Virus record (IMG/VR): IMGVR_UViG_3300020187_003404
Location: 1 to 41,260 of that record
Length of the DNA: 41,260 nt
Origin: a virus
Reading direction: 5' to 3' (one strand)
A program made the translations under genes and the position numbers. Position 1 is the stretch's first letter. The number at the start of each line of letters is the position of its first letter. The notes under the pieces are model-generated. The model had not been told where the DNA came from. It searched no databases and saw nothing but the letters and a program-made list of their open reading frames with translations. This document shows, one piece after another, positions 1 to 41,260 of this stretch.

Positions 1-788
1 CTATTTACACCACAAAACACTTTATAGATAATGGTGATGGTATATTAAAGACGACATCACCGGAGGGTTATGTAGCTGTTCAGAATGATGGTAACGCTGT
101 TAAGCTTGTTGATAGATTAGAGTTTAGTGCTGCTAATTTCGGTACTGGTAAGCCAACATCACCAGCTGTAGCAGAACAAGAATCAGTCTATTCAAATCCA
201 CCTAATCGTCGGGTTCACAGCCCGGGTAGTGGACCTGTTGAGAATTTTAAGGATTTATATAATAAACTAATTGCTGAAGATGAAAATGCTGAAACAATTG
301 CTTTATATCCCGGTGGTTACAAGCCGCCAACAAAAGGTCACTACCATTCTTTCGATTACATCTTACAAGATGCAGATAAAGGTGTAATTTTTATAGGTAA
401 GAAAGAAAGAGATGGTATTACAGCTGAGCAATCAAAGCAGATATGGGAAATATATGCAAAATATTTAGGTAAGCCAGTTGAAGTTATTATCTCTGACGTC
501 ACCCCTGTTAAATCTGTATATGATTACGCAGATAATAATAAAGATGTTAATATTATAGTAGGAGCTGGTGATAAAGACGACGATGTAAAGCGGTATGCAT
601 ACTTTGAGAAGAATATAGAAAAATATCCGTTAGTACGTGTCGTAAAAATACCTCTTCAATCAGAAGGTATATCAGGTACAATGACTAGAGAATTAATTGC
701 TTCGGATATCGATAAAGCTATCGACTATTTTACACCTGAAGTATTATCTGCAGAAGATAAAGCTAATATTAAGCAAATATTAAGTTAA
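1..788 (+). CDS. Nucleotidyltransferase-like phage protein, 5' end outside window
   Basis: The frame is open from base 3 to the TAA at 786-788, giving about 261 residues without a start. The C-terminal half reads as an HIGH-type nucleotidyltransferase (cytidylyltransferase-like fold): PGGYKPPTKGHY holds the substrate-binding GH motif, and SGTMTREL near the end fits the ST-x-x-R motif of this superfamily. The N-terminal part (EGYVAV, then KLVDRLEFSAANF) resembles N-terminal domains of large hypothetical proteins in marine T4-like phages. A linker containing NFKDLYNKLIAE joins the halves. That peptide looks like the capsid-targeting N-termini of other genes here, so the gene may be an old fusion; I see no in-frame start codon at the junction. 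The substrate is unknown. The next gene is convergent, two bases away. Confidence 0.6.
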   Translation, partial: IYTTKHFIDNGDGILKTTSPEGYVAVQNDGNAVKLVDRLEFSAANFGTGKPTSPAVAEQESVYSNPPNRRVHSPGSGPVENFKDLYNKLIAEDENAETIALYPGGYKPPTKGHYHSFDYILQDADKGVIFIGKKERDGITAEQSKQIWEIYAKYLGKPVEVIISDVTPVKSVYDYADNNKDVNIIVGAGDKDDDVKRYAYFEKNIEKYPLVRVVKIPLQSEGISGTMTRELIASDIDKAIDYFTPEVLSAEDKANIKQILS

Positions 789-790
789 GC

Positions 791-1444
791 TTAAGCAAAT
801 CCGGTCTTTTTAGCTACTTCATCACCATTTAACCTGTCTACTTCTATACCTCCATCTTCTCCATCTTCTTCATCTTCAACATTAGCATCTAATGCATCGT
901 ATTCTAGTGCATGGTATACAGATGAAAGATAATCAGAAGCTTTTGTAATTTTACTTGCTGTCCAACCTTCTAAGCTACCAACATTAGCAAGATGATTAAA
1001 TAATTTTGTAGCATATTCAGCTGCTTTAAGTAATTCAGCTCTTGCCATATCTATCTCACCATCAAAATCGTCGTCATCTTCTACTTGACTGATGCATGGT
1101 GTTTGACCGCAACCGCAATTTGATTCACCAGCACCATCACCAGCTTGAATATAAACTTCTTCATCGCTATGTGGACGACCACATTCCTCTTCTGGTTTTG
1201 CATAATTCTCAGCATTTTCAGCATTTTTTGTACATTCAGGGCAACCACCGCATGTGCAACCATTTTTACCTTCTTCACATTCTGAATGATCATGATCAGG
1301 CTTCACTAGAGCAAATACAACCTTTGCTCCAGTAGATTGTCCTCCAGGTCCTGGAACGTTGATTGATTTACCAATACCATACCCAAGATTTTCATTTACT
1401 TGTTTATATTGCTCAAAAATTAAATTACTATCAATAGAACCCAT
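791..1444 (-). CDS. Cys-rich acidic late protein, probable virion component
   Basis: This 217-residue protein has two visible parts. Residues about 55-115 carry a cysteine cluster (GCTCGGCPEC, later CGCGQTPC) next to acidic runs, which suggests metal binding. Residues about 130-190 form a helical segment (ARAELLKAAEYATKLF ... ITKASDYLSSVYHALEY) of a kind I associate with a conserved small protein of marine T4-like phages, often listed as structural. The C-terminus is very acidic. The start is supported by a late-promoter box ending exactly 5 nt upstream, divergent from the gene at 1475. The biochemical function is unknown. Confidence 0.7.
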   Translation of the reverse strand: MGSIDSNLIFEQYKQVNENLGYGIGKSINVPGPGGQSTGAKVVFALVKPDHDHSECEEGKNGCTCGGCPECTKNAENAENYAKPEEECGRPHSDEEVYIQAGDGAGESNCGCGQTPCISQVEDDDDFDGEIDMARAELLKAAEYATKLFNHLANVGSLEGWTASKITKASDYLSSVYHALEYDALDANVEDEEDGEDGGIEVDRLNGDEVAKKTGFA

Positions 1445-1449
1445 ATAAT

Positions 1450-1457
1450 TATTTATA
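1450..1457 (-). promoter_or_regulatory. T4-type late promoter box TATAAATA
   Basis: On the minus strand the octamer is a perfect T4 late consensus, TATAAATA, followed by 5 nt and the ATG of the 791-1444 gene. A T4-like late start would fall on the start codon. Confidence 0.65.
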
Positions 1458-1461
1458 CCAG

Positions 1462-1469
1462 ATTAAATA
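1462..1469 (+). promoter_or_regulatory. Late-type promoter box ATTAAATA
   Basis: ATTAAATA is followed by 5 nt and the ATG at 1475. It lies back to back with the minus-strand box at 1450-1457. Confidence 0.55.
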
Positions 1470-1474
1470 ATTTT

Positions 1475-1885
1475 ATGAACTTTAATAAATTATATGAGTC
1501 ATTAATGGAATCCTTACAAGAGGAAGCAAAGAAGTGCTGGGATGGGTATAAAAAAGTACCAGGTATTGCGCGTAGTAAACAAGGTTCATGTAAAAAGAAA
1601 ATTCCAGAAGAAGATGCAGAATATCAAGGTAGGAAGGTAACTCTTAACAAGCCTACCAGGGGAGATGTTAAGAAGTTTAAGGTGTATGTAAAGAACCCTA
1701 AGACTGGTAACGTAAAAAAGGTAAATTTCGGGCACGGAGGTACATCTGCTAAGAAGAGAGGAGAAAAAACGATGAAGATTCGTAAGAGTAATCCAAAAGC
1801 TCGTAAATCTTTTAGGGCTAGACATAAATGCGATCAAAAGAAAGATAAAACAACAGCTGGTTACTGGTCTTGCCGTGCTTGGTAA
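1475..1885 (+). CDS. Basic protein with CWDGYKKVPG motif, possible capsid-internal protein
   Basis: This 136-residue, strongly basic protein is rich in Lys and Arg. It carries CWDGYKKVPG near residue 21, a motif seen in many marine phage hypothetical proteins, and ends with a conserved-looking Cys/His segment (ARHKCDQKKDKTTAGYWSC). The N-terminus MNFNKLYESLMESLQEE resembles the capsid-targeting peptides of T4 internal proteins, with several LxE sites where a prohead protease could cut. With its late promoter and basic charge, a DNA-binding protein packaged in the head is a reasonable inference but unproven. Confidence 0.65.
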   Translation: MNFNKLYESLMESLQEEAKKCWDGYKKVPGIARSKQGSCKKKIPEEDAEYQGRKVTLNKPTRGDVKKFKVYVKNPKTGNVKKVNFGHGGTSAKKRGEKTMKIRKSNPKARKSFRARHKCDQKKDKTTAGYWSCRAW

Positions 1886-1912
1886 AAAGTGGTAATTAAG
1901 TACAACAACGTA

Positions 1913-1920
1913 ATTAAATA
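1913..1920 (+). promoter_or_regulatory. Late-type promoter box ATTAAATA
   Basis: ATTAAATA, 5 nt, then the ATG at 1926. Confidence 0.55.
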
Positions 1921-1925
1921 ATAGT

Positions 1926-2813
1926 ATGAGTATAAAAACATCATTAAATACCCCGGAAAATACTCTCAACTACATGAAATATGTTGAGATTGAGAATGAT
2001 ACTCGCTACCCTGCAGTTACAGGAGGGGCAGGTCAAGGAGTTTTTAATAAATCAGCTGTCTTAGTACAGCAAGTCGACCCTCTTGGTTTAGATATCGGCG
2101 GTCAATCAGGTATTGATTATGTTGAAAAATTTGGTGCTAATTTAGAACTTGGGAATGACTTAGAAACTATATGGGAGACAGGTGGTCTATATACCTTTTT
2201 AACTACTGCTGGTCCAATTTCAGCGGTAAGTACAGATGCTACAGATAATCAAGCGGGTACAGGAGCACGTGAGATAGAAATTTTAGGTCTTGATGAGAAT
2301 TATGAAACCATAACTGAGCTGATTTCAACTAATGCGACTGATGGCCGGAATGGTGGTCCTGTATCTACTCAAAACTTTTTAAGACTCTACAGAGCTAGAG
2401 TAACTAAAGCAGGTTCAACTGGTACCAATGATAGTGTTATAACGATGAAATCAGGTGGTATAACGGTAGTTACAATAGGCACGCATGGTACCGGTGCCAA
2501 TGAAGAAGGTTTTGGTCAATCACAGACAGGAGTATACACTATACCTGCAGGTAAGACGGGGTATTTAACGCAGTGGACCATGGGATGTAGCCGATATAAT
2601 GAAGGGGTAAATGCCTTTATTTATGTAAGACCAATTAACGGGAATGGTACTACATCTATATTAGATAATGTCTTCTTTATCGGTAATACAATAAAAGATT
2701 ATAAAGTACCACTACCTCTAAAGGAGAAAACCGATATCGAAATCAGAGCATATAACGGCGCAACTGGCGTACCTGTCAACACTACGTTTAATATAATCTT
2801 AGTAGATAATTAA
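1926..2813 (+). CDS. Probable virion structural protein
   Basis: This 295-residue protein is rich in Gly, Thr, Asn and Ile/Val with few Cys or Lys clusters, the profile of a beta-rich virion protein. It has no signal peptide or enzyme motif. Segments such as GGQSGIDYVEKFG and YTIPAGKTGYLTQW are of the kind found in conserved structural proteins of marine phages. It has its own late-type box 5 nt upstream and is followed by two further late genes. Its GC content is clearly higher than that of the island that follows (28 of 60 in one sampled line). The exact part (neck, fibre, decoration) cannot be told. Confidence 0.6.
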   Translation: MSIKTSLNTPENTLNYMKYVEIENDTRYPAVTGGAGQGVFNKSAVLVQQVDPLGLDIGGQSGIDYVEKFGANLELGNDLETIWETGGLYTFLTTAGPISAVSTDATDNQAGTGAREIEILGLDENYETITELISTNATDGRNGGPVSTQNFLRLYRARVTKAGSTGTNDSVITMKSGGITVVTIGTHGTGANEEGFGQSQTGVYTIPAGKTGYLTQWTMGCSRYNEGVNAFIYVRPINGNGTTSILDNVFFIGNTIKDYKVPLPLKEKTDIEIRAYNGATGVPVNTTFNIILVDN

Positions 2814-2840
2814 TGCAAGGTAGTAAAGTTGTATATTAAT

Positions 2841-2848
2841 AATAAATA
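2841..2848 (+). promoter_or_regulatory. Late-type promoter box AATAAATA
   Basis: AATAAATA, 5 nt, then the ATG at 2854. It may also drive 3441-4262 and the start of the sugar island, which have no box of their own. Confidence 0.5.
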
Positions 2849-2853
2849 ATAAT

Positions 2854-3438
2854 ATGGCAGATACAGGTACAGGCTTTATCCCGTTAACGGGTGAGATTAA
2901 ATTTAGTGATTTAAATGCGGTTAGAAGTAAAGGTAATTCACAGGGTGGTGTTACACCAGATAAGCCTAATTCTCAAATATCAGAAACAGCTGATTTTTAT
3001 GAGACGGATCAAGCTTTCTTTCCAGGTAATCAAGATATAGAACCACGTATTAAATTTAGTGAGTTTAGACAAGCAAATATATTAACAGCTACCTCTATAA
3101 AAAGTTATAAAGAAACTCCAAGTACTTACGGTAACACTAATGATGGTAATATACAGATCGATATGGATACAACGACAGTAGTACCACAAGGTAACGCTAA
3201 ATTGATTGATGTAATTGTTGATGGTAGTGCATACAGTGTGAATGTTAATAGTTTTACAGATGGTAAATTTGGAATAGGTAAAAATCAAGCAATTAATAAA
3301 ACATTACAACCAAGTGTATATAATTTATTAATCAGAAATACACAAACTACAAACACTATTAGACAGTTTGGTATTAGTATATCATACGGCGGTTCAAATC
3401 CAGTATCTGAGTTTAATAACGTTCAATTACACAATTAA
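2854..3438 (+). CDS. Probable virion or tail-associated structural protein
   Basis: A 194-residue protein with two similar short motifs, GEIKFSDLNAVR (residues about 13-24) and PRIKFSEFRQAN (about 66-77), which look like an internal repeat of the IxFSxL peptide found in phage fibre and baseplate-associated proteins. The rest is Asn/Thr/Ser-rich and beta-like. It is driven by a late-type box and followed 2 nt later by 3441. The functional label is inferred from composition and context. Confidence 0.5.
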   Translation: MADTGTGFIPLTGEIKFSDLNAVRSKGNSQGGVTPDKPNSQISETADFYETDQAFFPGNQDIEPRIKFSEFRQANILTATSIKSYKETPSTYGNTNDGNIQIDMDTTTVVPQGNAKLIDVIVDGSAYSVNVNSFTDGKFGIGKNQAINKTLQPSVYNLLIRNTQTTNTIRQFGISISYGGSNPVSEFNNVQLHN

Positions 3439-3440
3439 TC

Positions 3441-4262
3441 ATGACACATAAAGAGTATATATACCAATTTACAAAAAAATATGTATTAAAATTACAATAT
3501 ATAGAACCTAACTTAAATAATAGAGCGGTTGAATGCTATATTACAAATAAGGTTGAATTAATACCTACTAAACCAGCTGAATATGAGATTGAAGATGAGG
3601 ATAATTGGGTATTTTTTAATTTAAGTCTACAAACATATCAAATATTTCCTATAGATAATATTCAGGTAATTCAATATCCAGATTTTAAAAATATTGAACA
3701 TATAAATGAAATATTAAATTGTAATGATGATAAAATTATTGCAGATTTTAATAATTGTGCAATTGAACGTATTAATAATCAACATGAAGATTATACTAAA
3801 ATTGTTAATATAAGTAAACAATTTACATCTAATATATCTGACTCTTTAATTAATTTATATAAAAAATATTTTATGTCATATTTATTAACTGATACTCAAA
3901 TAATATTTAATTTAATATTTGGTATAACACCAGAGAGTTATATTACAAATACATTTGATATAAAAAGAATAAGGCAGAAGTGGTTTGAAGTATTAAATCA
4001 CTATGCAGATAAAGCTATAATCACGTTAAATGCTGAAAAAACTAAGATGGTGGAACAAGATGATAAAGATGAAATTGACATTATAATTGAAATGGTAAAT
4101 ACTACAGTTGAAGAAAATAAGACTGAATATGAAGATGTTGATAACCTTCAAGATATATTTGAATCATGGCCTCCTATATTATTACCTTATCCTGATTTTA
4201 TATGTGATAATGACGATAATGATACCACATATCAGGATACTATGTGGGCTTTAACGACATAA
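3441..4262 (+). CDS. Unrecognised acidic protein in the late cluster
   Basis: I do not recognise this 273-residue protein. It is rich in Asp, Glu, Asn and Ile, has a hydrophobic helix-like stretch near residues 145-165 (YKKYFMSYLLTDTQIIFNLI), and ends in an acidic Asp/Asn run. No enzyme motif is visible. It follows the gene at 2854 with only 2 nt between them and has no promoter box, so it is probably co-transcribed. Its low GC resembles the sugar island downstream more than the structural genes upstream. Confidence 0.55.
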   Translation: MTHKEYIYQFTKKYVLKLQYIEPNLNNRAVECYITNKVELIPTKPAEYEIEDEDNWVFFNLSLQTYQIFPIDNIQVIQYPDFKNIEHINEILNCNDDKIIADFNNCAIERINNQHEDYTKIVNISKQFTSNISDSLINLYKKYFMSYLLTDTQIIFNLIFGITPESYITNTFDIKRIRQKWFEVLNHYADKAIITLNAEKTKMVEQDDKDEIDIIIEMVNTTVEENKTEYEDVDNLQDIFESWPPILLPYPDFICDNDDNDTTYQDTMWALTT

Positions 4263-4266
4263 TTAA

Positions 4267-5106
4267 ATGAATGATGATATAATATATCATCGCGATCACC
4301 AGCTTGAAATAAAAAATAGTGGTGATGATATGCTACAAAGTGTTCAGATAAACCCCACTGAATTATGTAATAGAACATGCTCTTTTTGTCCGAGACATGA
4401 TAAAAATATATACCCTAATCAAAATAAACATATTCAGGTCAAGACTGTTGAAAATTTATGTATTGCATTAAAGGAAATGAAATTCAATAATCGAGTAGGT
4501 TTTGTAGGTTTTGGAGAACCTCTACTTTGTAAGACTCTTATACAATGTATAAGAAAAGTTAAAGAAATTATACCTGATATCAAATGGTTAGAAGTTAATA
4601 CAAATGGTGATAAACTTACAACTAGTTACATTAAAGAATTAGCTACTGCAGGTTGTACACATATTATTGTAAGTATGTATGATAGTGATAAAACTGATTT
4701 TTTTAATATAATGAAGGGTGATATAAAAATTAAATTTGTTTTTAGGCATCATTATAATCACCAAAATGAATATAATTTAAATATTGTAAATAGGAGTGAT
4801 TTATTATCAGGTTGTGATAAAATTTACAATACAAATCCATGTAATATACCTTTTTATAAACTGTTTATTGATTGGAATGGAGATGTATTATTATGTGAAA
4901 ATAACTGGAAAAAAGATGTAATTTTTGGTAATATAAATGAAGAAAGTTTATCAGATATATGGTATGGTAGTAAAATTAATACATATAGAAACGTGTTGAT
5001 AAACAATAGAGATATCAGACCATGTAAAAACTGCTCTATCGGTGGTAAATATCGTGATAGAGGTAATAAATCAGTAGAATTGTATATAAAAAATGTTAAG
5101 AGCTGA
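4267..5106 (+). CDS. Radical SAM protein with SPASM-type C-terminus
   Basis: The radical SAM motif CX3CX2C is at Cys34, Cys38 and Cys41 (ELCNRTCSFCPRH), followed by GFGEPLL (the GGEP-like SAM-binding element) and EVNTNG. A second cysteine set in the C-terminal third (SGCDKIYNTNPC, DVLLCENNW, PCKNCSIGG) is typical of SPASM/Twitch auxiliary iron-sulfur domains. At 279 residues it is shorter than most SPASM maturases. Such enzymes modify peptides or carry out difficult sugar and aminoglycoside chemistry; no precursor peptide is evident, and the neighbours are sugar enzymes, so a small-molecule or sugar substrate is more likely. It overlaps 5093 by 14 nt. Confidence 0.8.
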   Translation: MNDDIIYHRDHQLEIKNSGDDMLQSVQINPTELCNRTCSFCPRHDKNIYPNQNKHIQVKTVENLCIALKEMKFNNRVGFVGFGEPLLCKTLIQCIRKVKEIIPDIKWLEVNTNGDKLTTSYIKELATAGCTHIIVSMYDSDKTDFFNIMKGDIKIKFVFRHHYNHQNEYNLNIVNRSDLLSGCDKIYNTNPCNIPFYKLFIDWNGDVLLCENNWKKDVIFGNINEESLSDIWYGSKINTYRNVLINNRDIRPCKNCSIGGKYRDRGNKSVELYIKNVKS

Positions 5107-6085
5107 AAAATATTTAGAAAATTATTATACTAAATATCCAAAAGATTATTATAATAATTTTTTACAATCATTTGGTTGTTGGATGTACTATGACAAATTT
5201 CTTAATGATCTAAAAAAATTTGAACAATCTAATAGCAATATAGATTTTTTTTATAAAATAGTAGATTTTTATTATAAAAAACATACACAAAATCTTAAAT
5301 CTTATAATAAAAGTACTATAATTAAATCAGTATTAAAGACAAATTTAAAACAATATAGTCAATTAAAAAAACAAGATTTTAAAGTAAATGTAACAACTAC
5401 TAACTCACGATCTCCAGATAAATTAGTAGGTATATATAATTTTAAAATAAAAAAATATAAAATTAATTGTAATAGAGATATAAAAAAACGAAAAATAATT
5501 TTTTATTATAAAACAGGTGATACATTTCATACTAACTATAACGAATCTGAAAAGGTAGGTACTGATATATTTCAGTTATGCCTTTTATATAAAATAGTTG
5601 AAAAAATGATTAATGATAGATTAATACGAAATTTTAATGATGTTCTGATAACTCCTAAGTATGAAAATCATGAACCAGAATTTTTAACTAAAGATTTGAA
5701 TTTTAATGTAAAATATTTTAAACATACAGAATACATAAATCAAATGTGTTTATACTCGAATCCTTTCCACTTTTACGGTGGTAATATAGAAGCAGGGTTT
5801 GCTAAATCAAAACCAATGATATGTTCTACTCTAGCAATACAAAAACCTTATGTTAATAACTTAGAGGATTATATGTATATGCCTTTTTATTATGCAAAAG
5901 GTAAAGTTTTTGATCAGGAAATTAAAATAGATGGTTATGATGGTGATAAAGAATTGCAAATGAGATGGGGTGAAAAAGGACATAATTACTGCCAGAGAAT
6001 GATGAAACATGCAAAAAATAATTCAATTGATTCATTATTTAAGACGTTTATTAATAGATTGGTTTTACTGGATAATATGATGTAA
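5093..6085 (+). CDS. Unknown protein in the first sugar island
   Basis: I do not recognise this 330-residue protein. It is very rich in Lys, Asn, Tyr and Phe, reflecting the low GC. A glycine-containing segment (NPFHFYGGNIEAGFAKSKPM, residues about 223-242) and CSTLAIQKPY stand out as possible core motifs. No DxD, Walker or Rossmann signature is seen. It lies between a radical SAM gene and a glycosyltransferase gene, overlapping the former by 14 nt, so it is probably part of the same pathway. A divergent glycosyltransferase cannot be excluded. Confidence 0.55.
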   Translation: MLRAEKYLENYYTKYPKDYYNNFLQSFGCWMYYDKFLNDLKKFEQSNSNIDFFYKIVDFYYKKHTQNLKSYNKSTIIKSVLKTNLKQYSQLKKQDFKVNVTTTNSRSPDKLVGIYNFKIKKYKINCNRDIKKRKIIFYYKTGDTFHTNYNESEKVGTDIFQLCLLYKIVEKMINDRLIRNFNDVLITPKYENHEPEFLTKDLNFNVKYFKHTEYINQMCLYSNPFHFYGGNIEAGFAKSKPMICSTLAIQKPYVNNLEDYMYMPFYYAKGKVFDQEIKIDGYDGDKELQMRWGEKGHNYCQRMMKHAKNNSIDSLFKTFINRLVLLDNMM

Positions 6086-6088
6086 ATA
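6081..6088 (+). promoter_or_regulatory. Late-like box TGTAAATA overlapping a stop codon
   Basis: TGTAAATA contains the stop of the preceding gene and is followed by 5 nt and the GTG start at 6094. It is weaker than other late boxes but at the same spacing. Confidence 0.3.
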
Positions 6089-6093
6089 ATAAA

Positions 6094-6759
6094 GTGATTA
6101 ACATATATATAGGTTACGATGAACATCATTCGATTACATATGATGCATGCAAATTTAGTATAATAAAAGGTAACAGTAAATATGATATAAACGTTATACC
6201 TATCAACTACAATACTATCAACAGTTATGATAGAATTATGGATAAATATGAATCTACGCAATTTTCTTTTGCTCGATTTTGGGTACCGTATGAAAGTAAT
6301 TATAAAGGTATCAGTATTTTCTGTGATAGTGATTTTATTTTTATGGATTCAATTGATAATTTAATTGATTTATATGATGATCGTTATGCAATTATGTGTT
6401 GTCAACATAATTATACACCTAATAGTGATATAAAGATGAATGGTAAAATCCAGTCATCATATCCTAGAAAAAACTGGAGTAGTTTAATGATATTCAATAA
6501 CGAACATCCAAAAAATAAGACTTTAAACCCATTAACTCTTAATAATCAATCTGGCGCATTTCTACATAGATTTAACTGGTTAGATGATAATGAAATAGGT
6601 TCTTTACCCCTCGATTGGAATTATCTCGTAGGATATTATACTGGTAAAGATCCGAAAGCTTTACATTACACAGATGGTGGACCATGGTTAAAAGGCTATG
6701 AAAATTGTAAGTATAGTGATATATGGTATGAACATAAAAATAAAATATGCAAAAAATGA
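6094..6759 (+). CDS. GT-A fold glycosyltransferase (GT8-like)
   Basis: The protein begins with GTG and has 221 residues. IYIGYDEHHSI at the N-terminus, SFARFWVPY near residue 58 and the FCDSDFIFMD segment (DxD at 78-80, the metal and nucleotide-sugar site) fit a compact GT8-like glycosyltransferase of a kind seen in phages and capsule loci. LHYTDGGPW near the C-terminus resembles the HFxGxxKPW element that closes the active site. The GTG start is supported by a TAAATA box 5 nt upstream. The next gene overlaps by ATGA. Donor and acceptor are unknown. Confidence 0.75.
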   Translation: MINIYIGYDEHHSITYDACKFSIIKGNSKYDINVIPINYNTINSYDRIMDKYESTQFSFARFWVPYESNYKGISIFCDSDFIFMDSIDNLIDLYDDRYAIMCCQHNYTPNSDIKMNGKIQSSYPRKNWSSLMIFNNEHPKNKTLNPLTLNNQSGAFLHRFNWLDDNEIGSLPLDWNYLVGYYTGKDPKALHYTDGGPWLKGYENCKYSDIWYEHKNKICKK

Positions 6760-7703
6760 ATCAAATAGATAATTATATTCTTAAATGTCAACAAAAAAAT
6801 GATCCACGTTTTAATGAAAGTTTAGAACTAGAAGATTTTGGTACAACTATCAATATGCAAACAATATTTGTTTGCAATTTAAATTGTTTTTTCTGTCGTG
6901 GATCGATTAATAATATTGATGAAATATCAAAAACGCAGACTATGCCTCAATCATCTTTTGAAATTTTTATTAAAAAAATTACTGATTATGGTATCAATCA
7001 TATTCAAATAACTCCTGCAGTTGGTGAACCATTAATTGATAAAGATATAAAGGAAAAAATACTTTTCTTAGAAAATAATGATAAAATTAAATATTATATG
7101 TTAACTACAAATCTTACACAGTTAAAAAGTGAACATATTGAACTATTTAAACAATGTAAAAAATTATATTTAACAGTTTCAATATATGGTTATGATAAAG
7201 AAAGTTATATTAAAAATACTGGTAGAGATAGATTTTCAAAATTTATTGAAAATTTTAAAATCATAAAAGAATTATTTATGAAAAAGGAAACCGGTAGTTT
7301 ATTAGAATTGAATATAAGATGTGACCGTAATTATGATTCAACATTCCCCAAAACAAAGTTATTTTATATGATATATCAAATGATTACTAGTGATAATATA
7401 TCAATAAATACTGCAGAAGTATATAATACTAATAGAGCTAATAATTTATCAAATTTCGAATATGTTAAAAGAAAGCGATCAGGTGTTTGCCCTTTTGGAC
7501 CAGGTGATGGTGGTGGTATATTACCTAATGGTGATTTTTTATTCTGTCCATTTAACGATCTAAAGAAGGAAGGTGTAATGGGTAATTTATTTAAACAGTC
7601 TTTAGAAGAAATTTATTCTAGTAAGATGTGGAAAGAGTTAATTGAAAATCAAACAAACGATAAATATACGGGAATATGCGAAAAATGTACAGAGACTTGG
7701 TAG
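6756..7703 (+). CDS. Radical SAM/SPASM-like enzyme
   Basis: The start is taken at the ATG overlapping the previous stop (ATGA); a start 9 nt upstream is also open. Cys40, Cys44 and Cys47 form CX3CX2C (FVCNLNCFFCRG). ITPAVGEPLI replaces the usual GGEP element. The C-terminal part has further cysteines (GVCPFGPGDGGG, FLFCPFND, GICEKCTETW), consistent with an auxiliary cluster, and the GILPNGDFLFC pattern is typical of SPASM domains. It is the second such enzyme of the island and only distantly similar to the one at 4267. The substrate is unknown; a sugar or lipid-linked intermediate is an inference. Confidence 0.8.
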   Translation: MNQIDNYILKCQQKNDPRFNESLELEDFGTTINMQTIFVCNLNCFFCRGSINNIDEISKTQTMPQSSFEIFIKKITDYGINHIQITPAVGEPLIDKDIKEKILFLENNDKIKYYMLTTNLTQLKSEHIELFKQCKKLYLTVSIYGYDKESYIKNTGRDRFSKFIENFKIIKELFMKKETGSLLELNIRCDRNYDSTFPKTKLFYMIYQMITSDNISINTAEVYNTNRANNLSNFEYVKRKRSGVCPFGPGDGGGILPNGDFLFCPFNDLKKEGVMGNLFKQSLEEIYSSKMWKELIENQTNDKYTGICEKCTETW

Positions 7704-8476
7704 ATAAAAATATAATTACATTTACAACTGATAGTAATTATTTACCGTTTGCAAAAATATTAATAAATTCTATATTGCAAAATACCCCATCAGTAGAAAT
7801 ATTAGGTAGATTTGTTAACTGTAGTGATGAACAGCTAGATACAGTTAATGGTATACATATATATAGAGATAATAAAGAACTTTCAACAAAAAGAGACTTA
7901 CTAACAAAACAACATTTATATGCAACAGATGATTTTGTGTACTGCAATAAAACAGATGTTCAGCCAGTAAGATTATATTATAGTGAACTTATTTCATACT
8001 GTTCAAATATTAAATTTGATACTATCAATACATTGTTAGGTATAGGTGTGAAGTCAGTTATATATCTAGATGTTGATAGTATAGTAAGAGGTGATTTAAA
8101 TAAACTATTTCTTGAGTTAACTAAAAATGATTTTTGTTTTTATAAAGACATACCATATAGTGAACAATTTAAAGGTAGTAAACGATTAGAATATAATAAT
8201 TTTCTTTATCATGGCGGTCTTATAGGTGTCAATAATAACAAACAAACAAAAAAAATTATCAAGAATATAACAAATGAAGTATTGGAGGATATTTTTGATT
8301 GGGATATAGATGAAAGAATTCTACCTACAATAATACAAAATGATTTTAATATAATTAATATAAATAAAAAGTATAAAGATGAAGATTTAGACATAAAATC
8401 TATTGTGTGGTCTGGTTCTGGTAAGACTAAATTTACAAATAATTTATATATAAATGAATGTAAAAAGTATAAATGA
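7676..8476 (+). CDS. GT8-like glycosyltransferase, paralogue 1
   Basis: The protein opens with IITFTTDSNYLPFAKILINS, a typical first beta-alpha unit of GT-A nucleotide-sugar transferases, and has the metal-binding DxD in IYLDVDSIVRGDL (around residues 130-139). The last 30 residues contain KYKDEDLD and VWSGSGKTKF, a Y-K-D ... WSG ... K signature shared with the genes at 8454 and 14783, so these are paralogues. It overlaps the previous gene by 28 nt, or 19 nt if the ATG at 7685 is used. Sugar specificity is unknown. Confidence 0.7.
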   Translation: MRKMYRDLVDKNIITFTTDSNYLPFAKILINSILQNTPSVEILGRFVNCSDEQLDTVNGIHIYRDNKELSTKRDLLTKQHLYATDDFVYCNKTDVQPVRLYYSELISYCSNIKFDTINTLLGIGVKSVIYLDVDSIVRGDLNKLFLELTKNDFCFYKDIPYSEQFKGSKRLEYNNFLYHGGLIGVNNNKQTKKIIKNITNEVLEDIFDWDIDERILPTIIQNDFNIININKKYKDEDLDIKSIVWSGSGKTKFTNNLYINECKKYK

Positions 8477-9275
8477 TTTAAATAAAAATTTTTTAACAGT
8501 AGTTTGCACTACTAATGAAAAATATATGCAATATCTTTACCCGTTTTTAGCTTCAATTAATAAAAATTGTAAGCAAATAAACGTTATTATACGGCTTGTA
8601 AATGTTACGTCAAAACTCAGCATGTATGACAATTTTAATACATTTTACATAAATGAAGTTAAGAAATTTGATAATGGTATTATTATTAATCAAGAAGACA
8701 GTAAAAATCTTAATTTTTTAGAATTAAAAGATATAGTAAAAAATAATATATTAGGTAATTCAATTTTTAAGAAAAAAGAAGCTGTATATTGTAGTAATAT
8801 AAAATTTAATACAATTAATACATTATTATATAACGGATTTAAACATATATGTTATTTAGATGTAGATACTATTGTAAGAAAAGATTTTAATAATTTGATT
8901 GATATTACAAAAAAATATGATATAGCCATGTTTATAGATGATAACGATATTAACAGTTATACAACGAAATATGGTGATTCATATATGGGGTTAAATGCAG
9001 GTTTTATGTATATTAATAATACAAACGCATCTAAAGTCTTTTATAATATATTAGAAAAAAAAGTAAATGCTGATATTTTTGATATTGAAGCGGATGAGGT
9101 AGAATTTCAAAAACTATACAAAAATAGTAATATAAAAATGTTTAATGTTAGCTCAAAATATAAAGATAATGGACCGGTATATAACTTTGATAGTTATATG
9201 TGGAGTGGTCAGTCTGATGAAAAGGTATATAATACAATTTTTAAAGATGAATTGCGGAAATATTATATCAGTTGA
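8454..9275 (+). CDS. GT8-like glycosyltransferase, paralogue 2
   Basis: This 273-residue protein has the same plan as its upstream neighbour: an N-terminal FLTVVCTTNEKYMQYLYPFL unit, then YCSNIKFNTINTLL, a near copy of a segment in paralogue 1, then CYLDVDTIVRKDF with the DxD at about residues 136-138. GLNAGFMYIN precedes the C-terminal YKDNGPV and MWSGQSDEK signature. Tandem duplication followed by divergence is the simplest explanation. It overlaps the previous gene by 23 nt. It probably adds a sugar to the same or a related acceptor; the donor is unknown. Confidence 0.72.
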   Translation: MNVKSINDLNKNFLTVVCTTNEKYMQYLYPFLASINKNCKQINVIIRLVNVTSKLSMYDNFNTFYINEVKKFDNGIIINQEDSKNLNFLELKDIVKNNILGNSIFKKKEAVYCSNIKFNTINTLLYNGFKHICYLDVDTIVRKDFNNLIDITKKYDIAMFIDDNDINSYTTKYGDSYMGLNAGFMYINNTNASKVFYNILEKKVNADIFDIEADEVEFQKLYKNSNIKMFNVSSKYKDNGPVYNFDSYMWSGQSDEKVYNTIFKDELRKYYIS

Positions 9276-9292
9276 ATGATGTTAATAATAAT

Positions 9293-9300
9293 TATAAATA
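9293..9300 (+). promoter_or_regulatory. T4-type late promoter box TATAAATA inside the sugar island
   Basis: A perfect TATAAATA in the 34-nt gap before the 9310 gene. The distance to the ATG is 9 nt, longer than the usual 5, so this one may give a short leader. Confidence 0.5.
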
Positions 9301-9309
9301 ACATTATAA

Positions 9310-9867
9310 ATGATGGATGTAAAACATAATATGTATAATAAATTACACTTAAATTTTTTAACTGAAGATAATAGGCAGCAAATATATAAATGGATTGAAA
9401 CTAACCCTAATCTTGATCAAGATGATAATAATAAATTAGGGTTCGCTTCTACATATAGTATAGATCAAATACCAGATTTTCTTGAATCTTTTAAAGATGA
9501 TAAATTTAATGTATATAATTTTATCGGGTTTTATACATATAAAAATGGTTTTATTGAACCTCATGTTGATTCAGATTTTTATAGTTACGTAAAAAGACGT
9601 ATTGATCCAGGTTTAATTATTAATTTACCTCAGACTATTGTATATTATGTAGATGTATGTAAAAACATGATCGGTGGCGAAATTGTAGTTGACGATAAAA
9701 TAAAGCCTATAACTAATTCATATATTGAATTAGAAAGAAATAAATTGCATAGTGTTACGAGTGTAGAGAGCTACGATACACCTCGAATGACGTTAGTTTG
9801 TGAAAAATATAAAATATTAAAACCGTATTTAAGCAAATTAAACTTACCAATACACCGTAAAGGTTGA
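9310..9867 (+). CDS. 2-oxoglutarate/Fe(II)-dependent oxygenase-like protein
   Basis: This 185-residue protein shows the iron triad of the 2OG-Fe(II) superfamily: H85 and D87 in IEPHVDSDF, H147 in NKLHSVTSV, and R159 in DTPRMTLVC, the expected 2-oxoglutarate-binding Arg 12 residues after the distal His. GGEIVVDD at about 122 fits the strand before the distal His. Such enzymes hydroxylate or oxidise proteins, sugars, lipids or bases. In this setting a sugar or glycan substrate is likely, but a base-modifying role is not excluded. The start may be the first or second of two adjacent ATGs. Confidence 0.65.
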   Translation: MMDVKHNMYNKLHLNFLTEDNRQQIYKWIETNPNLDQDDNNKLGFASTYSIDQIPDFLESFKDDKFNVYNFIGFYTYKNGFIEPHVDSDFYSYVKRRIDPGLIINLPQTIVYYVDVCKNMIGGEIVVDDKIKPITNSYIELERNKLHSVTSVESYDTPRMTLVCEKYKILKPYLSKLNLPIHRKG

Positions 9868-9891
9868 TTTAGTATAAACATACTATATAAT
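9864..9891 (+). promoter_or_regulatory. Sigma70-type promoter TTGATT-16-TATAAT before 9900
   Basis: The -35 TTGATT is at 9864-9869 and the -10 TATAAT at 9886-9891, spacer 16 nt. The ATG at 9900 follows 8 nt after the -10. The -35 overlaps the stop codon of the oxygenase gene. Confidence 0.5.
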
Positions 9892-9899
9892 AGTAGTAA

Positions 9900-10835
9900 A
9901 TGAATATTGCTATTATTGGTGGTTCTGGTTTTATCGGGACATATACAACTCGTGAACTTATATCATATGATCATAATGTAACTATTATTGATACAAATAT
10001 ACCTGATAGCATATTTACCGATAAAGAAATGGAGAGCATTAATCGAATTAAATGTAATGCACTTAATTTTTCTAATCTAAAAGCGTCATTGAGTGATAAA
10101 TCTATAGATGCTGTATATATGTTAGCAGCTATATCAGACAGTAAAGAAAATCATAATGATATTCAACATGCAGTTAATACCAATATAATGTGTTTAACAA
10201 ACACGTTAAAAGCTATGGAAGAGTTAAATATACCTAGAATTATTTTTTCATCAACTGTATGGGTATATAGTGTATGTAAAAATGATGTAGTTGATGAGAT
10301 GTCAGATTTATCAATAAGTGATAGTGATCATATTTATACTACATGTAAGCTAACATGTGAATCAATAATTAAGAATTATTGTTCAGTACGTAATATTGAT
10401 TATACAATATTACGGTATGGAATTGCATATGGTCCAGGTTGCCATCCAGATACGGTATTATCTAAATTTATAAATAATGCATTAACAGGTGTACCACTTA
10501 CTATAACTGGTAACGGTTTAACATATAGAAACTTTTTATATGTTACAGACCATGCAAGAGGTAATCGTTTAGCTTTATCAGATAAAGCTAAGAATCAAAT
10601 TATAAACTTAGATGGTCCAGACAAAATTACATTATTTGACGTTGTAAACCGAGTAACTGAACTGTCAGATAAGAGTTACAATGTTACTGTAAATCATATG
10701 GATAGGAGAAAAGGTGATTATAACGGTAAAACAGTTAATAACAACAAATCAAAAGAAATATTAAATTGGATACCATCAGTAGATTTTTTAACAGGTTCTG
10801 AAAATCTTTATAATTTTATAAAAAATGAGAAATGA
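9900..10835 (+). CDS. NAD-dependent epimerase/dehydratase (extended SDR)
   Basis: A 311-residue extended short-chain dehydrogenase. IGGSGFIGTYTTREL is the GxxGxxG NAD(P)-binding loop, IIDTN ends strand 2 with the acidic residue that favours NAD, SSTVWVYS is the active-site Ser/Thr strand, and YTTCK is the catalytic YxxxK. RYGIAYGPG matches the substrate-binding turn of UDP-glucose 4-epimerase-like enzymes. It probably makes or interconverts a nucleotide sugar used by the neighbouring transferases; the exact sugar is unknown. It has its own promoter-like element and overlaps the next gene by 11 nt. Confidence 0.8.
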   Translation: MNIAIIGGSGFIGTYTTRELISYDHNVTIIDTNIPDSIFTDKEMESINRIKCNALNFSNLKASLSDKSIDAVYMLAAISDSKENHNDIQHAVNTNIMCLTNTLKAMEELNIPRIIFSSTVWVYSVCKNDVVDEMSDLSISDSDHIYTTCKLTCESIIKNYCSVRNIDYTILRYGIAYGPGCHPDTVLSKFINNALTGVPLTITGNGLTYRNFLYVTDHARGNRLALSDKAKNQIINLDGPDKITLFDVVNRVTELSDKSYNVTVNHMDRRKGDYNGKTVNNNKSKEILNWIPSVDFLTGSENLYNFIKNEK

Positions 10836-11649
10836 TTGGTCAAAACAATATTATATATATAACGGTAAACTTAATCTAAGTACTAATGTATGCATTGATA
10901 AATATAATATAAATGTCAATTTAGACGTCACAAAATACAATGATGCGTATGCATCTTATAATATATTATCTAATTATTATAACGTTGATATAAAAAACAT
11001 AGCAATTGGTTTAGGTTTAAGTGAACTAATAATTAGATTATTACAATTTTTAAAAATAAATAAATTATCATTATCTGTACTTGATAAACCAACATGGCAA
11101 CCTGTAGAATTATACCAGAATATTTTAAATATAAAACATGGTAATGATGTAGCTTACATTGCTAGTCCTAATGGTAATACTGGTAGTATATGCAATATAG
11201 ATGAAATATTAAAAAAATTTAAATTAGTAATATTAGATGAAGCTTATGGTGATTTTTATAAAAAAATACCGGCATGTTATTCGGAAAGAGTTATTATATT
11301 AAAAACATTAAGCAAATCATACTCGTTACCAGGTGCTCGATTTGCATGGTGTTTTGCTTCTAATGAAATTATTAATACTTTACAGGAATTAAGACCTGCT
11401 CATATTACAATAGGTAATATTGATAATTATTTAAAGTGTATATTAAATGATATAGAGTTTCACGTAGAAAGAATGAATGAAACAAAAATGTATATTGAAA
11501 ATAAATTTTGTTGTTCTAATAGTAACGGTAACTTTGTTATTTTTAATAAAAAATATAAACATATTCATGATAATTTTATCATTAAAGATAGTAGAAGAAT
11601 GGCTTTAATAAATCTCGAAACATTTAAAAAAATAGAACATAATATATAA
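10825..11649 (+). CDS. Short class I/II (HisC-like) aminotransferase
   Basis: A PLP-dependent fold type I enzyme: SPNGNTG (residues 124-130), LDEAYGDF (137-144, the Asp that binds the pyridine nitrogen) and SKSYSLPGAR, with K164 as the probable Schiff-base lysine and R172 of the conserved SKxxxxxGxR. The spacing matches histidinol-phosphate aminotransferase and CobD relatives. At 274 residues it is clearly shorter than the usual 350, with shortened N- and C-terminal arms. It could aminate a keto-sugar or another small acceptor. It overlaps the epimerase gene by 11 nt. Confidence 0.75.
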   Translation: MRNDWSKQYYIYNGKLNLSTNVCIDKYNINVNLDVTKYNDAYASYNILSNYYNVDIKNIAIGLGLSELIIRLLQFLKINKLSLSVLDKPTWQPVELYQNILNIKHGNDVAYIASPNGNTGSICNIDEILKKFKLVILDEAYGDFYKKIPACYSERVIILKTLSKSYSLPGARFAWCFASNEIINTLQELRPAHITIGNIDNYLKCILNDIEFHVERMNETKMYIENKFCCSNSNGNFVIFNKKYKHIHDNFIIKDSRRMALINLETFKKIEHNI

Positions 11650-11650
11650 T
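11623..11650 (+). promoter_or_regulatory. Possible weak promoter TTTAAA-16-TATAAT before 11657
   Basis: TATAAT at 11645-11650 lies exactly 6 nt before the ATG at 11657, as in the stronger early promoters, but the -35 (TTTAAA, 11623-11628) is poor. In this AT-rich stretch it may be chance. Confidence 0.25.
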
Positions 11651-11656
11651 AAACAT

Positions 11657-12277
11657 ATGAAAATTTTAATAATAGCTCCGCATGCGGATGATGAACTACT
11701 CGGAGTAGGTGGAACATCTCACAAGTATCTCAATGCTGGTGATGAAGTACATGTAATAATATGTGGGGTGAGAAAAAATGATGATGGTATTCAAATAGAA
11801 AAAGCTACAAAAGATTTTACATCTGTACATATTTTACCGTTTCAAGATGAATCATATAATATGGTAAAAAATAAATTATTAAAAAGTGTTGAAAAGATAT
11901 ATAATAATTTAAACCCAAATATAGTTTTTATACCTAATAAAGATGATTTTAATATGGATCATAAAACTGTTCATGAAGTATGTGAAGTTGTTTTAAGAAG
12001 GTATCAAAAACATTCACCTGATAAGATTTTAATGTATGAAATACCATCTTCTACAACACAATCATTTAATAATAACTTTAAGTGTAATTATTATGAAGAA
12101 ATTTCATTGGCTAATATAAATTCTAAAATAGAACGTTTTTATGAATATAAAAATGAAGTTAGAGAGTTTCCTAATCCGAGATCAAAACATGGAATTATGG
12201 TATATGGGATGTTTAGAGGTATGGAATGTAATACAATGTATGCAGAAGGATTTAATTTAATATATCAAAAATCATGA
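11657..12277 (+). CDS. PIG-L/LmbE-family deacetylase
   Basis: This 206-residue protein begins ILIIAPHADDELLGVGGT, in which PHADDE is the zinc-binding and catalytic motif of the PIG-L/LmbE family. NKDDFNMDHKTVHEV near residue 95 supplies the remaining metal-binding His. Family members remove N-acetyl groups from GlcNAc conjugates (GlcNAc-PI, mycothiol and bacillithiol precursors, aminoglycoside and lipoglycopeptide intermediates). Here it could expose an amine on an amino-sugar, consistent with the amidinotransferase encoded at 13696. It overlaps the next gene by ATGA. Confidence 0.85.
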   Translation: MKILIIAPHADDELLGVGGTSHKYLNAGDEVHVIICGVRKNDDGIQIEKATKDFTSVHILPFQDESYNMVKNKLLKSVEKIYNNLNPNIVFIPNKDDFNMDHKTVHEVCEVVLRRYQKHSPDKILMYEIPSSTTQSFNNNFKCNYYEEISLANINSKIERFYEYKNEVREFPNPRSKHGIMVYGMFRGMECNTMYAEGFNLIYQKS

Positions 12278-12897
12278 AGACAGTTTGGGATAATGTAGAT
12301 AAATTTGAAGAAATAATAGCAGAATATGCTGGTAGTAAATATGCTGTAGCTGTTGATAGCTGTACTAATGCATTGTTTTTATCAATGAAGTATTGTAAAT
12401 TAGGTGATAATTCTCTTGAATTTGTTGAAATACCAAAACGTACTTATATTTCAGTACCTATGCAAGCTATACATGCTGGTTATAAGGTAAAGTTTGTAGA
12501 TAAGTCTTGGTCTGGTGCATATAATATTGGTAATATACCAGTAGTAGATTCTGCTCAGAGATTTACCGAGCAAATGTTTAAACAGAATACTTTTTATTGC
12601 TTATCATTTAATTTTAAAAAAATATTATCAACAGGTAAAGGTGGTATGATTTTAACTGATGAAAAGCATGCTGCAGATTGGTTTAGACGAATGCGATATG
12701 ATGGTAGACCTTCAGTATATTATAATGATATGTTAAGAATGAGTGTTAAAGATATTGGTTATCATATGTATATGTCACCAGAACAAGCAGTTATGGGTAT
12801 ACAAAACTTTTATAATGTTAATAAGGAAGTTAATGTAGATAGTTCATCTAGTGATGATTATGCAGTAGACTTATCAAAATTAGATTGTTTCAAATGA
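12274..12897 (+). CDS. Short DegT/DnrJ/EryC1-type sugar aminotransferase
   Basis: Residues 12-40 (FEEIIAEYAGSKYAVAVDSC) match the start of DegT-family PLP enzymes. DSAQ near 92 and SFNFKKILSTGKGGM (101-115), with K106 as the expected PLP lysine, complete the core. IGYHMYMSPEQAVMGI near 161-176 matches the family's G-x-N-x-R/M region. At 207 residues it lacks much of the C-terminal domain of the usual 370-400 residue enzymes, yet the reading frame is intact and coupled to both neighbours by ATGA overlaps. It may be a minimal enzyme, a non-catalytic form, or a decayed gene. Confidence 0.75.
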   Translation: MKTVWDNVDKFEEIIAEYAGSKYAVAVDSCTNALFLSMKYCKLGDNSLEFVEIPKRTYISVPMQAIHAGYKVKFVDKSWSGAYNIGNIPVVDSAQRFTEQMFKQNTFYCLSFNFKKILSTGKGGMILTDEKHAADWFRRMRYDGRPSVYYNDMLRMSVKDIGYHMYMSPEQAVMGIQNFYNVNKEVNVDSSSSDDYAVDLSKLDCFK

Positions 12898-13709
12898 AAA
12901 TAATAGTTTTAGGTTCTACAGGAATGGCTGGTAGGTATATCTCAAGCTATCTAAAACAATATTTTAAGGTGGTAGAGTTAAATAGAAATCACTTTGATGC
13001 TTTAAATGCTGATGTAAATTATTTTGATGAAATAGTAAATCAAAATGATGTTGTAATTAATTGTGTTGGAATTTTAAAACCATATATTGATACTGTAGGT
13101 ATCAATGAAACACATATTATAAACACAACATTCCCTGTTATATTAAATAACATATGTAAACATAATGATGCAAGGTTCATACATATATGTTCCGACTGTG
13201 TATTTAAAGGAGATAAAGGTAACTACAGTGAGGTAGATAAGTGTGATGCAACTGATGTATACGCTATAACGAAGAAGAGAGTTATAAATGGTACTATAAT
13301 TAGAACATCATTTATTGGTAACGATTTAAATGATAATGGTGTTGGTTTAATGAAATGGATCATTAATAATCAAAATAAAACAATTGACGGTTACGTTAAC
13401 TGCTTATGGAATGGTATAACTGCTTTAGAATTAGCTAAACAAATTTATAAAATTATATTACATGAAAAATTTTGGAACGGTGTTCGTCATATTTTTAGCC
13501 CTACAATTATTAGTAAATATGAAATATGTAATTTGATAAACAAAACTTATAATTTAAATATTACTATTAATAAACAAAATGCATATATAATCGAGGGCAC
13601 TGTAATAACTAATTGCTTAGATAGATCGTTGTGTTCATTGTATGCAAACCCAGTTACGTGTAATTTTGAAACACAATTAGAAGAATTAAAAAAATATGAT
13701 AGTAAATAG
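12894..13709 (+). CDS. RmlD-like sugar-nucleotide reductase (SDR)
   Basis: The start is placed at the ATG that overlaps the preceding TGA, giving MKIIVLGSTGMAGRYI with the GxxGxxG cofactor loop. A TTG 9 nt upstream is less likely. NCVGILKPY, CSDCVFKGDKGNYSEVD and DVYAITKK (YxxxK) closely follow the layout of dTDP-4-dehydrorhamnose reductase and related enzymes. The product is about 271 residues, a little short for RmlD. It probably reduces a 4-keto nucleotide sugar; a deoxysugar is likely but not proven. It overlaps the amidinotransferase gene by 14 nt. Confidence 0.75.
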   Translation: MKIIVLGSTGMAGRYISSYLKQYFKVVELNRNHFDALNADVNYFDEIVNQNDVVINCVGILKPYIDTVGINETHIINTTFPVILNNICKHNDARFIHICSDCVFKGDKGNYSEVDKCDATDVYAITKKRVINGTIIRTSFIGNDLNDNGVGLMKWIINNQNKTIDGYVNCLWNGITALELAKQIYKIILHEKFWNGVRHIFSPTIISKYEICNLINKTYNLNITINKQNAYIIEGTVITNCLDRSLCSLYANPVTCNFETQLEELKKYDSK

Positions 13710-14790
13710 CCATAATGAATGGGATCAATTAGAAGAAGTAATTGTAGGTGATGGATTCCCTACTAGTATACCTGCTTTGGATTTTTCATTTAAACTTTTT
13801 TTTAATGATAATATTTTAGGCAAAAAAATTGATGTTACACAATATATTAATAAAAGGCATGTTGAAGAACATTCTGAAGATATTGAAAAATATGTTAAAT
13901 TACTTGAGTCGTTAGAGATTATAGTTAAAAGACCGAAACGACCTATAAAGGTTAATAAAATAAAATCTCCGCATTGGGATACTACTGATCACCCAGCTTT
14001 AAATGTTAGAGATTTATGTATGATTGTAGGTGATACTATAATAGAAACACCACCTTCATGTAGATGGCGTATATATGAAAATGATTATATGAAACATCTC
14101 TTTTTAAATTATTTTAAAAATGGATGTAAATGGTTATCAGCTCCTAGACCGTTATTACTTGAAAATAGTTTTGATACATCATATATTGATGATATGAATG
14201 GTTTAAGAGGTTATCATGATCATATTAAAAAATCTGAGCATTATATGGATCATGGCCATGAAATAATGTTTGATGCGGCAAATTGCGTTAGACTAGGTAG
14301 ACATATTTTAATGAATGTTAGTAATAAAAATAATTATTTAGGTGCTAAATGGTTACAGAATACAGTAGGGGATAATTATAAGGTAATTACAACAGAAATA
14401 ACTGATTCGCATATTGATTCATCATTTTTACCATTAAAACCGGGCGTTGCTTTAGTTATGAGAGAGGATATAAAAGATAAATTACCAAATATATTTAAAA
14501 ATTGGGATTTAATATATATACCTTTAAGAGATAGATCTGCAGATGAATATAATAAACAAGAGGTTAAATTAGCTTCACCCCGTATTGAATTAAATGTATT
14601 ATCAATTAATAAAGAATTAATAATATGTCACCCGCAATATGAGAGTATATTAAATCGTAAATTAAAAAAACATAACATACAAGCAATTGGTACCCCATTT
14701 AGGCATTGTGAATTATTTAGCGGGGCCCATCATTGTACTACGTTAGATATCAGAAGACAAAGTGTTTTAGAGGATTATTTTAATGAGTAA
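13696..14790 (+). CDS. Glycine/inosamine-type amidinotransferase
   Basis: This 364-residue protein is of full family length. The catalytic triad of L-arginine amidinotransferases is in place: D193 (IMFDAANCVRLGR), H239 (ITDSHIDSSFLPL) and C347 (SGAHHCTTLDIRR), with spacings close to those of human AGAT. The family moves the amidino group of arginine onto an amine (glycine in creatine synthesis, scyllo-inosamine phosphate in streptomycin synthesis). Surrounded by aminotransferases and a deacetylase, it suggests a guanidino-sugar or guanidino-cyclitol. Its acceptor is not visible. It overlaps 12894 by 14 nt and the next gene by 8 nt. Confidence 0.85.
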   Translation: MIVNSHNEWDQLEEVIVGDGFPTSIPALDFSFKLFFNDNILGKKIDVTQYINKRHVEEHSEDIEKYVKLLESLEIIVKRPKRPIKVNKIKSPHWDTTDHPALNVRDLCMIVGDTIIETPPSCRWRIYENDYMKHLFLNYFKNGCKWLSAPRPLLLENSFDTSYIDDMNGLRGYHDHIKKSEHYMDHGHEIMFDAANCVRLGRHILMNVSNKNNYLGAKWLQNTVGDNYKVITTEITDSHIDSSFLPLKPGVALVMREDIKDKLPNIFKNWDLIYIPLRDRSADEYNKQEVKLASPRIELNVLSINKELIICHPQYESILNRKLKKHNIQAIGTPFRHCELFSGAHHCTTLDIRRQSVLEDYFNE

Positions 14791-15553
14791 AAATGTAATA
14801 TGTTTTTCAACTGATGCAAATTATATCAAATATGCAGAATTATTAACAAAAACGATTTATAAAAATAATATAAACTCAGATGTATATTGTCGATGCGTTG
14901 ATTTTACATCAGATGAAAAAAAACATATTAATAAAAAAATTGATTGTACTTTATTTTTTGATGACCCTGGGTTAAGTAATAAAAAGTCAATTTTAAAAGA
15001 ACAAGAGCATAATATATCATATACAAAAATATATAAAGCTGGTATATATAATACAGAATCTATATTAAATCTTAAAAAAATGCTATACAGTCCACGTAGC
15101 GTATATACATGTCATAGTAGGTTTAAAAGTATTTTAGAATTATTCAAAAAAGGTTATGAACGTGTATTATCTTTAGATTGTGATACAATAGTAATGCGGA
15201 ATTTTGACCATATTTTTAATATAGAAGGTTTTGATTTACATACTATTAAACCGTCAGAAAATTATAATAGGGAAGATTTTTTTAAAAATGAAGGTATGTT
15301 ATTGTTTGTTAATACCAAAGATACAATTACATTCTTAAATAATGTATGTAATGGTATATTTACAGATCTTAATTACTTGAATTGGAATATTGATAGTAAA
15401 ATTTTAACAGAAGAATATAACCGAAAAAAAATTAGTATAAATTTTTTAGATTACAGTTATAAGGACAGGAATATGCAAGACAATTCATATATGTGGTCAG
15501 GAGATAGTATTAATAAATATAAATCAAAGTTTGCTAGTCAGTTAAAATTTTAA
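14783..15553 (+). CDS. GT8-like glycosyltransferase, paralogue 3
   Basis: A 256-residue relative of the proteins at 7676 and 8454. It begins NVICFSTDANYIKYAELLTK, has YTCHSRFKSILELFKKGYER before LSLDCDTIVMRNF (DxD near residue 135), and ends with YKDRNMQDNSYMWSGDS, the shared Y-K-D ... MWSG signature. It is separated from its paralogues by seven genes, so it is not a fresh tandem copy. It overlaps the amidinotransferase gene by 8 nt, making joint translation likely. The donor and acceptor are unknown. Confidence 0.72.
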   Translation: MSKNVICFSTDANYIKYAELLTKTIYKNNINSDVYCRCVDFTSDEKKHINKKIDCTLFFDDPGLSNKKSILKEQEHNISYTKIYKAGIYNTESILNLKKMLYSPRSVYTCHSRFKSILELFKKGYERVLSLDCDTIVMRNFDHIFNIEGFDLHTIKPSENYNREDFFKNEGMLLFVNTKDTITFLNNVCNGIFTDLNYLNWNIDSKILTEEYNRKKISINFLDYSYKDRNMQDNSYMWSGDSINKYKSKFASQLKF

Positions 15554-15556
15554 GTT

Positions 15557-16159
15557 ATGGTAAAGATTATACATCAGACATGGGTTGATAGTAATATACC
15601 TAAACAATATCAAAAAAATTCTAAATCATGGTTAAATATACATACAGATTGGGAATATAAGTTATGGTTAGATTCAGATATTAAAATATTTATTAAAGAT
15701 AAATATCCTCAATATCTTACGTTATATAATAATTTTAAACATAAAATACAAAGAGTAGATTTTGCAAAATATTTAATAATCTTTGAATGTGGCGGTTTAT
15801 ATGTAGATATGGATGTTAAATGTTTTAAATCTATAAATTTATTATTAAATGGTTTAAAAGATAACTTTTTTTATGAAAATGTCTTCAATAAACAGATATT
15901 AGGTCCGTATATATTTTATTCACCAGGTAAAACAATAGCACTTAATAAAATTATAAAACATATACATAATTATTCCAAAATTAAACAAAAACATAATTCA
16001 GATATACTTGAAATAATGAATACAACTGGACCATATATGTTAAATTTAGTTTTAAATAAACAAGATGTAATTAAACATAGTTCACTGCATTTTGAAAATG
16101 TTAAAACATTAAATTCTTACGGTAAACATTATAAAGATTGTAATTGGTACAAAAAATGA
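15557..16159 (+). CDS. GT32-type glycosyltransferase (DXD sugar-binding, Och1-like)
   Basis: A 200-residue protein with the clear hallmarks of the Gly_transf_sug/GT32 family: KIIHQTW at the start, WEYKLWLDSD, then IQRVDFAKYLIIFECGGLYV followed by DMDVKC, which holds the DxD metal site. Family members transfer mannose, galactose or other sugars from nucleotide donors. It is short and ends soon after the core fold. It follows the previous gene by 3 nt and overlaps the next by ATGA. Confidence 0.85.
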   Translation: MVKIIHQTWVDSNIPKQYQKNSKSWLNIHTDWEYKLWLDSDIKIFIKDKYPQYLTLYNNFKHKIQRVDFAKYLIIFECGGLYVDMDVKCFKSINLLLNGLKDNFFYENVFNKQILGPYIFYSPGKTIALNKIIKHIHNYSKIKQKHNSDILEIMNTTGPYMLNLVLNKQDVIKHSSLHFENVKTLNSYGKHYKDCNWYKK

Positions 16160-16860
16160 GATTAATGGATATAAATATTTGCTATATTATAAATAATAAT
16201 GAAAAATATATAAATTTAACCTTAGATTCAATTTATTATATTAAAAAATTTTTTAAAAGCAAAAAATATAATTTAAAATTTTATGTTATAAGTGAGGTGA
16301 TGGTAAATTTACCTACTGATATAATAAACATTATATCACCATACAAGAATATACCATTATTACATCAGAGATTATATATATCAGAACTTTTAAATATAAA
16401 AAAAGTTATATTTTTAGATAGTGATACATGTATCACTAGATGTATTTCAAAGTTATGGGAAATTAATTTAAATAATAATATTGTAGGATGTGCTAAGCAT
16501 TATTTTTTTAACGATGAAGAAAAATTTTATCATAAATATGAACTTAATTTTAAACCGTTTAATATATATTCACCTGTTTACTTTAATTGCGGAGTGCAGT
16601 TAATCGATTGCGTTATGTGGAAGAATAATAATATAACATATAAAATGAAAAGATTGTATAAAGAATTAAAACATCTAGATCACCCACATTATAAACTTGA
16701 TGAGCCTGTATATAATACTATATTACGAGGTAAAATATTTAATATTGATATAAAATGGAATTATTACCCAGTTAATGATTTTCACCGCGGTTATTTAACT
16801 CACTATTATGGTATAAATATAAAAAATAAACCACAGCATGCTGAGTTTTTAAAAAAATAA
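16156..16860 (+). CDS. Glycosyltransferase family 8 protein
   Basis: The start is taken at the ATG that overlaps the preceding TGA. The 234-residue product opens with INICYIINNNEKYI, has LHQRLYISELLNIKKVIFLD followed by SDTCI with the DxD, then YFNCGVQLIDCVMWK, the N-x-G-x-x-x-x-D element of GT8. Close to the end is HAEFLKK, where GT8 enzymes often carry the closing His. It is the last gene of the first sugar island and is followed by 39 nt before the Hc1-like gene. Confidence 0.82.
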   Translation: MRLMDINICYIINNNEKYINLTLDSIYYIKKFFKSKKYNLKFYVISEVMVNLPTDIINIISPYKNIPLLHQRLYISELLNIKKVIFLDSDTCITRCISKLWEINLNNNIVGCAKHYFFNDEEKFYHKYELNFKPFNIYSPVYFNCGVQLIDCVMWKNNNITYKMKRLYKELKHLDHPHYKLDEPVYNTILRGKIFNIDIKWNYYPVNDFHRGYLTHYYGINIKNKPQHAEFLKK

Positions 16861-16899
16861 CAGTTGTATTAAATTTTTAATAAAATAAGTAATGTTAAT

Positions 16900-17085
16900 A
16901 TGAATACATTAACTGATGAACTAACAGAACAATATAATATTTTTCAAGAAGAAATTGAAAAGTTTAATGAAAAGGGTGTCGGAGCAGCCGGTACAAGAGC
17001 AAGAAAAGCTTTATTAGAAATTGCAAAACTTACAAAAGAAATTCGTAAGCAAATTCAAGAGAAGAAGAATGAAGGTAAGGCATAA
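16900..17085 (+). CDS. Small histone H1-like (Hc1-type) protein
   Basis: This 61-residue protein carries KGVGAAGTRARKALLEIAKL near the middle followed by a Lys/Glu-rich helix. That pattern closely resembles the Hc1-like histone H1-type proteins found in chlamydiae, Bacteroidetes and some phages (EKGxxAAGTRARKAL). It probably binds or condenses DNA, or acts as a small helical nucleoid-type protein. The N-terminal half is acidic and helical. No convincing promoter box is at the standard distance. It is the first gene after the AT-rich island and lies 8 nt before the GTG-started 17094 gene. Confidence 0.6.
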   Translation: MNTLTDELTEQYNIFQEEIEKFNEKGVGAAGTRARKALLEIAKLTKEIRKQIQEKKNEGKA

Positions 17086-17088
17086 ATA
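17081..17088 (+). promoter_or_regulatory. Late-type box CATAAATA before a GTG start
   Basis: CATAAATA spans the stop of the Hc1-like gene; 5 nt later comes the GTG at 17094. Confidence 0.45.
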
Positions 17089-17093
17089 ATAAT

Positions 17094-17510
17094 GTGATTA
17101 ACTTTAAACAATTCTTCGAATCAAACAAACCTCTTGGATTAATAGAAACCATAGAGTTTGAAGAACTAGGTCCCATTGAAGCTAAGATTGATAGCGGCAA
17201 TGGGGCTTACAATGTCTTACATGGTGTAAACATAGACCATAATGGTGATAAAGCTACGTTTGAGACTGTTAATGGTCAAATGATCACTAAGTCGGTAGTT
17301 GAATTAATCGACATTAATATCGGATCAGGTAATATAGAGCAAAGACCTGTTGTACAGTTTGATATTAAAATAGGAGATGAATTACATCCTAGTACAAAAT
17401 TCTCTATAGGTGATAGAACAGAAAACGAGTATAAAATACTCGTTGGTAAGGATTTTATTGAAGAGCTTGGCGGCGTCATCGACGTCACCAAGCAAAACAA
17501 TTTAGACTAA
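17094..17510 (+). CDS. Retropepsin-like (ATP-dependent zinc protease family) protein
   Basis: This 138-residue protein starts with GTG, supported by the late box 5 nt upstream. PIEAKIDSGNGAYNVLHG has the D-S/T-G element of the single-domain aspartic protease-like family, often called RimK-associated or putative ATP-dependent zinc protease. FSIGDRTENEYKILVGKDFI corresponds to the second half of that fold. The N-terminus MINFKQFFESNK resembles a T4 capsid-targeting peptide, with an E|S bond suited to prohead protease cleavage. It could act during head maturation or be packaged. A GC-rich hairpin lies in its last codons, and the stop codon abuts the stop codon of folE. Confidence 0.6.
   Translation: MINFKQFFESNKPLGLIETIEFEELGPIEAKIDSGNGAYNVLHGVNIDHNGDKATFETVNGQMITKSVVELIDINIGSGNIEQRPVVQFDIKIGDELHPSTKFSIGDRTENEYKILVGKDFIEELGGVIDVTKQNNLD
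17465..17493 (+). other. GC-rich hairpin at the 3' end of the retropepsin-like gene
   Basis: The arms 17465-17477 and 17481-17493 pair over 13 positions with one mismatch and one G-T pair, leaving a 3-nt loop. No T-run follows on either strand, so it is not a normal intrinsic terminator. It lies between convergent genes. Confidence 0.4.
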
Positions 17511-18161
17511 TTAACTCTTCATATCAGCTACAAACTGATAGAATTCACTTCTAGTAGATGAATCACTCATAAAGTCTCCAGTAAGCTTTGATGTCTTCAT
17601 CTCGCAACCATCATGCTTAACACCTCTAAGACATGCGCATGTATGTGTTGCAGTTAACATCACTGCAACTCCTTTATTACCTTCGCAAATCTTGCTAATA
17701 GCTTCATGTATTTGAACTGTAAGACCTTCTTGGATCTGAGGTCGACGAGCGTAATGCTCTACAATCCGATTAAGCTTACTCAATCCAATAACCTTTCCAT
17801 CTGCAGATGGAATATAAGCAACATGACACCTACCTGTAAAAGCAAGGTGATGGTGAGAGCATAAACTCTTAACTGGAATACCACCTTGAAACACCATTCC
17901 ATCATATCCATCAGACGGGAATGCAGTAATATTAGGTAATTCATTATAGCAACCTGCAGCAATATCATTCACATAAGCTTTCGCTACACGTCTAGGTGTA
18001 TTATCACTATTAGGATCTTTACGCCAATCAATACGTAATGCATCTAAGAATTTTTCATAAGCAAATGTTGCATCATTAATGACATCTGCTTTTTCGTTAT
18101 CCGTTAACGGCATATTACCGTTAGCTGTTGGTAATTTCGTAATTTTAACTCTATCTGACAT
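17511..18161 (-). CDS. folE: GTP cyclohydrolase I
   Basis: This 216-residue protein is close to the usual length. Zinc ligands C101 and C175 are in SLCSHHHLAF and THTCACLRG, with H103/H104 in the active site. IGLSKLNRIVEHYARRPQIQ is the core GTP-binding helix motif of the family. It converts GTP to 7,8-dihydroneopterin triphosphate, the first step of the queuosine and deazaguanine path (also folate). With queD and queE close by, the phage use is almost certainly 7-deazaguanine synthesis. A strong early promoter lies directly upstream, with the -10 box 6 nt before ATG. It is convergent with 17094. Confidence 0.95.
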   Translation of the reverse strand: MSDRVKITKLPTANGNMPLTDNEKADVINDATFAYEKFLDALRIDWRKDPNSDNTPRRVAKAYVNDIAAGCYNELPNITAFPSDGYDGMVFQGGIPVKSLCSHHHLAFTGRCHVAYIPSADGKVIGLSKLNRIVEHYARRPQIQEGLTVQIHEAISKICEGNKGVAVMLTATHTCACLRGVKHDGCEMKTSKLTGDFMSDSSTRSEFYQFVADMKS

Positions 18162-18167
18162 ACATTA

Positions 18168-18195
18168 ATTATATATTATTGATTAAATATTTCAA
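18168..18195 (-). promoter_or_regulatory. Early-type promoter TTGAAA-16-TATAAT of folE
   Basis: On the minus strand, the -35 TTGAAA is at 18190-18195, the -10 TATAAT at 18168-18173, and the folE ATG follows 6 nt later. The spacer contains the late box of the opposite gene. Confidence 0.65.
18182..18189 (+). promoter_or_regulatory. Late-type box ATTAAATA nested in the folE promoter
   Basis: ATTAAATA, 5 nt, then the ATG at 18195. It lies wholly inside the spacer of the folE early promoter on the other strand. Confidence 0.55.
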
Positions 18196-18860
18196 TGACC
18201 GATAAAGAATTATTTAAAAAAGCTGAAAAAATATTTAAATTAAACGAAAATATAGTTGAAAAATGTTATAAAAATGGTCAGTTTAATAAAATACTAAATG
18301 AAAATAGTCCTAGTCGTTATTCAAAACCAGTAGGAAGAGGTAGCCGCTCCAGAGGTAGTATTTTAGGAAGTATCGCGCGCGGTGTAGGTAATGTTGTAAA
18401 AGCACCATTTAAATTAGCAAAAGGTATCGGTGATATAGCTGCAGCAGGTGGTAAAGGTTATAGAGGAGCTCAGACTGAAAAAGCTCGAATGCAACGTGAG
18501 AGAGAAAAGACTAAACAAGAAAGGCTTAAAACGAAAAAATTAAAACAGGAATTAAAACGTAAACCACAAAAACCAGCTACTAGTGATTATGTTAACTCGT
18601 CTGCAATCTTACCTTCATCAGCACCTAAAACAACCTCAAATAATAATTTAAGTAAGCGTGATAATATATTAAATAACATTAAATCTGGTGATACTATTGC
18701 ATTAACGTTGGCTAAGGATCAAGATAACGTTGCGCGCATTGTAAAAATAATTAGTGTGAGTGATGGTAAGATAACTGTTAATGATACGCGTAAAAAATCG
18801 AGTTCAAATTATACCATTAATAAGGGTAATATAAAGGATATAGATTATTTCAGAAAATAA
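18195..18860 (+). CDS. Basic late protein of unknown function
   Basis: A 221-residue protein in three parts. The N-terminal helix (FKKAEKIFKLNENIVEKC) is followed by a Gly/Arg-rich and then Lys/Arg/Glu-rich coiled-coil-like stretch (residues about 90-125), which is a probable nucleic-acid-binding or structural rod. The C-terminal domain of about 65 residues (SGDTIALTLAKDQDNVARIV ... GKITVNDT) looks like a small beta barrel. I do not recognise the family. The late-type box points to a virion or head-associated role. It is followed by 119 nt of gene-free DNA carrying the queD promoter. Confidence 0.55.
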   Translation: MTDKELFKKAEKIFKLNENIVEKCYKNGQFNKILNENSPSRYSKPVGRGSRSRGSILGSIARGVGNVVKAPFKLAKGIGDIAAAGGKGYRGAQTEKARMQREREKTKQERLKTKKLKQELKRKPQKPATSDYVNSSAILPSSAPKTTSNNNLSKRDNILNNIKSGDTIALTLAKDQDNVARIVKIISVSDGKITVNDTRKKSSSNYTINKGNIKDIDYFRK

Positions 18861-18945
18861 CTTTAATCATCTCCTCCCTTCCACCTAAAGGTATTATAAA
18901 TCATTAGAAATATTAATCCACTTTTTTAAAAAAATAATTTAATAG

Positions 18946-18973
18946 TTGAATACTACAATATATACTTCATAAT
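18946..18973 (+). promoter_or_regulatory. Early-type promoter TTGAAT-16-CATAAT of queD
   Basis: The -35 TTGAAT is at 18946-18951 and the -10 CATAAT at 18968-18973; the queD ATG follows 6 nt later. The rest of the 119-nt gap (18861-18945) holds no gene or clear hairpin terminator. Confidence 0.55.
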
Positions 18974-18979
18974 ATATAT

Positions 18980-19642
18980 ATGAGATATGTATCAACTAAA
19001 ATTATTCCTATGGGATCAACTGCTTTTCGTCAATGGAGAGCAGATAGTCATTGTAAGTTAATTCACGGTTACCGTTTACAATGTAAGTTATGGTTTACAG
19101 CTGATGAATTAGATGATAAAAATTGGGTATTTGATTTTGGTGGTTGCAGAGAGATTAAGAAATTATTAGAGAAGCAATTCGATCATACAACTGTAGTAGC
19201 AGCTGATGACCCAGAATTGAGTATGTTTGAGTTGATGTCTACTAAAGGTATGATTGATCTTCGCATTGCTGCAAAAGGAGTTGGTATCGAAAGAACTGCT
19301 GAATGGGTATATGATACAGTTAGTGAATATGTAAATGATACAACTGATGGTAGAGTCCGTGTTATTAAAGTCGAAGTATGGGAGCATGAAGGTAATAGTG
19401 CTATATATGAGCAAGATGAACTACAAATTATACAAAAAGAAAAAATATCTGAATCAGAATCAGAAATCGCTACGAATACTGTAGTGATTGGAAATAATAT
19501 TACCGAAGTACCGGTAGTTAAAGCAGCTGCCGAAGTTAAACCAGTTATAGAAAAAACTCATCCAGCATCAGGTTTGTATAATAAGAAAAGTACAGGTTTT
19601 GGTGATCCATTTGCAGGTACATCATGGGGGAATAAAAGTTAA
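18980..19642 (+). CDS. queD: 6-carboxy-tetrahydropterin synthase (QueD family)
   Basis: FRQWRADSHCKLIHGYRLQC holds the catalytic C25 and H29; DDKNWVFDFGG and KQFDHTTVVAADDPE are the next core motifs, and VEVWEHEGNS ends the active site. This is the FRQWRADSHC subgroup of the PTPS/QueD family, in which the HGH zinc motif reads HGY. It converts dihydroneopterin triphosphate to 6-carboxytetrahydropterin. The enzyme core ends near residue 155; a 65-residue low-complexity tail follows (PASGLYNKKSTGFGDPFAG near the end), unusual for the family. It overlaps the next small gene at TAATG. Confidence 0.88.
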   Translation: MRYVSTKIIPMGSTAFRQWRADSHCKLIHGYRLQCKLWFTADELDDKNWVFDFGGCREIKKLLEKQFDHTTVVAADDPELSMFELMSTKGMIDLRIAAKGVGIERTAEWVYDTVSEYVNDTTDGRVRVIKVEVWEHEGNSAIYEQDELQIIQKEKISESESEIATNTVVIGNNITEVPVVKAAAEVKPVIEKTHPASGLYNKKSTGFGDPFAGTSWGNKS

Positions 19643-19896
19643 TGAGCTTAGGTGATATATATTCAAATAACGTACAAAAAAATTCTATAGGAATGTCTGG
19701 ACTTGCTGGTAGTATGCCAGCTACGCGGGAAAGAGATCCTAAATCTATAGAGTTAGAAACAAATGTTTTCTCTCAGATACAACAAGCAATTAAACCACCT
19801 GCAGAAACTAAAGAAAGGTCTCCTGAACCAGTTATCAACGTACAACCGGTCGGGTTAGAGCAAGCGATGAAAGAATTACTTAACGGTACTGAGTAG
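19642..19896 (+). CDS. Small unknown protein coupled to queD
   Basis: This 84-residue protein begins on the A of the queD stop codon (TAATG), so translation is probably coupled. It is Pro/Glu/Ser-rich with no predicted membrane segment; a short helix near residues 40-50 (NVFSQIQQAI) and the end (GLEQAMKELLNG) are the only ordered-looking parts. I do not recognise it. Together with the low-complexity tail of QueD it might form an interaction module, which is speculative. Confidence 0.55.
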   Translation: MSLGDIYSNNVQKNSIGMSGLAGSMPATRERDPKSIELETNVFSQIQQAIKPPAETKERSPEPVINVQPVGLEQAMKELLNGTE

Positions 19897-19922
19897 ATTA
19901 ACTAAAAACTTTAAGATTCAAC

Positions 19923-19950
19923 TTGATTTGAACTGGAACTATCATATAAT
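19923..19950 (+). promoter_or_regulatory. Early-type promoter TTGATT-16-TATAAT of queE
   Basis: The -35 TTGATT is at 19923-19928 and the -10 TATAAT at 19945-19950; the queE ATG follows 6 nt later. The box sequences and both spacings are identical to those of the DUF366 and groEL genes. Confidence 0.65.
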
Positions 19951-19956
19951 TAGTGT

Positions 19957-20703
19957 ATGGTAGATTTAAATAAGACGCTAAGCTTGAGTGATGATCATGT
20001 TTTTTATACGATTGAAGGTGAAGGTAAATATATAGGGGAACCTTCTGTGTTTATGAGACTCGCTATGTGTAATCTTACATGTAAAGGGTTTGCATCCGAG
20101 GATTCGCCTCACGGTTGTGATTCGTTTGTATCTTGGTCAGTTAAAAATCGTTATACATATGATGAACTTAATAATTTCTATGAGAACAATGGTTTTGTAC
20201 AGAATCTTAAGGACGGTGCTATACTAAAGATTACCGGTGGAGAACCATTGCTCCAGCAAAAGAGGTTAATGAGTTGGTTAATATCATTTATTGATAGGTT
20301 TAAATTTTCTCCTCGTATTGATTTCGAAACGAACGGTTCATTAATGCCTCTACCTGACTGGGCTTCAGTATATAACGCAACATTTACTGTATCTCCTAAG
20401 ATGAGTAATAATGGTGATGCAGAAAAGCTTAGATATAAACCTGAAGTATTAAAATATCATAACGAACTCGGTTCATGCTTTAAGTTTGTCGTTAATAGTG
20501 AAGATGATGAAAAGGAACTATTCGATAAATATATCGATATTGGGTTAGTAAGCAGAGAGCGAGTATGGTTAATGCCTTGTTGCGGTAGTAGAGAAGAGCA
20601 TACTGCTAAATCTGCAATGGTAGCTGAGTTATGTAAGAAACATACACTTAAGTTTAGTCCTAGATTGCAGTTAGTCATCTGGGATCTAGCGTTGCGAGTT
20701 TAG
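19957..20703 (+). CDS. queE: 7-carboxy-7-deazaguanine synthase (QueE family)
   Basis: This 248-residue radical SAM protein has IEGEGKYIGEPSVFMRLAMC at the N-terminus, KITGGEPLLQQ (SAM-binding GGEP) and DFETNGS, all characteristic of QueE. It turns 6-carboxytetrahydropterin into 7-carboxy-7-deazaguanine (CDG). The cluster cysteines appear as C38, C42 and C54 (CX3CX11C) rather than CX3CX2C, because of an insertion between the second and third; the CKGF...HGCDS layout recurs in phage QueE proteins as I recall. It has its own early-type promoter and ends at a strong hairpin terminator. Confidence 0.92.
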   Translation: MVDLNKTLSLSDDHVFYTIEGEGKYIGEPSVFMRLAMCNLTCKGFASEDSPHGCDSFVSWSVKNRYTYDELNNFYENNGFVQNLKDGAILKITGGEPLLQQKRLMSWLISFIDRFKFSPRIDFETNGSLMPLPDWASVYNATFTVSPKMSNNGDAEKLRYKPEVLKYHNELGSCFKFVVNSEDDEKELFDKYIDIGLVSRERVWLMPCCGSREEHTAKSAMVAELCKKHTLKFSPRLQLVIWDLALRV

Positions 20704-20707
20704 TAAA

Positions 20708-20737
20708 AAAAAGCCGTCATTTAAATGACGGCTTTTT
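20708..20737. terminator. Bidirectional intrinsic terminator between queE and 20757
   Basis: A perfect 30-bp palindrome centred at 20722/20723 with core GCCGTCATTTAAATGACGGC, flanked by A-runs on the left and T-runs on the right, so it can act for both convergent genes. Confidence 0.85.
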
Positions 20738-20756
20738 AATGTTTATAAATTGTTGT

Positions 20757-21122
20757 TTAAACGTAACCTAAAGAAACTAATCTACGAATTTCAGGACTTA
20801 CACTATCATAACTTGCAGCTGTCGGTGTTTGAATAGTAACAGCTGTATTATATGTAAATTGAACTGATAACCTATCTTTATTAATAACTGCAAATACTTT
20901 ACCATCATAACCTTCATCTATATCAAAAGTATAAGTTGCTCCATCAAATACAACAGATGCAGGTACTTCAACATCATTTTGTATACTAAGATCGCCGTCG
21001 AATAATAGAGCTGATTTTTGTTGATTGGCGTCTAGACCATTAGGGAAGGTAGAAACATTATAACCTGCTTCGTCTAAAACCCCTGTAAATGATCCTTGAT
21101 TTTTAAAAGATTTAATACTCAT
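20757..21122 (-). CDS. Small late protein, probable structural
   Basis: A 121-residue protein rich in Val, Thr, Ser, Asp and Gly, with beta-like stretches (VVFDGATYTFDIDEG, KDRLSVQFTYNTAVTIQ). It has no enzyme motif, signal peptide or membrane segment. The late-type box 5 nt before its ATG and the beta-rich composition point to a virion component such as a decoration or fibre-associated protein. It is the downstream member of a two-gene minus-strand block with 21153. The family is not recognised. Confidence 0.55.
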   Translation of the reverse strand: MSIKSFKNQGSFTGVLDEAGYNVSTFPNGLDANQQKSALLFDGDLSIQNDVEVPASVVFDGATYTFDIDEGYDGKVFAVINKDRLSVQFTYNTAVTIQTPTAASYDSVSPEIRRLVSLGYV

Positions 21123-21127
21123 ATTAT

Positions 21128-21135
21128 TATTTAAT
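21128..21135 (-). promoter_or_regulatory. Late-type box ATTAAATA before 20757-21122
   Basis: On the minus strand, ATTAAATA then 5 nt then the ATG at 21122. Confidence 0.55.
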
Positions 21136-21152
21136 AAAAACTATTTATATTA

Positions 21153-21401
21153 TTATGATTTAGGCGGTAAACCGTAAATTTCTCTCCATGATTTACGTTT
21201 CTTCGGAGCCTTAGATGTTTCAGCTTTAACTGGTTTTGCTGTTTCTACTGGAGCTGTAACTGTAGATTCTTTTGTAAAAAGACTAGTTATTTGTTCAATT
21301 AATGTTTTTTTATTAAATCTTCTATCTAATTCAACCCCTTTTATTCTACCTAACTTCTCTAACTCAATCTTAGAAAGCTTTTTTAATTCTGATTTATTCA
21401 T
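21153..21401 (-). CDS. Small protein with a SAP/Rho-N-like helical motif
   Basis: An 82-residue protein. Residues 1-40 (SELKKLSKIELEKLGRIKG then VELDRRFNKKTLIEQI) resemble the helix-extended-helix motif of SAP, LEM or Rho-N domains, which bind nucleic acid; the match is by pattern only. A Pro/Ala/Lys-rich linker and a short basic tail (KKRKSWREIYGLPPK) follow. A late-type box sits 5 nt upstream. It may be a small DNA-binding head protein. The sequence is too short for a firm call. Confidence 0.5.
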   Translation of the reverse strand: MNKSELKKLSKIELEKLGRIKGVELDRRFNKKTLIEQITSLFTKESTVTAPVETAKPVKAETSKAPKKRKSWREIYGLPPKS

Positions 21402-21406
21402 ATTAT

Positions 21407-21414
21407 TATTTATT
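21407..21414 (-). promoter_or_regulatory. Late-type box AATAAATA before 21153-21401
   Basis: On the minus strand, AATAAATA then 5 nt then the ATG at 21401. Confidence 0.5.
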
Positions 21415-21436
21415 GTTGAATATGTACATATTTTAG

Positions 21437-21444
21437 ATTAAATA
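21437..21444 (+). promoter_or_regulatory. Late-type box ATTAAATA before 21453
   Basis: ATTAAATA, but 8 nt before the ATG at 21453 instead of 5. Confidence 0.4.
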
Positions 21445-21452
21445 ATTATCTT

Positions 21453-21641
21453 ATGGATATTCTAGTTACATTATCAATCTTCATTGCTGGTTTTATTACT
21501 GGTGCACTTACATTCCGCAATAATACTGCAAAGTCCGAGCAAATCGTCAAGGATACTTTAGAGTTTGCAGCAAAAGCTGAACAAGAAGCTAAAGAATTAG
21601 CAGCAAAGCTAAAGAAGAAGAAACGTACTACAAAGAAGTAA
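21453..21641 (+). CDS. Small membrane-anchored coiled-coil protein
   Basis: This 62-residue protein has one N-terminal transmembrane helix (ILVTLSIFIAGFITGALTF, residues 3-21), then a Glu/Ala/Lys-rich helix and a Lys/Arg tail (KKKKRTTKK). The layout (outside-to-inside anchor plus basic cytoplasmic helix) resembles small phage lysis accessory proteins or i-spanin-like anchors. It faces the holin gene across a shared terminator, which makes a lysis role plausible but unproven. Confidence 0.6.
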   Translation: MDILVTLSIFIAGFITGALTFRNNTAKSEQIVKDTLEFAAKAEQEAKELAAKLKKKKRTTKK

Positions 21642-21665
21642 ATTTAACATCTTTTTTGTTTAATC

Positions 21666-21694
21666 AAATCCGTCATATGACGGATTTTTTTTTT
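21666..21694. terminator. Bidirectional intrinsic terminator between 21453 and the holin gene
   Basis: A perfect palindrome at 21666-21687 (core ATCCGTCATATGACGGAT) followed by a T-run to 21694 that runs into the last codon of the minus-strand gene. The core resembles the terminator at 20708. Confidence 0.8.
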
Positions 21695-22175
21695 ACTTTC
21701 TACCACCGGGTGTGAAGTAGAACCCTATAATAGCACCCAACATTGTTATTGAAATTAATGCAATGTGACCGGTGGTAATTGCCACAACGGTTTCTGTTCC
21801 CAGAGGTATTTTGATGAAGCCGAAGAGGATGGAGATATAGTCTTTATTCTCTCTTGGGACGAAGGTGAGGAGTTCAACACTTGGCCAGACGGTGCAGAGA
21901 ACTGAGATGACGAAGAAGTTGAGCATCCCGATAAGAGCAATAAGACGCCTTGTAGTACGAGTAAAAGCACTGTTATCTCCATTGGCTTCACCAAAAACTG
22001 CTTTTTGAAACTCCACATCAGCTTTACGTAAGTCCATTTCTCTGAGCATTTCACGCTTCTCTCGAGATTCTTTTGCAGCACCGAAGCGATCAACAATACC
22101 GGCGATGATTTTAAGGGTTGATCCCATCCCGGTTGCGCCGAGAGTACTAAGTAACATTGTAATAAGTCCAAACAT
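21693..22175 (-). CDS. Holin, 3TM gene-transfer-agent type
   Basis: This 160-residue protein has an N-terminal hydrophobic segment (residues about 3-25), a charged helical middle (KESREKREMLREMDLRKADV), then two more membrane segments (about 90-112 and 128-155). RTTRRLIALIGMLNF before the second is typical of the GTA_holin_3TM family. It would form the membrane lesion that releases endolysin. Sampled lines of the gene are 52-55% GC, far above the rest of the window, which suggests recent transfer. An overlapping frame on the same strand is open but looks non-biological. Confidence 0.65.
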   Translation of the reverse strand: MFGLITMLLSTLGATGMGSTLKIIAGIVDRFGAAKESREKREMLREMDLRKADVEFQKAVFGEANGDNSAFTRTTRRLIALIGMLNFFVISVLCTVWPSVELLTFVPRENKDYISILFGFIKIPLGTETVVAITTGHIALISITMLGAIIGFYFTPGGRK

Positions 22176-22188
22176 ATCATTTTATTAT

Positions 22189-22196
22189 ATTAAATA
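22189..22196 (+). promoter_or_regulatory. Late-type box ATTAAATA before the Nudix gene
   Basis: ATTAAATA, 5 nt, then the GTG at 22202; the spacing supports the GTG start. Confidence 0.5.
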
Positions 22197-22201
22197 TTTA
22201 T

Positions 22202-22639
22202 GTGAACTTTAACAATTTAGTCAATTTAGATATACCTAATAGTAAAAAAATCGATACAAATAGAGTATCTAAAATTATTTCGACCTTTAATAATAAATTT
22301 TTAATGCTTCAAAAGAAAAATGGTCAATTTGAATTACCAGGTGGTCATATACAAAGAGGTGAAAGTCCAAACAATGGAGCAAAGAGAGAGTTCTTTGAAG
22401 AAACTGGGGTAAATATTAAAAAAATAAATCAAATATCATCTAATAGTTCTCGAGTTTTATATAGAGGTTATATAAATACCAGTATTATTAAATTAAGTTC
22501 GGAACATAAAAGCTTTAGATTTGTTTCAGAAAGAGAGTTATTTAAATTACCACTAAGTAAGTGGTCTAAAAAGGATTTAGCTTTCTTAAAGCCGCGTAAA
22601 AAGACTCCTGATGAAGAGGAGCTTGATGATGAGATTTAA
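22202..22639 (+). CDS. Nudix hydrolase
   Basis: The complete Nudix box GX5EX7REUXEEXGU is present in GHIQRGESPNNGAKREFFEE followed by TGV. The enzyme hydrolyses a nucleoside diphosphate linked to another group: nucleotide sugars, ADP-ribose, NAD(H), (d)NTPs or capped RNA. At 145 residues it is a single-domain form. The N-terminus MNFNNLVNLDIPNSKK weakly resembles the other FxxF/L-type leaders of late genes. The start is GTG with a late box at the standard distance. It is convergent with the nuclease gene and overlaps it by 4 nt. Confidence 0.9.
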   Translation: MNFNNLVNLDIPNSKKIDTNRVSKIISTFNNKFLMLQKKNGQFELPGGHIQRGESPNNGAKREFFEETGVNIKKINQISSNSSRVLYRGYINTSIIKLSSEHKSFRFVSERELFKLPLSKWSKKDLAFLKPRKKTPDEEELDDEI

Positions 22640-23325
22640 ACGTTTGTTTTATTATAATCTTCAATTAGAGCTTTAATTTCAGTCTTCATATAGTTTAGAC
22701 GAATAGGATACCAAGTATCGTCTTTATTTTTATAGAAGACAACTAACCCGCTACACTTCTTACCACTACTTAACTCGTATAAGTATGCGTATAATGAAAG
22801 CTGTAGGCAGTATGTATTAAACTCACATACACCTAAATGATCGACAGGAGCTTTAAAAAACTCGTTATATTCACTATAGAACCTAAAGTTTTTATTTGTC
22901 TTAAAATCACCTACATAAAAATATTTTGAATTTTCATAAATTAAATCCGCAGTACCGGCGATGTTTAATCCGATATTATGTAATCTCATCTCACATGTTA
23001 ACTTCGGAAACTTTTTGAATATATACTCCCACTTCTTATAGGAGTCATATAATGTAGTATATTTTTCTTCACGCTTATCTTCACCTAAAAAGTCTTCCAT
23101 TACTTTATGTATATGGGTACCATAATCGCAAGCTCTATTTTTCTCGGTATTCCATTCCTCAAGTATAAAGTCGACAGTTACACCTTCTCTAGCTGCTACT
23201 CGAGTAGCATTACCTATTGAATCGAACGCAGGTTTATACTTACCGAGCAGAGTAGTAGCTGAGATTAACTCTTTACCAGTTTCATCATCAACATATTTGT
23301 GTTTTTCTTCATTAAATATAACCAT
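22636..23325 (-). CDS. RecB-type PD-(D/E)XK nuclease
   Basis: A 229-residue protein with the layout of RecB/Cas4-like exonuclease domains: GTHIHKVMEDFL (motif with the metal-site His), AGTADLIYENSKYFYVGDFK (Asp, then the DxK core), and CLQLSLYAYLYE (the QxxxY motif that follows in RecB-type nucleases). It probably degrades DNA ends during phage recombination, replication or host DNA breakdown. No helicase domain is attached. A sigma70-like promoter lies upstream and overlaps the divergent one of the kinase gene. Confidence 0.8.
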   Translation of the reverse strand: MVIFNEEKHKYVDDETGKELISATTLLGKYKPAFDSIGNATRVAAREGVTVDFILEEWNTEKNRACDYGTHIHKVMEDFLGEDKREEKYTTLYDSYKKWEYIFKKFPKLTCEMRLHNIGLNIAGTADLIYENSKYFYVGDFKTNKNFRFYSEYNEFFKAPVDHLGVCEFNTYCLQLSLYAYLYELSSGKKCSGLVVFYKNKDDTWYPIRLNYMKTEIKALIEDYNKTNV

Positions 23326-23334
23326 TATACAACA

Positions 23335-23362
23335 ATTATAGTATATAAACTTGAAAAGTCAA
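23335..23362 (-). promoter_or_regulatory. Early-type promoter TTGACT-16-TATAAT of the nuclease gene
   Basis: On the minus strand, the -35 TTGACT is at 23357-23362 and the -10 TATAAT at 23335-23340; the ATG lies 9 nt downstream. Confidence 0.55.
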
Positions 23363-23378
23363 ATTTAGGTATTAAAAT
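23351..23378 (+). promoter_or_regulatory. Early-type promoter TTGAAA-16-TAAAAT of the kinase gene
   Basis: The -35 TTGAAA is at 23351-23356 and the -10 TAAAAT at 23373-23378; the ATG at 23385 follows 6 nt later. It interlocks with the divergent nuclease promoter. Confidence 0.5.
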
Positions 23379-23384
23379 AAATAT

Positions 23385-24149
23385 ATGAGAATTGCAATAA
23401 GCGGAACCGGTAATCAAGGTAAGACAACTCTAATTAATGACTTCTTACAGGAATGGTCAAATTATAAAACTGAAAGCTCTACATATAGAGATAAGTTAGT
23501 ATCTGAAAAATTACCGCATAGTAAAAATGCTACAAAAGATACTCAATGGAAAATACTCAACCATATGATTGATGAAATGCAGACATTTGGTCCTGATGAT
23601 AATGTAATTATGGATAGATGTCCTATTGATAATCTTGTATATTCACTATGGTGTTTAGAAAAAGGTGTTGGTGATATTGATGAAGAATTTATTACTAAAT
23701 GTATACCATTAGTATCAGAGAGTATGAAGCATTTAGATATAATCTTCTTTTTACCAATTACAAAATTTAATAATATTAAAATTGAAGATGATGGTGTAAG
23801 GGAAACCGATGAAATTTATATTAAGGAAATTGATTACATTTTTAAAGCCATACAAGCTCAATATCAGCAACACCCACAAGAAAATCCATTCTTCCCTAGT
23901 GATGATTCACCAGCCTTAATTGAAGTATTCGGTAACCAACGTGAACGGTTAGAAATGATTAAGTTATATCTGGATGTTGATGGTGATATAATTGAAGGTG
24001 ATCAATCAGAATTGTTTAATCCAGAAAACTTAGACTTAATGGAAAAGTTACTTAAACAACAATCTAAATCAAACGATAATGAAAAAGAACTAAAAAAGCA
24101 GTTAGAACAAATTAAAGAATTTAATAAGTTAAATAACTTAAACCTTTAA
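23385..24149 (+). CDS. Deoxynucleoside/thymidylate kinase-like P-loop protein
   Basis: IAISGTGNQGKTTLINDFL is a Walker A P-loop at the N-terminus, and VIMDRCPIDNLVYSLW contains the D-R motif of the deoxynucleoside kinase and thymidylate kinase group. IIFFLPITKF fits the Walker B-type strand. The enzyme region spans about 190 residues; a C-terminal helical tail (residues about 205-254, rich in Lys, Glu and Gln) extends beyond. It may phosphorylate nucleosides or nucleotides for DNA synthesis; an ATPase of another kind is possible. It has an early-type promoter and a convergent 4-nt overlap with the next gene. Confidence 0.65.
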   Translation: MRIAISGTGNQGKTTLINDFLQEWSNYKTESSTYRDKLVSEKLPHSKNATKDTQWKILNHMIDEMQTFGPDDNVIMDRCPIDNLVYSLWCLEKGVGDIDEEFITKCIPLVSESMKHLDIIFFLPITKFNNIKIEDDGVRETDEIYIKEIDYIFKAIQAQYQQHPQENPFFPSDDSPALIEVFGNQRERLEMIKLYLDVDGDIIEGDQSELFNPENLDLMEKLLKQQSKSNDNEKELKKQLEQIKEFNKLNNLNL

Positions 24150-24538
24150 GGTAGTGATAATATAACATCCATATCATTCTTACCGACTAATAGCATATAA
24201 TATTCCTCAATATTACCACCCTTTGTAATATTAATAGGTAACAATTTTGATTCAATTAATTTAAAATCGTTACCACCTGCTGATAATAATAAGTCAGGTC
24301 CATTGGTATTTAAATTATCATTTATAAAAAACTGATCTTCAATTATACTAGAAATACTATCAATTTCAGTTGTATGTGAACTGATAGTAGATGCAAATGT
24401 AGTATTTTCTAAACCTATCACAAAATCTTTAAAATCAAGTGTGTTTGTAGCAGCTGCTGTTTCAACTAAAATTAAATCACCATTGTTTATTTCAGAAATA
24501 ATGGGTAATTGCTTTAAACTAATCTTTTCATTTGACAT
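24146..24538 (-). CDS. Small late protein, probable virion component
   Basis: A 130-residue protein starting KISLKQLPIISEINNGDLIL, which recalls the IxLxxLPxxxxxxxxDxLL pattern at the head of phage fibre and tail-associated proteins. A Thr/Ser-rich stretch (FASTISSHTTEIDSISS) and a beta-like end follow. It has a late-type box 6 nt before its ATG. Function beyond a structural guess cannot be given. Confidence 0.5.
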   Translation of the reverse strand: MSNEKISLKQLPIISEINNGDLILVETAAATNTLDFKDFVIGLENTTFASTISSHTTEIDSISSIIEDQFFINDNLNTNGPDLLLSAGGNDFKLIESKLLPINITKGGNIEEYYMLLVGKNDMDVILSLP

Positions 24539-24559
24539 TTTAATTATTTAATATAAAAT
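24532..24559 (+). promoter_or_regulatory. Early-type promoter TTGACA-16-TAAAAT of the second sugar island
   Basis: The -35 is a perfect TTGACA (24532-24537) overlapping the start codon of the divergent gene. The -10 TAAAAT is at 24554-24559 and the ATG at 24567 follows 7 nt later. Confidence 0.6.
24545..24552 (-). promoter_or_regulatory. Late-type box ATTAAATA nested in the 24567 promoter
   Basis: On the minus strand, ATTAAATA then 6 nt then the ATG at 24538. It lies in the spacer of the divergent early-type promoter. Confidence 0.5.
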
Positions 24560-24566
24560 ATATATA

Positions 24567-25355
24567 ATGTCAAAGATTGGTATAGGTATAATAACATGCA
24601 ACAGAAATGAATTTCTTGCAAACTGCGTTAAGAGCATATGTTCAGAATGGTATGATGAGATTATTATTGTTAATGATGGTGATAAGCCTATCACTACATT
24701 TTATGATTGTGATATTATTAATAACGAAAAAAACATAGGTGTATGTAAAAGTAAAAATAAAGCTCTTAAAGAGTTATTGAACCGAGGTTGTGATTACATT
24801 TTCCTTGTAGAAGATGATATGAGATTTAAAGGTAACGTTTTTAACGAATACATTAAAGCTAGTAAAGTTACTGGTATAGAACATATGTCCTTTGCTTATC
24901 ACGGACCAGCGAATAAAGGTAATATAAGTAAAGGTAAACCTAAACCACGTAAAATAATTGATTACGGTGATGTTAAAATTTCTTTAAATCAACACTCTGT
25001 TGGTGCAGTATGCTTTTATACTAAAAAATGTCTAAAAGATGTAGGTATATTTGATGAGGAATTTGATAAAAATAATTTTGAACATGTAGATCATTCATAT
25101 AGATTAGCTAAAGCTGGTTATAGTACACCTTACTGGTGGTGGTCTGATTTAGCTAATAGCTTAGATTACATAGAAGAACAAGCATGTAGTGAAGATAGTT
25201 CATCTATAAGAAGAGGTGATGACTGGCAGCAAAGTATTATGGACAGCGCTTACATTTTTAAAAGAAAGCATGGAGTAATGCCAGCATGGAGTGAATGCGT
25301 ACCAGATACACCTGTTAATAAAGTTATTGAATTTTTAAAGAAAGTAAAGAAATGA
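24567..25355 (+). CDS. GT2-family glycosyltransferase
   Basis: This 262-residue protein shows the GT2 pattern: GIGIITCNRNEFLANCVKSI, IIVNDGDKP with the uridine-binding Asp, CDYIFLVEDDMRF with the DxD-like metal site (EDD), and FDEEFDKNNFEHVDHSYRLA, which fits the acceptor and catalytic base region. WWWSDLANSLDYIEEQA near the end is unusual. It is the first gene of the second sugar island and has its own TTGACA promoter. It overlaps the next gene by ATGA. Confidence 0.82.
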   Translation: MSKIGIGIITCNRNEFLANCVKSICSEWYDEIIIVNDGDKPITTFYDCDIINNEKNIGVCKSKNKALKELLNRGCDYIFLVEDDMRFKGNVFNEYIKASKVTGIEHMSFAYHGPANKGNISKGKPKPRKIIDYGDVKISLNQHSVGAVCFYTKKCLKDVGIFDEEFDKNNFEHVDHSYRLAKAGYSTPYWWWSDLANSLDYIEEQACSEDSSSIRRGDDWQQSIMDSAYIFKRKHGVMPAWSECVPDTPVNKVIEFLKKVKK

Positions 25356-26086
25356 AAATAGATGTTATCTTTTTATCCAACACCGTTAATATTGAACAGT
25401 ACGGTAATACGCAACGTGCTATTAATACTTTACGTATGTCGCAATCTGGTTATCAGACGTCTTGCGTCGATTTTAATATTATAGTTGTTGAAAGTAATTC
25501 AAAATATCAAAATGAAGGTTTCTGGTACCATGATTGTAAAGTAATATCTAAAGATGAAGAGTTTAATTATAATAAATTTCTAAATTATGGCTTGCAAGAA
25601 TGTAAAAGTGATTGGATTATTATAGCAAATAATGATGTTATATTCACACAAAACTGGTTTAGTAAGATAATTGATTTTGATAATGAAAATCCTGGATATG
25701 GTATGTTTTGTCCATATGAACCAAATTGGCATAAAGCTAAAGAAAACCTTTCAGCACAATCTGGTCAAATAATCGACGGTAAAAAAGATTTTTATGAGGG
25801 GTACAGGACGTCTTTTGAAATAACCGGTTGGTGTATGGTTTTAAAGAGAGATACTATTAATAAGTGTGAATTATTTGATGAAAGATTTTCATTCTGGTAT
25901 CAAGATAATGATCTTTCATTAACGTTACAAACTAAAAATATTAAAAATGCATTAGTTACTAACTCAAAGGTATATCATATGGTGAGCCAATCTTATAGTA
26001 CAATACCTGATCACAAAAAACGTAGTATGATGGAAGATCAAATTAAAACTTTTCACAAAAAATGGAATAATAATAATGACCGGTAA
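25352..26086 (+). CDS. GT2-like glycosyltransferase
   Basis: A 244-residue protein with a GT-A fold order of motifs: VIFLSNT at the N-terminus, IIVVESNSKY, NYNKFLNYGLQECKSDWIII followed by ANNDVIF (the DxD-equivalent NND), GWCMVLKRDTI, and FDERFSFWYQDNDLSLTLQT, the ED/QD acceptor region of the family. The donor is unknown. It is coupled to its neighbours by overlaps of 4 and 11 nt. Confidence 0.78.
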   Translation: MKIDVIFLSNTVNIEQYGNTQRAINTLRMSQSGYQTSCVDFNIIVVESNSKYQNEGFWYHDCKVISKDEEFNYNKFLNYGLQECKSDWIIIANNDVIFTQNWFSKIIDFDNENPGYGMFCPYEPNWHKAKENLSAQSGQIIDGKKDFYEGYRTSFEITGWCMVLKRDTINKCELFDERFSFWYQDNDLSLTLQTKNIKNALVTNSKVYHMVSQSYSTIPDHKKRSMMEDQIKTFHKKWNNNNDR

Positions 26087-26714
26087 ATTAATTAGTAAAT
26101 ATAAACCTGATAACAATAAAAAATTTCACATTGTTGTACCTACTTATAATGGTGGTACAAAACTTGAGGTTTTTATTAATTGTTTTTTATCTCAAACCTG
26201 CGATAATTACCATATAACTATAGTTTCAGATGGTCCAGAACCTGATACAGTAAAACAATTATCTAAATATTTCGATTACCCGAACTTTTCATATTATAGT
26301 TTAGAAAAGAGATATAACGATTTCGGTCATACACCACGGGAATTTGGATTACTCCAATCCAATTGTAAATATACTATTATGACAGGCTTTGATAATTATT
26401 ATGTTCCGATTTTTATTGAACGTTTTAATGAAGTAGATTTAAAAACCTCAGATGCTGGTTTTATTTTTTGCGATTTTGTTTTAGATCATATAAGAGAAGG
26501 AAAACGGTATAATAAGTATTTTAATGCTGAAATTAAAAGTAGTTGTATAGATATCGGGTGTTTTGCAACATTAACAACAATTGCAAAACAGATTGGGTTT
26601 AAATTTAGGAGTTATGCAGCTGATTGGGAGTTTGTAGAAGCAGCAATACCTGAATTAAAAAAACAAAAACTAAATATTTTAAAAATACCTCAAACTCTAT
26701 ACATACATAATTAA
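26076..26714 (+). CDS. GT2-family glycosyltransferase
   Basis: A 212-residue protein with HIVVPTYNGGTKLEVFINCF, ITIVSDGPEP (first Asp of the donor site), and YTIMTGFDNYYVP, where GFDN stands in the place of the usual DxD. IKSSCIDIGCFATLTTIAKQ and SYAADWEFVEAAI fit the second half of the family. The DxD variant may alter metal use. It overlaps its upstream neighbour by 11 nt and shares TAATG with the next gene. Confidence 0.75.
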   Translation: MTGKLISKYKPDNNKKFHIVVPTYNGGTKLEVFINCFLSQTCDNYHITIVSDGPEPDTVKQLSKYFDYPNFSYYSLEKRYNDFGHTPREFGLLQSNCKYTIMTGFDNYYVPIFIERFNEVDLKTSDAGFIFCDFVLDHIREGKRYNKYFNAEIKSSCIDIGCFATLTTIAKQIGFKFRSYAADWEFVEAAIPELKKQKLNILKIPQTLYIHN

Positions 26715-27439
26715 TGAATATAACAATATATACAATTACATATAATGAAGAAAAGATGTTACCGTTTTTTCTCGATCACTATAGTAAATTTGCTTCTAAG
26801 ATAGTCATATACGATAATGAATCTACTGATAATACAGTTAAAATAGCTAAAGAACATCCATTAGTAAAAGGCATTTACAGTGTTAAAACTGGTGATTGTT
26901 TAGATGATAGTATGTATGTTCAAATTAAAAATTCATGTTGGAAAGAAGATACTAGTGATTATGTAATGCTTGTTGATACAGATGAATTAATTTACCATGA
27001 TAAAGATGTTATAGAATATTTAGAAAAAACAAAATATCCGGTATATCGCCCGATTGGGTTTAATATGGTTAGTAATATGTTTCCTAAAGTTGGTAGCTTA
27101 ATTACTGAACAAATTAAGACTGGTATACCAGATCATATGTATAATAAACCGGTAATATTTAATCCAAATTTAATTAAAAAAACTCAATTTGAACTTGGTA
27201 TACATAACGGTACATTTTTTAATAATAACCAACAAATATTACCTATACAAAGTGAATTGAAGATGTTACACTATAAGAATTTAAGTTTTGATTATAGAAT
27301 AAATAGACATAAAATGTTTTCAAAAAGAATGAGTGAATTTAATCAGAGGACAGGAGCTGGTATTCATTATACATGGGATATAGATAAACAAAAACAAGAA
27401 TTTGATAATTGTTTAATACATAGTGAGGAAGTAATTTAA
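26714..27439 (+). CDS. GT2-like glycosyltransferase (Glyco_tranf_2_4 / GT92-like)
   Basis: A 241-residue protein: YTITYNEEKMLPFFLDHYSK, IVIYDNESTDNT and VMLVDTDELIYH (DxD). This order matches the Glyco_tranf_2_4 group, in which the N-terminal motif NEExxLPxFLxHY is diagnostic. LHYKNLSFDYRI near the end matches the HYK/H-type closing motif. It starts at TAATG after the previous gene and ends at TAATG with the methyltransferase gene. Confidence 0.82.
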   Translation: MNITIYTITYNEEKMLPFFLDHYSKFASKIVIYDNESTDNTVKIAKEHPLVKGIYSVKTGDCLDDSMYVQIKNSCWKEDTSDYVMLVDTDELIYHDKDVIEYLEKTKYPVYRPIGFNMVSNMFPKVGSLITEQIKTGIPDHMYNKPVIFNPNLIKKTQFELGIHNGTFFNNNQQILPIQSELKMLHYKNLSFDYRINRHKMFSKRMSEFNQRTGAGIHYTWDIDKQKQEFDNCLIHSEEVI

Positions 27440-27990
27440 TGCCTACAAATACAGGAATATATACCAAAGCAGATGCTTCAGTAGGTCACATACATTCAGA
27501 GAATTTATGTAATAAACTATCACAAATTCTTGATAAGAATATACCTATTGTTGATATAGGATGTGGTCGTGGTGATTATGTACAATCTCTTAACTTAAAA
27601 GGGTTTAACATTAAAGGAATTGATGGTATTAAACTTGAGTGCCATGATGATAATATACATATATTCAATTTAACTAAACCTTTTATTATTGATAATAAAT
27701 GCACTATTATGAGCCTTGAAGTAGGTGAACATATACCTAAACAATATGAAAATACATTTATTGATAATCTTGTTAATAATTGTAGCGGTAAACTTATTTT
27801 ATCGTGGGCTATTGAAGGTCAAGCAGGTATAGGGCATATAAATTGTAAGAATAATGATTATATTATCAATCGTTTAAAAGATCGTGGATTTATTTTTAAC
27901 CCAGAAATAACCGATAATCTTAGAAACGTAGTTGAAGATAATTGCGATTACTTTAGAAACACATTAATGTTTTTTGAAAAAAGTGAATGA
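27439..27990 (+). CDS. SAM-dependent class I methyltransferase
   Basis: A 183-residue protein with VDIGCGRGDYVQSLNLKGF, the glycine-rich SAM loop (motif I), KGIDGIKLE as the acidic ribose-binding loop, and MSLEVGEHIPKQYENTFIDN, the motif often seen in small-molecule and sugar methyltransferases. It could methylate a sugar in the glycan made by the neighbouring transferases. The acceptor is unknown. It overlaps the next gene by 8 nt if that starts at the GTG at 27983. Confidence 0.82.
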   Translation: MPTNTGIYTKADASVGHIHSENLCNKLSQILDKNIPIVDIGCGRGDYVQSLNLKGFNIKGIDGIKLECHDDNIHIFNLTKPFIIDNKCTIMSLEVGEHIPKQYENTFIDNLVNNCSGKLILSWAIEGQAGIGHINCKNNDYIINRLKDRGFIFNPEITDNLRNVVEDNCDYFRNTLMFFEKSE

Positions 27991-28648
27991 TAAAATTACA
28001 GTTACATTGACGCATTTCAAACGTCTAGATCTTTTAAAAGAAACTTTAAGATCTTTTTTTAGTACAAATCGTTATGAAATAGACCAATTTTTAATAATTG
28101 ATGATTCGGCTGAAAAATACTATAGTGATGAAATAAAAAGACTTTATAGTAATTGTGCAACGATTATTGTAAATAAAGAAAATATTGGCCAGAGACGCTC
28201 AATTGATAGGTTAATTAATGCATGTAATAATGAATATATTTTTCATTTAGAAGAAGACTGGTTATTTGATTCTCAACAAATTAATTATATTGAGGATTCG
28301 TTAATAATTTTAAAAAATAACCCAGACATACACCATGTACACATTAGACATCGCGATGATTTTACTCACCCAACTGTAGGTGATATACAATATACTAATA
28401 ATATTGGTTATAAATTATTAGACAATAATTGGAGAGATTGTTGGACAGGTTTTAGTTTCAACCCAGGGTTAAGACGTAAATCTGATATAGTAAAAATGTT
28501 TCTAAATGGTTTGTCAGAATTTAAAGACGAAATGCAAGCATCCATACATACAAAAAAATTTAATTATAAAGCAGTTCTTTTAGAAAATACTGCATGTAGG
28601 CATATAGGTTGGGGTTATGGTACACAACATGGAGGTAAAGGATTTTAA
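27983..28648 (+). CDS. GT2-like glycosyltransferase
   Basis: The start is placed at GTG 27983; a TTG at 27974 is also open and would lengthen it by three residues. ITVTLTHFKRLDLLKETLRS, FLIIDDSAE, NIGQRRSIDRLI and YIFHLEEDWLF (EED in place of DxD) are GT2 features. DCWTGFSFNPGLRRKSDI and CRHIGWGYGTQHGGKG complete the product, ending in a Gly/His-rich tail. It has TAATG coupling to the next gene. Confidence 0.75.
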   Translation: MNDKITVTLTHFKRLDLLKETLRSFFSTNRYEIDQFLIIDDSAEKYYSDEIKRLYSNCATIIVNKENIGQRRSIDRLINACNNEYIFHLEEDWLFDSQQINYIEDSLIILKNNPDIHHVHIRHRDDFTHPTVGDIQYTNNIGYKLLDNNWRDCWTGFSFNPGLRRKSDIVKMFLNGLSEFKDEMQASIHTKKFNYKAVLLENTACRHIGWGYGTQHGGKGF

Positions 28649-29325
28649 TGCATAACTTAATAATAGGGGAAACATGTTTATTATCATACCAACTGCGTAG
28701 ATTAAACATAACAGAAGGTAAAAATGAACTTTTTGATAATATGTTAGCTACAATTGACGGGGTTTATGATTTGATAGATGATAATTTTAGTAATATATTA
28801 AATGATAAATATCTCGATTTCATAAACTACCCATATTACCCTGATCATGGAATAAGTCATTCAAAATGGGTTAATAAAAAATATTCTATTGATAAAGATA
28901 ATATATTTTCCTGGCCAGTTTTTGCTTTCTTTCATTACGACGCTTTCAATCAAGACCAAAAAGATTCTATAATTCGTAAAACAACAAGATTAAAAAATAA
29001 ACTTGAAGATAAAGAAAATGTAAATCTATTTTATTATTATAGAGAAGGTAAAAATTATAACTTATCAAAAATTATAAAAAAGTGTAATAGTTTTAAAAAA
29101 TTTGTAACTGAAAAATACAATAAACCTTTTAATATTATTTTAGTAACTAAAGATAATGGAGATAAAAATATATTATATAAAAAAATAGACGATATATACC
29201 ATTTTAATTTTACATCCCCTCACTCGTGGGTGGGGATTGATGATAATTGGGATGCTCACCATGATAATGATCTATTTGATATTTTTAAAACTGAATATGA
29301 AAAAATTATTTGTAATATTAACTAG
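28648..29325 (+). CDS. Papain-like cysteine peptidase fold protein (DUF1796-like)
   Basis: This 225-residue protein begins LIIGETCLLSYQLRRLNITE, placing a Cys in the GxxC...LR position used by the putative papain-like peptidase family DUF1796. NYPYYPDHGISHSKWV gives a candidate catalytic His, and NPFNIILVTKDNG fits the middle strand. These proteins occur in glycan loci beside glycosyltransferases, where an acyl- or glycosyl-transfer role has been suggested. The assignment is by motif only. It overlaps the next gene by 29 nt. Confidence 0.45.
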   Translation: MHNLIIGETCLLSYQLRRLNITEGKNELFDNMLATIDGVYDLIDDNFSNILNDKYLDFINYPYYPDHGISHSKWVNKKYSIDKDNIFSWPVFAFFHYDAFNQDQKDSIIRKTTRLKNKLEDKENVNLFYYYREGKNYNLSKIIKKCNSFKKFVTEKYNKPFNIILVTKDNGDKNILYKKIDDIYHFNFTSPHSWVGIDDNWDAHHDNDLFDIFKTEYEKIICNIN

Positions 29326-29944
29326 AAATAGTAACTTCGTAGTTGATTGTACTGAATCAATATTGAAATACCACCCTAATGATGATATTATTATAATTGA
29401 TAGTAATTCAGATGATTTATCTTATGTAAGCAAATTAAAAACTAAAATTAAAAAAATAAATTTAATAAAAAATAAAAATTTTATGGACGGAGCTATATGG
29501 TACACTTACGAAAATTATACGAATTATAAAAATTATGCTTTTTTACAAGATTCAACTGAATTATTGACTAATATTGATTTTGCATTTAATAATGACATAA
29601 CTAGTGTACAATATTTTAATGATTGTATAGATATGGGTAGAGATCAATTTATGATAGAAAAATTAAAAAAGCATACTGGATTAGATTTACCTAATAATAT
29701 ATTAGGGTTATTTGGACCTATGATGGTATGTAGTAGAAATTTTCTCGATAAAGCAAAAAAATTAGGAATGTCTGAGGTATTACCTGAAAGAAAAGATTGT
29801 CAAAATTCTATGGAAAGAGTATGGGGATTTGTTGCTTCGCATCTAGGTTATGATATTAAAGAAAATTGCATTGAAGGAGCTCATGGAGGGCAACATTACA
29901 AAAATTTCAAGCATGTTTATAAAAAATATGCTGAACGTACATAA
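29297..29944 (+). CDS. GT2-like glycosyltransferase fold protein
   Basis: The start is taken at 29297 (KKLFVILTRNSNFVVDC); an upstream in-frame start at 29237 would add 20 hydrophobic residues that lie wholly inside the preceding gene and are probably untranslated. IIIIDSNSDDLSYVSK resembles the donor-binding strand. YAFLQDSTELLTN replaces the DxD motif with QDS. GLFGPMMVCSRNFLDKAKKL and ERVWGFVASHLGYDI follow the family's later motifs. The product is 215 residues. Activity is uncertain because of the altered metal motif. Confidence 0.6.
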   Translation: MKKLFVILTRNSNFVVDCTESILKYHPNDDIIIIDSNSDDLSYVSKLKTKIKKINLIKNKNFMDGAIWYTYENYTNYKNYAFLQDSTELLTNIDFAFNNDITSVQYFNDCIDMGRDQFMIEKLKKHTGLDLPNNILGLFGPMMVCSRNFLDKAKKLGMSEVLPERKDCQNSMERVWGFVASHLGYDIKENCIEGAHGGQHYKNFKHVYKKYAERT

Positions 29945-29953
29945 ACAAATAAA

Positions 29954-31315
29954 ATGAAAAAATTAATTATTTTTGATCTAGATGGTGTATTAGTAAATAC
30001 TAAGGAATTACATTTTAACGCTTTAAATGCTGCTTTATCTACTATAGATAAAAAATATTGCATAACAATGCAAGAACATTTAACTGTATTTGATGGTCTC
30101 AAAACCAGAGAAAAATTAAACATGTTATCAAGTTTAAAAGGCTTACCGCATAATTTGCATGAACAAATATGGGTAGATAAACAAAAAACTACAAAACTTC
30201 TCACAGAAAATATACCTCAAAATAATAAACTTATTAAAGTTTTTAAACAATTGAATAAGTATGGTGTAAAAATTGCTTGTTGTTCTAATTCAATTCGTAA
30301 TACAGTTTATACATTATTAGCTAGAGTCGGTATTGTTGAATATTTTGATTTAATTGTATCTAATGAAGATGTAGATAATAGTAAACCTCATCCGGAAATG
30401 TATTGGAAAACAATGTCATGCTTTGGATTAACACCTGACGAAACTGTTATATTAGAAGACAGCCCAGTAGGTCTTCTAGGTGCTAAAAGAAGCGGTGGAG
30501 ATATTATTAGAATAAAAAATGTAGATGATTTAACACTTGATAAAGTACATAGTGGTTTATATAATAAAGATAATATTATGAATAATAAATGGCAAGATGA
30601 AAAATTAAACGTTCTTATACCCATGGCTGGTGCTGGTAGTAGATTTAAAAAAGCTGGTTATACTTTCCCGAAACCTCTTATCGAAGTAGAAGGTAAACCT
30701 ATGATTCAGTTAGTAACTGAAAATTTAAACTTGGATAGTAAGTATACCTATATTATACAGGAGAGTCATAATGAAAAATATAACTTAAAATCTATGTTAT
30801 CATTAATATCTCCTAATTGTAATGTTGTTGATATCGATGGTATAACTGAAGGAGCTGCATGTACAACACTCCTGGCTAAAGAGCATATTAATAATGATAA
30901 TCCTTTGATTATAGCAAATTCAGATCAATATGTTGAATGGGATGTAAATAATTTTATGTATAAGATGCAAGAGCAAGATGTTGATGCTGGAATTTTATGT
31001 TTTAATTCAACTCACCCAAAATGGTCTTATGCAAAAGTAGATGAGTATGGGTTTGTTACTGAAGTTGCTGAAAAAAATCCAATTTCAAATATAGCGACAG
31101 TGGGGGTTTATTATTGGAAAAAAGGTTCTGATTATGTAAAGTATGCTGAAGAGATGATAGAAAAAAATATTAGACATAATAACGAATTCTATGTTGCTCC
31201 GGTCTTTAATCAAGCAATTAAAGATTGCAAAAAAATTAAAACGTATATGGTAGAAAGAATGTGGGGTATAGGTACACCAGAAGATCTTGATATATTTCTT
31301 AATAGAGATAAATGA
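29954..31315 (+). CDS. HAD phosphatase fused to sugar nucleotidyltransferase
   Basis: A 453-residue fusion. Residues 1-205 are a HAD hydrolase of the beta-phosphoglucomutase type: FDLDGVLVNTKELHF (nucleophile Asp8, Asp10), CCSNSIRNT, NSKPHPEMYW and LEDSPVGLLGAKRSG. Residues about 213-453 are a nucleotidyltransferase: LIPMAGAGSRFKKAGYTFPK is the NTP-binding loop, IIANSDQYVEW the metal Asp. Together they could dephosphorylate or isomerise a sugar phosphate and then activate it with an NTP, feeding the neighbouring transferases. The next gene overlaps by ATGA. Confidence 0.85.
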   Translation: MKKLIIFDLDGVLVNTKELHFNALNAALSTIDKKYCITMQEHLTVFDGLKTREKLNMLSSLKGLPHNLHEQIWVDKQKTTKLLTENIPQNNKLIKVFKQLNKYGVKIACCSNSIRNTVYTLLARVGIVEYFDLIVSNEDVDNSKPHPEMYWKTMSCFGLTPDETVILEDSPVGLLGAKRSGGDIIRIKNVDDLTLDKVHSGLYNKDNIMNNKWQDEKLNVLIPMAGAGSRFKKAGYTFPKPLIEVEGKPMIQLVTENLNLDSKYTYIIQESHNEKYNLKSMLSLISPNCNVVDIDGITEGAACTTLLAKEHINNDNPLIIANSDQYVEWDVNNFMYKMQEQDVDAGILCFNSTHPKWSYAKVDEYGFVTEVAEKNPISNIATVGVYYWKKGSDYVKYAEEMIEKNIRHNNEFYVAPVFNQAIKDCKKIKTYMVERMWGIGTPEDLDIFLNRDK

Positions 31316-31761
31316 TAATAATATCCCATAGAGGTAACATTTCTGGACCAGATCCTGAAAATGAAAATAAACCTACAAATATTCTAAAAACGTTAGAAAA
31401 TTTTGACTGTGAAATAGATCTATGGTATGTAAAAGGTCAATTAATGCTTGGTCATGATGAACCTCAATATGCTATTGGGGAAGATTTTTTGAAAAATGAA
31501 GGTTTATGGGTACATGCAAAAAATATAGAAGCTTTAAATTTTTTAAATGATACCAATTTAAATTATTTTTGGCATCAAGAAGATAAGGCTACTATAACAA
31601 GCTTAGGATTCATCTGGTGCTACCCTGGGGTGTATTGCAGTAATGGTATTACAGTGGAAACGGGGTATAATACTAAAACCCATAATGACTTGGCTGAGTC
31701 TAATATTGCTGGTATATGTACGGATTACCCGTTAAATTATTTTAAAGAATATCTTGATTAG
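31312..31761 (+). CDS. Short glycerophosphodiesterase-like (GDPD) protein
   Basis: ISHRGNISGP provides the HRG motif, CEIDLWYVKGQLMLGHDEP the E-x-D and HD motifs of the GDPD active site; LNYFWHQEDKATITSLGFIW and GICTDYPLNYF follow the later TIM-barrel positions. At 149 residues it lacks several barrel strands of the usual 230-plus residue enzymes, although short versions occur in polysaccharide loci. It could cut a glycerophosphodiester from a glycan or lipid, or be a binding remnant. It is the last gene of the second island, with its stop codon inside the -35 region of the following promoter. Confidence 0.65.
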   Translation: MIIISHRGNISGPDPENENKPTNILKTLENFDCEIDLWYVKGQLMLGHDEPQYAIGEDFLKNEGLWVHAKNIEALNFLNDTNLNYFWHQEDKATITSLGFIWCYPGVYCSNGITVETGYNTKTHNDLAESNIAGICTDYPLNYFKEYLD

Positions 31762-31781
31762 ATAAGGAACGTTCATATAAT
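31754..31781 (+). promoter_or_regulatory. Early-type promoter TTGATT-16-TATAAT of the DUF366 gene
   Basis: The -35 TTGATT is at 31754-31759 and the -10 TATAAT at 31776-31781; the ATG at 31788 follows 6 nt later. The arrangement matches queE and groEL exactly. Confidence 0.65.
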
Positions 31782-31787
31782 TGGTAT

Positions 31788-32378
31788 ATGATTATTAAAG
31801 ATATTAAGGTTTATGATGGCCCGTTAATTCATAAGAGATTTGCTTACGATTATTTTCGTAATAAGACATTACCAATTGGTAATATTATTGCTTTTCGATG
31901 CCCTATGGATGTGAGTATCGATGGTATGATCGACCAGGAAGATGTACTTCAAGGTGACTATATCTATAGTGATGATGCTATTAACTTTTGCTGGGAGATT
32001 CCTAATCTAGATAAGCTAGGCGCTGTAGCGTTTCAGCGATTGCTTAATACTCAAATTGCTAATATACTTTCTTCTAAATATATTAAGAAGCCTATTGAAG
32101 TAGATGGAGATGATTTGATGGTACATGCCGAGTTTGAAGGTAGTGATGGTACATTACAAAAGGTCGGTAAGTGTAGTGTAAGTATTACATATTCAAAAGA
32201 TAGTGTAGCAATCGGTCATACTGGTATCAATGTTAATGCAGGTCGTAAAGCTCCTAACTTTGCATATAGTACAGGTTTAACTGACGATCAAACTACGGAG
32301 TTTATGCAGGATATTATTGATCTTTTTTATGCGATGGTAGATGATATGTTTATTGCTACTACTAAGATCAATCTATAA
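31788..32378 (+). CDS. DUF366 family protein, possible CDG decarboxylase (DpdL)
   Basis: This 196-residue protein has the run of DUF366 motifs: YDGPLIHKRFAYDYF, GNIIAFRCPMDVSIDGMIDQ, FQRLLNTQIANIL, DGDDLMVHAEF, GKCSVSITYSKDSVAIGHTG and INVNAG. The family occurs in archaea, bacteria and phages. I recall it as DpdL, proposed to decarboxylate 7-carboxy-7-deazaguanine to 7-deazaguanine for DNA modification; that link is from memory and untested. Its promoter is identical in layout to that of queE, which supports membership of the deazaguanine regulon. The genome segment lies about 11 kb from queE. Confidence 0.7.
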   Translation: MIIKDIKVYDGPLIHKRFAYDYFRNKTLPIGNIIAFRCPMDVSIDGMIDQEDVLQGDYIYSDDAINFCWEIPNLDKLGAVAFQRLLNTQIANILSSKYIKKPIEVDGDDLMVHAEFEGSDGTLQKVGKCSVSITYSKDSVAIGHTGINVNAGRKAPNFAYSTGLTDDQTTEFMQDIIDLFYAMVDDMFIATTKINL

Positions 32379-32735
32379 ATGAATCTATTTCAATATTTAA
32401 ACGGTCTCTTATTTAGTAAGAAAAAGGCAGACATGAATTGTGATGATGAGTCACAATTTAATCTATTTATGGTTAATAGGTGGACGAGTATGTACTCAAA
32501 AGAGCTAAATGATTATGTAAATGAGACGACTAATAAATATTGGAATCTTTTTAGTGATAAACCATCTCAGTATAACTATATCTATTCAGTATTACCTAAA
32601 CTAAAATTTAAGAGACTTAATTATATTAAGAAGACTAAAAAGGAAAAAAAGAAAGAAGAAGAAAAGTTAATATTACCTGAATTTTATAGTGAAAGAGAAT
32701 ACAAAAACGATCAAGTATTACTAAATATGCTTTGA
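32379..32735 (+). CDS. Possible clamp-loader small subunit (gp62-like)
   Basis: A 118-residue protein with QFNLFMVNRWTSMYSKELND near residue 27 and YNYIYSVLPKLKFKRLNYIK near 65. The FMxNRxLS...N...N and VxKxKRxxxWxK layout is what I recall from small clamp-loader subunits (T4 gp62 type) of marine T4-like phages. It then ends in a Lys/Glu-rich segment. The match is by pattern only and the protein is shorter than T4 gp62 (187 residues). It starts immediately after the DUF366 stop. Confidence 0.4.
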   Translation: MNLFQYLNGLLFSKKKADMNCDDESQFNLFMVNRWTSMYSKELNDYVNETTNKYWNLFSDKPSQYNYIYSVLPKLKFKRLNYIKKTKKEKKKEEEKLILPEFYSEREYKNDQVLLNML

Positions 32736-32824
32736 TGGATATTATATTTTACCTTTGCATTTTAATCCCCGGCTCAATAGCTTTTGTATATGATGTACTT
32801 TTTCTTAATAGAAAATTAAGGTAA
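32735..32824 (+). CDS. Possible 29-residue single-span membrane peptide
   Basis: A small frame starts at the ATG of a TGATG overlap with the preceding stop. It encodes 29 residues that are hydrophobic almost throughout (IIFYLCILIPGSIAFVYDV) and ends with NRKLR, which fits a single membrane span with a basic cytoplasmic tail. The coupled start and well-placed charge support it. Its shortness means it could be chance. Confidence 0.4.
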   Translation: MDIIFYLCILIPGSIAFVYDVLFLNRKLR

Positions 32825-32858
32825 AAATAATCTCCCTGTTGATTACTAATTTATAAGG

Positions 32859-32866
32859 TTTAAATA
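32859..32866 (+). promoter_or_regulatory. Late-like box TTTAAATA before the GroES-like gene
   Basis: TTTAAATA lies 7 nt before the ATG at 32874, slightly off the usual spacing. Confidence 0.35.
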
Positions 32867-32873
32867 ACTTTAT

Positions 32874-33284
32874 ATGGCACAAGTAAGTATTGATAGGTTA
32901 GCAACGCAAAGGAGTACAATAGATCTTGAAGGTCACAGTGATGGTGATTTTGGTCTTGGGGAAGAGTTTTTACTCTCTTTCGTATTTGATGATATTCTTT
33001 TAGTAGAATTTATTGACGAATCTTCTGATGAAGGTGCAGGTGATGCAATTAAGAGAGGTGGTATTTATATACCGACAAATTCTCTTAATAAAGCATGGAG
33101 AAAGGCTAAAGTCGTTCTAGTCGGACCTGAAGTTAAATATACTAAGAAGGGTGATATAGTAATGTTTCCTAATGATAAAGGCGCACCTGTATCTAATATG
33201 GAAATTGAAGGTTATGGTAAGATCAAAAAGGGTATGTTTTTAAACGAACAACGTTTATTTGGGATTTGCAAATCAAAAACGTAA
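32874..33284 (+). CDS. GroES-like co-chaperonin (gp31-type)
   Basis: A 136-residue protein. FDDILLVEFIDESSDEGAGD followed by GGIYIPTNSLNKAWRKAKVV and LVGPEVKYTKKGDIVMFPND follow the beta-barrel of GroES: start strand, mobile-loop-length insertion, then the V-x-x-V-G-x-G-x ... KxGDxVxF region. MFLNEQRLFGIC ends the barrel. An N-terminal extension of about 30 residues precedes it. It would cap a chaperonin, host GroEL or the phage GroEL encoded at the right edge, to fold large phage proteins such as the capsid protein. Confidence 0.7.
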   Translation: MAQVSIDRLATQRSTIDLEGHSDGDFGLGEEFLLSFVFDDILLVEFIDESSDEGAGDAIKRGGIYIPTNSLNKAWRKAKVVLVGPEVKYTKKGDIVMFPNDKGAPVSNMEIEGYGKIKKGMFLNEQRLFGICKSKT

Positions 33285-33287
33285 TAG

Positions 33288-33665
33288 ATGAAAGTTACTT
33301 TATCGAGTCTTAAAAATATATTACAAACTAATGCTTGTGAAATTGCTTTCACAAAACGTAGACCAAAACCTGGTGATAGATTAGTTAGAAATATGCTATG
33401 CACTCTTGATAATAGTATTTTAAATAGCGTTAACGGTAGAATTACTTTAAATTATAAACCACCAGGTGGTGCACCAAAATATAACCCCGAATCAAAAAAC
33501 TTATTATTAGTATGGGATATTATTATGCAAAGTTGGAGAATGGTAAGTATGGATAGTTGTGAAATAAATAAAACGATACCAGGCAATGATGAGTTTTGGA
33601 AATATTTTAATGAGAATATTTTAACTATGACTGGTGATGAAAAACTAAATTATATGGGAACATGA
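33288..33665 (+). CDS. WYL_2/DUF2693-like small barrel protein
   Basis: This 125-residue protein contains CEIAFTKRRPKPGDRLVRNM, then LLLVWDIIMQSWRMVSMDSC. This F-T-K ... R-x-M-x-C-T ... V-W-D-x-x-x-x-x-W-R layout is the core of WYL_2/DUF2693 proteins, small SH3- or Sm-like barrels common in T4-type phages, presumed nucleic-acid or protein binding. It starts 3 nt after the GroES-like gene and overlaps the next by ATGA. Confidence 0.5.
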   Translation: MKVTLSSLKNILQTNACEIAFTKRRPKPGDRLVRNMLCTLDNSILNSVNGRITLNYKPPGGAPKYNPESKNLLLVWDIIMQSWRMVSMDSCEINKTIPGNDEFWKYFNENILTMTGDEKLNYMGT

Positions 33666-34003
33666 GAAGTGATATATTAGATAAAAAACTATCAAAGTTT
33701 TTACTGAGTAATGTTAAATTTCACATTGGTGAAAAAGTCTTAAAACGAGGACAATTAATTTTATTTAAAATTAAAGAATTTTATTACGTTTTTACAATAA
33801 AGAATGAAAAAGGCGAACTTAAAGAATATCAGTTACCATACCCGTTTGAAATAATTGAAGATACCGATTCGTTAGGGTTTAGTTACAATCTTGATAAATT
33901 TTACAATAAAAATGAATTTGTTGAATTTAAAATTAAAGTAATTGAAAGAAATAAGAAAAATAAGTTATATGATTCAATAGTTGTTTTATCTATTGATAGG
34001 TAA
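33662..34003 (+). CDS. Unknown small beta-rich protein
   Basis: A 113-residue protein with alternating hydrophobic and charged residues (KRGQLILFKIKEFYYVFTIK) suggesting a small beta barrel. No known motif is visible. It starts at an ATGA overlap with the previous gene and is followed, 12 nt on, by the helicase gene; its C-terminal codons carry the -35 and part of the helicase promoter. Confidence 0.5.
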   Translation: MRSDILDKKLSKFLLSNVKFHIGEKVLKRGQLILFKIKEFYYVFTIKNEKGELKEYQLPYPFEIIEDTDSLGFSYNLDKFYNKNEFVEFKIKVIERNKKNKLYDSIVVLSIDR

Positions 34004-34009
34004 TATAAT
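33981..34009 (+). promoter_or_regulatory. Early-type promoter TTGTTT-17-TATAAT of the helicase gene
   Basis: The -35 TTGTTT is at 33981-33986 and the -10 TATAAT at 34004-34009; the ATG at 34016 follows 6 nt later. Confidence 0.5.
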
Positions 34010-34015
34010 TTATGT

Positions 34016-35647
34016 ATGGTAAGCGCATATATAAATAATTTCCCTGAAGGTTATAGTCCAAGTAAGCAGCAAGTTAAGTTAATTAGGGATATAGAAGATG
34101 CTTATAATAGCGGTGTTAAGTTTGTAATTTGCAGTGCACCGACCGGTAGCGGTAAAAGCTTTATATCTAAAACGTTAGCTAATGTTTCAAATGAACCAAG
34201 TAGTTATTTTAAAGAATTAGTACAGACGTATAAAGCGTTTAAAATGGATGGTACTGGTGGTTATGAATATGAAGATGAATGTAAAGAAGAGAAATCATCA
34301 GGAGCATTTGCATTAACTATAACAAAATCATTACAAGATCAATACCTACAATTATTTAAAGATAGTGTTGTTGCAAAAGGTAAATCAAACTACGTAAGTA
34401 CTATTGATACTAATATTGATGTAGAAGTAGAAAATGCTATTATACCAAAAAAGATTTTAGAAGAGCATAGAATTAATAATAAATGCCCATATCATAACGC
34501 TCGTAATAAAGCTCTAATTGAAAAATTTGGAGTACTGAACTATAAAATGTTTTTATCTTTACCAGCTCATGTTAAACGTAAGAATTTTGTTATTTGTGAT
34601 GAAGCATCTGAATTAGAAGATGAAATAATTAAACAGTTTTCTGCTTTAATTGATCCAGATAGGTTAAAAAAATATGGAGTAAATAGTGGTAATCTATATT
34701 CAACTAAAAATGAAGCAGTACTTAAATGGCTATATAATACTATTGTTGAAATTAGTGAGCATGTAACTAAGTTAACAAACGTTAATAATAAAAATAATAT
34801 TGAAATTAGTCATAGTGATTCAATTAAATTATCATATTGTAAAAACTTACACCGTACATTATCTCTTATTATTGAAACGTGGGGTGATTGTGAGTATATT
34901 ACGCAAAGAAATGAAGGTATTGTAAGTATAACTCCATTGAAAGTCGATAAGTTAACCAAATATATTTTTAACTATGGTGATAAAGTTTTACTAATGTCAG
35001 CAACTATTATCGATCATAAACACTTTGCAAAGACTTTAGGTATTACTGATTACAAATATATTGAAGTTGATAGTACATTTGAAGCAGAAAAAGCTCCAAT
35101 TTATATTAATACTAAACATAAAATTAATCATTATAATCTAAAGAAAATATTACCTAGTATTATCAAACAAATTGATAATATTTGTAAAGAACATAAAAAT
35201 GAAAAAGGTATTATACATACCCATACTGGCTTTATTACATCATGCTTAAAAGATGGTTTTAGAGGTAATAAAAGATTCTTATATAGAGATCAAGAAAGTC
35301 GAAATGAAGATATATTACATGAACATTCTTTAAGTTCTGAACCAACTGTACTAGTTAGTCCATCTTTAGGCTTGGGTATTGACTTAAAGGATGATCTTGC
35401 AAGATTTCAAATAATTATTAAAGCACCGTATTTACCTTTAGGTGATGAACGGATTAAAAAAATGTTTGAATTAGATAAACAATGGTATTCAAATAAAATG
35501 TTAAGTAATGTTGTACAGCAATGTGGTCGTGGAATTAGAAGTCAGGAAGATCATTGTAAAACATATATTTTAGATGCGAGTATATTTCAAGCTATATTAA
35601 GAAATAAAGAATCATTACCAAAGTACTTTCTCGATAGATTTGTATAA
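34016..35647 (+). CDS. Superfamily 2 helicase, Rad3/XPD/DinG-like
   Basis: A 543-residue protein. Walker A is in ICSAPTGSGKSFISKTLANV (near residue 40) and the DEAH-equivalent is FVICDEASELEDE (near 195). The second RecA domain ends with TVLVSPSLGLGIDLKDDLAR and VVQQCGRGIRSQEDHCKTYI, typical of motifs V and VI of the Rad3/DinG group. Iron-sulfur relatives have four Cys between Walker A and motif II; here the SNY segment is followed by Val, and only one clear Cys (NKCPYHNAR) is present, so the cluster is probably lost. It is a 5'-3' DNA helicase candidate. Confidence 0.8.
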   Translation: MVSAYINNFPEGYSPSKQQVKLIRDIEDAYNSGVKFVICSAPTGSGKSFISKTLANVSNEPSSYFKELVQTYKAFKMDGTGGYEYEDECKEEKSSGAFALTITKSLQDQYLQLFKDSVVAKGKSNYVSTIDTNIDVEVENAIIPKKILEEHRINNKCPYHNARNKALIEKFGVLNYKMFLSLPAHVKRKNFVICDEASELEDEIIKQFSALIDPDRLKKYGVNSGNLYSTKNEAVLKWLYNTIVEISEHVTKLTNVNNKNNIEISHSDSIKLSYCKNLHRTLSLIIETWGDCEYITQRNEGIVSITPLKVDKLTKYIFNYGDKVLLMSATIIDHKHFAKTLGITDYKYIEVDSTFEAEKAPIYINTKHKINHYNLKKILPSIIKQIDNICKEHKNEKGIIHTHTGFITSCLKDGFRGNKRFLYRDQESRNEDILHEHSLSSEPTVLVSPSLGLGIDLKDDLARFQIIIKAPYLPLGDERIKKMFELDKQWYSNKMLSNVVQQCGRGIRSQEDHCKTYILDASIFQAILRNKESLPKYFLDRFV

Positions 35648-35650
35648 ATA
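35643..35650 (+). promoter_or_regulatory. T4-type late promoter box TATAAATA before 35657
   Basis: A perfect TATAAATA that includes the helicase stop codon; the ATG at 35657 is 6 nt downstream. Confidence 0.55.
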
Positions 35651-35656
35651 TTATTA

Positions 35657-36238
35657 ATGCAAACTTTTAAAGATTATTACCTTGAAGAAGGTAAACTTCG
35701 CAATACGGTAGCAATGGGAGCTTTAGCTGCTAGTTCAGTATTTGGTAATTTTGTTGACGATTGGTCAGATTATTACCAAACGTTCGGTAGTAGTAGTAAA
35801 CCAGCACTACAAGCAAAAGCTAAAGAAAACGAAGCAAGAGCAACAGCAGTTCTTAACGCAGGTTACACAGTACCAGCAGATGGTAAAGAAGCAATCGCAA
35901 TAGCCGCGGCGATCTTTGATGGTGATGATGGTCATAGTGCTGCTGAATTAAAAGATTATTTAGAAAAAACAGGAGCAGTTGAGTCTGGTTATCGTACTAA
36001 AGTACAAGGTAATGATGGACCAGCTAGAAGTTATTGGCAAGTAGAACCTAAAACTGCTATGAGTTTAGTTAAAAACTCACACCAATACTTTGGTTCTAAA
36101 TTTCATAAAGCATTCGGTGAAGATGCTCTTAAGAGGTTGCAAGATTACGATGAAAAAGCTTGGTCAGATATCTTAGAGACAAACGACGCGCTAGGAGCTA
36201 CGATGGCAGCTGCTAAATGGGTATCTACTTCTTGGTAG
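35657..36238 (+). CDS. Lytic transglycosylase-like late protein with capsid-targeting-like N-terminus
   Basis: A 193-residue protein. VESGYRTKVQGNDGPARSYW (E109-S110-G111 core, then a W-Q-V-E segment) resembles the catalytic Glu and Q-I-x-P region of soluble lytic transglycosylase-like domains, though it is divergent. The N-terminus MQTFKDYYLEEGKL strongly resembles T4 capsid-targeting peptides with an LxE-type cleavage site. An enzyme packaged in the head or tail for entry is therefore one possibility, lysis another. Residues 17-45 (Ala/Gly/Ser-rich) look like a linker. The stop overlaps the next, convergent gene by 14 nt. Confidence 0.5.
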   Translation: MQTFKDYYLEEGKLRNTVAMGALAASSVFGNFVDDWSDYYQTFGSSSKPALQAKAKENEARATAVLNAGYTVPADGKEAIAIAAAIFDGDDGHSAAELKDYLEKTGAVESGYRTKVQGNDGPARSYWQVEPKTAMSLVKNSHQYFGSKFHKAFGEDALKRLQDYDEKAWSDILETNDALGATMAAAKWVSTSW

Positions 36239-36247
36239 ATCTTTTTT
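36223..36247 (+). terminator. Weak intrinsic terminator after 35657-36238
   Basis: ATCTAC and GTAGAT (36223-36228 and 36235-36240) pair around a 6-nt loop and are followed by C and a T-run. The stem is short, so efficiency is doubtful. Confidence 0.4.
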
Positions 36248-36476
36248 TCTTTAAACGTCTCTTACTGTCTTTACCAGGTAATTGAAATAGTAAAGTACTT
36301 ACTTTACCGCCACGGTCACCTTTAAAACCACTAATAGCTTTAGTGCTATGAGGTTCATTTAGCTGTGGGTTAACTGTACCATACTTACCACGTGGTCTAA
36401 CTTTTACAGATCTCTTTGTATCGGTTGGAGCTCTAAAATCTTCTAGTATACTTTCGACCATCGAGTTGAATTTCAT
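36225..36476 (-). CDS. Small basic late protein with capsid-targeting-like N-terminus
   Basis: The start is placed at the ATG at 36474-36476, supported by an AATAAATA box 5 nt upstream; a longer frame starting in the divergent gene is not supported. The 83-residue product begins MKFNSMVESILEDF, which fits the capsid-targeting pattern, and is Lys/Arg-rich throughout (KRSVKVRPRGKYG; SKRRLKKKRSTKK at the end). A DNA-binding internal head protein is a fair inference. It is convergent with 35657 and overlaps it by 14 nt. Confidence 0.6.
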   Translation of the reverse strand: MKFNSMVESILEDFRAPTDTKRSVKVRPRGKYGTVNPQLNEPHSTKAISGFKGDRGGKVSTLLFQLPGKDSKRRLKKKRSTKK

Positions 36477-36494
36477 GTAAATATTTATTATAAT
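36466..36494 (+). promoter_or_regulatory. Early-type promoter TTGAAT-17-TATAAT before 36502
   Basis: The -35 TTGAAT is at 36466-36471 and the -10 TATAAT at 36489-36494; the ATG at 36502 follows 7 nt later, which favours it over the GTG at 36496. Confidence 0.55.
36482..36489 (-). promoter_or_regulatory. Late-type box AATAAATA nested in the 36502 promoter
   Basis: On the minus strand, AATAAATA then 5 nt then the ATG at 36476. Confidence 0.5.
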
Positions 36495-36501
36495 AGTGTA
36501 T

Positions 36502-36864
36502 ATGCGCAAGTCATTAAAAATAAAATGTATTATAACGGGTAAAGAAAGTTTCTTTTCTGGTGAATATTTAGCAAAAAAAATTAAAGAATATGAAAGCATT
36601 GAATTAATGGAAAAATATTATGTTAGTAGAGAAGTTAAAACTTTACTTACTAAAGGTTATAAAATTAATGAAATTATTAATATTCTAAACGTTAATATCG
36701 ATAATGCAACACTTAACCAGGATGTAATAGCTTTTATTGAATCAAAATATACAAAAACTAAATTAAAAATACCAATTGTCAGTGAAAATTTATCCGGATT
36801 TACTTATAATAAATCGGATCCTGACGTTGAAGTCTTTATAAATAATCATATAATTAACGTATGA
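36502..36864 (+). CDS. Unknown small protein
   Basis: The start ATG at 36502 is preferred over GTG 36496 because the GTG would lie inside the predicted promoter-to-start spacer. The 120-residue protein has KCIITGKESFFSGEYLAKKI at the N-terminus, then YVSREVKTLLTKGYKINEII, a pattern I recall from small hypothetical proteins of T4-like marine phages. The family is unknown. It overlaps the next gene by ATGA and has an early-type promoter nested with a divergent late gene. Confidence 0.55.
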   Translation: MRKSLKIKCIITGKESFFSGEYLAKKIKEYESIELMEKYYVSREVKTLLTKGYKINEIINILNVNIDNATLNQDVIAFIESKYTKTKLKIPIVSENLSGFTYNKSDPDVEVFINNHIINV

Positions 36865-37082
36865 ACTTAACAGCAAGAATTGAACGAGATAAGCTATTGA
36901 TTTATAATGCACTTAACGGGGCAATTAAAACAACAGTTTCATTACCATTGAATTGTACATATTCTGGACCAGTAATTTCTGGTCATAATGTAACAGTAAG
37001 CATCCACAATAACAGTGGTAGTAATCGATCTAGAACATATGACATCAAGAATGGTAGATTAATTTCAGACATTCAAATGTAA
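36861..37082 (+). CDS. Unknown small beta-rich protein
   Basis: This 73-residue protein (ARIERDKLLIYNALNGAIK, then SGHNVTVSIHNNSGSNRSR) is beta-like with Ser/Asn-rich turns; no motif is recognised. It is coupled to its neighbours by ATGA upstream and a 1-nt gap downstream, so it is probably made in step with 36502 and 37084. Confidence 0.5.
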   Translation: MNLTARIERDKLLIYNALNGAIKTTVSLPLNCTYSGPVISGHNVTVSIHNNSGSNRSRTYDIKNGRLISDIQM

Positions 37083-37083
37083 T

Positions 37084-37605
37084 ATGATTGACATTACACT
37101 AACAGATCAACCAGTAAATACTAGTAAGTTTAGCGCATTTGATGAAAAATTGCCTTGTTTATTTTTAGGATTTGCTATAAAAAATGAATACGATAATCAG
37201 CGTTTAGATATTTGTAAAAAATACAATCCTAAAAGAAGCTTATTTGTCTTTGAGAAAAATAAAAATGAAATAAAAGAGCTCAGTGTGTTGCCTTTGTTTG
37301 GATTATTTTTAGAACTTAGTCAACAAGGTAAGAATCTATCAAAAACTTTATTATCTGAGGAGTTAGCAGGTAATATGAATATTGATAGATATGAAAAGAT
37401 TCTAGCTGAGTATAACCTATCATGTAATGATAGTTATTCGTACCTAAATAAGAGAATATATCCAATAGATTTTACCCACTTTAAGGAACTAACTGATAAT
37501 AGTTTAAGAGATGATAATAAAATATTACAGCATCTTTTAAACCTAAATGAACATAAATTTGATTTTCAAAAATTCGGTAGCTTTAAGCTATTAATTTTAG
37601 TATAA
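37084..37605 (+). CDS. Unknown small protein upstream of nrdA
   Basis: A 173-residue protein with LPCLFLGFAIKNEYDNQRLD and LLPLFGLFLE-type segments, and a Lys/Asn-rich C-terminus. No family is recognised. It is probably co-transcribed with the two preceding small genes from the 36466 promoter and lies 11 nt before nrdA, so readthrough into nrdA is likely. Confidence 0.5.
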   Translation: MIDITLTDQPVNTSKFSAFDEKLPCLFLGFAIKNEYDNQRLDICKKYNPKRSLFVFEKNKNEIKELSVLPLFGLFLELSQQGKNLSKTLLSEELAGNMNIDRYEKILAEYNLSCNDSYSYLNKRIYPIDFTHFKELTDNSLRDDNKILQHLLNLNEHKFDFQKFGSFKLLILV

Positions 37606-37616
37606 CCTTGTAAATA

Positions 37617-39881
37617 ATGAATATGAATATTGTAAAGAGAAACGGTGATTCCGTCCCGTATGACGTCGAAAAGATTCATAAAGTCGTAAACTGGGCAGTT
37701 GAAGATATAAAAGGAGTGACCGCTTCTGATATTGAAATTAACTCTAAACTTCAAATGATTGAAGGTATAACGACTGATGAAATTCATAACGTATTAATTG
37801 AGTCTGCTGTTAATTTAATTACTTTAAATGCACCTAACTATCAGTACGTTGCTTCCCGCTTATTATCCTACCAGCTACGTAAAGATGTATGGGGAGGTAA
37901 GAATCCTCCTAAGCTATTAGATTTTATTAATAAGAATGTCCATGAAAATGACGTATACGATGAAGACATCTTAATGCTATATACAGACAAAGAGATTAAT
38001 AAGCTAGATGAATATATTGATCATGATCGTGACAACCTCTTTACATATGCAGGTATACGTCAATTATGTGATAAATATCTGATTCAAGATAGATCTAATA
38101 CTAAAATTTTCGAGACTCCTCAATTTGCTTATATGATCATCGCGATGGTATGTTTCGGTCAATATACTGGATCAGCTCGCGTACAGTATGTAAAGAAAGC
38201 ATATGATTATTTCTCTAAGTTTAAGATTAATCTACCAACACCATTAATGGCAGGTGTACGTAGTAAGATTAGACAATACGCATCTTGCTGCTTAATCGAT
38301 ATCGATGATACATTACCATCTATCTTCTCATCATCTACTGCAGCAGGTTATGCAACTGGTTCTCGATATGGTATTGGGTTGAATATTGGTCGTATTCGCC
38401 CTATTAACTCACCAATTCGTAACGGTGAAGTTATGCATACAGGAGTTATTCCATTCTTAAAGTTAATGGAATCTACAGTTAAGTCATGTCATCAGAATGG
38501 TATTAGAGGTGGTTCTGCTACTGTTAACTTTCCTTTCTGGCATTATGAGGTAGAAGATATGCTTGTACTTAAGAATAATTCCGGTACAGATGATAACCGT
38601 GTGCGTAAGTTAGATTATTGTATTCAATTCAGCGAGCTCTTTTATAAGAGATTCTTAAAGAATGAAAATATTACATTGTTTTCACCTTATGAAGCTAAAG
38701 ATCTTTATGATGCATTTGGTCATGAGAATTTTGACGAGCTTTATGAGCAGTATGAGCGTAAGACGAGTCTTAAATTTAAGAAGACTATTAAAGCTAGAGA
38801 AATGATGTCTCTTTTTGTTAAAGAGCGCGTCGAAACTGGTCGTATATACTTCATGAATATCGATCATTGTAATCAACGTTCTGCATGGAATGATGATATT
38901 AAGATGACTAATCTTTGTGTTGAAGTCTTACATCCTACCACTCCATTACAACATACTGATGATAAGGATGCTGAAATCGGTATTTGTATTTTATCTGCAA
39001 TTAATGTTTTAGAGATTCAATCTGATGCAGAGATGGAAAAGGTATGTGATATTATCGTACGTATCTTAGATCAATTAATTGATTATCAAGATTACTTCTT
39101 ACCTGCTGCTGAAAACTTTACTAAGAATAGAAGATCTTTAGGTATTGGTATTACAAACTTTGCAGCATATCTTGCAAAAGCTGGCGTTAAGTATACTGAT
39201 GATGAAGCTCCTAATGTAGCTGACGAGTTAATGGAAAAGGTACAATATTATCTTCTTAGTTCTTCATGCAATATTGCTAGTGAAAAAGGTAAATGCCCGA
39301 AATATCATAAGACTAAATACAGTCAAGGTTGGTTACCAATTGATACATATAAGAAGGAAATCGACGAATTTGTTACTCGTAAGAATTCAATGGACTGGGA
39401 AGGCTTAAGAGAGAGAATTAAAGAGCATGGCTTACGTCATAGTACTGTATCAGCTATCATGCCGTGCGAGAGCTCGTCGGTAATACAGTGCTCAACAAAT
39501 GGCATAGAACCTATTAGATCTTATATTACCTATAAGAAATCTAAAGCTCGTACATTACCAGTTATCGTACCTAATTATAGTTCTTTAAAAAATAAATATA
39601 CTCTAGCGTATGAAATGGAAGATAATGTCGGTCTTATTAAGATTGTTGGAGCATTACAGAAATGGGTAGATATGAGTATTAGTGCTAATATGTACTATAA
39701 TTACGAACATTATGAAAACGGAGCTCTACCTGATTCAAAGGTTATTAAAGAGATTCTTCTTGCTTATAAATTAGGCTGGAGAACGGGCTATTATAATAAT
39801 ACAGATGATGGTGATAAGCAAAGTTCTGGTGGAGAGGAACAATCGGATAATGGTTGTGAATCTGGAGCATGCGCATTATAA
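37617..39881 (+). CDS. nrdA: Ribonucleoside-diphosphate reductase, large subunit (class Ia)
   Basis: A 754-residue class Ia large subunit. The N-terminal ATP-cone segment is IVKRNGDSVPYDVEKIHKVV. Active-site cysteines are in RQYASCCLIDID, MTNLCVEVLHPT (N-L-C-x-E thiyl site) and EIGICILSAIN. The C-terminal swinging cysteine pair appears in the end GCESGACAL, which matches the E. coli type. It reduces NDPs to dNDPs together with NrdB. ATG 37617 and ATG 37623 are both possible; the second matches the usual start of the family. Sampled GC (35%) is higher than in the sugar islands. Confidence 0.95.
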   Translation: MNMNIVKRNGDSVPYDVEKIHKVVNWAVEDIKGVTASDIEINSKLQMIEGITTDEIHNVLIESAVNLITLNAPNYQYVASRLLSYQLRKDVWGGKNPPKLLDFINKNVHENDVYDEDILMLYTDKEINKLDEYIDHDRDNLFTYAGIRQLCDKYLIQDRSNTKIFETPQFAYMIIAMVCFGQYTGSARVQYVKKAYDYFSKFKINLPTPLMAGVRSKIRQYASCCLIDIDDTLPSIFSSSTAAGYATGSRYGIGLNIGRIRPINSPIRNGEVMHTGVIPFLKLMESTVKSCHQNGIRGGSATVNFPFWHYEVEDMLVLKNNSGTDDNRVRKLDYCIQFSELFYKRFLKNENITLFSPYEAKDLYDAFGHENFDELYEQYERKTSLKFKKTIKAREMMSLFVKERVETGRIYFMNIDHCNQRSAWNDDIKMTNLCVEVLHPTTPLQHTDDKDAEIGICILSAINVLEIQSDAEMEKVCDIIVRILDQLIDYQDYFLPAAENFTKNRRSLGIGITNFAAYLAKAGVKYTDDEAPNVADELMEKVQYYLLSSSCNIASEKGKCPKYHKTKYSQGWLPIDTYKKEIDEFVTRKNSMDWEGLRERIKEHGLRHSTVSAIMPCESSSVIQCSTNGIEPIRSYITYKKSKARTLPVIVPNYSSLKNKYTLAYEMEDNVGLIKIVGALQKWVDMSISANMYYNYEHYENGALPDSKVIKEILLAYKLGWRTGYYNNTDDGDKQSSGGEEQSDNGCESGACAL

Positions 39882-39897
39882 ATAAAGATATATAAAT

Positions 39898-40959
39898 ATG
39901 GAAACTGTACTAAATTTAAAGAATATTGACACAACAAAACAACCGATGTTTCTTGGAGAGGATCTAGCTCTTCAACGTTACGATAGGTTTAAATATCCGA
40001 AGTTCTTCGACCTATGGAGAAAGCAAGAAGAGTTTCACTGGCTACCAGAAGAAGTCTCTCTTACAAAGGATCGTAGTGATTATGAAAACCTAACAGATAC
40101 TGAAAAGTTTATTTTTAATAGTAATCTTAGATGGCAAACTATGACTGATAGTATGTTATCTAGAAGTATTCATAATATTAAAAATTATGTTTCTAATCCT
40201 GAGTTAGAAATCTGTATGACTACTTGGGCTAGATTTGAAACTATTCATAGCTATTCGTATACGTATACTTTGCAAAATATTACTAAAGATGCCACGGGAT
40301 TTTTTGATTCTATTCTAGAGGATAAGGAAATTGTTAAACGTGCCGCTGAAGCTAGTTCTGCATATAATCAATTACTTGGTGATGATTCAAGTGATATTAA
40401 GCAGAAGATCTTTAATGCTATCCTTTCTACTCAAATTACTGAAGGTTTATCATTCTATACATCATTTGCATGCTCGTTCTTCTTCGGTTATAGAGGTAAG
40501 ATGGAAGGTAATGCTAAGATTATCGGATTGATTGCTCGTGATGAAAATTTACATGCTGCAATTACTCAAAATATTATGAAGTATTGGAAGGAAGACAAGA
40601 GTGAAGGCTTCCAACAAATAATGAAAGATAATAAGCAGAAGATTTATGATATGTATGGCTTAGCTGCAGAGAACGAAAAGAAGTGGGGTGAATATTTATT
40701 CTCTCAAGGTTCACTATTAGGATTGAATGCTGAAATGCTTAGCGGTTATATTGAATGGTTAACTAATACAAGACTACGTTCTCTTGGTTACGATAAGATC
40801 TTTGATCAGCCTACTAACCCAATTGGTGGTTGGTTAAATAGCTTTTCAGATAGCTCTAAGGTTCAAGTAGCTCCGCAAGAGACTGAAATTAGCTCCTATA
40901 AAATCGGAGCTCGAGATACAGAGATTGGAGAAGAAGAGTTTAATGACTTTGATCTTTAA
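39898..40959 (+). CDS. nrdB: Ribonucleoside-diphosphate reductase, small subunit (class Ia)
   Basis: A 353-residue di-iron radical subunit. NLRWQTMTDSMLSRSIHNIK supplies the first Asp ligand; RFETIHSYSYTYTLQN has the E-x-x-H pair and the radical Tyr in the position of E. coli Tyr122; ARDENLHAAITQNIMKYW has the second E-x-x-H. FSQGSLLGLNAEMLSGYIEW and GYDKIF are further family positions. The C-terminal tail (EEEFNDFDL) would bind NrdA. It follows nrdA by 16 nt; two TATAAATA octamers in and before the gap (39877-39884, 39891-39898) are at the wrong distance to be late promoters for it. A strong terminator follows. Confidence 0.95.
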   Translation: METVLNLKNIDTTKQPMFLGEDLALQRYDRFKYPKFFDLWRKQEEFHWLPEEVSLTKDRSDYENLTDTEKFIFNSNLRWQTMTDSMLSRSIHNIKNYVSNPELEICMTTWARFETIHSYSYTYTLQNITKDATGFFDSILEDKEIVKRAAEASSAYNQLLGDDSSDIKQKIFNAILSTQITEGLSFYTSFACSFFFGYRGKMEGNAKIIGLIARDENLHAAITQNIMKYWKEDKSEGFQQIMKDNKQKIYDMYGLAAENEKKWGEYLFSQGSLLGLNAEMLSGYIEWLTNTRLRSLGYDKIFDQPTNPIGGWLNSFSDSSKVQVAPQETEISSYKIGARDTEIGEEEFNDFDL

Positions 40960-41008
40960 TGCTTACCTTCTGATTTAATATAAATAACTTCTAGCGTTTA
41001 TCTATAGT

Positions 41009-41047
41009 AGCGTAACCACCGGGTATTCAGTGGTTACGCTTTTTTTT
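41009..41047 (+). terminator. Strong intrinsic terminator after nrdB
   Basis: AGCGTAACCAC (41009-41019) and GTGGTTACGCT (41030-41040) form a perfect 11-bp stem with a 10-nt loop, followed by seven T. Confidence 0.9.
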
Positions 41048-41048
41048 C

Positions 41049-41260
<212 letters not shown>

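Follow-up and report, generated by a model that had tools for sequence, protein, structure and literature searches.

A probable 7-deazaguanine DNA-modification pathway in a marine T4-like phage, with a DUF366 protein as candidate companion of its QueC/QueE stage

Main finding

Gene content, synteny, folds and operon neighbours lead us to propose that the DNA analysed here belongs to a marine T4-like phage that probably makes a 7-deazaguanine base, most likely preQ1, and inserts it into its DNA by means of DpdA, with a DUF366 protein as a companion of the QueC/QueE stage. FolE, QueD and QueE, which are encoded in the window (the whole stretch of DNA that was analysed: 41,260 bases, entered in IMG/VR as a linear virus record and representing a genome fragment), would convert GTP to CDG. 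A QueC that would form preQ0 from CDG and a QueF that would reduce preQ0 to preQ1 are both predicted to lie outside the window, as is a DpdA of the firehammervirus type, which would exchange guanine of already synthesized DNA for the free base. The DNA would most likely come to contain dPreQ1, perhaps in place of most or even all of its guanines. DUF366 would probably handle a carboxylate, whether CDG itself or an acyl intermediate derived from it, and would not replace QueC.

Deazaguanine genes of the window and their promoters

The CDG-making set is complete inside the window: folE (17511-18161, minus strand; PF01227, 163 bits) encodes GTP cyclohydrolase I, queD (18980-19642, plus strand; PF01242 (PTPS), 65 bits, and phrog_2389) a 6-carboxytetrahydropterin synthase-like protein, and queE (19957-20703, plus strand; phrog_2076, 160 bits) a CDG (7-carboxy-7-deazaguanine) synthase-like radical SAM protein whose closest solved relative is the CDG synthase 4njg. 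The DUF366 gene (31788-32378, plus strand) encodes a protein of the biotin/lipoate-ligase fold that scores 81 bits against PF04017, for which the curated cut-off is 29.9 bits. These four ORFs, whose identities a sequence-only reading had proposed and family searches now corroborate, are the only ones in the window matched by a panel of deazaguanine-pathway proteins. As that reading had also stated, no QueC or QueF was found in the window by search, and neither the panel nor clustering of the DpdA family revealed a QueF- or DpdA-like ORF there.

The gene neighbourhood is T4-like, with NrdA/NrdB, a clamp-loader-like protein, a GroES-like protein and a helicase. A small ORF that overlaps the 3' end of queD (19642-19896, plus strand) is conserved in relatives: its family is present in six of them, and the counterpart in the 185-kb relative G003 is 45% identical. 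In QueD (18980-19642), SHCxxxHGY replaces the usual CxxxHGH, a trait common to Cellulophaga phages phi38:2 and phiST and to Flavobacterium phage vB_FspM_immuto (hereafter immuto), and given HGY for HGH the zinc site may have been rebuilt. A P-loop kinase encoded at 23385-24149 falls into one cluster with the relatives' kinase whose gene separates dpdA from queF. Two large islands (1926-16860 and 24567-31315) resemble glycosyltransferase and sugar-nucleotide genes, and a HAD hydrolase-nucleotidyltransferase fusion is encoded in the second at 29954-31315.

Sigma-70-like promoters precede folE (TTGAAA-N16-TATAAT, 18168-18195, minus strand), queD (TTGAAT-N16-CATAAT, 18946-18973, plus strand), queE (TTGATT-N16-TATAAT, 19923-19950, plus strand) and the DUF366 gene (TTGATT-N16-TATAAT, 31754-31781, plus strand). 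All four conform to TTG-N18..21-TATAAT or a close likeness of it and end 3-10 nt 5' of the ATG, a placement that would give nearly leaderless mRNAs. The likeness had been taken to tie the four genes together, and it is real; the specific tie does not stand, as the same promoter is found at 11 of the 53 window ORFs (0.36 expected from shuffles), among them helicase, epimerase, nuclease, kinase and glycosyltransferase ORFs, and thus marks a general early-type gene class. It also lies before dpdA in the sister contig G018. A second class, TAAATA-N1..9-ATG, occurs at 12 of the 53 ORFs (1.9 expected), and the existence of two ATG-proximal classes suggests near-leaderless early and late mRNAs. The window has 17 late-promoter matches to TATAAATA where 21.7 are expected, which is no enrichment.

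queC lies beyond the left edge in collinear relatives

Searching viral contigs for DUF366 yielded 499 relatives. Of the first 20 DUF366 contigs, 8 have a QueC, among them all but one of the eight largest. Each of the eight phage contigs that measure 74-221 kb and encode DUF366 has a QueF and a DpdA-like gene, and seven have QueC. In G003, which encodes a QueC (TIGR00364, 158.6 against a curated cut-off of 150.3), collinearity with the window runs from nrdB leftwards to the window's edge. A second contig, G159, matches the window in patches (236-31954, plus strand) at 83-94% nucleotide identity; its queC is situated about 15-16 kb to the left of the position of the window start. Because these collinear relatives possess queC, its absence here is best seen as an edge effect of a 41-kb fragment, and the proposal of a QueC-less pathway gives way: queC, like queF and dpdA, lies outside the window-equivalent stretch. 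From relatives at 83-96% identity we infer that this phage would carry all three.

At the folE site, G003 and G159 have a non-homologous folE2 instead (in G003, NF010200, 276.6 bits against a cut-off of 215). This swap of FolE and FolE2 at one syntenic site indicates that selection maintains GTP cyclohydrolase activity even as the gene is exchanged. The QueC of the long relatives (e.g. L094:1537-2286) and that of immuto have lost at least two C-terminal zinc-site cysteines, and the product of QueC in this lineage could therefore be ADG or preQ0.

Other genes of the region vary. In G003, a spermidine-synthase-like gene and two SpeD-like genes (64404-65959; L092:4404-5959), recognized by eye, follow queE and are absent from that place in the window. 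A small phosphoribosyltransferase-like gene is conserved in the phage group (g18rc 31538-31993; G002, G003, G006, G007), and a gene of this type adjoins queE/folE in immuto.

DUF366 has a ligase-type fold and keeps company with QueC

Phage, bacterial and archaeal DUF366 proteins are about 30% identical to one another; GDD, Lys128, Ser130/132 (SxSI), His144 and Asn148 are invariant, and the lysine after GDD is conserved. Its AlphaFold model (pLDDT 91) is best matched by 2ddz (Z 22.8), followed by BirA (Z 13.1, rmsd 2.9, 155 residues) and by LplA and LipB (Z 11-12), and on this modelled structure DUF366 has the fold of the BPL/LPL catalytic domain. Members of the biotin/lipoate ligase superfamily bind, activate or transfer carboxylates, and we know of no decarboxylase among them. 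Since CDG is itself a carboxylate, our best guess, held tentatively, is that DUF366 acts at the CDG/QueC step.

In 3/3 Clostridia genomes with DUF366, the order queD-queC-DUF366-queE is almost gapless; in Gastranaerophilales-type genomes, DUF366 comes directly after queC, and in one Thermococci contig queC stands two genes upstream of it. DUF366 thus adjoins queC or sits inside its operons, which argues that it goes with QueC and does not substitute for it. Taken together, the modelled fold and the operon neighbours suggest that DUF366 is probably a companion of the QueC/QueE stage that handles CDG or a CDG-derived acyl intermediate. In the Thermococcus phylum, the joint occurrence of DUF366 and QueC in 115 genomes was uninformative, QueC-like matches being nearly universal there; in most of the genomes sampled (L182-L211), DUF366 follows a HAD phosphatase gene.

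The same BPL/LplA/LipB fold could instead serve acyl transfer onto the amine of preQ1, so that DUF366 would acylate or otherwise decorate the base and give a further DNA derivative, as the formyltransferase of immuto presumably does, and in phages DUF366 indeed accompanies QueF. We regard this as unlikely: QueF was not found in the Gastranaerophilales-type and Thermococci cells that bear DUF366, several phages have DUF366 and a formyltransferase together, and the cellular operon partners of DUF366 are QueD, QueC and QueE. Two simpler assignments were also rejected, DUF366 as a replacement of QueF, which is present with it in the same phages and in Clostridia, and DUF366 as an alternative to the formyltransferase, the two being encoded together by G004 and by the contigs of L291, L293, L298 and L303.

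The only named "phage" with DUF366 is Microcystis phage MaAM05 (MW495066; L100). This record also encodes FliM, SecDF, FabI, an acyl-CoA dehydrogenase and ScpAB, and its gene content points to a bacterial contig that was submitted under a phage name.

A dpdA-kinase-queF operon lies beyond the right edge in a sister contig

The last 9.5 kb of the window (31776-41260, plus strand) is collinear with contig G018 at 91-96% nucleotide identity. About 8.1 kb past the position of the window's right end, G018 has an operon of overlapping genes, dpdA (20617-21408), a kinase gene (21398-21949) and queF (21927-22865), at which no formyltransferase gene was found. The sequence-only reading had placed DpdA outside the window and predicted a 7-deazaguanine-type DNA modification; this operon, and the occurrence of QueF with the DpdA family in all eight long relatives, support both.

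The DpdA of the relatives was first spotted as a neighbour gene of queF and confirmed afterwards. Its family comprises proteins of 263-268 aa with no Pfam match, encoded together with a P-loop kinase directly before queF. Members are 51% identical to the annotated DpdA of immuto and 48-49% identical to a protein of Campylobacter firehammerviruses (48% for that of CP220), a subfamily that we take to be the DpdA3 of Cui 2023. A tree places immuto inside the set of DUF366 phages, most other forks lacking resolution. The gene order is dpdA-kinase in CP220 and dpdA-formyltransferase-kinase-queF in immuto and four DUF366 phages. In an AlphaFold model of the DpdA (pLDDT 93), TGTs fill the top ranks of structural matches (Foldseek 3e-9; Z 17.9, rmsd 2.9, 233 residues aligned), and D52, D83 and D204 are invariant in 32 sequences, their TGT roles being assigned by motif and not by residue-level superposition. 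The TGT likeness appears in the fold comparison alone: the family profile found no TGT among PDB sequences, the TGT Pfam family PF01702 and the DpdA1 PHROG phrog_887 matched no transglycosylase in the relatives, and the DpdA2-like protein of KVP40 and the proteins of HVTV-1 and phi38:2 found no DpdA there when used as queries.

QueF is two-domain (bimodular) in all eight long DUF366 contigs. Compared with V. cholerae QueF (3bp1), it retains the Cys-Asp pair and the ESKS-K (ESKSxK) NADPH motif, which identifies it as a nitrile reductase and not a QueF-L. Given QueF and the lack of a formyltransferase in the sister operon, the simplest product would be dPreQ1.

It could be argued that these genes serve tRNA queuosine, or the host Tgt, during infection and leave the phage DNA alone, because preQ1, the product of QueF, is the substrate of bacterial Tgt, and queD, queE and queF of marine Bacteroidetes T4-like viruses have been so interpreted (PMC7198788). 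We find this quite improbable in view of the TGT-fold enzyme, 48-51% identical to phage DpdA, that shares an overlapping operon with queF. Modification of phage DNA is well supported on these sequence grounds, and the base would be of the preQ1 type.

The last alternative, which the sequence-only reading had favoured, is very doubtful: in it DUF366 is DpdL, a CDG decarboxylase, the QueC step is missing and the phage inserts 7-deazaguanine or CDG, as FolE, QueD and QueE supplying CDG, a DUF366 protein in a window without QueC and the carboxylate binding of the BPL/LPL superfamily would allow, and it is disfavoured by the QueC and canonical bimodular QueF of the lineage, by the queD-queC-DUF366-queE operons and queC-adjoining genes of cells, by a fold that to our knowledge no decarboxylase has, and by Cellulophaga phage phiST, which has folE, queE, queD and a DpdA-like gene, no annotated queC and, in a sensitive profile search that covered almost all of its record, no DUF366. 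A literature search, whose reach did not extend to Cui et al. 2023, returned no paper that joins DUF366 and DpdL.

Significance

The preferred reading, a preQ1-type base inserted by DpdA with DUF366 as a QueC/QueE-stage companion, extends the firehammervirus type of guanine replacement, known in few isolates, to a marine phage group that is abundant and uncultured. The steps that seemed to be missing from a viral fragment were found, in collinear relatives, beyond the edges of the window. The results also tie DUF366, an orphan family for which a structure has been solved (2ddz), to preQ0 biosynthesis, apparently as a hitherto unexplained partner of the phage guanine-modification pathway, which makes its function testable in cultured Clostridia and Thermococcus. 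We advance only tentatively the broader proposal that one marine T4-like phage group of wide occurrence replaces most or all of its guanine with a preQ1-type base and that DUF366, with its biotin/lipoate-ligase fold, is an unrecognised 7-deazaguanine-pathway enzyme of the carboxylate (CDG/QueC) stage in phages, Clostridia, Vampirovibrionia-type bacteria and archaea.

Comparison with known systems

Among named phages, immuto shows the same gene set, with annotated FolE, QueD, QueE, QueC, QueF and DpdA. Besides the 51% identity of its DpdA, it shares the dpdA-kinase-queF order, the lost zinc site of QueC and the HGY motif of QueD. It differs in the formyltransferase gene between dpdA and the kinase gene, and no DUF366 was found in 148 of its 160 kb.

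The firehammerviruses CP220 and CP21 are T4-like phages as well, with a DpdA of 48% identity, a P-loop kinase gene after dpdA, and both QueE and QueC. Unlike in the DUF366 phages, neither a QueF next to dpdA nor a DUF366 turned up in the regions that were searched, and the QueC of the Campylobacter phage CP21 keeps the zinc cysteines that the window's lineage has lost. Their modified base is said, from work by Crippen in 2019, to be dADG. Deoxyguanosine in firehammervirus DNA is completely replaced by 7-deazaguanine derivatives (PMC10273834).

The Dpd and phage 9g-type systems (DpdA1, Gat-QueC) are alike in that a TGT paralogue inserts a Que-made base (PMC6884629). They use another DpdA subfamily, phrog_887 matching nothing in the relatives, and 9g makes archaeosine. 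The archaeal and bacterial DUF366 proteins (2ddz; Clostridia operons) belong to the same family as the phage form, with the same invariant GDD, Lys128, SxSI, His144 and Asn148, but are only about 30% identical to it and serve cellular base or tRNA pathways. Finally, marine Bacteroidetes T4-like viruses carry queD, queE, queF and a GTP cyclohydrolase gene (PMC7198788), and the phage group of the window may be the very group described there.
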